A stretch of 64,000 nt of DNA, taken from positions 186,001 through 250,000 of the forward strand of contig JAFCMP010000046.1 in NCBI GenBank assembly GCA_017506865.1, given 5' to 3'. The translations under genes and the position numbers were made by a program. The notes below the pieces were generated by a model. It did not search any database, was not told the DNA's origin, and was given only the letters and a program-made list of their open reading frames with translations. Source of the stretch: Tribonema minus. Its lineage: Eukaryota > Sar > Xanthophyceae > Tribonematales > Tribonemataceae. This document shows, in pieces, positions 1 through 64,000 of this stretch (its first letter is position 1; every line of letters starts with the position of its first letter).

Positions 1-27
1 CTGCGGTCTGGTCTTGCTCGCGTGCAG

Positions 28-3000
28 GTACTCTCTGCGGCGTGCTTCCTGACAAAGATGCCATCAGCGCATCGCCTACGAGAGCTCTTTGACATACACG
101 ATGTTGATGGCGATGGAGTGCTGGGCTTCTGCGAATGCTTGCTGCTGGTGCGCAGCAGCCTGCACGTGCTGGCCAAGCTGACGCAGGGCAAGGCGCCGGA
201 GCCGGACCAGTTGGTGACAATCACAGAGGCCATCTTCAAAGCAAACACACAGGTGATGACGCAGCTGAAAGCTCACGCGTGCTCATTTTTACATGCCAGT
301 ATTGTGCCGCCTTGATCTCACCTGTGTCGCTAATTGCCAGATCACTTTGTGTAAAACGGCTGTACACAAGTGCAGCCAATGCTTTGAGCGCGATGCATGT
401 CCGCATGGCAAGTAGCCCTGTGGCGACATGTGGGACTCATTAACCATTTTGAGACTTGCTTTCAGGTGCATCCGCCTGCGCCATAGCCGCAGCACCGGCA
501 GCCGCTGCTGCGTCAGCAGCAGCAGCAGCAGCAGTCGACTCGGCGCGCCCGCCCCGCAGCGCCCTGCTCACGCGGCGCGCACTTCAACAGAAAAAGTGTG
601 CACATCTCACACACACGCCACTTGCGTACACTGTCACCGCGCAGCCGGCCGCTGCCGCCATCGGCATGGAGGAGTGGCTGTCGTTCTGCCGAGGCGACGC
701 CGCTGTCCGCGCCGCCGCGGCGCGCGTCAACTCGATCCTGTGCAGAAAAATGGCTTCCGTCTTCAAGCCCGGCGGCGGCGGCAGCGGCAGCGGCAGCGGC
801 GGCGGCGGCGGCGGCAGCGAGCTCAAGGCAGCATCGCTCGTGCGCATCGCCAGCCCCGTGCGCCCGGCGCCGTCGGTCCACAAGAGGCCGCGGCCGCAGT
901 TGAAGATGGGGCACGGCAGCGTGAGCAGCGCGTACGCGCGCGCGCCGCCCCCCGCCTCCGGGGGGTCGCGCCAGTGCAGGCTCACGCGGCAGCACAAGGC
1001 ACGTCGCTGAGAAGTTGTAGTTGTATGTGGACCTGTGTGTGGGCACAAAGGCGTGTACACTGATAGAGTGCAGGTGGCTGAATTGCGGTGCAGGCCGCCG
1101 GCACACGGCGTGCAGTCACGAGGTGCATGCATGGGGGTAGCATTTTGGAAATCTCGCCATCTTTCTGGATGCGTTCAGCTTTTGTGCTGGCAGCAAGCAT
1201 CTGCTCGATGCCAGCGGGGACACCCCTGCCGTTGAAGTTCACCCGGCCGAGCGTTGTTGAAGTTGTACAGGCCATCACCTCGCGCCAGAAGCGGCGCGCG
1301 CCCTCAGGCAGCGTGCCCAATCTGCTAAAGAATCTGTGCCAGTGATGCGCGGCGGTCCTGCCGTGCCAAGCGCGTGCAGAGCTGAGGCGTCTGTTGCCGC
1401 ATGAGGCGTGTGCTGACCCCACACAGACTGTTCCACGCAGTGCGTGCTGCACGGATGGACACAATAGTCTTTCTCGCACTGTGTTACAGCGAGCGCTGCG
1501 TAGCTGACGTGACCCCCCCCCCCTACTTCAACACTGTGCGCAGGACGCCGTGTTGAAGTTGCACGCGGTCTTCGCCGCGGCGGACAAGAGTGGCAGCGGC
1601 GTCATCGCTGCGGACACGTGGCACCGGCTCATGGGGCACGCCGCAGGGACGCTCAGCGCGTATGGACCGCAGGTGAACACTAACATAGGCGATGTCAAAG
1701 CGCTGAAACTGAGAAGAAGCACCATGATGTGCCTGCAGGCGGAGGCCGTTGATGTCAGAGCGCTTCCGCTGTGATGGATGCGCTGTGGTGTGGCGCAGGG
1801 ACTGTAAGCCCACGCGCTCAAGACTTGGGGGCGTTGGGCGGGCTACGAAAGCCACGCTGCCGCGTACTCAATTGCGCTCTGAGCATACATAGCGCTTCAT
1901 ACAACAATAAAACCATAGAAGGCATCGCGTTTCGTTGCACCAGCAATAGTCTTGTTGCAACATTGATAATCAGCTGGCAGCTGACCAGGTGCGCGTAACG
2001 TCAGCACGACACTCTACCTCAGCTTGCGGGCGAGCTCCAAGCGCGCTGAGCGCCTCCACCATTCCCGCATTACGCAAACCCAACACATGCTCTGCTCATC
2101 CGGTGCAGTGTATAAGAGGATAGTGCACTCACGCCCCCGCCTCCCCCCCCTCCCCCCCTCCCCCCCGCCCCCCCCGCGCAGCTCTCCATCGTGGACGTCC
2201 TGCAGGCCGCGTACCCCTTCGCCGCGGACGCGGAGATGGCGCAGATGCTGACGTGGATCAGCGACGCCAGCAGCAGCGCTCGGCACTGGACGCCCGCGCA
2301 GCGCGAGGACTTCCGCGAGCTGCGCAGCCTCGCCGAGACGGACATGGAGGACATTGTGAGTGGGGGGTCGCAGCTTGCATGTGACGCTCCTGCTATTAAA
2401 GTTGATGTTGATGTTTGGTGTTGCTTCCGCGAGCTGCGCAGCCTGGCCGAGATGGACATGGAGGACATTGTGAGTACACAGCAGGGGGAGGGGCTCGTCG
2501 TTGACATGGCAGATAAGATTCTGTGGGTATTGTAAGAGGGGGGGAGGGGGGCAGGCGCGCATGCGGCAGGGGGGGGGGACAATGCGTGCATTGTGACGCT
2601 CGTGCTGTTGAAGTTTGTGTTGAAGTTTGATGTTGAAGGGAGCGAAAGGCGTCGCAATTGGTTGAGGCGATGCTGGATGAGATTGATGGTCTGCCACAAG
2701 TTCATGTAGCAAGTGCTGTGCAGCGCGAGGACTTTCGCGAGCTGCGCAGCCTGGCCCGAGGCGGACATGGAGGACATTGTGAGTTGGGGTGTGTGGGGGG
2801 GCTTTGTGGCGTGTGGCGCTTCTCATGTTGAAGCTGATGTTACAGTTCGGGTGGTGAGAGGCGGGAAGGGGTCGCGATGATTGAGGCGATGGTGGAAGTT
2901 GATGTTGATGTTTGGTGTTGAGGGGCGGGAAGGCATCGCGATGATTGAGGCGATGCTGGATTGAGAGTGCACGTGTTCTGTCCCACAATGACGCAGTATA

Positions 3001-4610
3001 GCTGCTGCGCAAGTGGAAGTGCGAGGATGAGAGGCTACTGCTGATCAATGCTGTCACCGGTGGCGGGAAATTGAAGTTTCCAGCAGCAGCTGCCAGTGCA
3101 AGTGTCTTGATAGCAGTATAAGCGCACGCACCTCTGCATCATGGCATGGCATATGCTAGATGCGAATCGGCGGGGGCGGTGGCGAGCTGTGCAGATGACA
3201 CGGCAGAAACGTTTGAGCGAGAATCGCACAAGTAAGAGACTGTATTGCGTTGGGACCTCCCATGCTATGCCTCCTCAAATGGGCGTGCAACAAATTGTGG
3301 GGTTTTAGTCCAACATGCAAAGTGGCATCATATACCTTGACAGTCCTTGCTGCGTACATGGGAGCACTGCAAGTACCTTTATTGCAAGTACTTTACTGCA
3401 TTTTAAGTGCCGCCGTTCTACCAAGACCTTCATCACAGTAGCATCAGCAACAGCATGTAGCCTTTTTCTCAATTCACACTCACTCATGTCCGCTGCTGCG
3501 TGTGATGCCTCTGTGCCCCCCCCCCCCCCCCCCCCCCAGATGGTGCTGTTTGACATGTACGACGTGGACGAGCACGGTGAGGTGCGCGTCGGGGAGCTGT
3601 GCAGCGGCCTGTCGCGGACGCTCGACATACCACAAGACGACATTGCCAAGGTGACGCTGCCCGCACTCTTTGTATATAGCTACCTATATGCATATCATAT
3701 ATACTTCGAAGTATCGTGTTTTTATACATGTTCATAGTATAGGTGGACATGGGCAAGGTGATGCTCCGCTGCATACCTACTGCATGTGCTTCCAGCATGA
3801 GCGCACGTTGCGGACGCTCGTCATTGCCGCAGGAGGACATTGCCAAGGTGACGCTGCCAACACTCTCTATGTATACTTTGAGGTATCATGTTTATACACA
3901 GGTTCATAGGAAAGGTAGACGTTTCCAAGGTTAGGGGTAGGGTTAGGGCAGAGGAGGTTGAGCGTTGCGCACGCGCACCGCGCGGGGTCCTGTATCGGGC
4001 CACGCTTGTACATGGCCAGAAGGCGCTGCTCAAATGAGATGGTCTGTTGCCATTGCCTTGGCCCACTGAGGGGTCTCAAGCTGCGTGGGCAGGCTGCTGA
4101 GGACTTGTGGTTATACGCAATGTCCACAAGGTAGACCCGGGTGTTCGGTGTGTTTCTAGGGCTCATGTATCCTGTGTAGCATCCAAGACAACGTACTTCC
4201 AAGAGGCAGCAGTAAAGTGTCGCACGATAAACTTCTAGTGTGATCGCACGAGAGCGCAGTGCTGGGCCGCGCAAGCACAGCGCCAGGGGCGCAGACGATA
4301 AACGTAGCAGCGCTCAGCATCAGCAACGGGTGTGCGCGCCTTGTTTGTTTGTCGCCTCATACCCCAGCCATGCTACAGAGTATGCTTCGCAATCGCGTCA
4401 CTGCGCGTCATGCCTTCGTACTCATGCTCCTCTCCCCTCCTCGTAACGGTGCAGGTGTTTCGCAACGGCGGCAAGGGCGCGAGCGACTACATATCGGCGG
4501 AGGAGTTTGCGGACACGTTCAGCAAGCTCATGGCGGCGGATGCCGGTCTGTCCATCAGCAGCACGCTGCTGGAGCCGAGCGTAAGGGGGGCCAGGGCACA
4601 GCTGTGGTGA
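28..4610 (+). CDS. Multi-EF-hand calcium-binding protein (5' partial)
   Basis: Exons that keep one phase-0 frame: 28-252, 645-920, 1544-1672, 2182-2355, 3540-3650 and 4455-4580, the last reading on to a stop at 4608-4610. If the GTAAGG at 4581 is used instead, a two-codon exon ends at 4650. The first exon has a canonical EF loop (DVDGDGVLGFCE), the exon at 3540 another (DVDEHGEVRVGE), and the 1544 exon a degenerate one (DKSGSGVIAADT, Thr in place of the final Glu). The 645 exon has a helix of the kind that follows EF loops (EEWLSFC) and then Gly/Ser-rich sequence. An acceptor AG precedes base 28, so the start codon probably lies outside the window; the ATG at 58 is a less likely start. The protein is probably a Ca2+ sensor or the EF-hand tail of a larger protein. 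The family is not identifiable. A further small exon near 1270-1311 is possible. Introns 4 and 5 carry copies of the preceding exon end. Confidence 0.78.
2300..2790 (+). repeat. Exon end plus 5' splice site present three times
   Basis: The end of the EF-hand exon (2300-2355) with its GTGAGT donor recurs at about 2424-2475 and 2721-2786 within the following intron. Each copy spells the FRELRSLAE / MEDI segment and ends in ATT|GTGAGT. The first copy keeps the frame. The last has one extra C (ctggcccgaggcg) that breaks it. Spacers also share gttgatgttgatgtttggtgttg-like sequence. Confidence 0.85.
3515..3539 (+). promoter_or_regulatory. Pure-C polypyrimidine tract and 3' splice site
   Basis: A run of 23 C followed directly by AG forms the acceptor of the EF-hand exon starting at 3540. 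It is an extreme form of a polypyrimidine tract. Similar C-rich tracts precede the exons at 2182 and 48110. Confidence 0.7.
3618..3910 (+). repeat. Second exon end and donor duplication
   Basis: The end of the exon at 3540-3650 with its donor (gacattgccaag|gtgacgctgc) and about 90 bases of intron recurs at roughly 3823-3910. Both copies continue into a shared tail (tatacttyraggtatcrtgttt and gttcatag). A shorter fragment lies at 3743-3780. Confidence 0.8.
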
Positions 4611-4650
4611 AAGCTGCTCAAGTGCTTCTCGTATGGCCCTGCAGGGGTAG

Positions 4651-5630
4651 TATCACATTCGGTAGTTCGGGCTCTGCATGCTCTGAAGATGGAGGGGTGG
4701 TGTGACTACAAGTCTTGACATGTGGATTGTCTTGGGCGAGTATTACACCTCGTGGAATGAGCGCGGTCTGCAATCATTACACCTTTATTTGAAAGAGTCA
4801 GTATGCGCTGTCCGCGGGCACACCATGCATGCTGAGCACTGCCACATGGCAGCATTGTGACGTGATTGAATGAACCGCGCACGTGTCTGGCTGCTGCTGC
4901 AGAGAGGCCGAACTTGAGCGCGTACACATAGCATACATGAAAAGGACTTCCCAGAAACGCATGCAAGCTACGAACGCAGGCCATGAGGATGGATGCAGGA
5001 GACTCAGGTTGTGATGATTCTCACGTGATGATTCTCACGTGGACCAGAGGCATATGGGGCAGATGGCAAATGCCAATTATCCGCTCAATACAACCTCGCT
5101 CATCAGTCCACCCCATTTGAACTCAGACATGTATGTCATCCTGCCAAGAGTACGCCATGTGGAGCGCTGCCAAGGCAGCTGAGCGTCACGGTATGCACGC
5201 TACATGCTATGCCAGAATCATGCATGTAGTTTGCAAGCGGCGTGAGCCATCAAGACTGTATGGGTCTGGCGTTGTCGGTTCTCTTTCAAGACAGACTTTG
5301 AAACGGTGCTGTGCACTGGGTCATTGAAGGCGTGGCTCGCGCGTCGCCGACGTGCCGCCGCCGCGCGCGGCGCCTGTGTCGCTTGCAATGTGCATGGCGG
5401 CAAAGCTGAGGCGCCGCCACACGGCAGCATTTCCATTGGGTGTTGCATGCTGGTGCTACTGCTGCTGCCGCCGTCACCCTGAGGCCTCGTTGAGGCGTGG
5501 CCGCTGCAGGCCATTCGGGGGGTATGAACTGCGAGAATTCTGCTTCAACTACGAATTTTCCGCTGGCTGGCTTGGCAAGTGACACACCTTTGAGCACACT
5601 CCTTCAGCGACGATCGAGACTGGCAGCATC
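4651..5630. other. Intergenic, no gene seen
   Basis: No coding signal continues through splice-compatible exons on either strand. There is a short perfect tandem duplication (gatgattctcacgt twice) near 5015-5042. The last 100 bases probably hold the 5' leader of the gene at 5631. Confidence 0.5.
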
Positions 5631-6212
5631 ATGGGTCTCATTGGACTCGTCGATGGACTTGCAGGGCGCGCGGCTCACTTCGTGGGCATCGCACATGGCC
5701 TCGCCACAGGCAACGACACCGCCACCAGCATTGAGCGCTACACGGGCTACGCCCTCGCTCTCAGCGTGGAATGCGAAGGCCAGCTGTACCCTCTGCGCCT
5801 GACGCTGAAGATGCGAGACCCAGCTCGGGCTCTCCTGTGCCTCAAGCGCACCATCAAACTACATGTACCGAGCCTGCGCTCGAACAGCAACATCACAAGC
5901 GAGTGCCTGGAAGCGATGTACATTGACGGGCAAGGAGCAGCGACAGACCTGGACGACGGCATCACGTTGCGCAACGTACTGCGCGTCGAGCAGGCGAGTC
6001 AGAAAGCCATGGCAGATGATAGCCGCAGGCAGCATCCCTGGCTTGCCAATCGGCACGACGACCTCGTCTCAATCACTGTGCGCGTAAGCTCAAAGAGCAG
6101 CCCGGTCGACAAAATGGCTGCCAGCTCTGTGCCGGACGAGTCAGTGGGCTTCCCAGTCGATGGTCTGAGTGGCGCAGTCGTAGTTTCGCCCAATTGGCTG
6201 CCTCTTGCCTAG
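5631..6212 (+). CDS. Hypothetical single-exon protein, 193 aa
   Basis: An uninterrupted frame runs from ATG at 5631 to TAG at 6212. The amino-acid mix is balanced (LECEGQLYPLRL-like beta stretches, few repeats), unlike the Ala/Arg-rich shadow frames common here. I do not recognise a family. The N-terminus (MGLIGLVDGLAGRAAHFVG) is mildly hydrophobic with Gly at position 2, so N-myristoylation is conceivable, but nothing else supports it. No introns are seen, unlike most neighbours. It lies between the EF-hand gene and the Hsp20 gene, both on the same strand. It could be a small soluble protein with a beta-rich core. Confidence 0.45.
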   Translation: MGLIGLVDGLAGRAAHFVGIAHGLATGNDTATSIERYTGYALALSVECEGQLYPLRLTLKMRDPARALLCLKRTIKLHVPSLRSNSNITSECLEAMYIDGQGAATDLDDGITLRNVLRVEQASQKAMADDSRRQHPWLANRHDDLVSITVRVSSKSSPVDKMAASSVPDESVGFPVDGLSGAVVVSPNWLPLA

Positions 6213-7239
6213 CTGAATCAGCAGAAAAATCAAGGGAAACACTCAATGGCACTAGGTAGTGTAGGGTGGCTCAGCTTTCTGGCTGCCCATGAATAGTTGT
6301 AGCCAGTGACAACAAGTGTACTTCACTGCACTGCAGTGGCATTCGGAGCTGCACAAGGAACGTCTGGTAGGGTTCAAATAGTCTATGCCGCCGTCAGCAT
6401 ATGGCATCCGTGCGTGTAGCCGGTTGCCCGTCACAGACGGCCAACGCGTTAGCTGGCAGCTCCCGCACGTGCCATACCTAAGGATAGCCCTTGGCGGCTT
6501 GTATATACATGCGTGTTATGTGCGCATGTGCGTTGCGCGCATACATGGCTAGCTCACATAGGCCTAATACACAGCTAATGTGCTTGCGATTGCACCAACT
6601 GACATGAGTGTCACTGCAAGCATTATGCTCTGCTGCTGCACTTGTAGTACTCTACAGCATTGCCCTGTCGGCTAAGATGCAATCTTGCAGCAGCATGAAT
6701 GACCCTAGTGTTGACGCCGTAGTACGGCCCCACTGCGCGCCTGGACATTGCCATGTGAAATATATGTATGCATCAGAACAGCGCTGCCTGCAGCAAGTTC
6801 CAGTTGGGACTCGCAACTGTACGCTTGGGCTGCAGCATCAGCAGGTTGTTATGTTTTGAGAGGCAGCACAGGAGTCCGCGGCGTGCAAGTACTGTGCAAC
6901 TGCTGAGAGGATGTCTTCCGACGTCTCGCTGCTCCTTGCACAAAACAGCACCGCTGCCTTTTACGCTAAGCCTCTCAATCCCCCACAGCAGCACACACAT
7001 CACACAGCAGCCTTTGCAAAGAGTTCAAAAGCCATCTGCAGCAGCATGTCACCATGCGGTTTGAGTATGTGCAACCATGCATTTCATTTGGGCACCATGC
7101 ATATACCGCAATCGTCGCAAAGACATCTGCACTCAATGGCAATGTCGGCAAGCCCGAGTCCGAGCTGTCGTGCTGAACGTCATACCAGTACCTGTAAAGC
7201 AGGCTATGCAGAAGCGGATGATACCAATAGTCCTGCTTC

Positions 7240-8835
7240 TGCACTCGCACTGCTTGAGCCTGCTGCTGCAGTGTCACATGAAAGTACATGGTGTTGAGCC
7301 AGCCCATTCGAGGTGCTTGTCAGTGCCGCACTGCCAGCATGGCGCCATCAGCACTCCACAGCAACCCTAGCCTGCCACAAACATTCACGGTCGAGGTTTT
7401 TGTGCGTCCAGGGTGATGCAACTGGGCACGGGGTTGGCCGGGATTGAGCAACAAGAGGTGACAGTGACCAGCAACCACCCTGCAGATCCCTGTGCTCACC
7501 TGCTCTCTTGGCTCGCGCGCACACCGCAGACATTGCTCAGCGCAGCGCTATTAGATAGGCACAGCTGCTGGACTTACGCATTGCCAGGGATGCATGACAA
7601 CTCTGTTAGACTCGGTGAAGTGTTGCGGCACCCATGACATTGATGTGCCGCTGTTGACTCGTAGCAAGTTGCAGATTGGTCGTCAGAATGCGTGGGCCGC
7701 TCCAGCATCCGATTGCTGGCTCAAAAAGTCAATGTGATAGGAACCACCCGGCCTCGGAGCCAGCTTTCGATCGTGAGTGACTGTAAGCAAGCGGTGCGGA
7801 CGTAGCTGGCTCGCTGATTCAAATACGAACAGGAAGACAGTTGAGGGAGCAGCTGCATCCATTGCCCTTTGGATGAGTGCGGTGCGTGCGTGACATGGCC
7901 CAAACTCTTCACCAAGGCCAATTCCATATATACAGCAGGCACGGAGCAGTCAATTGCACGGGCTGGGCAGGCCAAGTGACATGTTTTGCACTTGGACTGC
8001 TGAAGCCTGCTGCTGCAGCATCATCTGATGTTGAGGCAGCCCATTCAAGGGCCTGTCAGTGTCGCACCGCCAGCGCGGCACCGTCAAAGCCCCGCAGCTA
8101 GCCAGCCTGCTGCAAATCTGCAAGGTCAAGGTGCTTGTGCCTCTGGGGTGATGCAGCTGGGCGCGGGTTTGGTGAGATAGAGCAACAAGGGGTAAGCGGC
8201 GCCCACCCTGCACGTCCCCGTGCTCACCTGCTCTCTTTGCTCGCGCACACACACCGGCAAGCATTGCTCAGCAGCTTTATGAGAACTACATAGAATGAAG
8301 CACTTTGACTGCACGGCTGCTGAAGCTGACCGGCTCATGAATCATGACAAGCACGGACGGCGGCGTGCACTCTGGTGTTGCACGTTGGTCAGCTATTGGA
8401 TTGTGCGCAGCCAGCTGCCCATCATTGCTGGCGCTCCACACGATCTGCAGGTGACGTGCAGGTGTCGGGACCGCTCTGCTACAGCGAATCAGAATGCTGA
8501 CTGAACACTCACAAGGTATTGGCAACTCTGTGCTGTAATTACACGGCGCCGCAGAGGTGGGGAAATATCCCCTGTTCATTGCTTAGCAAGCCTTGTGGAG
8601 TGTTATGTCGGGATTGCAGAGGCCAGACTACTGCAAGATGTGCGTATGCCGCTCCGACATCTGATTGCTGGCATACATATGTTTGAGGAGGCATCTGAGC
8701 TCTGGGCCGGCTTCGGTGAGCGCACTGCAACCAACTTGAAGCAGTGAGTACCTGAATGGCTCGCTGGTTCAGATCCGAGCAAAAAGCAATTGGAGGAGCA
8801 GCTAGCACGAGGGTGCTCTTGCTGCACTCCGCAAG
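7240..8835. repeat. Diverged tandem duplication of about 0.8-0.9 kb
   Basis: Blocks of the first unit match blocks of the second in the same order: about 7245-7290 with 7990-8035, 7300-7550 with 8040-8275, and 7690-7900 with 8630-8835. Shared strings include gcccattc.aggtgc/gccttgtcagtg, tgctcacctgctctctt and gccgctcc..catc.gattgctgg. Frames are broken in both copies, so no gene is called. The rest of 6213-9050 shows no gene. Confidence 0.7.
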
Positions 8836-8837
8836 AG

Positions 8838-8873
8838 GTTCTGAAGCTTTTAAAAAGCTTCGAAATGAACTTC
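8838..8873 (+). promoter_or_regulatory. Candidate heat-shock element upstream of Hsp20
   Basis: Alternating TTC and GAA blocks occur here: TTCtGAAgcTTtt, then aaagcTTCGAAatGAAcTTC. They include the palindrome GAAGCTTTTAAAAAGCTTC and lie about 180-215 bases upstream of the Hsp20 ATG. HSF binds inverted nGAAn repeats. The spacing is imperfect, so the site is plausible rather than proven. Confidence 0.5.
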
Positions 8874-9050
8874 AACAACTTGAGCAAAGGCGAGTCACCG
8901 GAATGATTGATCTAGATCCAAACACACTGATCTAGACGCCGAACACACAAGCTGCGCACGAGGCGCCTTTCACTCTACAAGCACGCACACAGCGTACATA
9001 AACAGCAGTGAGCTTACATCACATACGACCAGCTACAGCAATTGTCCACC

Positions 9051-11251
9051 ATGCTGGCTCCAACGCGCTACCTCGTCTTCAGGGCCGTCCCAGCTCGCCT
9101 GAGCGCTAATGGCCTTCGCCCAAGCTTCAACCTTACTCGCACCCTGTCCAGCGAGGCAGAAGGAGAAGGCTCGTCCGGCACCATCAAAGCAGAGCACGTG
9201 AGCGGCGGCGGCACAGCACAGGACACTCAACAATCTCGCAGGCGCAGGGGCATGCGATCTGTCACTCCGGGCTCGGCTGGCGCCACGCCATCTGCGTCTC
9301 TCAGCCCCACGCAGAGGGGGACCTCGGTCAGGCGCCTCGCTCAGCCCGCCAGGGATCTACAGGACCTGAGGCGTGGATTCGACGACCTGTTCAGGGTAAG
9401 ACTCATCCCTGCTTGTCTACGGGTGGGCGCAGTAGCAGCTGTGGCTTGATGTGAGAGTCTTGGCTCATCAGAGTGTTGTTGCACCAGTCAGTGCTGCTTT
9501 CTGGATACTTGTAGGGCATTAGCACGGACAGCGCGCTGTGGCATCAATCTGCAGCTGCTGGCCTCTCACAAGCGCAGGAAAGGTGTTGCAGATTCGCACA
9601 ATCGAGCACCTTCAAGTGCTTCTTGAGGTTTCAACTGCGATCGCGCGGGCTCACATGCATGCCTACCCTCGACACTTCAAGCTGCTCAACCACGCTGAAC
9701 ACCTGCACCGGCCGTCTGTTTCATCTCCCATTTCACATGCTCTCCCCAGCCTCGTCTCACGCTCACGCGCTCTCCCCCCCACCCGCCGCGCCACGCAGTC
9801 CTTCGAGCAGGACTTCTTCGGCTCCCCGAGCCCCTTCCCGAGCGTCTTTGGCTCCCCGCTCGCGGGCTTCACGCCGTCCACCATACTGAGCATGCCGGCG
9901 CCGCCCGCGCTGCCGGCCATGAGCATGGATGTTCGCGCTACCGATGGCGCGTACAACATCAGCGTCGAACTGCCGGGGCTCGACAAGAAGGACCTGCGCA
10001 TCGAGGTCGACGACGAGCGCAACGCGCTCACGCTGACGGCGACGCACGTGAGTTCAAGTTGAAGTTGTGACGCGCCGTGCTGATGGTAGAATGGTGCGGT
10101 GGGCTCGGGCGGTGTGCGCGGCATCTGCTGCGTAATCCTCTTGCAACTTCAAGAACGTGCACCTATTGTTGGGGTACAGCAGTGCTGGGATAGTAGACCC
10201 TGCTCGGAGCCCTACTGACACGGACCTGTCACTGAACGCGCCCTGCGAATGCGTACCTGTAGCTGGACTAGGATTTGAGTTGACCCTGCAGGAAGTCTAC
10301 GCATTACCGCATGCGTTCTACGCAGGAGGAGAAGTCCACGGACACCGCACTTGCTGATGGTGTGACTCGTCAACATACGCTGCCGACATGTGCTCTCTGC
10401 AGGGATGGGAAGTAGACGCATTCATTGCGGCATCCGCAGTCCTCAACTTCAGGAAACTTCAAGAATGCGTGTCGGTCGTTGCATAGGGTTTGAGCTTACC
10501 CCTACGTGTCACGAAATTTGCTCTGCGCAGGAGGAGAAGCCGGCGGACACGTCGTCAGAGGAGGAGGAGGAGGAGGAGCCCGGCTACCTGCTGCGCGAGC
10601 GCTCGTATGGGCGCGTCACGCGCTCCGTCTTCCTGCCCGACGACGCCGACATGAAGAAGATACAGGAGGCGGAGCTCAAGGTGAGGCTGGGCCCCGGACT
10701 GTCAAGCAGTGACTCCCCCCCCCCCCCTCCTAAGCAGTAATTGGACCCCCTTCCCCCCCTGCTCATTGATTAATTGTTCTGCCATGGGCCGGCCTGACGC
10801 GGCGGATCTCAGCGCTCGGAGGTCACCATGTGGTTAGTTGAAGTTTGAATGGAACTTGAAGCATTGGATAATACGCAGTTGCAGGGCGTGCCTGACGCTT
10901 GCGAGCTGCGCGCAACGGCGGCGTTCGTGCACCTCAACGCGCCTCATGTTATAGACTGCAGCGCAACGGGAAGTAACTTAAGTTGAAGTCGCGGATTAAA
11001 TTGAAGCTCATCTGCAGCACCACTTCCGCCGCCCTCGCAGTTACCCCGAAGTACTTGGTGTGAGGCTCAGACTGGTGGCGAGTGCAAGCTGCACAGCGCA
11101 TGCACACGCCCGATGGTGTTGCCGCGACAACAATGAATGCCCAACCCCCCTCCGTCCCCCCTCTCCCCTGCGCCTGCAGGATGGCGTGCTCCACGTCATG
11201 GTCCCCAAGAAGGAGGAGGCTCAGACGACGCGCCCGCTGGAGATCAAGTGA
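9051..11251 (+). CDS. Small heat-shock protein (Hsp20/alpha-crystallin), probably mitochondrial
   Basis: Four exons, all introns phase 0: 9051-9395, 9799-10047, 10531-10680 and 11180-11251, giving 271 aa. The N-terminus is Arg/Ser-rich with no acidic residue for about 33 residues (MLAPTRYLVFRAVPARL), typical of a mitochondrial transit peptide; plastid targeting is an alternative. The alpha-crystallin domain starts near residue 155 (YNISVELPGLDKKDLRIEV). It continues with ERSYGRVTRSVFLP in exon 3 and ends with DGVLHVMVPKKE, the family's usual signature, in exon 4. An insert with seven consecutive Glu lies in the middle of the domain, at the loop before the ERSYG strand. The protein acts as an ATP-independent holdase chaperone. 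A heat-shock-element-like site lies upstream. The acceptor side of exon 3 has a copy upstream in the intron. Confidence 0.95.
10271..10553 (+). repeat. Acceptor plus exon-start duplication in the Hsp20 gene
   Basis: The real exon 3 start (tttgagcttaccc...cgcag|gaggagaag, about 10485-10553) has an upstream copy at 10271-10350. The copy keeps the AG acceptor and the first codons (cgcag|gaggagaagtccacggacac). The copy is not an open exon beyond a few codons. Confidence 0.75.
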
Positions 11252-11257
11252 AAAAGC

Positions 11258-11368
11258 GATGCCAGCGGTAGCAGCAGCGGCGGCAGCAACAGCGGCAGCA
11301 GCCGCCGCCGCCGCTGCTGCGTGAGACAGCGGTGGCAGCAGCAGCGGCAGCAGCAGCGGCGGCGCGGA
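11258..11368. repeat. Imperfect GCA/GCC trinucleotide repeat
   Basis: Degenerate gcagcagcggcggcagca runs lie immediately after the Hsp20 stop, probably in its 3' untranslated region. They are low complexity only; nothing coding is claimed. Confidence 0.6.
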
Positions 11369-12929
11369 CAGCAAGTGCTGAAAGCTTCGGGCATGCACGG
11401 GTTTTGTGTACTTCAAGTATTGGCGGGGAAGGGGGGGGGCAGGGGGGTAGTAAGCAACAGCAGCTCGCTAGTGCTTTTGGCCCCCTTGTATTTGCGGCTA
11501 CCTCATGAACAGCACATATCATCATAGGGTAGTAGGTGGGGTCTGGGCGCGATAGATGCATGTGCGACCATTCGGCGTCACTGCACACACAAGGCAGCAG
11601 GGGTGCGCGGCAGCGGCCGCTGCGTAAGCAGCTGGACTGCTCTCCAGGCACAGCCGCTGCTGCGCTCTCCGCAATTCATGTACTGTTATGTGTACATGTT
11701 GCCGTGTGTGTATGCGCAGCAAAATAAACCTTCACAGGGTCGTAAGGGGGAGGGGTGCCACTCATGGCGTGCATGTGTTGCGGCGCAAGTGGCGGCAGCA
11801 GCAGCTACGAGGCAGTGTGTAGGTATTTCTTTTTGTAAGAGCAGGGGGGAGGGGGGGCGATGCTCCCCAGCAGTGCTCAACACGAGGGCTGCGATCAGCG
11901 CGCCAAAGGTAGCAGCAACGCGGCAATGGAAATCTACAGCAGCGCAATCTGGTGAACACGTGCGCTTTCTCAAGTTGTTTGCTTGTGGTTGTGTGTGACG
12001 TGTTTGCATTGCCTTCTACGTGCGTGATGTGCTGCGCCCTTGTTCATACTGTGTCTTGGCACTTCGTATTGCTACAAAGCCATGCGCACACGGCCCCCGC
12101 ATTGCCTAACCGCTCTCATGTAGTCGAGTGATATGTTCTACTGTAGTGTACCTTCATCACTGCAGTAGGCGGCAGTTCACAGCATGTACGAGCACCTGAG
12201 CAGAACACAACCGCATCAAACTGGACTTTGCGAACATAGCATGTTGGCGCCTTGCTTTGTGTCCAGGTTTGTGTTCACCGTCCACAACATGGCGTTCAAT
12301 AGCAGTCTGACCAGTAAGCGCATACATGAAGCTGAGCAAAGTGTCTGCGATGCATCTACAAAGTTCAACTCGAGCATTGAGCAACTGGTTTTTGCGCAGT
12401 GTCACACATATGCTCGGTCGTGCCACAGCGCAATCAAGTGCCCATATGGGGGTGTTGGCTGCCAAGAAGCAGCCGTAAGCAGCACGCTACCATTGCACAT
12501 ATGTCAAGGCATTACAACCAAGCACTACTGGCAGTCCTGAATGGTGATCTTGGCTGATGAGGCACAAGCACAAATGCAGGCAGATGCATACAGCCAGCCA
12601 ATCGCGCAGATTTGCATGCAAGCGATGACGACATTGACGCCAGTCTGGAAGAGCGCTGCATAGCTATGGGGCAGGTATGTACTATTCATTGGTGATTTGA
12701 GGCAGCTCAAGAAGCTTTGGCCGACGCTTACTGGTGGCAGTGTGACTGAGCACTGCGATACGAATGTACAGGGGGTAGTGGGCGCCTGCTTTGCAAACAC
12801 GGCGCGCTGGCACAGCTACGCGTCATGACGCCAATTGAAGGCCGGAAACGCAAGGGGGAGGGGGGCGAGCTCAAAATACGTATAGGCGGCTCGAAGAGTA
12901 CACACAGCCGCTGTCACTACACAGCCAAC
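11369..12929. other. Convergent intergenic region, no gene seen
   Basis: The region lies between the Hsp20 gene (+) and the 3' end of the Ulp1-type gene (-). Only short non-homologous frames are present. It presumably carries both 3' ends. An AATAAA occurs near 11722 on the + strand. Confidence 0.45.
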
Positions 12930-15900
12930 TCAGTCGCTTTCGCTCAGGAGGTCGATGATGCCGCCGCCTTGTTCACTGCTCTCATACTCGGACCCATCCT
13001 GGTCTTCGCTGTCGCTCTCTGCTGCCTGCGGCGCCGCTGCTGCCCCCTGCTGCGCAGCATCGCCCTCCCCTTCGCTGCCGCCTTCCTCAACTTCCCCCTC
13101 TTCGCCGCTTGCTTCCTCATCCCCCTCGCCCCCTTCCACTTCCCCTTCTTTGCCGCTCGCTTCCTCGCCGCCCTCGCCCGCTTCCACTTCCACTTCGTCC
13201 CCGTCGTCCCCTTCAACTTCCCCTTCTTCGCCGCTCGCTTCCTCGTCCTCCTCGCCCCCCTCCACTTCCCCTTCTTCCTCTTCCTCTGCTTCATACTCCC
13301 CCTGCCCCTCCCCCTCCCCCTCCTCTGACTCTGACACTTCGTTTTCATCAGCGCCTGCCCCCCGGCCCGCCTCAACGTCCCCCTCCCCTTCGCTCATGGC
13401 TTCCCTCTCCTCCCGCTCTTCTCCCTCCGTGGCCGTGCGCTCACCGTCAACAGTGGCATCTTCGCCGCTGCTGGCCTCGCCGCTTTCAGTGCCGCTTTCA
13501 TCCTCGGGCTGCGATTCCTGCTGCTGCTGCTGCTGCTGCTCCTGCGGCACCAACTCAGGTGATGACCGCGCTTCGCTACATGTTTCGCGCTGTCCCTCAA
13601 CGTCCCCCTCATCGTCATCATCTTCCGTTGCGCTGCATTCTGCTGGTTCGCCATCCTCCGGTTCAGCGTCGACTGCCTCTTCCTCTTCACCCATACCCCC
13701 CTCCCCCCCTTCCCCTTCCCCTTCCCCTTCAATATCCCCTTCCTCCTGCTGTCCCACATCCCCCTCCCCTTCCCCTTTAATTCCCCGTTCCTCCTGCTCT
13801 GCCACCCCCCCCTCCCCTTCCCCTTCAATTTCCCCTTCCTCCTGCTCTCCCACGTCCCCATCTCCTTCCCCTTCCCCTGAGGTATCACCTTCCCCCTCTT
13901 CCCCCTCCCCGTCCTCCTCCTCCTCCTCCTCTTCCCCCTCCCCACCCCCGTCACCTTCCCCCTCGCCTCCCACATCAAGGTCATCGTAGAGCACGTCATC
14001 GTCAACGAGCTCCTCCTGACACGCATCATCGCGTGCAGCATCGGCGTCGCCTGCATCCGCTGCGCCAGCCATCGGCTCCTCCGCAGCGAGCTGCAAGCCG
14101 CTGCCGTCAGCGGGCGCCAAGCCGATGCTGCTGCCGCTGGCGCTGCGGCTGCGGTCGGCCGCTTCGCCGCCCGCTGCGCCCTCCTCCTCCTCCACGTCCA
14201 TGGACGCGTCGGCAACGGCTTCCTCCTGCGAGTCGGAGTCGGAGTCGGACACTGCGACCGCGTCGTCTGCATCCTCAGGCATCATAGATATGTCCATGGG
14301 CTGCAGGTCCGCATCCGCCGCCTCTGCGGGGTCGTCGGCCTGAGGCGACTCCATCTGCCGCGATGACGCGTCCGCAGCAGCGCTCAGCCCCGCGCCGCTG
14401 GCGCCTGTCGCGTACGGCTGCTCAGCGTCCCGCAACGCATGCGCTGCCGCAGCGGCGCTGTCAGAAGCCGCATCAAGAGGTTCGTGCTGCGCGTCCTGCA
14501 TCGCGATGTCTGGCGGCGCCGCCTCAGCAGCGCTGGCGGCCGCCGGCCACGGTACCGCTGATGCTGCTTGCGGTGCCGTGCCTGCCGGCAGCGTTGCTGT
14601 CCCCGCAACTGTACCCGCCGGCGCTGCTGCGGGGACAGCGCCGCCCGCCGATACCGTAAATGCTGCTTTGCCCGCTGCCGCGTCGTTTGGTGCCGACACG
14701 GCAGCTGTCGGAATTGCCGGCATCGCCAGCGCGCCGTCGTCTTGCAGTGCCGCCCCTTCTCGCACAGAGTCTGCACCGATGGCCGAACGCTGTGCATGGT
14801 CCGCACGCGGCGAATGTTGCGCGCCTTCCGGCGCCGCCGCTGCGGCCGCTTGGGCGTCTGCGGCGTTCGCACCCTGCAGCACCAGCGGCAGCAGCGGCGG
14901 CGGCGCGCCCTTCTCCGCAGCAGCGGCAGCGCACGATGCCGCCGCTGCCCACGGCACCACCGGCGCAACTTCGGGGGCCGCCGGCGCCGCAGCCGCTGCC
15001 TCGGATTCGACTGCTGCCGCTGCCGGGTTTGCGTGCATGTCCGGGGGTGGAGGCGAGTGCGCAGGCGATGCCGCCGCGCCTGCGTCAGTGCTCAAGCTGG
15101 CAGCAGCGCTCAGATCGCCGGCCTCGAGGATTATGAGCGCGATCCTGCGGCGGATGACGGGGATGTCCGCCTGCGAGAAGTCGAGCGGGTGCCCCGCGTG
15201 CAGCCTGCGCAGGAGGAAGAGCGTCACAGTTGCGGTTGGCTGCTGATGGGAGCGTCGCACGTGCAGTTCGCTGCTGGGCAGGCAGCGCTGCGCGTGAAGC
15301 ACCGTGTGTGACGTACACTGGCGACACTGAGTAAGAGCTGAGACACCACAATTAGGGCACTGAATGCAGTGCAGCGGATGCTTGAGCGCAATGCTGCCCG
15401 CACCGTCAGCGCTGTGCGGCAGCCATGCGCATCAGCGAACGGCATTGCCGATCACACCAACGCACACCATGCAGTGCACATGGCGCAACCTCAACCACAG
15501 GGCGTGTCATGTCACTTCGACTCCTCATGCCCGGCACAACACACTTCTCAACACTTCTCAGTGCAGAGTGTCCGAGACAGCCCGCGACACGACTCCCGCG
15601 TTCACGGGAGCGCAGGTCGTCAGCACCGCTCAGCGACCGCACCTGTCGATCATGGCGAGCATGAAGGCGCCGCAGTCCACGCCGTTGGCCTGCTGCGGCA
15701 CGCCAGCCGCGTTGCGCCGCCGCGGCCACTGCGCCACCTGGCGTGGCACGCACAGCAATGAAGTGGCGAGCGATGATGCGGATATCAGCTACAGCAGCAG
15801 CGCAGCTCACGCAGCGCACATGTGCGTGCGTCCCTTCCATGCTTCTCGAGCAACACCGAGACGTGAGACGTCTGCTGCCGCGCCGCGGCGCCGCTGCCAC

Positions 15901-18900
15901 CGCGCGACCTTGCGGCAGCGGCGCGTGCAGACGGGCGAGTGCGACGGCACATGTGTGTGGTGGTTGATGGGAGGCGCACTCTGCATGTATTGTTCAAGTT
16001 GCAAATTCAACTTCAAGTTGAGGTGTCGCGCCGCGCCGCCGCGGCCACCGCGCCACCTCTGCTTGTCAAGGTACACGATGGCTGCCTGGTGTTGGCAATG
16101 CAAGGAAGCTTTACTGCTTCCGAAGATGCGAACCTGTGGCAGCCTCGCGTGCAGAAGTGCAAGTGCGACGGCACATGTGTGTGGTGGTTGATGAGGGGGG
16201 CGCTCTGCATGTATTGTTCAAGTTGCAAGTTCAATTTCAAGTTAAGGTGTCGCACCGCGCCGCCGCGGCCAGCGCGCCACCTTCCGGCAGCGGCGCGTGC
16301 AGAGGGGCAAGTGCGACGGCACATGTGCGTGGTGGTTGATGAGGGGCGCGCTCTGCATGCATTTGTTCAAGCATCAAGTTCAGAATCAAGTTGAGATGTG
16401 GCTTGTACCAGTAGCCGAGCCACATGGACCGGCACATGCGTGGTGGTTGATGTGCGTCGCGCTCTGCATGCATTTGTTGAAGTGTCAAATTGAATTTGAA
16501 GTTCAAGTCGAGGTGTGGTAGGTATTCCCTCAGTGCGTGCGGCTCGTAATGCAGTAGCGAGTCACATGGACGGGCTGCAGGCCACGCCCTGCCGCGGCGC
16601 GTGGCGCGATGAGGTGTTGAGCACTGATGCGGACATCAGCTGCGGCAGCAATGCAGCTCACGTAGGCGCACATGTGTGCGTATGTGTCCCTTCTTTTGCG
16701 GAGTTTGAGGGAGCGGCGGTGGTGCACGTGCGGCGCTCGCCGTGCGCCGATTCGAAGACCGAAGAAGGGACGTGCACTCAAACAACACCACGTGTTTCTC
16801 CAGGACCGCTGAGACATCAAAGGTCTGCTACTGCTGGCGCATAGCCGACGTTCACTCGCGACCTGCTGGGCAGCTCGGTGCATAATGCTTCCCCTGCGCT
16901 GTTGCAGCAGCCATGCTGCCAACCCGCACTGTCACTCTGGAGCAGCAGCTCAGCTAAATGGCCCTGATTTTCATGATGATCCTCAACAGTGGAGCAGGCC
17001 CCGCGCATCGCCCAGTTGGACGTGACGCAGGGTCAGTTGTGAACCACCAGCGATGCGACGCGCATTCGGCATGGCGACCGTGGCGCTTGCTCATTGGAAC
17101 AGCACCAATTTCAGCAGAACACAAACGCAAGCGCGCACGCGTGCGGCCGCTCGACACGCACCTCCGGCCACGGCTGCCCGTGCCGCGCCTCCCGCTCGTC
17201 GCTCGCAAAGCGCGCCAGATTGTCCAGCACCTGCGGCAGCTCTCGCTGCAAGCTGCGGCAGTGGAGGGGGGGCGGGGGGGGGGGGGCGGGGGCAGCGCTC
17301 AGCAACACACAGAAGCAGCGCGTTTTTGTGCGGGTGGAATAACCCCTCGTGATGTGAACTTGAAGGAGTTGCTCGCACTGCGGCATGTTGCTGTTGAAGT
17401 GTCCAAAGGCCCACAAAAGTGGTGATTGCGGGCATGCATTGCGAGCCCGCAGCTGCTAGACATTCTGTGATCACTGCACCTATTCTGCAACCACTTAGAA
17501 GTTTGTAACAACACTTCCGCAACACTGGAGCAAGGGCTTCTCAAACAAAAGGCAACCATTCTGTGGTTCTTGCATTGTGTTGCAGCCAGAACTGCCAAAC
17601 TCCGCTTTGGCATTCAACAGCACCACTCTTTAGATTGCACATTGCACCCTTGCCACGGGCCAACGACGGCATCAAGTGCGCACCATGCCAAACCCAAACC
17701 CAAACCCTATCTCTCACCTTGACCCTAATCCACAGCGCGCGATGACTTTAGACTGTGCATACATGCTCAGGGTGAACCTGGCTGATATACACCTCGAAGT
17801 ATGTACACATGGTGCAGGCGGCAGCGCTCGCACCTGTCGTAGTACTCCCTGCGGCGTTCAACAGCAACATTGTTAAGATTGCATACATTGAAGTATACGA
17901 CATCGAGTGCTTGCTATGCAACCTTCAGCTCACATCGACTCTGAACCGAATATACATACATACAAGGTGAAGCTAGCTTATAGTACGTACACATGATGCA
18001 GGTGGCAGCGCTCACACCTGTCGTAGTACTCCATGCACGCGCCCGCAAAGTTGACAACCGCGACCGCCCAGTGGCTGCGCCCCGCGTGCACGGGCACGAT
18101 GAGCCGGTCGAGCGCTGCCACGTCGGCGCCGGCGCGCGTCAGGTAGCGCCGCACGTCGTCGTAGCTGCAGCGCTCAGCACAGGGAACGGCAACACGCAGA
18201 GCGTTGGTGGGGCATCACATGTTGCGGGGAAGCGATGACATGCGTGCACGGTCAGGTACCGCAGGGGTGCAGAGACACTGTCGCAGCGAAACGACGAATA
18301 CACACATGCGCGCCGTGCTGCGCGCCGAGGCGGCGGCTGCGTCAGGCGAGTGGCAGTGCTCCGGTGGTCACCGTTGCCCTGCCGATGGTGCATGGCGCGG
18401 CGCAGGGTCGCAGCGCCGTTGTGGGCGGGGCGTGCAACGGAAAGCGCCGTGCAGGGAGCGCAGCGGCGGCGCGGCGGCAGCACAACTCAGCACCCCGGCA
18501 CAAACTGCCGATCGAGAGGGACGCTGTGCAATGAGCGTTGCGGAGGCAACCCCATGTTGACCCTGAAGCTGCGTAGGGGGCGTGCACATGTGCCATGTAA
18601 GGGGCGGCTTTCCGCAGAACTGAGCAATGATGATCTCCGTGCACGTGTGACTGGCAGCATGGCAGCAGCGGCAGCGGCAGCAGCAGCAGCAGCAGCAGCT
18701 GCAGCAGCAGCGCGCGCACCGCACATCGGCGCTGGCCCGTCGGCGCTGGGCAACGAGCGGCGGCACGGCGAATGACCTGCCAGCAGGCGTGCGGACGCTG
18801 ACGCACAGGCGCTTAGGGCCTAAAGATAGGGTTAGGGACGACGGAAGTGCGCCGGCGCGTGCGCTGCGTGCGCAGACGCGCGCATTTCCCGCGTCAAGGA

Positions 18901-19066
18901 CGGCCGCGGCACACCCGTCTTCGTTTCGACCCTGTCTGAATTTCAACCTGTGCTTCAAACCCTGCTTCAACTTTCTGATTCAAATTCTACTTCAACTTGG
19001 CAGGTACGAGGGCATGTTCCGCGGCGGCCTCCAGGGTGGACCCGGGACCGTGCTCTGTGTAGCGGT

Positions 19067-19097
<31 letters not shown>

Positions 19098-22000
19098 GTG
19101 CGCGCACCGCCGGCGCTCAGGGTTGGGGTTAGGGTCAGTAACGACAGAGCTGCACCGGCGCGCGTGCTGCTTGCGCAGACGCACGCATTCCCGCGTCAAG
19201 CGCAGCCCCAAGACCCTGCCTTGTATCCTTCAAGCCTGATGCGCCCATTACTGGACCGCCAATGGCGCCACAATGCGCTGCGGCGTGCGCATGGGGACTC
19301 GCGCGGGGGGGGGGGGCTCACCTGTAGCCCCTGCCGTGCTCGCTAAGCTGCGCGTAGAAGAAGGTGTTGGCCACGAAGCTGCGGGGCGCGCCCGCGCCGC
19401 CGCTGCCGTCGCCGCCGCCGCCGCTGCGCTGCGCGTCGTGGCTCACCACCTGGCGAGGAACGAGAACAGCGGCGCCTGACGCCATCAGCAGTGGACAGCG
19501 GTAGCAGCGCATTGCAGCTGCAAGTCGAGACAGCAGAGACGGAGGCCGCCCGCCGTGATGAAGTAGGATAGGGTCAAGACGGGGTGTGCTGTGAGCAAAC
19601 GGCAAACGCACGCTCTGTGCCATGGCAACTAGGCAGGACCTGGACAGTGCACAGCGCAGGTCACACGCGGTACACGCGCTCGCTTGCGAGGGCCGGCGCT
19701 GCTGCTGTGCGAATGTTCACTTCCAAGAGGGGCGCCGCAGACGCGCTGTCGTGCGGAGCGTCCGCGCTGCTTCCCCTTGCGCGGGCGCCTTGGCGCGTCG
19801 ACCAGGAGGCCAAAGCTCAACGCTGCTCCTGCAGTGCGCACGCTCCTGTGCAGGGTTCGCCGAGATGCTGCGCGAACGATCGCTACCACAAGGCGCAGCA
19901 CCGACACGCACTCATGCACACGGTCCGCGCTCCCGCCCCTCGTGCCAGCGCATCGATTCCGCAGGTACACACACACACGCGCAGCACTCAGCTGCGCCCC
20001 CTCATACCTACATACCTTGACGTAGAAGTTGATGACCTCGTCGTTGAGCCACTTGCCGTCACGCAGCGTGCGCAGGCTGCGGCGCGACACGGTGTCCGCC
20101 TGGAAGCCGCGCGCCAGCACCTGCGTGCGCGCATATGAGGTGTTGTGCCACTTTGATATGTGTTGTGTCGGAGGAAGTACATAGATTCTCTATCAGGCCC
20201 CCTGTCGACGTCAGCGACTGTGGCTGTACGGCATAGAGCCCTGAGGGTTCGCTGCGTTGGCCCGCGTACGTGCCTGCACTGCGGCGTAGGATCTGCTGCA
20301 ATGGAGGGCTGACGATGTGCCTGCAAACTTGATGCCATGTTCACCGCGCAGCCTGATGGCGACTCCGGCACAGGCGTGCGCTCACGTGTGAGTGTCGCGG
20401 CAGCGGCTCAGCAAGCCGCGCACGCAGCCGCGCGCAGGCTGCCTGGAGTGGACAAGTGCGCTGCGCCGCGGCCGCGGCATCCGCTGACGCAGTTCAAAAT
20501 CACAGACGTTTGCGCTCCACGACAAGGCAGGCGCAGGCGCGCAGTGCTCATGCCTGGGGGCCTTGCGGCTTATGTGGGTGGTATGCGTGTCGTGTTGGAC
20601 TGGCGTATGCGCAGCGAGCTGCAGATGCCTCCGCCCGCGCAGCAGGCGGCAACGTACTGCCTGCAGGTCTGCGTGACGAAGTTGAGCTCCGAGCTGCCAA
20701 TAACGTCCGCTGGGGACCCTGCCACCGCTGCTGTGCTCCTTGGGATATACCCGCAGACCAGAGCCGGTGTACTTTACTTCACTTGAACAGCAAGCAAGTA
20801 CTTCAATAACGAGGTGACGCACCTCCTCCTGGTCCGCGTCCGGGTCCCACGCGGCCCTTAGCGCACTCCGCTCCTCCTCCGTGAGCGCCGCTTCCGCCGC
20901 TTCCACTGCTTTCGCCGCTTCTGCTTCCGCTGCTTCTGCCGCTTCCGCTGCTTCCGCCACGTCCGCTGCTTCCGCTGCCTCCGCCACTACCGCTGCTGCT
21001 GCCGCCTCCGCCGCTTCGGCTGCTTCGGCTGCTTCCGCCGCGCCATCAGCGTCGAGCGCTGCTGCGCCGTCATCCAGTGCTATTGCTACGTCCGCCGCCA
21101 TGGCATCCGCCGCCGCCGCCGCTGCCGCTGCTGCCATTGGTATCGTGTCAGCCGCTGCCCCTTCCTCCATGGCGTCGCCGTCCCACTCGCCGCGGCCTAT
21201 GTCCTCATAGGCGCTGCCGCCGCTGCTGCCGCCGCCGCCGGCTCTGCGCTCACCTGCATCAGCGTCAATGCCGTCGCGGCGACCCGCATTGCTGAGCGCT
21301 GAAGCACTGCCGCCAGCAGCCACTGCAGCGGAGCGAGCGCCGCTGCTGTCTTCAAGGTCGCCGCCGTCGTCATCATAGTACGGCGGTGGCCCTTGCCCAT
21401 TCTGTACACGGACGGGGCGGGCAGGTAGGTACGATATGTATTGATGAGCATTGTGCAAACTGCGCGCGCGTGATGCACTGCAGTGACGCAGCCCTCGCCG
21501 ACTGCGCTCGCGCAGGCGCCCATGAAATCTTGCAGAACGGAAGCAGCACATGTGTGCATATTGCGGGCTTTGCTTCTGCTGCACTGCGCAGGCGTCTAGA
21601 GCATTGGCGACGCCGTGTCCACAGCGACGTCGCTTGCATGGTGTCAGAATGCACCAACACGTGATGCGTGGCGCGCTTGAGCACAGCACACAGATGTCGT
21701 TTGTGCATTGACGCCTTCCGCAACGCGTGTTGCCTGGCAGCATCGTCGTCTCAAACTAACACAGCTTCTTCAAATTTGTGCACGACAGCACGAATGGTCA
21801 TCAGACGCAGCCATAAGTAGGTGACAACTATGAGGTATGCTGCGCTCTGCATGGTAAAAACCAGCACTGCAACGCTGAACGAGGACCCGAGAACCAAGTA
21901 GACGCCAATCTACGGCCCTGCTCACGAGTTGCTTAGCATGTGACACCCACAGAGATTACCTGGTGAGCATGGGCACCTAAACTTGCTGCACCGCCGCCGT

Positions 22001-23351
22001 GGCTGCTGCTGGCGCCATCGCTGCCGCCGCTGCGCATCTCACTGCCGCCACCGCCCGTGCCCGCCCAGCCACCAGCATCGCCGTCTTGCCAGTCTGCGCC
22101 TTGCTGCTGTTCATACAGCGGCGATTCTTCCTGTGTGACCTGCTGCTGCGCCCGCGCCCCCTGCCCCTGGTGCCGCTGCCACAGCTGCTGCTGCCAATGC
22201 TGCTGCAGCTGATACCAGCGCTGCCGCTGCTGCTGCAGCTGCTGGTGCTGCCGCTGCTGCGGTGTCGGCGGCGGCGCTGCGTGCGCGTACAAGGTATAGG
22301 GTCCGTCTTCCGGCCTTCGCTGCGGCAGGCTGGCGGTCATCTCCATGACTCGCGAGTCGCCCCACCCCGTTGCAGCGCCGGCAGCGGAGGCAGCGGCTGC
22401 GAGCTGCTGCGCCGTCGCTGGCTCAAGCTGCAGCGGCGTCAGCAGCGCGACGCTGCCGTTGCTGGGCAGTCGCGACCTGAAGGGCCTGCTGCGCTGCCCC
22501 CTAGATATCCGCCACGGGGCCACCACCCTCCTGCCCAGTGCTGCGTTGCTGCTAGTGCTGGTGGTGGCAGTGCTGCTGCTGCTAGCGCCGCCGCCGTTGC
22601 CGCCGCCGTTGCTGGATGAAGAAGAGGCTCCCGGATCCTGTGATCGCTGCTTATAGACGAGAGGAAAACCAGATTTGCTGCTGCAGTAAATAACAAAAAC
22701 GTAAAACAAAATACGACAACGACAACAACCCGGCTCACGAACTGATGCTTTGAGGAGACAACCTGCAGGACATTGGCTAGCTAGCAAGCTATGGAGTGAG
22801 CAGTCGCATGATTGCTGGAACATGGTGCCACTGCCACCGTCTGCGAACGGCATCAGCTATGCTGCAATTACTGGCGCCAGTGTTGCAAACACTGCCTTCA
22901 CCTAATGCTGAGCACACAAGGTGATTGTGGCGCTCAATTTGGTGCATGGCAGTGTCAATAGAGAGAGTGATTTGGCGGCCAATATGAAGCCGGCTCAACT
23001 CAGTCTTTACGCGGCACATCCGGCGAATGTGGCATTGTTGGCATTGTTGGCGTCAGAGACTAGCTTGATGCCGTACGCGAAATCCATGAAGCACCGGACA
23101 CACCAAGTTCGGTCTTTTGTGGTGCAGGCGAAGTCTGCATTGCCATGGCGAGTTGTTGCCTTCAAAGTGCATGATGATAGCTCAACATATATGCCATGAG
23201 TTTTTCTCACCCCGTCACTGTTGTTGAACGCCACTTGTGTCTTTTGCCTTTTCTGAGGCCTGACAGCAGGTTCATCAGCAGGCTCGGTTCTAGGCCGCTT
23301 AAAGCCAAAAACGTCGCCGGCCATAGCCTTCATTCGCCGCAGGACATCCAT
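12930..23351 (-). CDS. Ulp1/SENP-type SUMO protease with a long acidic C-terminal tail
   Basis: Nine phase-consistent exons: 23211-23351, 21960-22637, 20823-21401, 20016-20120, 19322-19449, 18018-18164, 17162-17252, 15643-15737 and 12930-15204, about 1412 aa. Residues 1-47 carry a bipartite-like nuclear signal (KRPR, PQKRQK). Exons 2 and 3 are Gln- and Ala-rich. The C48 peptidase domain spans about residues 467-690: WLNDEVINFYVK, NTFFYAQL, HWAVAVVN (catalytic His ~575), YYDSL (Asp ~592, 17 residues on, as in yeast Ulp1) and PQQANGVDCGAF (Gln ~639, Cys ~645, six apart). It ends with the family's FSQADIPVIRRRIA helix. All catalytic residues are intact, so SUMO maturation or deconjugation in the nucleus is expected. 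The last exon adds about 720 residues, Ala-rich and then Glu/Gly-rich, ending GGGIIDLLSESD, which resembles a SUMO-interaction motif. Several introns carry copies of exon edges. Confidence 0.93.
15690..16700 (-). repeat. Acceptor-side exon copy and a four-unit array in a Ulp1 intron
   Basis: The sequence around the acceptor of the Cys-bearing exon (about 15690-15838) recurs in diverged form at 16567-16700. Shared blocks include gatgcgga.atcagct and gcagctcacg. Between them lie about four tandem units (about 15900-16060, 16140-16280, 16280-16400 and 16420-16520). These share gcgacggcacatgtg, tggtggttgatg and attcaa.ttcaagttgag. Confidence 0.75.
17804..18036 (-). repeat. Exon end and donor duplication at the catalytic Asp exon
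   Basis: On the minus strand, the end of the exon encoding the His and Asp active-site residues (gagtactacgacag|gtgtgagcg, at 17984-18036) is repeated about 180 bases into the following intron (17804-17855). The copy keeps the YYD codons and a GT donor (gagtactacgacag|gtgcgagcg). Confidence 0.85.
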
Positions 23352-25254
23352 AGCTGCTGCCACGCGGCTGCACTGCTCCTGCAGCTGAACCACGGCAGAT
23401 TTAGAGCACCTCCGGACGGCGAACGAGTTGAGGTTTACAGGAACTTGATGCAAGTGCTCTGCTCGCTGTTGGATGACGAGCAGCAGCCGGCTGGGCTGCT
23501 CCGAGTCCCGCCTGAACCCCTGCCAGCACACAAGCTCCTTCAACCAAGCACGCCCCACACCGTATGCAACTCTCCTAGCTTGAACTTCCGAGATTTGAAT
23601 TTTTCGCGCGCCCACCGCGGTGATATCATGATCATGCGTTGACGGAGCAGCTGCAGACGAGGCACATGTGCCCAAAGCGGGGGCCACTGGCAGCCGGCAG
23701 GGTACCTCTTTCAGTAAACTGCTTCAAATTGAACACCAATGAAGTCAATGCGCTGATTCAAGGTCCTGAGCAGCGGTGACCGTTGAACCACAGTACTAGT
23801 AGATACCATGACTGAAACATAAAGAAAGTGATCGCACTCGCTTACGCTGCAGCGGCGACCAGATGGACATAAGAAGCTAAAAAATACAGAATTTGGTGGC
23901 ACTCGCTAGCATCAGGTGCTACCAGGCTGTGACTACTGATATGTGGGCTAGTAGCAAGTGCTGGTAATCACCGCCGAGCTGGCCTTTTGGTCATCGGACA
24001 TTACCGCTGTGTTGCACACCAGCTGCTTGCACTTGTTTGAAAGAAGTAGCATCTAGATCTAGTCAGGTAGCAGCACACACATCATCAGACAAGTTTTAGA
24101 CCGGCAAAACACTACAGGTGGTCATCATACAATGGTACGGTGATACACAGGACCGAAGCTCAGCGCTGTGGCTGACTACGATTAAACCACACCAGCGCCA
24201 TGAGCGAGCACGCACGAGCCTCTCAGTGCTTGCCTGCATGCAGCTCTGCATGCAGCTGGCGCTCATACAGCAGCCGCATGCACCCCTGCGAAAAGTAGTG
24301 ACAGTTGCAACTTAGTCAGGCAATTGCAGCTGCTACATGCGCCTGGACCTGCTTGCGACAAGATCGCCAGCAGCTCCATATGTAAAGTGGCCCATTTCAG
24401 ACACAAACACAGAACCAGCATACGTCGACAGCGAGGCAGACGCAGCATTGACGAATGGCAACTTGATGGAATGTATAGCACATGCATTTACACCCTGCGC
24501 AAGGCAGAGACAGCGAAGGCGGCCCGTGCAGCACTCGAAAATCAAGTGCAGGGACGGTGGTGGAGAATTGGGCTGCCACTGCGAATTGAACTTCAATGTG
24601 AAGTAAAATTTAGAGTAAACGACCAGCCGTTGTTGAAACCTTTCAGCGCTGCAGCAGCACTCTGGCTTGAGACCCGATAATGTCGTCAGCCACTTGCGGC
24701 TGATGCTCAGCAGTGGAGCGACCCCCTGCTGTTGTAATGGTACCGATTGTCTGAGAAATGGTCATTCTGCTCTCTCCTCTGGACTGCGCGCGGAGACTGA
24801 CACACAGGCGCGCACACGTGCGGCGCTACTGGTACGACGGCGCGCCCGGGTTCCCACTACAGTAGCCCCAGGCGCGCCACGCTTCGCTGTAAACATCCAT
24901 CAACAAACGTGAACACTGCTGCGCGGCGGTGGCGTCGTCCACGGACCGCTGCCGCACGCGCTGCAGCAAACTAAAACTCCTATGTCCCCCCGGCCGCAGC
25001 GGCAGGGGGGCTGCGCGCCCCCGCGCACGTCTACTTGAGGCCCTACCCCTCTGTCACATCTACGATGACAGGCAGTCTGCCTGGCTCGCCGGGCATGAAC
25101 GAGGTGAACGTGTGCCGCCACTTCATCCCCGCCATTGCTTCCGGCCGTGACCGTCCATCGCCCCCCCCCCCCTGCCGCCGCCCCCCTTCTCCCTTCTGGA
25201 GGCACGTTCCGCCAGGGCCCTCCATACCTAACTTTGTGTACCCAGCCGCTCTCC
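23352..25254. other. Intergenic region between Ulp1-type and RGS genes
   Basis: Both flanking genes are on the minus strand, so this should hold the protease promoter and the RGS 3' untranslated region. No splice-consistent gene was assembled. A short coding-like stretch at about 25030-25155 can be read on either strand (minus: AGMKWRHTFTSFMPGEPG) and could be an unassigned exon. Confidence 0.45.
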
Positions 25255-27002
25255 TCACTCCATGGGCACGATCTCCATCATGACCGTAGCATGCGGAGCG
25301 TTGCCACCTGCTGCCTTCGCCAGCACAGGCACAGGCACCGGCGGCGCGCTCGCCCACTCCGGCGCTCGCAGCCCCGCCTCGAACCCCGTGGGCGCGTCGA
25401 AAACGGCCGCGAAGCGCAGCGACGTCGGCACGCGCCGCGGCGAGAACTCAATGCTGTGGAAGTAGCGCCGCGGCGGCGCGGCACCGCCGTCGCGCTTGGG
25501 CTCCAGCGGTGGCGGCAGCGCGGCGGCGCGCGGCGGCGGCGTGGCGCTGGGCGTGCTGTCGTCGTGCTGAGCGCTGCCGACGCATTTGCCGCTGCCGCTG
25601 CTGCCGCCGAGCGCTGCTGCCGCGGCGGCGATGCGCGAGCCAGCGTCGATCCACGCGCTTGGCTGGCGGCGCAGCTGCGCGGCGGCGGCAGCGGCGGCGG
25701 CGCGCGGCGTCGTCTGAGGCGTGGTGGCGCTGCTGCGCGGCGTGGTGGCGGCGGTGCCGGCGACGCCGAGCACGCGCAGCTCCTTGCCGCAGCGCAGCGC
25801 CGCGCGGTACTCGGGGCTCGAAAGAAAGCGCGGCCAGATGTCGGCCTTGAGGATGGTGAACACCTGTCGTGGGGGCAGGGGCGCGCGGCGCGGTGGCGTC
25901 AGTGCGGGCAGGCAGGCGGCGGCTGCAGCGGTCGTGTTGGCTCTACGTGCGTGTACTATGGTCAATTTCGTCGTACTAGCTGATGCTTGCAGGCGGCAAG
26001 CTGCGAGCAGCGACGCTCGCAGCGCAGGTGGTACAGCTGACACCTTGCCAGCGCAGTGTGGCATAGGGCATGCTACTGCCACAAGCTTCAGTAATCTGCT
26101 GGAACGTCAATGCTGCCGTGCTCTGCTGTAATGTCGATTCTGTTTGAGAGAAGAAAGTACCATGTAGGCTTGAACTTCAGCTTCATCGTAGTGGTTTTGG
26201 TAGCATCAGCTATTGTTCAGGAGGATAAAGTACCACATGAAGCTGAACTTGCTTTACTATTTGAACTGCTGAGAGAGCGGCTTGAGATAGTTGAGTGTCT
26301 ATTGCTAGCCAGGAGCGCCAGAGCCTACTGCAGAGCAGGGCTGCTAATCGAATCCAATCCGCCACCATGGGTGTGAATTAACAAAGGCTCATTGCAGCAA
26401 AACTGCAGTGCGAATGACAACCGGTGCCAAACTCAACACCAGCTTCAATGAGAGCTACTCGAGTCCCTCTCTCATGAATGAGCTAGCCTACTCTGGCTGG
26501 CAGCTTCGGCTTAATTATGACACGCATGCATGTCCACATCGTGTCAAAAATGTTCAACAAGTTGATCAACGCAAGCGCACATGATACGAAAACCAGGAGA
26601 GTATCCAAGAGGCCAGTGTTAAACGTGCACGCGTCCCATCCTGCTCACCTCCTGCTCGGCCAGCGAAAAAGCGTCAGCATTGCCGAGCTTGACTTCCCGC
26701 AGAGCGGAGTGCCTGGCCGAAGCGCTGATGTTGATCTCCTTGTCGCCACCGGGGGTGCAGAACACATCAGCGATCGCCTGCAGCTCCTGCCTGAGCTCCC
26801 GTGTTGATAGCACCTCAGCTCCAGTGGAATGCAGCTTGCCGACCCTCAGCATGAATTCCAGCAGCTCAGGGGAGTGAATTCGAGCGCAGTACAGCTTCAG
26901 GCTCATTTGCAATACATGCGAGCGCAGGGCATCGTCCAGCGTCAGCAGGGGCTGCTGGTGAGCGTTCTGGCCGCTGGTAGCGGCATTCCAGCCGAACTTC
27001 AT
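25255..27002 (-). CDS. RGS-domain protein
   Basis: Two phase-0 exons, 26649-27002 and 25255-25863, give about 320 aa from the ATG at 27002. Upstream exons, for example a membrane part, cannot be excluded, because a cag acceptor lies directly before that ATG. The RGS fold runs over residues ~20-145: LTLDDALRSHVLQMSLKLYC, SPELLEFMLRV, EINISASARHSALREV, then across the splice junction DAFSLAEQE-VFTILKADIWPRFLSSPEY. The rest is Ala/Pro-rich, with an ordered-looking stretch (RRYFHSIEFSPRRVPTSLRF) before the stop. RGS proteins accelerate GTP hydrolysis by G-alpha subunits. Here the usual Asn after Glu in the first contact loop appears to be Leu (SPELLEF), while the Asn in EINIS is kept, so GAP activity is uncertain. 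Confidence 0.84.
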
Positions 27003-27324
27003 GGCCTGCTCAGCGACCGTGAGCACAGCACAGCGCCCGTGTGCACCGCGCCAGCGGCAGCCGACGAAGAAGGGGCTGCAAAGGGGCCCGCCCTGTGACT
27101 ATGCCTGATGAGATCAAGCAGGGCCCCGGCTGCCCCATGCAGAATGGCGAGCAGCTCAATGAAAAACCGCTCGCGCAGTTGAAGTGTCAGGTTCAACTGG
27201 TGTGTCACAGTGGGCACAGTCTTGCACGGCACGCGCTCGAGTCCGCTGCAGTGTTCGCTGCTTGCCAAGGATGAATGCTGCCGGCGGGAAAAGCTCGCCG
27301 AGGAGGGTCGCGTTGCGAATGATC

Positions 27325-27361
27325 ATTGCTGTATAGTCTCTGAGACTACCTATACAGCAAT
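27325..27361. other. Near-perfect hairpin
   Basis: The arms attgctgtatagtctc and gagacta(cc)tatacagcaat pair over about 16-18 bases with a two-base bulge and a one-base loop. It lies between the RGS gene and the 3' end of the phosphatase gene. It could be a processing signal, a small RNA stem or a miniature element remnant. Confidence 0.6.
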
Positions 27362-28211
27362 CAATGCCAATCATGTGCTGGGGGTGCTGATAACGGACGA
27401 GGCAGTGTGTTTGGGTAGACAAGATCTGGCACACGGGAGAGCATGAAGGCAAACAGTTGTCAACAATCACGCTTTTGTGTGCATTATCTTCATTGCTTCT
27501 GCAGCCGACCAGCTTGGCCGAGTGGTCGAGGCCTTCACTGCAGGTGTGGTTTCGTACGCCGTGGCGCCATCACAGTAGCGGATGCAACGGAGCCTCGGCT
27601 TGTGGATGTGAACGGGAGGGCTGTATGTCTACCGTGCGCAAGGGTAATGCTAAGTGTACAAAAGGATGGGCAGGGTCCAGTATGATCTATCCCCAAAGCC
27701 CATAGAAAAAGTTACTCTTGCGGTGCAGACATGGCTGCCTTTACATCCGGGAAAGAAGCTGTGAGCGGCAGTGTCGATTTGGCAACACCGTGCGCGGAAT
27801 GCGCTGCCGACCGACTTTGCGACGATCCAGCGCTTGCGAACAATAAGGCGGGCTTGCGAACTTGCTTCAGCAGCCATGGCTGACCCGACATGGACCCAGA
27901 GGAGTATGCGTCACAGGTTGACGAAGGCTGCCGCGGAGTGTTCACTGTCCTGTCCAACGCTGCAGAGGCGCTCTTCTCTCCCCGTCACCATGAGGTGCAC
28001 GTGCTCTCTCTCCGATGCCGTGTGTTGCCACTAGGTGCGCCCAGGAGAGTCTTGAGGGCATCCACCCGACAGCCGCCGCCATCGGCAGCGTAGGCAGGAC
28101 GCCTCCTCAGCATATGTAGTGCCATCACCCAGAGGGCACCGTAGCTATGCCAGCTGCCACGGGAGGCACAGGCTCAGCATGGACTGAACGCCGCCAGAAG
28201 GCCTGCAGGTG

Positions 28212-31200
28212 TCATCGCCTTGCCAGAGTCCGATTGAGTGCCAGTAGGCGCCCCTCCAATACGCCACTGCCGCGCCGCGAGTCAATGTCTCGGAAGCCCG
28301 CTGCCCTAGGCGTGCCGCCGCTGCTGCCGTCGCCAGCGCTGACGCTCTCGCGCGGCGTGCTGTCGCGGCTGCTGTTGCGGCTGTCGAGCCTGCTGAGGCC
28401 CTCTAGGGACTGCCGCACTAGATTCTGTGGGGAGCAGAGTAGCGTGCACACTGTGGTTAGCGCATGACTCCAAAGCGTGGTGCTAATGGTTCGTCACTGC
28501 GTTGCTGCCGCTTCTTCGGGCCATGCCAATTCTGCCTAGGGTGTTAGACATATGCGCCAGATGCTCACAGCCAGGAATTGATGCGCTCCGCGTGATATCT
28601 GCAAACGAGTTTGCACCGCTTGATGTGCACACACGCATGCAGCTGGGTGATGAAGGCAACCGGCAAGCAGAAGCAAAGGCTTTGTGCATGGTGGTGGTTT
28701 TATCCAGAATATTGATGAAATAGAGGTCATGATGTGCACACAACAGACACATTACTTGAGATGCAACAGCCATCAGCATGCGACACTGCGCACTTGCACG
28801 CAGCTCGTGTAGACGACACAGGATGCTGTTTGACTGCGTCTCTGCACTGCCTAGTCGAAAACGGCGATTGTCTAAGGCAGGACTGATGGCATGCATACAG
28901 CCTACTTCACATGTAGGCCACCACTGCACCTTCATGTCAAGCATACGCACGTACCCTGTCTAAGGCGATTGTAGGGCCCAAACAGTCCGTGATGGGGCAC
29001 TGGAAAGCTCCTGGTTCCCAGCTCCATTCGCCCAACCGAATGCCGCATGAGGGGTTGGGGCAGCTGAGGGTGCCAGAACTGGCAGTCGCCGAGACCTGAA
29101 CAGCAGCAGATGTGCACATGCAGACTATTAGCTGACCACAGCAAGCAGCACAGATCTCTCCGATGGCACAGAGCACTTGCCACAGGAAATCAGCTGACCA
29201 CAGCAGCTCGCGCGAAAATCTCTGTTGGCACAGAGCACTGTCTAGCTTCATGCAAGGGCGCAGGTCTGCTTTTGGTTGCCTCCCTCCAATTGCAGCCACG
29301 TCCAGATGTGCTGACCAACAAACGCTGTGCTCGTCCTCCATGGACTTTGTCGAACCACGGACCGCTACGAGCCGAGCCCCCAGCGCGACGGCGCCTGCAC
29401 GCATGACTTGGCCACTGCCCATATATGGACGTTGTTCTGACAACGGACGCGACATGTATACCAAAGGCGGCACGCACTGCAGCCCCTTGAGAAGCTGCCT
29501 ACATGGGAGTACATACCATATCACCCATCCAGCTGATATACTCCGTGTAGAGCCAGGGCGACTCCTCTGACTGCGGGGGCGCCACATCCATCGGCGAGGT
29601 ATCGTCCGTCGGCTGCATCATCAGTCACGACACACCAGAGTTAGGAGGCGCATTGCGCATCATTTGTGTCAGGGATGGCCTTCCGCTTAAGACGTTGGTG
29701 CATGAGCACGTCCTGTCTCTAGGTGATTTGCTCAAGCAGTTGGCTGCATCAGCCAAGACGTACCAGAGCAGGGGATGCATTGCTGTCGCACTTGTGTCGC
29801 TGGCGATGCAGGTGAACAAAGGATGTCAGGAGCCTGATTTGCACTTGGGAGTGGTGTAGGATTTTCACGCACACAGATACCGCTTGTCACAGAGTTCGAT
29901 AGACATGTTGCTGAGCTCATGGCAGAGAGCGAGGTTGATGGTAGATGTTGGAGGACGCTTGCGCATAACTCCACAAGAGCGCGCGCAGCAGGACCCACCG
30001 CCACTGTTCCATAATTCTGGTGTTATGCAGCAGAAAACAAGCTGACAGCTACTACATCGAAATCCTGCATGCATGCACTCTGCATCGATGCTTACTTATT
30101 CCGCGAAGAAGCCCTGATGGCCAACACAACGCTTCCTTGTTAAAAGCTGTCAACGGCTTGCAGCAAGCGTACGCAAGCTCAGGCACGCAGACAAAGGTAC
30201 GCAATGCTCAAGCACGTAGAGTGAAAGGAACCATGTACCAGGATGCTGTGTTGTGATGTTGGCACTCACACTCGAGAATTCGGCGACCGCTTGCACTGTG
30301 AGCGAGGGCAAGTGGCCATCGTGTGACATCCAGTCCCCATTCGCGTCCGCAGTCGGTTGCGTGCCCAAGCTGATGCTGCAGTCGCAAGCGTCAGCAGAGA
30401 AGAGGGGACAGGTCAGCAGCTGGAATCGAGCGCAGCTCGCATCGCAACAATCACACCAACTGACAGCATGATGGCAAACGATCATGCAGCTTCATGCGGA
30501 AGTGGCGCAACCGGAAACGAGCGCAGCTTGAAGCGGAGATGGCACACAAGCAACAGCAGGCTCGTTACGAGCACAGCTTGATGCGGACGCGGCACAACTG
30601 GCAGCATCCACTTCAGACTGGGGGATGCACATGCAGCGGCGGAAGGATCAAGGGCACGATGCATGCAGTTACGCGCTAAGGCTTAGGCTAATGTTGCGAC
30701 TCTTCTCGTCCAGAGTGCGTTTCATGTGGGTCATGCGTTGCGTGCGTGACTAGGAGCGCATCTCAAGCGAGCATCCAAGTTTAACAACACATGCTCGCAA
30801 GTGGCGCACAGGGCGGGCAGTCTTATGAAATGCCACATGCTGCACACTATACTACAGCACAGTCCACATTTTTGCACAGCTGATTGCACGAAGGACGCCT
30901 AGAAACTGGCACATGGAGATTCCCGCCGGCCACGTCATCACCGCAGAAACTTTTTGTCTTCCAGTGGCGCTCAATTCATTGCGTTGTTGGATGCAATACC
31001 TGGCTTCGCTGGCGCTTGGGCTGGCGCTGAGGCAGCTCTTTGGCGTCTCGCTGCAACTGCGGAAGCAATTGCAGAGGGCAGAGTCATGACATCATGAGGC
31101 GCATGGGCACGCGCAACTGCTGCTGATGTACTCAATTGCCGATGCACTCAACGACCAACATGCTGCCTGCGGCTCTGTGCAGCCTTCATGCGAGTTGCAT

Positions 31201-33817
31201 ACTACTAGGGGTTGCCACAACTACACTTGCTCAAAACTGATAATCGTTGTGAGAGCTTGTGCTGCATTCGAAGGTCAAAGGTGCATGCATGCCTGTGCGC
31301 CACATGAACTTGGTGGTTACTTCAACTGTCATGAGTTCGAAGTTTGAGCTGTGTTGCACAAACAGGGTTAGGGTTAAGGTTCCTAGAGGACCCCCACCAA
31401 CTGCTCTGTTTCCTTGGTACAATTTGGAGGGCCCCAGCATACCAGCACAACCCAGGGGCCATGGCAGTCATGCAGAAACCTTGTGGCTCAACAGTACAAT
31501 AGCAAGGCTCTGACAACCTGGGTCAGCACTCGCGTTGCATGAGGTCCTAAAGTCAAGGTCTACTTTTAGTGAGTTGAAACCTCACCCACACTTGAGAATT
31601 TTCTCACATGAAAGTCAAGGTCTACTTTTAGTGAGTTGAAACCTCACCCACACTTGAGAATTTTCTCACATGAAAACAACGGGCCCTGCCAACACTGCAT
31701 GGGTCCATTCGCACCGCAACCAAACCCCTTGCCGTTGTGACACGCTACACAAAAGTACCCTCACCGCACCATCACTTGTGCGGTTCCTCAACCCTAGCCA
31801 CACACAATGTGGCCAATTCGTCCCGGCAGTAGGTCTACAGATTGTAGACCCCCAATCCAATCCTACTCCAGGGATCTCAAGCGCCAAACACACCCCAAAG
31901 CAAAGCTTTCCGCAGCAACATGCGCCTACCTGCGAGGCGTCCGACTGGACAGCTCGGTCAGCCCGTCCCCGAGCCCGTTCACATAGCCCCCGCCGCCGCC
32001 GCCGCCGCCGCCGCTCCCGCCCTCTGGCGCCGCCCGCTCCCCCTGCGCCCCCCCCCCGCCCCCCTGCCCCCACCCCGCGGGACTGCGCAGCGAGCTCGCC
32101 TCCAGCGCCAGCATGCTCGGACGGCTGCCCGTCCAGTCGCGCCGGTGCGTCATGAGGCTCGCGGGCGGCGGCGGCACCTGCAGCCGCGGCGGCGGCGCGA
32201 CGTGGGGCCGAGGCGGCGGCGGCGGCGGCGCGTGCGCGCGCGGCGGCGGCGCGTGCGCGCGCGGCGGCGGCGGCGGCTCCGGCAGCGCCTCGTCGCCGAG
32301 GGCCTGCGGCGGCGCGGCAGCGGCGGTGGCGTCTGCGTGCACTGGCGTCGGCATGCCCGCGCTGCTGATGAAGCTGCCCTTGGAGTCGAGGCAGCCTGTG
32401 GCGGCGGGGGGGGGGGGGGGGGTGGCGGTGATTGGCGTCCTGAATGGGGGGAAAGTGACGGCGCCTCGGGTTGAATCGCTGCTGGTATACATGCACCGAA
32501 CAAGAGTGCAAGTGGTGGAAAGACCCGCATCCGCAGATATTGCATCTCTAAACGTCAGCCGTTCCGTGGACCGCATGCAGCGCCTAAGGCTACATGCCGT
32601 GCTTGGAGTTTGCATGGCATTGCGAAGGACTGTAGATGCGTGCACGTGCGCCACTGGGCCTTCTCACACCACAACTCTCAGCAATCGTCGGGTGCTTCTT
32701 CCATTCCGATCCCTGATCCCTGCCCACTGTGCCCCCTGATCACCCTGGTACGCAAGCACAATCGCCGGTAGAGTAGCAGCACAGTAGCACATAGACAAGC
32801 ATATGTACCCTGCACAAGCAGCGTTGCAGAGGGGCACTCACCCCCCGCCCCCGGCACGAACCCGGTGAACCCGCCCCCCACAGACGCGCCGTAGCTGCCC
32901 GCCGCGTCCCCCTCCTCCGAATCCGTGTCAAACACGAACGCCGCGCCGCCGCCGCCGCCGCGCCGCATGCGCGCCGCCACCGCCGCCGCCGCCGCCGCCT
33001 GCGTGCGCCGCGAGCGCGACGAGGGCGTCTCCGCCGCCGCCGCCGCCGCTGCCGCCGCGTTGAAGTGCGCAAGGTACGGCACTGCTGATACGCTGCGCCG
33101 CGAGCGCGAGGACTCGAGGTCGTCGTCGTCGGTGTCGCCAGCGGCCGGCGGCGGCGGCGGCAGCGCGGCGCCGGCGCTGCCGCCCTGGGCGCTGCTGCCG
33201 AGAAACGACGCGGCGCGCGACGAGCCGTAGGGGCGCCTGAGGTCCCAGTCGTCGGCGGATGTCTGCGGGTCGTGCGCGCGGGGGGGGGGGGGGTGAATGC
33301 GCATCAGGGGAAAGCGGAGGGGGAAGCGGAGAGCCGAGCGCCCACGCTCTGACTGAAAGCGTGTGGCGGCACGCGAGGCGCGCGCGCCACCGGAGTTGTC
33401 CTCAGCGGAGCGCTGTCGCAAGAGCTGCGCGACGCGCCGCTGCCCCGTCCCAGCAGTTGCTTGCACCGTAAGCGCCGGCTCACCATCCTGCTGGGTACTC
33501 CTGTGGTGCCGCCCCTGCCCCAACGGTCCACCAATCATGACCCCTGAGGTCCGGTGGCCGCACAGCGAGTCAGCACGCTGCAGATGGCAGTCACATGCCC
33601 TCGATGCAAGTGCAACCACGCGAGCCCGCAAGCTGAGTAAACCTACCAACCGCGCGTTACCGTAACCACCCCTGCCAACTTGCTGAGCCTCACTCCCATA
33701 CCTACATACCCCTGTGAATTTCCCCCCCAAGAACTGACCTTGGACCGCGCCCCCACGGGCGTCCCGCTCGCGCTCGAGTCGCGCATGCTGCCGTAGCCGT
33801 GCCCGCTCGTCCCCCCC

Positions 33818-33849
<32 letters not shown>

Positions 33850-36800
33850 TCCGGACGCAGTGCCCGGCGATATGAGCTCCAGATCCGGCAGCGCCGCGGT
33901 GGCGTCGAGAACGTTGCCCTGCGTGAAGAGGTACGCGCCGCAGCCGCTGCAGACGTAGAGCTGCTCGAGCTCGGGGAGCGCGCACGACAGCTGCGCGCGC
34001 AGCGGCGGCGGCGTGCGTGGGGGGAGGGGGGGGAGGGGGGCGCATCGGGCGCAAGTCGGTGGCATGCGCTGCTGTGGCGTAGCTCAGCAGACGCTGCCGT
34101 GTCTAGCAAATGGCTGTGTGCTCACGCCAACGCACGTGGTCTGCAGAAGACACTATGCCAGCTTCATCGCCCCCTGCACAGCGAACCCTCCCCAATCGTT
34201 GCGCACTGTGCCATGCAGAAATGCTATGCCAGGCTGCATTGCCAGCTTCATCGCCCCCTTCAAGGTGAACACTGCCTACTCGCTACAGGCGTTATGCGCA
34301 ACTGCCTCCACCGCCGGCGCATGCAGCCGCTCCATCAAACCTTCCGCTGCCAAACGGCCATCGCCACGTCAAGCAGCAGCGCTCCTCATGAAGCATAACG
34401 AGCAGTGGCAGTCACCAAAGCACAGGTGATGCTCCCTCTTCAACTCCCGGCCCGCAAAGTCAACTCGGGGGGGGCTCACCTGCTGCGCCTTGGCGTGCGG
34501 GCGGCACAGCCGCAGCCGCGGCTGCCGCACCTGCACCGGCAGGAAGTTGATGTCCGTGCTCGCGCCGCCGCCGCCGCCGCTGCTGCCGCCATCTGCTGCG
34601 CGCCTCACCGCCTGCGGCGCGCTCGTCGCCTGCGCCACCTCCGCAGCAGGCAGCAGCGAGACGCCGTGGTGAGAAGCGCAATGGAGGCGCCGTCGCGAGG
34701 CGACTGACTGAAGTGAGGTTCGTGTGATGTGCTGAAAAGTACGTAGGACGAGAAGGTGCGACGTGTACCAGCGGCCATCCGCGGCTGCTGCGCGTTGGGG
34801 CCAACCAGCCCTGTGCTGCAGCTGCCGCTGGACGCACGAGCGAGCGCTGCTGGGCTGCATCAGCGACGGCCATGAACCTGAGCGCCGCGAACCGCCGATC
34901 ACCTCACACACCCGTGCACGCTGTTCAGACCGGTAGCACGTGTGTGCGCTCAACACGCGCCATTGCCTGACACAACAACAGCACGCTCCGTTGTGCTGAC
35001 CATTGACCACACCGAATGCACACATGGCGCCTGCAACGGCACGCGAGCAAGCCCGCAGCACGCCAGCGCCGCAGGCACCACCGTGCGCAGTGGCACTCAT
35101 GCAGTACATCGGCGATTACGCAGTACAGTGGCAGTTCAACAGTATAGACGCAGTGCAACAGCAGTACCTGGGACGCACGCGACGCGCGGCTGCGCGGGCT
35201 GGTCGGCGACAGCGGCGGTATGCTGATGGTGCCGCCGCCGACGCTGCCGACGCTGCCGCCGCCGTTGCTGTCGATACTAAAGCGCCGGTTGCGCGGCGGC
35301 AGCGAGTTGGCGGGCGACATCTTGTCACCGCTCGTGACGCGCTGCCGCCTCTCCAGCAGCCGCTTCATCTGAATGGCAATAGCCGCGGCGCGCAGTGGAG
35401 CAGTCAGCAGCGAACGGGGGGGATTGATTGAAAGCTGTTTCTGCAATAAAGCCGTCCTGCCGATGGCATGGCTGCGAGCCGCTGCGCTCGGCGGCAGGCG
35501 GCACATCTGAGGGCCCCGTCATTTCAAGCAAGACTGTGCCATGCTGTCCACATGCAGCAAGCACGGTGTGCGGCTGCAGGCCTGCCTGATGACGTGCCTG
35601 ACTGGCGGTGGCGGTCGACGGGACAACGCGCTCAGTGCCTGCACACAGCATTGCTGCACACAGTTGTCCATGGTGCGTGCGCGCGTGCACTGCAGCACCG
35701 TGTGGTCACCAGTGGACGCGCTGGGCCTGAACGGCAAAGGCAGCTCGCAGTGGCGTCATCGCAGTACAAAAGTGTGGCATCGAAAACTATGTTTTGTGTG
35801 CTCAGTATCAACTGCTGCCACAAACATGGTCATGGTGTCAAACACTACAGTACGCTCTTGTTGGTGTTTGCGGCCAGCCTCACTTGAACATTTAGTGGGA
35901 CTTCTAGTTGTGTTGACTTAGAACATCATGCTGTTGGAAGACGAAGACCAGATTCACCAATTCCCTCTCTGTATTTTGGCTTACCCGAGCCCTGAGCATC
36001 AGCTGATGCGACTGGAACACGTCGTAGCCGGTCGCCTCGTACGCCCGCAGCTGCAGCTCAAACCCCTGATGATGGCGATGCGCGGCGACACCATGAGAAG
36101 GAACCGCTGAGTACACACTTGAAGTACCAGGAAGTTGCTCAAGAGGTGAACATGCAGGACTGTAGTAATCATGCTTGCCCCTCACCGGCACAACGGAACG
36201 TAGTCGTGCGCCCCCTGGGAGCGACTGATGCTCACAAAAGGGCATCACAGGAGGTAGTCAGCGCTGAACAGCTCAACCATGGGGAGAGCACTGCTGCACA
36301 AACATGCCTGAAACCGCTGCTGCAACGAGTCTGTGGTCGTTGGCATGCTCCACAGCATCTCACCATTGAATGCGCCGATGCTGTTGTTGTCGTCAGCACA
36401 CGCAACAACACCGCCTGTACCAGCAGGCTGTACAGGGACCAGCAGTGCCAATGTTGCTGTAGGGTGCAGTCTTTGTATTTACAACAGTTGCATCAGCAGC
36501 GTGAAGCGCCGACCTTTCTTGGCCATGTAAGCAAGTTAAGAACAAGAAGATACGTGTTGGTCGGCAGCAAAGGCAACAAAGGCTCTTGCAAGAGCTGCCA
36601 CCACTGTTGGGTAACACCGAATAGTCCGCAACTTCAACTTCTGCTGAAATGCAGAAATCTGGTTCCCCTCTTCGTTCCTAGCTCGCGTTAGCAGCAGCTG
36701 CTATTGTACTCACCCGATTGATTGCCACCACTGGGCGGGCGGCTTTGAGCTGCTCCACCGCCTGGTCGAACGTGAAGTCCTGCTTCATCATGAGATATGC

Positions 36801-37328
36801 CGCAATGAAAGCGGCGCTCCGACTCCGGCCCCCAGCGCAGTGCACCAGCACCCCCCCCTTCTCAGTGCCTGCTTCTATGAAGACGCTGGCGGCACCCAGC
36901 GCGCCCAGTATGTCAGCCTCTTCTTTGTCTCGGAGGTCCACATTGAAGTAGGTGAAGCTGCGAGGGAAGGTGGCTGGCAGCCCCGAGGCGTTGAGGACAT
37001 GCGTGATGCCTCTGGCCAGCAGACCGTCCTGGTTGAAGGCTGCATGGATGCTGCCTATGTAGACCCTGTCCACCACCTTGGCGGGCAAGTTGTCCTGACA
37101 GTCAGTACAAAACCATAGGAAAAAGCAGCAAAAAGCAAGCAAGCGCGCATGTCGGTGAGGTCTGCGATGCCGCTCTGCTTCGCGCAGTGCACAGACAGCG
37201 ACATGCAGACATGCGCGGGGTCAGCGTACATCCATATTGAGCATGACACTCGCTCACACCTGCACCAGGTCCGTCTTCAGCTGCAGGTCCAGAGTCCCGC
37301 GAGGCCGGCGGGCTATTGCCACAGACAT
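28212..37328 (-). CDS. DUSP12/Yvh1-like dual-specificity phosphatase with C-terminal zinc-binding domain
   Basis: Twelve phase-consistent exons: 37260-37328, 36714-37094, 35985-36065, 35168-35368, 34480-34638 (start uncertain), 33739-33990, 32842-33262, 31930-32395, 30270-30375, 29517-29612, 28955-29095 and 28212-28424, giving about 861 aa. The phosphatase domain (residues ~24-175) has VYIGSIHAA, LRDKEEADI with the likely general-acid Asp, VHCAGGRSRSAAF (CX5R: Cys109, Arg115), then RGFELQLRAYEATGY. The C-terminal half matches the DUSP12 zinc domain split by inserts: YVCSGCGAYLF in exon 6, then YTEYISWM and CPNPSCGIRLGEWSW with CPITDC in exons 10-11. Yvh1 is about 340-360 aa in other species, so roughly 500 residues are added, mostly Ser/Gly/Pro/Ala-rich. 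Yvh1 releases Mrt4 during 60S maturation in yeast; that role here is inferred. The gene is divergent from the NOL9-type gene. Confidence 0.9.
31549..31672. repeat. Perfect 62-bp tandem duplication
   Basis: Two identical 62-base units (31549-31610 and 31611-31672) begin aaagtcaaggtctac and end ttttctcacatg. They lie in the intron between phosphatase exons 8 and 9. Identity points to a recent event or an assembly artefact. Confidence 0.92.
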
Positions 37329-37594
37329 CGTGCTTTGCCAGGCGGGCCACCCCAGGTGCGAGGGGCGCGCCTGAAAGTACACGCCAAGCCTGTGGCCCAG
37401 CACACAAAAAACAGCGCCTGTCGATAGCCTTCACACCTGCGCTGAGGTTTGGCAGCGCTCAAAATTTCTCAAGTTCACCTGGATGTGCCGTATATACGTA
37501 CGAGAGGCTGCACAGGTACATGTGTGAAGCGCTGCTTGCAGCAGCCAGGTCAGTGCAAAGGTAGTGCCAGTGCTTTCTGTTATCAAGCGCAGCA
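37329..37594. promoter_or_regulatory. Putative bidirectional promoter, DUSP12-like / NOL9-like
   Basis: The two start codons are 266 bases apart and transcription diverges. A TATA-like string (cgtatatacgtac) sits near 37490. No longer open frame is present. Both products belong to families that work in large-subunit ribosome biogenesis, so shared control would make sense. Confidence 0.6.
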
Positions 37595-40500
37595 ATGGGC
37601 AAGAAACGGAAGGCGCCGCCAGCGACAGCTGCTGCTGCAGCACCTAAAACAGCATCTGGTGGCATGCGCAAGTCCGGCGCTGCCGCGGCGGGCGCAGCGC
37701 CTGCTGATGACGCGGATACCTCACGCTTGCCGAGTATACCCTGGTCGCTGCCGCTGGCGCTTCCAGAACCACAGCGCGGCGGCCGCGATGCTGCAGCAGC
37801 GGCAGCCGCTGCTGCCGCCGCCGCTGCATGGATCGCCAGCACCGACGACGAAGACGAGGACGATGAAAGCAGCATAAGCAACACGGAGGGCAGCGATGAC
37901 GACGAAGATGACGCGGACGACCTCGAGCGAGCCGCGGAATCGGAGCCAGAATCGGAGCCAGAGGAGCAGGAAAGCTCAACGGTGTCAGCACCACCACCAG
38001 CACCACCAGCACCAACACCACTGCCACCAGCAGCTGACGCACCCATAGCCTCGCCGAAGTCTGCAGCTGCAGCCGCGCCGCCACCTGAAGCAATAAGAAA
38101 GTCGCGCAAGCGGCCGCTGCCCTGGTCGCAAGCGCAGCACACCTGCACCATCTTTCAGCCCAGAGCTGGCAAGGTGGTGCGCGTTGGCGGCGAGGGCAGG
38201 GATGCGCGCGGGCTGGTGGTGGCGCTGGAGCCGGGGGAGCGGCTGTGCTTCGTGGGCAGCGCGCTGGTGCGGAGCGGCAGGGGGTGCGCGTCGGTGTGCG
38301 GCCACGTGCTGCAGCAGGCGCCGCGCGGGGCCTACGCTGAAGGTGAGAACAACTTGAAGTTAATGGGGACAGCACGCACCGGAAGCGCGCACACGTATGT
38401 TTGCTACGTGTATGTTGGATGCGCGCTGCGCTACTGGCTGGGTTTGCGCGTGCCGCGTGCAACGGAGGCGGTTTCCAATAGTTGAAGTTGGACGCTCCAC
38501 TGTTGAAGTGCACCATCAGGCTGCTGTTGCAGTACCAAAATCCATGCGGATCGAAACGATCACACAGAGTCAGTCGAGGCACCGTATAGTTGCACCAGCA
38601 GCAGCAGCAGCCGGCATGGGGCACATTTTTGTGAATGGCAGGGGCAGTGTGTACGTTTCTCCACACTCTTGAAGTTGTGGTTGTGCACAAAGTGACGGGT
38701 AAGGGGATGCATGCAGCTCCCCGTAGACTTTATGCCAGAGCACTGCGCGTCTACCGCACACTCCTCATTCGCACTTCTAAAGCCTTAACACTTGTGCTTG
38801 AAGTTGCCAGACATGACCACGCAGATGGTGGGCAGCAGCTATGTAGCACCGGTCACTTGCAAGTCGTTGTTTGCCGTGCATGGTGTCTCAGAGCTGCTGG
38901 CTGTTACCTTCGTTGGCACCCCGTTTGCATGCAGTGCATTCGCCAAAGTGGCAGAGTGCCCTAATTGTGGCGCCAGTGGCAGAAGGCGATGCGCTCCTCA
39001 ACGACCTCAGAGTCCCAGAACCAGGTGAGACGCGCGAGCCTTGCTACCACCACTGCCGGCAGTATCAGATGTTGTACGCACGGCATTACAGGCGTGAGCG
39101 CCATGCGGACGCCGCGCAGCCAAGCGCCGGTGGTGCAGGCTGGTGTCACTTCGCTGCATTGATCACATGGATGGCACCTGGAAGTGGTTGGCACGCGCAG
39201 CAAGGAAGATGTATTGGCAGACTCTAGCGGCCTCTCCGCGGCTGGCTCTGGCGCGCCTCTGTGGAAGCGCGGCGGCGACGGCGGCAAGCTGCATCGCCGC
39301 CACGGTGGACGCCGCGGCAGGAGCCCCGCTGCCCACCCGCATGATTTGGGTGCTATGTTCTATGGCTCGCCAGCTCATGTGCAGACACGTCCTCAGTGCT
39401 CAGCGCAGCGGCGCCCGGCCGGCCGCAGCGGCGTGCGCTGCGCGTCCCCCCTCCGCGGCTTCCGCGCAGCACGCCACGGCCGCCTCACGACAAATCTCAC
39501 ACAGGGTGCAGGCGCCGAATGCCACAGCGCAACGCCGCGGTACACAGCGACAGCGCCGCATCTCACCGCGCGCGCGCGCGCGCGCCGCCGCCGCTGCCCT
39601 CCGCAGCAGCAGCAGCAGCAGCAGCGCGGCCTGGCGGCGGCGCGCAGCAGGAGGAGGAGGCCCTGGAGGCAGCGCTGGAGGCGGCGGCGGAGACCGTTCC
39701 TGGGCAGTACGGAACTGTTCTGCTGTTCCGGCCGCTGCCGCCGTCGCCCGCATCGTTTCTGAGCGCTGCCGCGGATGCGGACGGCCTGTATCAGAGGCGC
39801 GAGAGGGGCGACCGCGGCGGCACGCGCGTGTGGGGGCTGGACACTGAGGAGGAAGGGATAGGGGGGGGCGGGGGGGAGGGGCAGTTGGGGGAGGGGGCGG
39901 GGCCGGTGGCGGTGGCGCGCGCGCTGCGGCTGCGCGGGCTTCAGGTATGTAGGCATTGATTGGGCTTGAACTGTGTGCGGGGCGTGTAAGTGGCAGCGAT
40001 TCGCTGGGGGCTGCGCCATCGGGAGGCTGCTCACTCATCGGCGCCACTGCAAGTCACTGTACGGGGTTTCCTAGAGGCTGCACGTCAGCGCCACTTGCAA
40101 CAACATAGGAGTGCGTGCGCGCGACAGCCTTGCGCAACGTCGTTCATGGCCTGAGCACGGAGCACGCGTCTGCACCCCCCACATCTGCCTCCACTGCCCG
40201 CCAGCAGCATGCCAGCGTGCACTCGGCTCTCTCGTTCAGTTTGACCGCACACCTAACCCTCCCCCCCCCCCCCCCCGCCCCCCCAGGGTGTACCTCGCTC
40301 TCTCATTCACGTTGACACCATCCTCGCCCATCGACTCCGGCGCGCGCAGGTGGTGGTGGATGCGCTGAGCACTGTGGGCGTCGAGCCGCTGGACGTACCG
40401 GCGGACTGGGCGGCGGCGGCGGAGGTGAGGGCGCGGTGCCGCCGCAGACTGCGCGCGCGCGTAACGGCCGTCGTCATGAGTGCGCTCGCGCACCTCGAGC

Positions 40501-43500
40501 GGCTCTGGTGCGAGCGGGTTGCGCTCCCGTTCCTGCACTGCTGCAGCGATGCTCAGCGGACGGACCGCTTAGGCCGCCTGCCGCCTACGCCCGCGTGCCT
40601 CGTAGCATCTGCAGTCGTCCCACATGCTTGAGAATGAGATGGCTGTTGTGCACGTGTACTTGCGCCGCGCTCATCCGCGAAATGCCGTGGGGTTTTGGGC
40701 CGTCGCGTTCAAACGGGGGCTTGCACAGAGGCGTGCAGCACCAGCGCAGCAGCAGCACTCTGCGTGCCGCCACCGCTGCGGCTGCTGTGCGCGGGTGCAC
40801 CGTCCCGCTTGGCTGCTGCTGCGGCGCCGCCGCCCACCCGCCGCTGCCGCCGCACCTCGACTGGCCGCCCACTCTCACCTCACATACCGATTGGTATCGC
40901 ACAGCATGTGCTCTGAGAGTGCTTGGCAGCAGTGCTCAGCTCGCCACGCCCCCGCCGCCGCTGCTGCCGCCGCCGCCGCCGCTGCTGCTGCTGCTGGTGC
41001 CGCGCAGGCCGTCGCGGCGGGGCGCGCCGTCGCGCTGCGCGGCGCGTCCGCGCTCGCGTGCGGCGCGCGCGGCGCCGGCAAGAGCACGCTGTGCCGCTAC
41101 CTGGCGAACCGGCTGCTTGCGCGACACGCCGCCATCGCGTTCATGGACTGCGACGCGGGGCAGCCGGAGCTGACGCCGCCGGGCATGGGTGAGGCGCGGC
41201 TCTTGTAGTTGAAGTTGAAGTAGTATATTGCGACTGCGTGCGTGGGTGGGTGGGCGTGTGGGCGTCAGCGCTGCGGCGGCTGCTGCCGGTCTGATGTGAT
41301 ACTCTGTGACTGTTTTTACCTCGAAAGAGTTGTCACCGACTGTGTGTGTGTGGATGGGGGCATGAAGCGTGCGTCAGCGCTGCCTCTGCTGGTGGTGGTG
41401 CTGGTGGTAGCGCTGCGGTGCCGCCGTGGTGCGGCCGAGGCGCGCCTCGACTGTGGTGCGGGGCATGGCAGCTGACGCCGAATCAAGCTTCGGCGTGCAT
41501 TCCCGGCACATGAGCGTGTGGTGACGAGCTGCATGCGCCAAGATCGTCTCGATCAGGCTGCTGCGCTGGCTCTCACGTACTGTGTGCTCTCGTTACACTG
41601 TGCTCTCTGGTTTCTGGCCCAAGCACCGGCAGCTGCGCCAAGGCTGCTTCAATGCACCAGCTCTCACATGTCATGTGCTCTCATTACATTTGTGCTTTCT
41701 GGCTCGGGTCCTAACAGCTGCGCCAAGGTTATTTCAAAGAGCCTGCTGCACCGGGTCTCACGTACCATGTGCCTTACTGCCCCCCCCCCGCCCTCCCCGC
41801 CCGCCGCAACCAGTATCAGTTCACATACTCAGGAGGCCACTGCTGGGCCCGCCGAACACGCACCTGCAGCACCCGGCCCTCACATTTCATGTGCTCTCAT
41901 TACGCCGTGCTTTTAGCGCAAGACCCAGGTGCGCCTATGTTTTTTCGACAAGCTACTGCACAGTCTCACGCATCATGCCGCCTTCATGACACCCCCCCCC
42001 CCCCCCCCCCGCCCTTCCCCTTTTCCTGCGCGCCTCAACCAGTATCAGTTCACATACTGCGGAGGCCCCTGCTGGGCCCCCCGCACACGCACCTGCAGCA
42101 CGCGGAGGTGTCCTTCTTCCTGGGCTCCTCTTCCTCCAAGGTGAGCGCTTACATCAGCCCAGCCAGGTTGATGCGCACGCGCAGCAGAGGCTGCGCCACC
42201 GAGAACCCCAGTACTCTCTTTCGCAGGAGCGTGTGCCGTCAATGTCGCACTGCATCCAAAGAAACTGGCGCTCCGTTGAAGTTGTTGAAGTTCTGTACAA
42301 ACACAGCTACAACGCTGAGCCTAGTAGCTCCAACCTTCGCTTGCCGGCACATTTGCAACGTCGAACGGCACATTCGCAACGTCGAACGCTGCTAGGGGCA
42401 TCATCATCCGCGACACCTTCTGCGTGGCTCGCTGCCACCGCTTGCAGCACATGTTCAAGCAGCGCTTAAGGGAGAAATGAGCGCATTCCACACTACGCGC
42501 GACCCACGCCGCCGCGAGTGAGAGCCTCCTTGTCACGGCATGCAGCCGTGTGAACCGACCCTGTCCACTGACCTCGCAAATTAGCATTTGCCATCTCATT
42601 TTCCCGCGCCGGCAGGCTGCGCTGCGCGCGACACCCATTTGTGCGAACGACCCTGACGATCGACGTTATGAGTGGCATTCGCCATCGCATTTTTATGCCC
42701 GTACAGAAGGAGCCCAAGCCGTACAGCATGCGGCACACGTACATCATGTGAACAACCTCTTCACGTGACCCTATGAAGTGGCATCCGCCATCTCATTTAC
42801 CGCGCCGCCAGGCGGAGCCTGTGCTGCACAGAGCTATGAGTAACCAAGTGACCCAAGCCCAGGTTTTTCTTGCGACACTCGTGCATGTGAACGACCCTAT
42901 CAATTGACTTTACGAGGTAGCACTCGTTGTCTCATTTACCGTGCCGGTACGCGGAGCCCACGCTGCATAGCGCAATGACTCATCAAGTGACCCAAGCCCA
43001 AGTTTCTCGTGCGACACTCGTGCACGTGAACGACCCCACCATCTGACCTTATGAAGTGACATTCGCCATCTCAATTACCGCGCCAGCAGGTTGCGCTGAC
43101 GTTGGACAGCGCGCAACACACATGCGTGTCAATGATCCCATCGATTGTGCTCCCATCCAGAATACGTCAAGTCCTCAAAACGTTGTGAAGTAGCATTTGC
43201 CATCTCGTTTATCGCGCCGCCAGGCGGAGCCAATGCTGGACAGCGCGCGCCACACGTGCGCGTGAACGATCCCAGCATGTGTCCTCCTTTAAAGTGGTAC
43301 AAACTTTCAAACGTCATGCAGTAAAAACATATAAACGTTGTGAATTCCGCCATCTCCTTTACCGTGCCGTCAGGCGGAGCCCATGCTGTACAGCGCGCGA
43401 CAGGCGTGCGCGTAAACGATTCCATCGATGGGTCGCACGCGTGGAAGCGATCCCATCGATTGTGCTCCGCTGAATACGTAAAGTCTCCGTTGTGAAGTAG

Positions 43501-46500
43501 CATACGCCATTTCGTTCACCGCGCATGCAGGCGGAGCCCATGCTGTACAGCGCACGCGTGCGCGCCCTCGCCGACTGGTACCGCGCGCACGCCTCCCACC
43601 TGCCGCTCGTGGTCAACACGGACGGCTGGGTGAAGGGGATGGGGCACGAGCTGCTGGGCGCGATCGTTGACGTCGTCGCACCCGACCACATCTTTCAGGT
43701 ACTATGATTTACGAAAACGAATCAAAGAATCGTAGGGCTCTAGATGACAAGGAGTGGTTAGCCGCAAGTGCCTTCCACCAATAACAGAGGTCGCCGCTGC
43801 GGCAGCATTGACCACGAGTCAAACAGTGCTATCATACCCGCAGTAGTCAGAAGACTTCTGTGTGCAAGCTTTTAAGCGTCCAAGGAATATATACTTTGAA
43901 GTACCTAATTGTCAAGTCATTATCTCCGCATGACACTCTAGACCGCATGCGCCGATGTTGGCAGTTCCGAAGATCAGTACTTTGACTCCAATAATCAAGC
44001 GTTGACGTCGTCGCACCCGACCACATCTTCCAGGTACTTCAAGTACTATATGTAGTGACCACAAGCTCACGACAACAGCCCCATATATACCTTGATGAAT
44101 ATGTCGATGCAAGTGTACTTAACTATCTATTGATAAATGTTGCCTGTCACATCTTTCAGGTACTGTTGTGAGATCACGCCGTCGCGACGCGGGCCCCGAA
44201 TGTGCCTTGAATGCATACTCTATGGTGGTGCAAGTGCTCAAGCATCGATAATATCGCCCGTCACGGCCGCGTGAGGATGCTGCAGTGGGTGCTCGACGAC
44301 GGCTGCGAGGTCGACGACGCAGCACGCGAGGGCACGGCCCATGGCGGCCCGGTAGGTAGGTATCTTTGCTGCAGTACCTGGCGTGCAGGGGGGTTTCCAG
44401 GGGGCGCTGCGTGCGAGATCGCGGCGCGCTACGGCCGCATGCCGCTGCTGCTCACTGGCGTGAGCTCGGCGAAACGGGCACTGGTGGCTGAGCGCTGCCG
44501 GGCGCCCCTTCCGTGCAGCCGCCTCGCACGCGCTGGCATCAGACGGCGCGCCGTGCTCGCGTGCACTGCGCGGCAGCGGCATGTGGCCGTAGTGCGCCGC
44601 GACTGCGCAGGCCGTGCCTCACGCGACCGACCCCCCTGCGCGCCAGGCACTGCAGCGCTGGCACCTACATGCCTGGTCGCGACGGGCCGCGCCCCGCGCG
44701 CGCTGCGTCGTCTATGTCGCAGTCGCCGTCGAGGACCCACTGCAGCATCCTCATCTAGCCGTTGTGCTTGCCGTTGCAGCAGGGTTAGGGTTAGGGTTAG
44801 GGTTAGGCGTCAGCCGGCGCCCTCGCCGTGAAGGTGCTGCAGCGCGTGCAGGCGGCTGTGGCGTGCCGCCGCGGCGCACGCCTCTGTCCACAACAAATCG
44901 TAACAGCTCACTGGCCTAAACTGAAGGCGCTTTTTCAATTCTGTTCGCATTCTAAAAATCTGAACGTTGAATGTCGCGCGCCAAGCTGCGCGGGCGCGTC
45001 AGGAGGAGAACGTCGCCTTTCGCCGCAGCAGATGCGGCCACGCGATCGACCACCAGGCAGCCGTAGCCGGGGACCAGCCCATGACTGCGTGGTTGGTGCT
45101 TGTTCGCATACGCGAGCTTGATTGGTGTCGGCGCCCCACGGTGTCGGAGGGTGCGCGCTGCGCAGCAGCAGCATGACGTCCAGCTGCCTGCGCTGGCCAG
45201 TGGTGTCGCATGAGTCGGCTGCGCTTCCTGCGTCAGGCCTCCGCTCGAGGGCTGCACGCACAAAGGCGACCCTGACCATGCGCAACGGCCGCTTTTAACA
45301 TGCCGATTGTCCACGCAAAGCTGCTCTTAAGGGCGCGCCCATGCTCACACGCATCTGAAGGCCATACCCCAATTGTCGCTTTCTGCCGCACAAACCAGCA
45401 GCTTGTGTGGGTCGCCACAATCACTCAGCACTGCTCCGCGAGCGACTTGCGCTGCCGATCGCAGTTGACATGTGCACAACCGGCAGTTCTGCCGACACTG
45501 CGGCAAGACGCAGTCTCACAACAGCCCACAACAACCTGAAACTGATCCCGCGCGCTGTCGACTAGCGCTGGCCATCGAGTTTGCAGCTGGTGGTCGCGAC
45601 ACACTGGCACAGGAGTTGACGGTCGACCCACATGTGCTAAACCCTGACCCTAACTCTAAGGAATTGATGCTGTTCCCTGGCGCGCTCGCGTCCCTCATTC
45701 GTGATGGCTTGGAGTTAGGGTTAGAGTCAGGATTAGGGCAAGAAGTGTCATAAAATGATCATTTTGAACCTGCTGCTTTTCCCTTGCACTCTCGCATCCC
45801 TCACTCATGGCTTCAGGCTTGAGGGTGAGGGTTAGGACAAGAGGCGTCATCGCGGTGACCTAAACCTATTCCCGATCGTGCTTTTTGCTCACGCTTTTTG
45901 TTGATGTTGCAGCTGATGGGCGCGACGCCTGCGCGCTCGCCGCTGCTGGAGCGCGTCCCGCAGGGCTGCCGGTGAGTCACCCGCCGCTTCAAGCTGCAAC
46001 TTCACTTTGTTCAACGTCGCTGTCACGATCAGCAACAAACGGCACCTCTGCCACCACACGTAATGCATATCTTTCCAGTGTCAGGTACAATGTAATCTTT
46101 CATTAAGCACACGAGGGCTGCTGGCCAGCGAGCGTCAAGGCATCTAAACACTTAAAGTTGAACATACAGAACCCCCCTGGCCATTAGATCAGCCGCCTCA
46201 GCGCATGCATGCAGACGCTCCATTGTGGGCGCGCAGCGCCAGCACCTGTCTGTGCGAAGCCTCTGCATCGTGTCTGAACCGATGTCGCCCAGGTGCGTTA
46301 CCATCACTTCACCATTCCCCACTTTGCATAAGGTGACCGGAGCCATGGTGACAGTGTCACCATAGCGTGCCTGAAACGCTCTGAGGTGTCTGTGCTGGTT
46401 CTCTACACAACGCAGAAGCTTACTTCCAGCATGCGTACCGGGCCTCACTTGTAGCGATGCACTTTCGGGCAGAGGCTCGGAGAAGCCCGGTCAAAAGTGC

Positions 46501-48418
46501 AGGACTCGCTGCTACCATGCTCGCTGCCACCGCGCTGACAGCACCGCACACGCGGGTAAAGTCATGCAATCCTTGCACGCTGCGCACCTGCTAATGCTGC
46601 GGCGGTATTGTTTTCAAACGCCTGCGATGTGGCGAGTCCCATGAAGCGCGCAGTGCACGGCGGCGTAGCTGGCTTGTGACCAGCCGCCTGAGTTGGCATC
46701 GAGGTCGACCAGAATGCCACAAAATCGACTACTACCAGGCCGAAGGACCCCCCCCATTTCCATCATGATGCGCCCGTCTAATGCACAATGTTGGTGCTTT
46801 CTGCGCCGGAGCAGCATGCACGCGCTTCAGTCACGGTCCCAAGCTTCGTATCTGAAGTCAGCACTCGTTTCGTGTCGCTGTCTGTTTCGCCTTCTCCTCT
46901 CATCATCACGTCGCTGTTTTCGTATGCCTCGCTCGCTGCCGCTCACAACCTCAACTTCACCTATGACGCCACATCTATAGACTCTACCTCCTGCCCCAGG
47001 GGTGCTATTGGCTGCCTCTGTCGCGCGTCTGACGCTCGCCACTGCCGCCGTTCCTGCGCATGCAGCGTCTCAACTTCAACGGTGACGCCCGCATCTTCAG
47101 ACTCTACCTCTTGCCCCAGGGACGCTCCCTGCTGCGTGTCTGACGCTCAACGCCGCCGCTCTCTGTGCGCACGCAGCGTCCACGAGTTGAAGTCGCGCTC
47201 GCTCGAAGCGGTGGTCGACGGCGCGGCCGCGGCGCCGGTGCACCGCAGCAACCTCGCATCAGATCAGGTCAGCGCAGGACTCAAGGCTTCCAATCGGTTG
47301 GTATAAAGCGGGATTTATGGTGACGTGATGTCGCCGCTCTTCGTGTTCGAAACAACCAATCTCTTGTATTGGGGGGGGGGGGGGGGGGGGGGGGGCATGC
47401 GTGTCTGGCACCAGCGCCGGGTCTACTGTGGTGCAATCTACACGTGCCGTTGTGTCTTTCAAGCGCTTGATTTCAGTTCTTCATCATGTAGTGCAAAACT
47501 GGCGTGATCATCGACGTAACAGCAACCAGGCCCGTGCGCGTGTGCGGCCTATTATCTAAGACAAGTGTGCCCAAGCCATGTCAGCGTCTGCAGTCCGTGC
47601 ATCGTGTCAGGTTTTTGTTACCGTGAGCACGCTATGCAGTTATTGGTCTGATGCATGCACACCAGAGAGTACCGACAAATACACCGTATGTTACATCCAC
47701 CTATTTTACAGCGCCTGCTGGCCCTCTCTGGTGTGTGGATTGTGTGCCCTGCTTTGCATGCTTCGTCATTGGGGCCCCTTTCTTCTCATTGCCATCACGC
47801 ACACACGTATCAGTGCAGGCCACCTGTCGGCCCTCAATGGCTATTGCTGTGATCTCTGACTCTGCTCTAGCAAAAGCTGCACGTGCGCGGCTGCCGTCCC
47901 AATGCACCTCAACGCTGCAACTCTCTCTCGCGTTGGAGTGCGCATGCCGACATGGCGCAACGCGCGCGGCACCGCGCGCTGCTGTTGCTCCTGCATTCCG
48001 CCTGCATAACCCTGCATAACTCAGTTGAAACCATCGCAGTCTCTGATAGATCCCCCCCCCTTCCGCCCCCCCCCCCATCCCCCACCCCCGCATCACAATG
48101 CCCCCGCAGCGCACCCTGCGGCTGCTGGCGTACTTCTTCCAGGCCCCGCTCGACCCCCCCGCCGCCGCCCCCCCGCACGACTACGGCCTCGGCGCCGTCG
48201 CCGTGCGCGGCGGCACCGCCGTGGACCGCGCGCACGCCATGGCCGCGGCGCTCGCGGCGCAGCGCCCGTACGCCGTGCCCTGGGCGCCGCCGCTGCGCGT
48301 GCGCCTCATGGGCGACGCGGGCGCGGGCGTCCCGCCGCGCCTCGCACCCTACGCGCTCAACGCCGCGCTCGTGGGCCTGATCGCTGCGCCGCCGCCGCCG
48401 CCGCCGCTGCTGCCGGGC

Positions 48419-48458
<40 letters not shown>

Positions 48459-50229
48459 CGGTGGCGGCGCCGGCGGTGGTGCCGGCGGACTGCGCGTTCC
48501 GCGGCCCGATCTTCACGCCGCCGCCGGTGTGCCTCGCGGAGGACGTGGTGGCGCCGTGCGTGGGGCTGGGCATCGGTGAGCGCTGCCGCGGCAGCTCAGC
48601 GCTCAGGAGAAGTGCCGAGGGTAATGTAGTCGATGGAGCGTGGGTGCGCGCGGATGCGCAGCGCCGCAGCGCGACAGCTTTGTCGTTGACGCCAGCGCTG
48701 TTCGCACTTGCAATGATCTCTCCGTCAGGATGCGCAAATTGTTTGTAGACATGTTTGGTCCAACAGCTGCTGATGGTGGATCGCGCGCGCGGCGGCGCCT
48801 GGCTGTGCGCGTGAAAAAGGTGGCAGGCGCTGGGCGCTGGCTAGATCTGCAGCACGCGCCGTCCGTGCCATCGTTGACGCTGTGGAGGGCCCGCAGGGGC
48901 GTACGTCGAGGAGCTTCTTCTGCCGCTGTCGCTGAGTGACGGCGGAAACTGCTCGGCGACTGGTGTGGATGTGGTTGCGTGTCAGGTGCAGCTGCCATGC
49001 TGCCCACTTTCACGTTTTTTTTTTGTATTCCTTGGTTCTCTGCTGCATTGCGCAGCTGCAGCGCAGCTGCATGCAAGAGCGCTTCACTCAACTCGCCCCT
49101 GCTTGGCGTGACGTTTCACGAGTGCGCCGCGGCGCGACGCCCAACAGATTGCCGTCTTGCCAATGACACTTATCTGCGGGCACCCATATGGCAGGCAGTT
49201 CGCAGCGCATAAGCTTTCAAAGTGTGACACACATTGGCTGCCTGTCTAACCCCCGATATTCTGGCATGTACATGAGTATTGAGTGCCAGCGATGCACAGC
49301 ACACACAGCCCTGTCTGATGCCCTGCCTTGTCCACTACTTGTGCAGTTCGGTCCATCGACGCTCAGAAGGGACTCCTGTACATCTTGACGCCTGTGGATC
49401 CGCAAAGGTGCGTTCTGCGCTGTGCCTGCAAATTTTGTGAGATGTTTCACAAGTATACTTTCAAGCAACATAGTTTTGTCTGGGCAGGAAAAGGTGTGCA
49501 TGCAATGTTGCGGGTGTCAACGATTGAGGGGCTTATTGCGTATAATGCACATTGAAGTGTTCGCAACATGGCAGGCCGATGCGTAGGTGCCGTCGTGGAC
49601 AGCGTGTTAAAGTGCCTGCGGCACGCGGTTTGCTGTCATGAAGGCCAAATCAACTCTTGTGATGTGATCAATGTAGCGCGCCAACTCATGTCCTGTAGCC
49701 CGCTGCTATTTTGGGTCAGGTAGAGGCGTTTGCGGCGCACGCGTGAGGCAATGCCAAGGCTGTGTCACCGCTGATGTGCACTTGGAGAAGTCTCTTGCCC
49801 CTCTCTGGTCAGTTGTGTTCCTCTTGAAGCTTGAGCTGTCCCTGGCTGCTGTGCAAGTGCGTTTGCCACCAACGACAGCACTCCCCTCCCTCCCCTGCCT
49901 CTCACTACCATCCCGGTTGCTTGCTGCGACGCGCCTATGTGCATGTCCATTCCTGTGCTTTCCCCCCCCGCTGCTGCTGGCAGCTTACGCCCACGCCTCA
50001 GCACAAACTGAATTGCACAACGAGCCACTCATACTCCTGCGCCGCCCCTCTGTCGTGCAGGCTGAGCACTGTAACGCTGCTGTGCAAGGGCTCGCTGCAC
50101 CCGCCCACGGAGCTGCTCTTTGACGCCGCGCGCTGCTGCCACCCGTACTTCTCCATGGAGGCGCTGACGTCGGGCGGCGGCGCCACCATGCGCAGCCGCA
50201 ACAACCTGCGGCGCGGCGCCGGGCACTGA
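37595..50229 (+). CDS. Grc3/NOL9-type polynucleotide 5'-hydroxyl kinase
   Basis: Eleven phase-consistent exons: 37595-38342, 39607-39944, 40350-40424, 40930-41188 (or from 41008), 42049-42140, 43531-43698, 45913-45971, 47177-47267, 48110-48575, 49347-49407 and 50061-50229, giving about 841 aa. The N-terminus has basic MGKKRKAPP, a poly-Ala run and an Asp/Glu-rich stretch. Conserved blocks follow: Walker A GARGAGKST (~432-440), FMDCDAGQPELTPPG (~459-473), LRRPLLGPPHTHL, PLVVNTDGW (~529-537), RTLRLLAYFF, GLGIVRSID, LLYILTPVD and the C-terminal RSRNNLRR. These are the signatures of NOL9/Grc3 rather than Clp1. The enzyme phosphorylates the 5'-OH made by ITS2 cleavage in pre-rRNA, in the nucleolus. 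An Ala-rich insertion sits in exon 9 (near 48420-48480). Introns between exons 4-5, 5-6, 6-7 and 7-8 hold exon-edge repeat arrays. Confidence 0.93.
41560..42110 (+). repeat. Tandem units leading into NOL9-like exon 5
   Basis: About five units spaced 85-120 bases share ctctcacrtnycatgtgctctcattac (near 41571, 41661, 41754, 41876 and 41963). A copy of the acceptor and start of exon 5 lies at about 41813-41875 (cagtatcag|ttcacatact), ahead of the real one at 42040-42110. Confidence 0.8.
42580..43560 (+). repeat. About seven tandem copies of acceptor plus exon 6 start
   Basis: Units of roughly 120-165 bases share gccatctcatttaccgcgcc, the acceptor-like cag and the exon start gcggagcccatgctgtacag. 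Copies begin near 42587, 42788, 42930, 43065, 43198 and 43348, and the true junction is at 43531. The copy near 43374 is nearly identical to the real exon start for more than 25 bases. The others are diverged. Confidence 0.88.
43655..44170 (+). repeat. Exon 6 end and donor present three times
   Basis: The end of exon 6 (gacgtcgtcgcacccgacca, catctttcag|gtac) at 43668-43702 recurs at 44003-44036 with one change. A short tail (cacatctttcag|gtac) recurs at about 44149-44164. All copies keep a GT donor. Confidence 0.88.
44781..44807 (+). repeat. Interstitial telomere-like (TTAGGG)4
   Basis: Four head-to-tail TTAGGG units lie inside a NOL9-like intron. Shorter TTAGGG or CCCTAA tracts occur near 3943, 18820, 19130, 31368, 45645, 45715 and 58787. 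Confidence 0.85.
45640..45852. repeat. Inverted and tandem telomere-motif units
   Basis: A CCCTAA-sense tract (45640-45660) faces TTAGGG-sense tracts (45712-45738). A block of about 85 bases (about 45668-45752) is repeated in diverged form at 45768-45852. Shared features are gct.ttccc, ctcgc.tccctca and aagaggtgtcat-like ends. Confidence 0.65.
46940..47200 (+). repeat. Tandem copies of acceptor plus exon 8 start
   Basis: Units of about 115-125 bases share agactctacctcytgccccagg, tctgacgctc and a cgcaygcag|cgtc junction. The junction at about 47060 copies the real acceptor at 47176. An earlier partial unit starts near 46945. Confidence 0.8.
47371..47395 (+). repeat. Run of 25 G
   Basis: An uninterrupted G25 tract in a NOL9-like intron. 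The length may be inaccurate because such runs are error-prone in sequencing. Confidence 0.9.
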
Positions 50230-50410
50230 GTGACAGCAGCAGCAGCAGCGCTCGCCGCGTATAGAATCAAGTGCTGCATGAGCACTGCAATCATGCCCTC
50301 CAGCTGCCGCGCAGACTCGTTGGCTTCTGGACATTACACTCTTGGTGCACTGGAGCGAGGCGCCGACACTGAGTGACGGCAGCGGCAGCAGCGCTCATCG
50401 TGTGAGCTTC
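50200..50410 (+). repeat. Copy of the NOL9-like stop region
   Basis: The stop-codon region (gcgccgggcactgagtgacagcag, about 50214-50260) recurs at about 50359-50405 (gcgccgacactgagtgacggcag). This is the same kind of exon-edge duplication, but at a terminal exon. Confidence 0.75.
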
Positions 50411-50495
50411 GCGTGATTGGCAAGTGCCGGCCAGCCGGCGGCTCAGATGCAGAGGAGTGAACGCGGTGTATAGCACGCAACACAAATAAGCCCCG

Positions 50496-51904
50496 ATGGA
50501 AACAGTTTACGATGGTGACGACAGCAGCGACGGCAGCGACACGCTGCTGTGAGTTGCTTGCCGAAGGCCACAAGCGATGGTTGGCACTTGTTTTCAATTC
50601 AAGTATGCTTGAGCACTGCCTTCATGCCCCCCCAGCTGCTGCTCATGTTCCGCTCTTTGTACATGTTGTGTGGTTCTGGAGCTGCTGAGCTCTGCATTGT
50701 ACTTCATCTGTGGTATGATGCGTTGCTGGCGTCATGCATTGAGTTTGCTGCGGCTGCTACTGCCCCGCACCTTGAATCAGCACAGCTGGTCTTTAAGGCA
50801 TGCACACATACGTCAGCGCCGGTAGGGTGATTGCGTCCAGCGCACAAACTAGCCTTCCGGACGGAAAACATGCAGCCACTTGTGCATTGCAGCCTTGGGG
50901 CCACAAGTGCCCTTGCAAGGACATGACCCTTCTTGACGTGGCAAATATCACGTGGGGGGCACGTCAGTGGCACAGTGGTGTGTATGGGTATCACGATCGG
51001 AAACTGCCTGTTTTTCAAGCACCGTGTTTGTCTGTGCATCTCATGTGCGTTGTGCGGATTTTGCACGCGCGTTTCCTCTGTGGGCCTGCAATGCCTCAGG
51101 CACAACATCTACACCGGCAATCGTAAGCACAAAAAGCACTGAGACTCTCTGGTCCCGCGCACGACCAGGAGCTGACTGACAGGCTCTCTGGCACCGCGAC
51201 TCACAAGGAACGCGTGCAGTTGCTGGAGACTTTGGTGCATGCATACACGAGCGCCACAATCACCGTTGCGCGGCGCGGCAGCAGCACGCCAAGCGGCAGC
51301 GCTCCGGTGATGCCGACGGCTGTGGCGGCGGCGGCAGCGGCAGCAGCAGCAGTGGCGGCAGCGCACTGCCAGCTGGCCCTTGCGACGTTCGACGCCGTCC
51401 TCCAGTATGTGCACACGGCAGCACCTGTAGTGCGCCGACAGCGAGAGGCCGGCACTCGAGCGCAAGCGTTGCGCACTGGCTGCGCTGCGCGCCGCAGCGG
51501 AGCATGCGCTAGGCAGGCTGCACTACAAGGCAGTGCCGGCGAGCGCAGCCACGGCGTTCTTGTGGCAGATGACCGTGTCGCTGATTGTGGCGGAGGCGGC
51601 GCCCGTGGACCTCGTTGTGAGGTGCGCGGCTGACGTCAAAGCATCGCGGTCTCATGAGTCCCAAGGCTGGAAGCCACTGGCAGGGCTTGCGCCGCAGTGC
51701 GCTGTCATTGGCTCAGCAGCCTGTGCAGCGGCTCAACGTGTATGGATGCACGCCCAGGTCTTGTCTGACGCCTGAAGGTCAGGTCATGGTAGTGACAGGT
51801 GTGTCAGACCTGGCGTGTGCATGAGTTCATCACGCCTGAGCTGAGTTGTGAATGTGCAGGTCAGGTTCCCAGTCACCGATGCAAGCAGCGGTGGGCACCA
51901 GTGA
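50496..51904 (+). CDS. Hypothetical small multi-exon protein, about 169 aa
   Basis: A phase-consistent model has ATG exon 50496-50548 (METVYDGDDSSDGSD), 51183-51408, 51431-51616 and 51860-51904 with TGA. The second exon (THKERVQLLETLVHAYTSA) and third (LERKRCALAALRAAAEHALG, FLWQMTVSLIVAEAAP) look helical and real. I recognise no family. The model needs a 22-base intron (51409-51430, gtgcac...ctgtag). An alternative ends exon 2 earlier, at a GTGATG near 51308, which removes an Ala-rich stretch. The gene starts 266 bases after the NOL9-like stop and faces the methyltransferase gene. Confidence 0.45.
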
Positions 51905-53092
51905 TGTCCATGAGTAGCATGCGGCGTGTGGCAGCCGCCACCTGCGGCGATGTAACGCAGGCGTCAACAAAGCAATGTGACCCAGCAACTGGCAAACACT
52001 GGATCCCCCCCCCCCCTCCCTTCCACTCACACTCAAGTCCCCGGGACCCCCAGTTGCATCTACTGCTACAGTGTGCTTTCACTTCTGCGCCCTCTTCCTC
52101 CCCCCCCCCATGCGTGCTTTTCGCACGGCGCGAGTAACGTCATGCGGTTTCTGCGTCAACTCTAAGGTCAACGTCAACAGCGCGTGTAAGCGGGAGCGCA
52201 GCCGCTGGATGTAGGCCGGCGTTCGTCACCTGTACTACAGCTGCGCATCAGAGATGTCGGGGGATCTACCGTCCTTCAGACTACTGGCTCATGTCAAGGC
52301 AGCCCTGCCTAAGCTCCAAGTCAAGGCAGCCTGCCTAACAAACGTATGGCAATGGGAGCGAGCGTCACCTGCCTTCTGACTTGAAGATCGCTACGGAGCG
52401 TCACCCTTGCCACTTGAACTCTTCGAAGTCTCTGGCTTTCGGTCGCTTAAGACATACAATAAGACATACAATAAGCAACCACCACGCATGGCAGCGTAGA
52501 GTAACGTTACTTCTTGTGTGTGTTCAAAGCAAGTTGTGCTCTATATGACTTTTTAGCGGCACATGTCTGTGACTTCTCAGCTATATGTACAATGCACAGC
52601 ACAGATGATGCACTAGAAAGAAAAGCACAGACAAGTGGAACACCACTCATGGCATTGCCTTGTGTGCATGAAATGCAACTCTAGGCACTTGCTGCTGTGC
52701 CGCTGCGCCCATCAGCCTGAGTCTGAGACACACACCATGTGTGAAAGACGTTTGTGGGTGTCACATGTGTATACTGTGGCACTGTGCAGCAATCTGGGCA
52801 GCAGCAGCAGCTCACATACAGTACAGCAGCACTTCAACGTGGTCGGCAGTCTTGACGCCATGCATGCCATGAGTGAGCAATGCATGCAGCCTGCTTGTGC
52901 ACCTGCTGGTGCTGGTGGCAGAAGTAACAAGGGCAACATTTAAAAGACAACAAGACGATTGTTGCGCAAGCACTTTGGCTTGCACGAAATCAATAGTTCT
53001 GTCTGCTACTGTCAAACTTTGAAAGAAGTTCTGCGCATTCACTCTTTTGTGTCTCCCACGTTCAATATGTTGTTGAAGTTTGCGTTCACCTA
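51905..53092. other. Convergent intergenic region, no gene seen
   Basis: Only short frames are present. Small tandem duplications occur near 52296-52340 (caaggcagcc.tgcctaa) and 52450-52474 (gacatacaata twice). GC content visibly falls towards the right. Confidence 0.5.
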
Positions 53093-54031
53093 TTAGTGCT
53101 GTTCGCTTGGCAGAAACGCTGCATGCACGAACCAGTCATTGCGTGCAGTGTTGCCATGGTAGATGTAGCCGTTGCTCACAAAAAGCTTCCTGACCGCCTC
53201 ATTCTTCTCAGCGCTATGCTCATCCGCCTCTACCACAACAACGTCAAACTCGACGGCATTAAAGTTGATGCTCCGCGCTATCTCATACTCCGCGCCCTCT
53301 ACGTCCAGAACAAAGAAGTTGATGTGCTCAATGTGAAGCAACTGCAGTATGCGCCACAGCGGCAGGCAGTGCACGACAGGCAGCTCGTCAAGCACGGACG
53401 GGTCCGTGGCAACGCGCTGCGCAAAGTCCGGGTGCCACCGCTGCATAAACGACGGCGCCATAAACTCATAAATACCCTTCACCGCCTGATCGTCTAGTTC
53501 CATGTAGTGCACCTGCGCGTCTTCACGGCACACCGCTGAGTGCATGCGGATTGCATTGGGCCTGTTGCCGACAAGCCGCACGTGATTTGCCGGCGATGCC
53601 TCAATCAGTATGCCTCGCCATCCCATGAAGTCTTCTAGCGACTTGGTGTTGGACACGCTGAGCCCATCCAGCGCGCCCAGCTCCAGGAAAGTGCCATTGG
53701 CCATGTTGTGAAAGAAGTGCTGCATTGCGTACAGATCCTCTTGACCTTGGCTGAAGTCCGATAGAGTGACAGCAGCAACAGCAGCAATGGCCGTCATTAT
53801 TGCACACGGTATGCATGCAGCCTTCAACTTTAAGTTAGCAGTGGTGGTAGTGGCGGCAGGGTGACCTTCCAGTTTGAGGAAAAGTACTTCAGAATCTGCA
53901 AAACAGCTTTTGCAGCAGCAGGGCCTGGCCCAACCGTTGGAGATGAACTTCTTCAAGAAAAATAAGCATCCCTTGCTATACGTGTATTGACATGCGAGGC
54001 AATACCACTGTAACCCACATTGGTCACCCAC
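53093..54031 (-). CDS. FkbM-family (Methyltransf_21) methyltransferase
   Basis: A single open frame. The likely start is ATG at 53797 (234 aa, MTAIAAVAAVTLSDFSQGQE). The frame stays open to an ATG at 54031 (312 aa), which would add a Cys-rich N-terminus before the hydrophobic stretch near residues 70-90. Class I SAM-dependent features are visible: SQGQEDLY, GTFLELGALDG (motif I), GWRGILIEASP (motif II), HINFFVLDVEGAEYE and FDVVVVEAD, matching FkbM-type O-methyltransferases. The hydrophobic N-terminus suggests a secretory or membrane-anchored enzyme, perhaps modifying a glycan; the substrate is unknown. Unlike most genes here it has no introns and sits in GC-poorer DNA. Confidence 0.85.
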   Translation of the reverse strand: MGDQCGLQWYCLACQYTYSKGCLFFLKKFISNGWARPCCCKSCFADSEVLFLKLEGHPAATTTTANLKLKAACIPCAIMTAIAAVAAVTLSDFSQGQEDLYAMQHFFHNMANGTFLELGALDGLSVSNTKSLEDFMGWRGILIEASPANHVRLVGNRPNAIRMHSAVCREDAQVHYMELDDQAVKGIYEFMAPSFMQRWHPDFAQRVATDPSVLDELPVVHCLPLWRILQLLHIEHINFFVLDVEGAEYEIARSINFNAVEFDVVVVEADEHSAEKNEAVRKLFVSNGYIYHGNTARNDWFVHAAFLPSEQH

Positions 54032-56160
54032 TGGACATGGTTTAAATGACCGCTTGACAACGTTGTAACCATTGTGATATAACTGATGTCATTTACATCA
54101 TTGGCTCATGTTTCCTCCACTATCTATGGCAGCTGGCACACATCCTTTCGCATTTCAAACTTATCACCATTGTTATGGTTGCATATTCATTAACCACCTG
54201 AAGATGGCAGCCAGCACAAGCCTGCCAGTGAGACTGACCTTAGGCTACCGAAAATATTGATACCGCGCGCCCAGCTGCTTTGTTGATATCTACTATCAAC
54301 AGCAAATATGCACGTGCCAGCTCAGGATTGCTGTTATAATAATATCACTACCTTCAGCTACCGTAACGGCATCTAATCCTCATTGTGCAACAGCGCCATA
54401 TTGTAACAGCTGACAGGCTGACAAATCCTTCAGGTCTAAAGAACAGCTGAACCTGCCACAGAGTGTGCATGACATTGTGTGCTATGCATACCGTCATAGA
54501 TTGACAAGTGGACAACAACATAATATCACAGAGAGTCGCTACTGAGAGTAGGTGTGCTTAGGACCTTAAGCCTGCAGGTGTGCTTCAGTGGGTCCAGAAT
54601 CTCAGGAACTTCAAGTTCAAGGCTTGTGCTCACGGCACGCCTTCTGCTGGTACCAATGCAGTGCACTAGCGGATGGAATATTTAAATATGCCAGCACTGA
54701 TGCGTGATGCTTGTGGAATCCGGCAAGAAGATAGCTACACTATGACAGTATTACCGTACGTCCACAATCAACCTGCAAGATGGAGAGCTGTACGGTAGGT
54801 AGTACAGTATCATGCTGAGGCTTGCCGGAATCGTGTAGTCTAAGAGTAACTTCACTTACCTTTAAGCGTTCCACGCAGTAAAGTATGCCGTAGTGATACC
54901 CATCTGAATCAAGTCAAATGTTGTAGAACGTAACTGGTGTTACCATAAACTACGCTGTAAACCGTAAGATGGCTGCAATATATTGAGGCGTAAATACTTG
55001 AAGGCTGTCACAACATATGCATGCAGTCGGCAGCTGCCGCACTGCTGCTGCTAGGCTGCCGCGCAGCTGCCCGTGCAGCAGCTGTCAGTTGCGCTGTTAC
55101 TGTAACAGTACCATAATCACTTAATAACTGCTGATGTCTGTTAAATTAACAATTGCAACAATAATTGCTGCTGCCTCATGCCGCCACTGCTTCTGCGTTC
55201 AACGAAGTTGCTGCAGCAGCAGCTGCTGCCAGTGCTGTTGTCACACGGTGGTTCTCCCAGGTCGTCACATGAGGTGCGTGGCCGTACAGTTCATTAGTTA
55301 CTGTAGCAGCAGCACCACCACCACACGAGCACCGCAGCAGCAGCGCCACAGCACACAGAGGCACAAAGCAGCAGCAGGACCACTTTATGTACGGTGACCA
55401 GCGATTCCTGCCGCAGTGAAAAACGGTATGCTGGTGGTGGTGCAGCACTTAGCTGCAGCAGCTGCTTGAGATCCAAACTTCAGATGTGATGACAAAACAG
55501 CAGGGTTCGCAGACCGAGGCCTGACGAATCCTCATCACTGGCTGTTACAGTACTTAGAATACCGCAACAGCGCAGAATACCGTAACAGCGCCGTCATGTA
55601 CACACGTGTAACTACAGCACGTTGTGAATTGTAAGGCGCAAGTGTCCGACATTTATTGCCAATGTATGGCTTCAGTCATTGTAGTCAACTATCATGATGG
55701 TATGATCGTCATTACGAACTGTTTCAAGTAGTACGGTAGCCATAACCGTCACTGATGGCATGATATGTTCATAGCTGCAGCTTCGGCAACGCTTTTCGTA
55801 CTACGGCGTACATAGTTATGTATAACACTTGCATTGTCAGATGCACCACTCAGTCTAGCTGCTGCCAGTCTGCAGGCCATGGCAGCAGCTAAGATCGCTG
55901 TCACAGTGTTGCAGCTTGCAGGCACCAGAACTCTGAGTGTCAGCGAGTCAGCGCGCATTCGTGCAGTACCTTGTATACAGGTCCATACGTACCAACTTCA
56001 AGTTGACGTTTTTAGCACTGTATTCTGTTGCTGCTGCAGTACTGTGCTGCTGCTCGATTACGAATCCACTCTGTGCCGGTGGATAAATGTGCCGTTCGTG
56101 GGCAACTTTCACTGGACACTTTAGTGTCGCGAGCCGACGTAGTTTGCGATTGGCATTAGT
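54032..56160. other. GC-poor intergenic island, no gene seen
   Basis: This is the least GC-rich part of the window, with many short near-repeats such as accgtaacagc, ctgtaacag and acagtac. No open frame stands out on either strand. It may contain decayed mobile DNA. Confidence 0.5.
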
Positions 56161-56939
56161 TACTTGTCGACCGCCGCCGCCGGTCCGCAATCGCTGTCAA
56201 TAGTTTTTGTCATTTACAAGTGGCATCCAGCCATGAAATTCACAGCTACCACAAGTTGTAGTTGCCCCGGGCGGCCTTCAGGCGCAAAAAAATCCTCTGT
56301 CACCTGCAACCGCTCCTCATACGCTCGCGTACCAAAACTGAAGTTTTCACGTCGTTGTGCGCTGGCCGCAGGTCAGCGTCTGAAGTTTCGACATGTGTGT
56401 CCTCACCCTGTGCTCTGCTCTGGCTGCAACGTGTACTCCACAGGCTGAAGATGTGAGTGTCGGTTCCACCGCGGATGAGTCGCCCACACAGGTAGGTCTA
56501 TTTGTACGGCATCCAAGCCCAGCAAGGCGACAAGACCCACTGCACAGCTCCGTGAAAGCCTCATTGGCAACGCAGCAGCAGCAGCAGCGGAGCTATTCAG
56601 GCCGGGGCTAGAATACTTCACAGCTGCCTCGGTGAAGGAAAACAGCCGGATCACCACGGATCACTAGGCGGTGAAGTGATAGGCTCACACGCTGACAGAG
56701 AGCTTTAATTTCACCTTAGACAGATTCACCGGGTGACGCGTGTCATCTTGACACGTGTCACACGCTCGTCATTTCGCACGGTGGAGGCACGCCCCGAGTC
56801 GCCGCCTTGCAGTCACCGTCATGCAGCGCCACGGTGTGCAGTAGATCAGGAAGCAGCTCGCAAGCAGGCTATTTTAATCGAGGTTGGTGGCATCAGCGAT
56901 CGTCCAAACCTGGACCTGCACCTGCACTTGGAGAAGATA

Positions 56940-57600
56940 GGAAAGCACGGTACCGACCGACCTCCGTGCAGGCGCCTGTTGGCGCCCAGGATTGCCATGT
57001 CTGCTCTGCCGCAGTGCTGCCCGCATGCGGAGGACGGAGCTGGGAGCTGGAGCGTTTGTTGAAAGCAGCAGCGCCAGCTCTGGAGGTGCTGAAGGTCGGC
57101 GCGCGCTTACAGAGTTGTTGGAGCCATGCCGGAAGCCGCAGCAGCAATACCAGCAGCGTCGGGAGCAGCATCAGCAGCACCAACAGTACCACCAACAGCA
57201 GCAGCAGCACCAGCAGCAGCACGACATAACTTCGTACACATGCAGTATCTTGACGCGGGATTGCTACATCCACTCCTCGGGAGTGTTACCCACATGCAGC
57301 CCCTCGGCTCTTGTGGCTTGATCGGGGTTGTGGGATCGACGCCAGCAGCTGCAGCAGCGCTGGCAGCTCAGGATGGACCTATGAAGTGGAGCGCGCTTGG
57401 AGTGTCGGCAGCGACATGCAGAGGCACTATCCTGTTGGCGCCCAGGATTGCTACATCCACTCCCCGAGAGTGTTGCCCAGATGTGGAGGACAGAGCAAGG
57501 GGCCGGTGCGCGCTTGTGGGATTGTTGCTAGCAACAGCAGAGCTCAGGGCGGCGCTAGGGATTGGAGCGTGCTTGTGGACTCGTTGGCAGTAGCAGCAGC
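56940..57600. repeat. Three diverged repeat units around a CAG/CAA-rich tract
   Basis: Units near 56960-57050, 57235-57300 and 57410-57500 share ttggcgcccaggattgc, tacatccactcc.cg.gagtg and gttgcccagatg/cacatgc. A CAG/CAA/ACC-rich tract lies at about 57130-57225. The open frames here are repeat-driven and not called as genes. Confidence 0.6.
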
Positions 57601-57779
57601 ACGACCTGCATTCGAACATGTTCTGTGTGTCAAAAACTTGAGTTTCAAAACCGAAACCACCTACTGAGTGAGGGCAGTGTCGACGGCAGTGGCAGCAGCA
57701 GCACCAACAGCCGCACAGCGAGCAGCAGCAGCACTTAATCGGCCTTCGCATCAGAGCAGCAAGGTCACAAGCGAAGAGG

Positions 57780-58191
57780 TTCAAGAAAGTGGCTCGTGGA
57801 CACCGCGATAGAGCAGCGTGAGCACGGCTTGCTGTTGACCGTGCTAGGCGGTCTGTGCGAGAGACCAGAGCGACGTGAGCAACGACTTGCTGTTGATCGT
57901 GCTGCCTAGGCGGTCTGTGCTAGAGATACCAGAGCAACGTGAGCAACGACGCTTGACGTGAGCAACGGCTCGCTGCGAAGAGTGCTAGGCAGTCTGATGC
58001 TCGTGCGCGATGATGATGCTCGTGCGCGAGGAACACCTGAGCATCGTGAGCAGCGGCTTGCTGCAGATCGTGCCAGGGCGGCTGCTCGTAGAGTTAACAA
58101 TTCTTATCTGGACCAACGCGCACAGAGGGTGGCGGTTGAACGCGAGAGGCAATCCAATCAAAGAGCTGCAACAGTTGTCATCGCAACATAA
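57780..58191 (+). pseudogene. Decayed repeat-rich ORF, possibly a Helitron-type relic
   Basis: Four to five diverged units of about 57-88 bases encode variants of REQRLAVDRA with intervening stops and frame shifts. Examples are PERREQRLAVDRAA, a stop, then EHREQRLAADRARAAARR and RAQRVAVERERQ. Arg/Glu-rich repeats of roughly 23 residues like these are known from STPR proteins and from the N-termini of some Helitron-like mobile-element proteins. No helicase or Rep motif is seen, so the assignment is tentative. Confidence 0.45.
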
Positions 58192-59977
58192 CGACACGAA
58201 TGCGTCATCAGTGAATGCCTCACCCGATGACGCATTCATTCCTGGTGATTTATCATGGCGGAGCCTCAAGTTGCACATGGGCAATCAGGTACCGGAGCAT
58301 CACCACATGCAGATTTACTCGAGAGTCCCCTGATGTTCAAGGGTTGGCGAAGGAGTGCAATGACCGTTTGTATTCGTACAAACTCATTTGTGCGTCGGGA
58401 TGCGTTGCTTGCATTGTGCCGCCATGGCCTGCTCACTGCTATGCTATGCGCTCTCACATGGCAACCTGGAACCTGGATTGCTGTATATCTTGCTGTTTGC
58501 TGCATCGCCCAAATCCTTCATACTTTGAAGTATATGCGTACACACCACAATGCTGCACTCAGTCTGCCTGTGCTTGACTGCAATGTCCTGGGTGTTACAT
58601 GCTGCTTTGGCGCTGGTGGTGCATGACCTACATCAAATTCTGCCTGATTGACTGTAGGTTATGACCTCGTGCCCTCCGCACCCAACACCCGGTCATTGCC
58701 GTCTACACCCCTGCAGCATTCACCGCTGCTTGCCTTGCTCAGGTTAGGATTTCAAGTGCGAATGACGCCCGCCGTCGAAGATCATTCCCTAACCCTAACC
58801 CCTAGCCCTAACCGTAATCGTTCTTGGCACATCAACGAACATGGCGAGCATCTGGGCTGCCGCATGAAATGCTCGCACTTGCCGTTGCACTCCGGGTGGT
58901 ATGCGGTAGTGGAAAAGCTTCTTGATGCCCGTCTGCTTGTAGACAGCTTGAGAAAGCTCTGCCATTTAGAGACTGCCGCGGTCTCTGAGGAGCTTAGAAG
59001 GGGGGCCGTGGGAGTGTCACCTGCCATGTGACTCCCCCCCTGCTTGAACAACTGAATCAAGTGCTAGCGCGCTCTAAGCCAGCATCGACGAACAGTACAC
59101 GGAGTACTCCAGCCCTCTTGAACACACCTACTGTGCATTGCAGCGCCGCTGGGTGCTGCGAAGAGCGCAACGGTCCATGGCAAAGCCGCAAACAGAAATC
59201 GCGGCTGGTAAAGCCCAACAGTCCCGTCGCCAACCATGTTGATGCGGCACCGAAGGGCACCCTGTGCCTTGCTTCACCACCCGCATCGCCGACGCAGAAA
59301 TAAACAAAGCTTGACGTGTGACGCCGTCACAGCCAGCGCAGTGGAGCACGCAAACTTTGCATTATCTGCACAGGATATGTGCGCTGCACGCTACGCGCTG
59401 TGCGCTGTGCCACCCCCGTACTCCCCCTTCCAGTGCCTGGGCGGCAGGCGGCGGTGCGCTGACGGCCACCCTGCCACACCGCAGGTGCAGACCAGCGTTG
59501 CGCGCGCGCGCGCCGCAGTGAATGATGATGACTGCTCCGGCAGCGCTCGGTAAGAAAAGGACCCATGCCTGACAACTACATGAGGAAGGGATGGATGCTG
59601 GTACTGCATACCAATACTACTGCAAGTCTATGTTACAGTCCGCCCCATGGGGCTGAAGGATAAGGCTGCGGACACGCCCTCGTTGGGAAGGACAAGCAGA
59701 GCGGTGCCTGCCGCGCAGCAGAGCACGCCGCGGTGCCGTGACTAGACTACTTTGAGCAGTGCTCAGTCTATGCTACATGGAACAGTGCTCCGTTTAGGCT
59801 CCCGGAGACCTTTATGGGGCACCAGACACCTATGGTACATTTGCTGGGGGGGCGGCGGTGTTGCAGCGCTTGCGCCTCCCCCTCTTCTCCCCCTCCCCCC
59901 CCCCCCCCCCCGCCCTCCCCACCATTCGTGGCGTGATGTCGCTTCGTCCGATGACAATGTAAACCATGTCCGCGCCT
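58192..59977. other. Intergenic region, no gene assembled
   Basis: Several frames of 90-130 codons exist but show no family resemblance and no splice-consistent partners. A CCCTAA-type tract lies at about 58786-58815. A C-rich run lies near 59895-59912. Confidence 0.4.
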
Positions 59978-60257
59978 CTAGGACTGCTGCGACAGGGACT
60001 GCCACTCCGCCACTGCTGCGCGCGCCGCCCGCAGCCACCTGATGTCCCACTGCAGCACGCTACCGCTGCCGCGGCTGCCGCCGCCGCCACCGACGCCGCC
60101 GCGCCGCGCCAGCAACGCTGCCACCCCCGCCCTCGCCACCGTCACCACGACGATGAGCATCGCGAGCCGGTCCCACCGCAGGCGCCGCCGGTGCTTGGCG
60201 GAGCGCCGCCGCCGCTGCTCCTTGAGCAGCCGCGCCGCCGTGGCGCTGCCGCCGCCG

Positions 60258-60288
<31 letters not shown>

Positions 60289-63200
60289 TGGGCCGCAGCC
60301 GCGTCGCCGCGAGCACCGTCGTCATGGCGGCGCGCAGGCGCGTCCTCCGCGGCGCGGCGGCAGCGCGGCGCGCTGCGGCGGCGCGCAGCATGCTCGCGCG
60401 CGCCGCGAGCGCCGCGCGCGCGGCGGCGGCGGCAGCGCGCCCCCAGCGCTTGTAGAACTTCTGCAGGAAGCGCGCCGTGACGCCCGCGGCTATGTACCAG
60501 TTGAGGGCGCCGGCGCGGTAGACGGCGACGAGGAGCGCGCAGTGCGCGCACAGGGCGCCGACGAGGAGCGCGAGGCGCGCGCGCGTCTGCGGGTGCATGA
60601 CCGTGTGCGCGAGGACGAGGTCCACGACGATCTGCGCAGGGGGACAGTAGGACGCGACGGGGGGGGGGGGGGGGGGGGGGAAGGGATGAGCAGCGCTCAG
60701 CAGCAGTCCACAACAATCTGTGTGGGGGACGGGGCGCCAGGGGGTGGGGGGGTGGGGAGGGTGATGAGCGGTGCTCAGCAATAGTGGCGCAGCGGGGGGA
60801 GCGCGGTGGCGTGCGCTGCGGCAGCGGCACACTTCGGCGACTATAGATCATGGCCGCAACTGCAGGAGGCGAGGTTTGTGGGATCACCGCGGTCGACTGC
60901 AGCCCCAACGCGGGTGCGGAGGCGGCTGCGGCCTCGGTTATCGTGTTTGACGCTTGCGATTCTCAGTAAGCCATGTGACGTCCGCAGAAGGCGTTGCACC
61001 AGTGGCAGGCACCGGCGCAAGAGCAATCGCCTTCCCTCCGTTCATACTGCAAGAACTTCACCGCTGACCACAGTACTGTCAAAATCATCATTCTGGTAGC
61101 AAAATTTCAAGGACCTTCCTTCCCCTTCAGACTGTGCATCTCGCTGCACTTGAGCATTACCACACCGGTGACGCTCAGCAGCAGACCTCCTATCACTTTG
61201 CCGGCGCGTGCGACGAATCGTGAGCAACATTCCACACCACCTTGGTACGGTGCGAGCGGCGCTGCTCTGCGACCGATTTGCGCTTTCAGCTCGCCAGGGA
61301 TGCGAGCTTCGGCAGCGCGTATGGCGCGAGCTGCGTTGCCGCTCGTCAGCGCTCAACACGGCCGCTCCATCAGCCGTGCAGCGCCGCCATCGGACTGCTT
61401 TCCCCATCACAGTACGCGCGAAGCGCCGCCGCGTACACTGCCCAGCGCTGCCGGCGCGCGCTGCCGCGGAAGCAGCAGGTCACTCATAGGGTTGCAAGAA
61501 AGCGTATTTCAAAGTTTGTTTCCGAGTTTAAGTGCCCCTTTTGTGGACTGTTGCTTGGACTCGAGCAGACTCACCCCAAGCCCCACAAATACGCCCTTCG
61601 CGCAGCACACTGTCATATTGAGGTGTGCTCAAGACGTACTCCCGGGTGCCAGATCCGCCCCAAACACGCTGCATCTATGTGGCCGAATATACGCTTTCGT
61701 GTCGTGCCACCTGGAACTGTATGTGCGGCCCGCTGCGGTTCAGCACGACCTCGCCGAGCAGCACACTGATTTCCCCACCACAACGCGCGCAAACCGCCGC
61801 CGCGTAACACCGCCGCAGCAGCACCGCCGGCGCCTCGCTGCCGCACCAAACAGCAGCCCACTCACCTTGTCCACCTGAAACTGGATGTGGGGCCCGCTGC
61901 GGTTCAGCACGACCTTGCCGAGCGAGTTGACGAGCCCGCTGAACTTGCGCTGGTTCTCCAGCTTCTCCTCCACGCTCAGCAGCGCCTGGTCCGCCGTCGA
62001 GCCGCGCAGGCTGAACGCCGCGCGCTTCTCGCGGTACGCCGCGGCGCGCTTGCGCGGGCACAGCGGCGCCTTCTCCTTCCCCTTCTCCGCCGCCCCATCC
62101 GCTGCCGCCGCGTGCTCACCCCCCTCCCCCTTCCCCGCCCCCTCAGCCCCCTTTTCAGCCCCCTTCCCGTCCGCCTCCGCGCCGGCATCGGCGGCATCAT
62201 CGGCAGCATCGTCCTCTTCTTCTTCTTCGGCGTCGGTTGCGCTGCCCGTAACGGCTTTCTCCATCTGCGACGAGCCGAGGCAGCGCTCGGCGGCCCTGTC
62301 GATGTCGTCGTCGTCGTCGCTTGCGTACGCGGTGGTCTGGCGGATGCGGCGGCGGTTGCGATGGCGGTGACAGCGGCGAAAAGGGCCACGTCATCAGCCT
62401 TGCCGCGTGTACATGTGGTGACGCGCGCTCTATGGTTACGGTGGGCAGAGCAACACTTAAACATGCCGTGCCGCCAAGCACAAACGTCATGACATCTGTG
62501 ACGCAGCTGCACTCAAGCGCCAGCTGTCGCCAGCAGCCGCTGCTGCCGCCATCAACACGCACGCACATGCGCACTGCATCACCGCCGAGCAAGCGCTGCC
62601 GCAAGCTCTGCACTCACCAGGCTGCTGCCGCTGCCGCCGCTGCCGCCGCCGCCGCTGTCGCCCGCGCTCGTGCCGTCGCGCCACAGGTCCAGCGCAGCGC
62701 GTGCGCGGCCGCCGCCGTGCTCATCGGCCAGCGCAGCAGCAGCGGTCTGCCGCCGGCTATCGCTCGCCGCTGCCGCCGCCACCGCAGCAGCGGCGGTCGC
62801 GCTGCCGTTCGCGTCGGCTGCTGCGCCGCCGCTGTGCGCGCTCGCGTAGGCAGAGGCGGCGGCGTTGCGCACCGTGGCGAAGGCGGCGGCGGCGGCGGCG
62901 GCCGCGGGCGTGTGTGCGCGCGCGTGCACCTCTGCTGCGCGGCGGCGGCGGGGCGAGGCAGCGCGTGAGATAGGGCTGCGGGTGCGAATGTTGCATGCAA
63001 AGTGAGCGTGCGCGCTGTCGCTGCGGCGGCGTCGCAGCCTGCCCATCACGCTTGCGCGCAGGGGCGACGGTCGTGGTGGTGCGGAGCGCACGGTGCAGTG
63101 TCCACGTCTGCGTGGGTGCCTTGTGAACCTGCGCACTGCAGAACCCGATTCAGGCAGTGGCCAGCATGGCGTGCGACGCACGCAGCGCTGCCGCGGCACG

Positions 63201-64000
63201 CACCTGAGAGCGGCGCGCTGCTGCTGCTGCTGCTGCCGCTGCTGCCGGTGAAGCTGCCGCTGGCGCGCTTCGCGGACGCGGCGCCGTCGCCTTTCCCCAA
63301 CGGTTCCGCGGGCGTGTTGGGAGCGCTGCCGCCACCGCCGCTGCCAGCCGCCGCCGCCTGCCAGCACATGACACGAGCGGCATCAGGCACGCCAGTTAGA
63401 TTGAGATTGTGAGACTGCGACATTTGACAGAATACGCCACCTGATTGTGTAGACCGCGGCGCTGCCGGCGCAGCTGCTGCGGATGAGTGGTGCGCGGCAG
63501 CCGTCGTCGGTGGCGTCGGCCGGGCTGACCACGTGTGTTCTGCGTGCGAAGCTAGCAGCAGCGTGTGTCAAGCTGTAGCGGCGCTCTTCGGTGCGCACGT
63601 TTCAATGCATGCACGCAATGCATGCCCTTGCAACCACACCCTGAGTGCAAGCAAGGCTGACACAGTCCTAAGACAAAAAAGGGTGCGTGTGGCTCCTGTG
63701 ACACCAATGCTGCCTTCAGCCGGCTGTGATGCGCCGTCAGACAAGCGCCGCATTCTGTCATGAGATTCTCAAACGAACTGCGGCAATGCAGCGATGGACT
63801 AAAGCGCGCAGGGCACGCCCTCGCCCCAGATCTACGATCACGCCTGATAACGTAGAGTAGCAACTGACCTTGCCATTTGCATGGCGCGATGCGCCCTTGG
63901 CGATGCCGTTCAGGGCACCTATGCGCGTTTGCCCGCGCCCGATGTCTGTCGGCGCGCGGCGCCGGTGGGCCTGCTGGGCCCTGTTGCGCACGCGAGCGGT
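59978..64000 (-). CDS. Unknown low-complexity protein with C-terminal hydrophobic segments (5' partial)
   Basis: Phase-consistent exons: from the right edge to 63869, then 63204-63357, 62618-62934 (start uncertain by three bases), 61866-62336 and 59978-60631 with the stop. The N-terminal part seen is Ala/Ser/Gly-rich. The fourth exon has an Asp run (SDDDDDIDRAAERC), an acidic stretch (EEEEEDDAADDAADAG), a Lys/Gly-rich linker and an ordered block (VEEKLENQRKFSGLVNSLG, NRSGPHIQFQV). The last exon has probable membrane segments (LALLVGALCAHCALLVAVY and LAMLIVVVTVARAGVAALL) separated by a strongly basic Ala/Arg region. I recognise no family. A membrane protein with an acidic cytosolic region is the best description. 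The start codon lies outside the window. Confidence 0.6.
61708..61926 (-). repeat. Exon end duplication in the right-edge gene
   Basis: The end of the exon at 61866-62336 (about 61871-61926 on the plus strand, ggcccgctgcggttcagcac) recurs at 61708-61763 in the following intron. The copy encodes the same VVLNRSGPHIQFQV segment in its own frame. Confidence 0.85.

What the first reader, a model, noticed from the sequence alone, without database searches (positions are those of the whole stretch)
2300..61926. Introns repeatedly contain tandem copies of the adjoining exon edge and splice site
Seen directly in at least five genes on both strands: EF-hand (exons ending 2355 and 3650), Hsp20 (acceptor at 10530), Ulp1-type (donor of the His/Asp exon, acceptor of the Cys exon), NOL9-type (acceptors of exons 5, 6 and 8, donor of exon 6, stop region) and the right-edge gene. 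Each repeat starts or ends within the coding exon and carries the GT or AG into the intron. Random intronic repeats would not so often straddle junctions. Inference: introns here expand by tandem duplication across splice junctions, or junctions are favoured breakpoints. The result is ladders of alternative or decoy splice sites.
Basis: partly seen in the sequence, partly recalled or inferred. Interest (0 to 1): 0.82.

Follow-up and report, generated by a model that had tools for sequence, protein, structure and literature searches.

The report
Introns carrying copies of exon edges
In the yellow-green alga Tribonema minus, introns have repeatedly grown by short local duplications that often run across the exon border and leave decaying copies of exon edges and splice sites inside introns; in the sample studied the borders are not preferred targets, so this looks like ordinary duplication at a high density.

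Summary
The repeats are real. Junction copies in the EF-hand, Ulp1 and NOL9 genes are clear (best 83-97% identity); Hsp20 is weak; the right-edge copy stops 5 nt short of my modelled donor. The window lies in Tribonema minus. In 344 kb annotated with a self-trained gene model there are 390 local repeat pairs; the first 264 kb gave 230, its Markov shuffle none. Copies lie in the own intron of 35 of 139 donors and 22 of 137 acceptors, against 2 of 139 and 0 of 137 for reverse-complement probes.

Junctions are not over-represented: intron-interior stretches are copied as often (24-28 of 114-137); 49 of 332 junctions are covered against 42.2 +/- 5.4 with rotated boundaries (54 of 400 as high). Random duplication of 60-100-nt units simulates similar rates.

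Copies look neutral: 31 of 86 shifts in frame, 30 of 38 indels frame-breaking, though a third-position excess leaves weak constraint open. Four of six units are local apart from one short hit; two carry interspersed repeats. One public protein model splices from a copy; use in RNA is untested.

The parts
2182..2355 (+). EF-hand gene exon; donor at 2356
   Evidence: gene model; tblastn of Tribonema protein P0121
2424..2475 (+). first intronic copy of that exon edge plus donor; the public protein P0121 reads on to about 2469 and so splices from this copy
   Evidence: 96% over 52 nt; shift 114; P0121 alignment
2720..2789 (+). second intronic copy of the 2355 exon edge
   Evidence: 93% over 70 nt; genome search finds these three copies and no others
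3540..3650 (+). EF-hand gene exon; donor at 3651
3807..3875 (+). intronic copy of the 3650 exon edge and donor
   Evidence: 83%, shift about 196
10317..10345 (+). weak copy of the Hsp20 acceptor edge at 10531
   Evidence: 86% over 29 nt, 35.6 bits; not among the hits
10531..10680 (+).
   Evidence: gene model
15643..15737 (-). Ulp1-type gene exon; acceptor on its high-coordinate side
15876..16282 (-). ladder of copies of that acceptor edge (about 15879, 16027, 16251) within an array
   Evidence: family D17; shifts 171, 319, 543
17798..17852 (-). copy of the donor edge of the Ulp1-type exon 18018-18164
   Evidence: 91% over 55 nt
18018..18164 (-). Ulp1-type exon (Peptidase_C48 match of the surrounding reading frame, E 6.3e-4, 20.1 bits, just under the curated cut-off of 20.7)
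41780..41876 (+). copy of the acceptor edge of NOL9-type exon 42049-42140
   Evidence: 84% over 105 aligned nt
42745..43435 (+). array in the NOL9 intron; several members match the acceptor edge of exon 43531
   Evidence: its last unit finds only local matches in the genome
43531..43698 (+). NOL9-type exon; most likely ends at a donor, not at a stop
   Evidence: tblastn of P0122 and P0123; sequence
44000..44038 (+). copy of the donor edge of exon 43531-43698 with GTACT
   Evidence: 97% over 39 nt
61707..61759 (-). copy of the end of right-edge gene exon 61866-62336; ends after CAGGTGG, 5 nt short of the modelled donor
   Evidence: 92% over 53 nt; sequence

Best explanation
Introns of this alga accumulate short local direct duplications. 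The duplicated segments fall at about the same rate inside an intron and across its two borders. Those that lie wholly in an exon, or that swallow a whole intron, change the protein and are lost (inferred). Those that cross a border are silent as long as the outermost donor or acceptor stays in use, so an exon edge with its GT or AG is left behind in the intron, where it decays neutrally. Repetition makes ladders. Shown: the copies, their rates, their locality and a substitution pattern close to neutral. Inferred: the molecular step (slippage or end-joining tandem duplication) and the continued use of the outermost site.
For: 390 local pairs in 344 kb; 230 in the first 264 kb against 0 in one Markov-2 shuffle of the same. 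Copies of donor edges in 35/139 and acceptor edges in 22/137 own introns, against 2/139 and 0/137 for reverse complements, 1/84 and 1/93 for deep exon probes, 4/104 and 3/111 for exon probes 45-100 nt from the border. Intron interior equal (18-21%); rotation test 49 of 332 against 42.2 +/- 5.4. Simulation of random duplication with 60-100-nt units gives, in one of two settings, donor .24, acceptor .21, interior .21-.32, exon -100..-45 .038 (observed .25.16.18-.21.04 and .03). Real-to-copy mismatches: codon positions .082/.076/.172 and intron side .194, i.e. 2.4 times positions 1+2 (bootstrap 1.96-3.23), where about 2 is expected if only the live exon is constrained; 8 of 38 indels in the exon-like part are multiples of three. 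Shift length in frame in 31 of 86. Whole-genome searches of six units: EF-hand 3 matches, NOL9 acceptor 3, right-edge 1 (itself), all local; L024 donor unit 3 local plus one 37-nt match on another contig; the Ulp1 and TRIC units carry interspersed stretches, with the exon parts matched only locally among the scored matches. Copies are 74-100% identical in the exon-like part (86 copies), too diverged for assembly echoes in most cases.
Against: Homologous stretches are often shorter than the spacing of copies (length/period quartiles between 0.28 and 1.01 over five identity classes), so many copies are not clean tandem units; unit size inferred from exon reach (60-100 nt) is smaller than the spacing (broad, mostly 60-220 nt). 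With 60-220-nt units the simulations put .08-.26 at the exon -100..-45 probe against .03-.04 observed (eight settings); with 60-130 nt .03 and .09. Nearer copies are not clearly younger (14 ladders against 9, one tie, P = 0.40). Third-position excess: real-copy ratio to positions 1+2 is 2.17 (1.72-2.71), above the roughly 1.7 that I reckon for a free copy of a constrained exon; between copies 1.64 (1.30-2.33) or about 2.3 in the larger set. Copy-to-copy mismatch at positions 1+2 is below the intron side (ratio 1.82, 1.32-3.0); copies taken one after another from the live exon would give 1-2, weak constraint would too. Stretch C1 has none (0 of 28 junctions). The genome search did not report the known local copy inside the right-edge query, so it is not fully sensitive. 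Exon borders come from my own gene model, without RNA.
Confidence: 0.7

Rival explanations
1. Junctions are favoured breakpoints: duplication starts or ends preferentially near splice sites, for example through a transcription- or splicing-coupled process.
For: Donor edges slightly above interior (coverage .21-.23 against about .13-.17; 35/139 against 18-21%); sliding null 36 against 20.8; exon-side reach of the nearest copies is short (median 47 nt against 84 for uniform breakpoints, Kolmogorov-Smirnov P 3e-7).
Against: Fisher P 0.39 for donors and 0.35 for acceptors against one interior probe, 0.86 pooled; rotation test 54 of 400 at least as high; acceptors are at or below the interior rate; short reach also follows from short units and partly from copies of 60 nt or more being called exons by my model.
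Confidence: 0.12
2. The copies are functional: alternative or decoy exon edges kept by selection.
For: The public EF-hand protein P0121 uses the second donor, adding 38 residues in frame; third-position excess in real-copy (.172 against .082/.076) and copy-copy comparisons (.205 against .107/.141.207 against .084/.099).
Against: Frame of shifts random (31/86), indels mostly frame-breaking (30/38), synonymous fraction .45 real-copy and .38 copy-copy; random single changes alone give .26-.30 and adding the live exon's own silent changes gives about .44 by my arithmetic. P0121 may be a gene-model artefact of the kind that misled my own model.
Confidence: 0.12
3. Copies are insertions of a dispersed intron-borne element (introner-like) that brings splice sites.
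For: Two of six searched units contain interspersed stretches: a 115-nt family (38 scored matches elsewhere, 1568 first-look candidates; 14 hits in the 344 kb) and the Ulp1 array unit (39 scored matches elsewhere at 78-84%).
Against: In both, the exon edge lies outside the dispersed stretch; of the other four units, three match only themselves and local copies and one has a single 37-nt match elsewhere; 12 of 390 local pairs match elsewhere in the 344 kb; none of the 11 hits of the 115-nt family labelled intronic ends at a modelled splice site, the nearest being 30 nt away.
Confidence: 0.04
4. Assembly artefact: collapsed or echoed reads.
For: A few copies are near-identical (for example two perfect 62-nt units at 31549-31675).
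Against: Junction copies are mostly 78-98% identical with codon-position structure in the mismatches, which read errors would not be expected to create.
Confidence: 0.02

Closest known systems
Internal gene duplication (Gao and Lynch 2009; title seen only as a reference in PMC3443670; content recalled; paper not held)
   Same: segments inside a gene, exonic and intronic, duplicated in place
   Different: here mostly short segments left as decaying copies inside the neighbouring intron; density measured per junction
Tandem genomic duplication as a route to intron gain (reviewed in PMC3443670, passages read)
   Same: tandem copying of sequence that carries splice-site motifs
   Different: there a new intron is made between two copies of an exonic AGGT; here an existing intron is lengthened
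Introners (PMC9860276, passages read)
   Same: repeated sequence in many introns
   Different: introners are transposable-element families that create introns; the exon-edge copies tested here are local and gene-specific
Minisatellites crossing an exon border (recalled)
   Same: tandem units, some including a splice site
   Different: units larger and more diverged; copy-number variation not tested

Membership tests
Internal gene duplication | duplicated segment lies inside one gene, copies in the same orientation | tested here: met
   direct copies within the own intron at 57 of 276 junctions against 2 of 276 reverse-complement probes
Internal gene duplication | copies are gene-specific, not a dispersed family | tested here: met
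   six units searched in the whole genome: three local only, one local plus a single 37-nt match elsewhere, two with an interspersed stretch but exon parts matched only locally; the search skips very common words and scores only the best candidates
Intron gain by tandem genomic duplication | donor window matches acceptor window of the same intron (intron bounded by the two copies) | tested here: not met
   6 of 166 introns reach score 30 against 2 of 166 controls, so 160 do not show it; the two best lie between near-identical predicted exons, which I read as copies called exons but cannot tell from gained introns
Introner | many introns share one dispersed sequence whose ends coincide with splice sites | tested here: not met
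   11 hits of the dispersed 115-nt family labelled intronic, none ending at a modelled splice site; exon-edge copies local
Minisatellite / VNTR | head-to-tail units | tested here: inconclusive
   ladders with fairly regular spacing exist but homologous length is often well under the spacing
Minisatellite / VNTR | copy number varies between individuals | not testable with these tools
   one genome only

The most novel reading that the evidence does not exclude
Tribonema introns are a standing archive of past exon edges: about a fifth of junctions carry copies of their own exon border, each a snapshot of the exon at the time of copying, and a part of these copied splice sites is still spliced, so that the choice of the outermost site can be studied with natural, closely similar competitors in the same transcript.
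Probability: 0.15. Interest if true: 0.7.

Novelty: new member of a known kind. Interest (0 to 1): 0.42.

Why it matters
About one junction in five in the sample (57 of 276) has one or more similar copies of itself in its own intron, most of those aligned there still bearing GT or AG (63 of 69). That is a natural experiment on how the spliceosome picks the right site, a warning for gene annotation (the public EF-hand protein, and my own model, both seem to take copies for exon), and a measured example of introns lengthening by local duplication. I had no second eukaryotic genome to say how unusual the density is.

Tried and rejected
Self-BLAST of whole stretches seems to lose repeats close to the diagonal; replaced by short windows. 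A re-alignment meant to give exact copy extents matched many pairs to themselves (period 0); I use only its rows with a real period, as pointers. The pair-based sliding null counts dependent pairs; replaced by probe and rotation tests. A nucleosome-like unit length was considered from clusters near 113-127 and 156-171 nt; the histogram is broad. A ceiling of about 80 nt on exon reach (9 of 86 copies with 71 or more aligned exon bases, whose probe was capped at 90 nt): it may be short units and annotation bias, so I do not claim it. probably lost copies with short shifts through masking. A stronger conservation of exon-like parts than of spacers, first seen by eye (note), shrank under symmetric ascertainment but did not vanish.

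Papers: I saw search listings and passages of PMC3443670 and PMC9860276. In the listed titles and abstract openings I saw nothing on junction-crossing copies in Tribonema introns; the listings are capped and I opened no Tribonema paper.

Rows dropped before counts: local repeats with strong short-period self-similarity; exons under 60 nt or with coding score of 5 or less (3 or less); introns under 200 nt (profile) or 150 nt; low-complexity probes; copies with under 24 aligned exon bases or under 15 aligned bases on either side.
Full report
WHAT THE WINDOW IS. The window is G000:C46:186001-250000 of a 158-Mb assembly. A protein search with the EF-hand gene returned one hit, P0121, JKP88DRAFT_262017 of Tribonema minus, 93% identical over 99% of the query, on a contig of 1,512,779 bases, the length of C46. 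I take the organism to be T. minus, a yellow-green alga.

ANNOTATION. No RNA and no official gene table were at hand. I trained a two-strand gene HMM on the window, its flanks (together C46:136001-300000) and C1:100001-200000, then retrained with eight 10-kb stretches from eight other contigs picked because they hold DEAD-box helicase exons, so not at random. It gave 43 genes and 258 introns; between confident exons there are 166 introns, median 642 nt. Consensus: CAG|GTGAGT donors and C-rich GCAG|G acceptors. Two homologs, P0122 and P0123, support most NOL9 exons between 38138 and 50229; some ends differ and an exon at 49346-49414 was missed by my model. P0122 fills nearly all of a 2,392-nt contig, so it looks transcript-derived (inference).

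THE OBSERVATION. The example that shows it best is just right of the window: a minus-strand exon ending at 65651 has three copies of its last 37-48 nt plus GTGCGC in the next 550 nt of intron and a shorter piece 860 nt away.

IS IT MORE THAN CHANCE? Local repeats: 204 pairs in C46 and 26 in C1, none in one Markov-2 shuffle of either; the shuffle was not done for the eight helicase stretches. Over all 344 kb there are 390 pairs. They cover 19.7% of intron, 8.9% of exon and 5.8% of other sequence ('other' includes missed genes). Junction probes of 45 exon and 10 intron nt find a copy in the own intron for 35 of 139 donors and 22 of 137 acceptors; the reverse complement for 2 of 139 and 0 of 137; exon probes deeper in for 4 of 104 and 3 of 111 (45-100 nt) and 1 of 84 and 1 of 93 (70-125 nt). 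The threshold was the 99.5th percentile of 1650 scores against introns drawn at random from the same set.

ARE JUNCTIONS SPECIAL? Probes from inside introns do as well: 24/136, 28/137, 28/136, 26/129, 26/128, 24/114. Pooled, 57/276 against 156/780, P = 0.86 (the interior probes are not independent). Rotating the exon-intron map within each gene gives 42.2 +/- 5.4 covered junctions against 49 of 332 observed; 54 of 400 rotations reach that. Results the other way: 36 against 20.8 in the first, pair-based test, donor-edge coverage .21-.23 against .13-.17 deeper in, and a short exon-side reach.

NEUTRAL OR USED? In 42 junctions with copies aligned on both sides, mismatches between live edge and copy are .082.076 and .172 at codon positions 1-3 and .194 on the intron side; 8 of 38 indels in the exon-like part are multiples of three. 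In one search, 31 of 86 shifts are multiples of three; GT survives in 36 of 40 aligned donor copies and AG in 27 of 29 (11 and 6 copies not aligned there). Most of this fits a free copy of a constrained exon. Two things do not fit perfectly: the third-position ratio of 2.17 (1.72-2.71) against about 1.7 by my arithmetic, and the third-position excess between copies (1.64, 1.30-2.33, in 17 junctions; about 2.3). Copies taken one after another from the evolving live exon explain part of it; weak constraint or uneven mutation rates are not excluded. The one sign of use is P0121, which splices from the second EF-hand donor. My own model called a dozen or so apparent copies exons, so a public model doing so is weak evidence.

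LOCAL OR DISPERSED? Six units were searched in the whole genome. EF-hand (3 matches), the NOL9 acceptor unit (3) and the right-edge unit (1, itself) are local only. The L024 donor unit has three local matches and one 37-nt match at 95% on contig C98. The TRIC donor unit (TRIC by my recognition of the predicted protein; not searched) contains a 115-nt interspersed repeat and the Ulp1 array a stretch with 39 scored matches elsewhere, both with exon parts matched only locally. 12 of 390 local pairs match elsewhere in the 344 kb.

MECHANISM. A forward simulation of random tandem duplication, with loss of events that change the protein and neutral decay, gives donor, acceptor and deep-exon rates close to those seen when units are 60-100 nt (two settings; one fits, the one with more substitutions gives about half the rates). 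With 60-220 nt it gives too many copies reaching deep into exons. Yet the spacing of neighbouring copies is broad, mostly 60-220 nt, and the homologous part is often shorter than the spacing. So the exact unit, and whether later insertions and deletions widened the gaps, is unsettled.

GENERALITY. Junction-spanning copies occur in 8 of the 9 stretches that had testable junctions: C46 19/174, L024 4/10, L025 6/14, L026 4/10, L027 1/8, L029 1/4, L030 4/20, L031 4/6; C1 0/28. L028 contributed no junction. The C1 gap is unexplained.

AFTER CHECKING. Because the third-position ratios are now weighed openly, confidence in the neutral reading went from 0.72 to 0.70 and in functional copies from 0.10 to 0.12.

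VERDICT. A real and dense pattern that can be explained without a junction-specific process. Known kind; the density and the ladders of similar splice sites deserve a follow-up with RNA.

Noticed in passing
L011:4303-4417 (window coordinates 88303-88417) and 43719-43828: A dispersed repeat of about 115 nt: 14 hits in the 344 kb, eleven labelled intronic and one more (43719-43828, labelled 'other') in what homologs make the NOL9 intron; 1568 first-look candidates genome-wide. Possibly a SINE or MITE.
   Followed up: partly
C1:100001-200000 (L014-L023): Few local duplications (3% of bases against 12% in C46) and none at 28 junctions; GC 55% against 60%.
   Followed up: no
31549-31675: Two perfect 62-nt units in an intron of my model with a 3-nt overlap at the break: probably a very recent tandem duplication.
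   Followed up: no
53096-53752 and 56400-56564 (minus): FkbM-type gene: transcript-derived protein P0001 joins an exon at 56400-56564 to one starting near 53750 and lacks 20 residues present in the genomic exon; the missing 60 nt do not look bounded by GT-AG.
   Followed up: partly
44781-44807: AGGGTT x 4.5, telomere-like, inside the NOL9 intron.
   Followed up: no
3516-3537 and acceptors generally: C-rich tracts before acceptors, here a run of C directly before AG; G at position -4 in 69% of model acceptors.
   Followed up: no
assembly C1:129631-130231 (joined C1 stretch 29631-30231; L016/L017): A perfect 300-nt tandem pair: recent, or an assembly echo.
   Followed up: no
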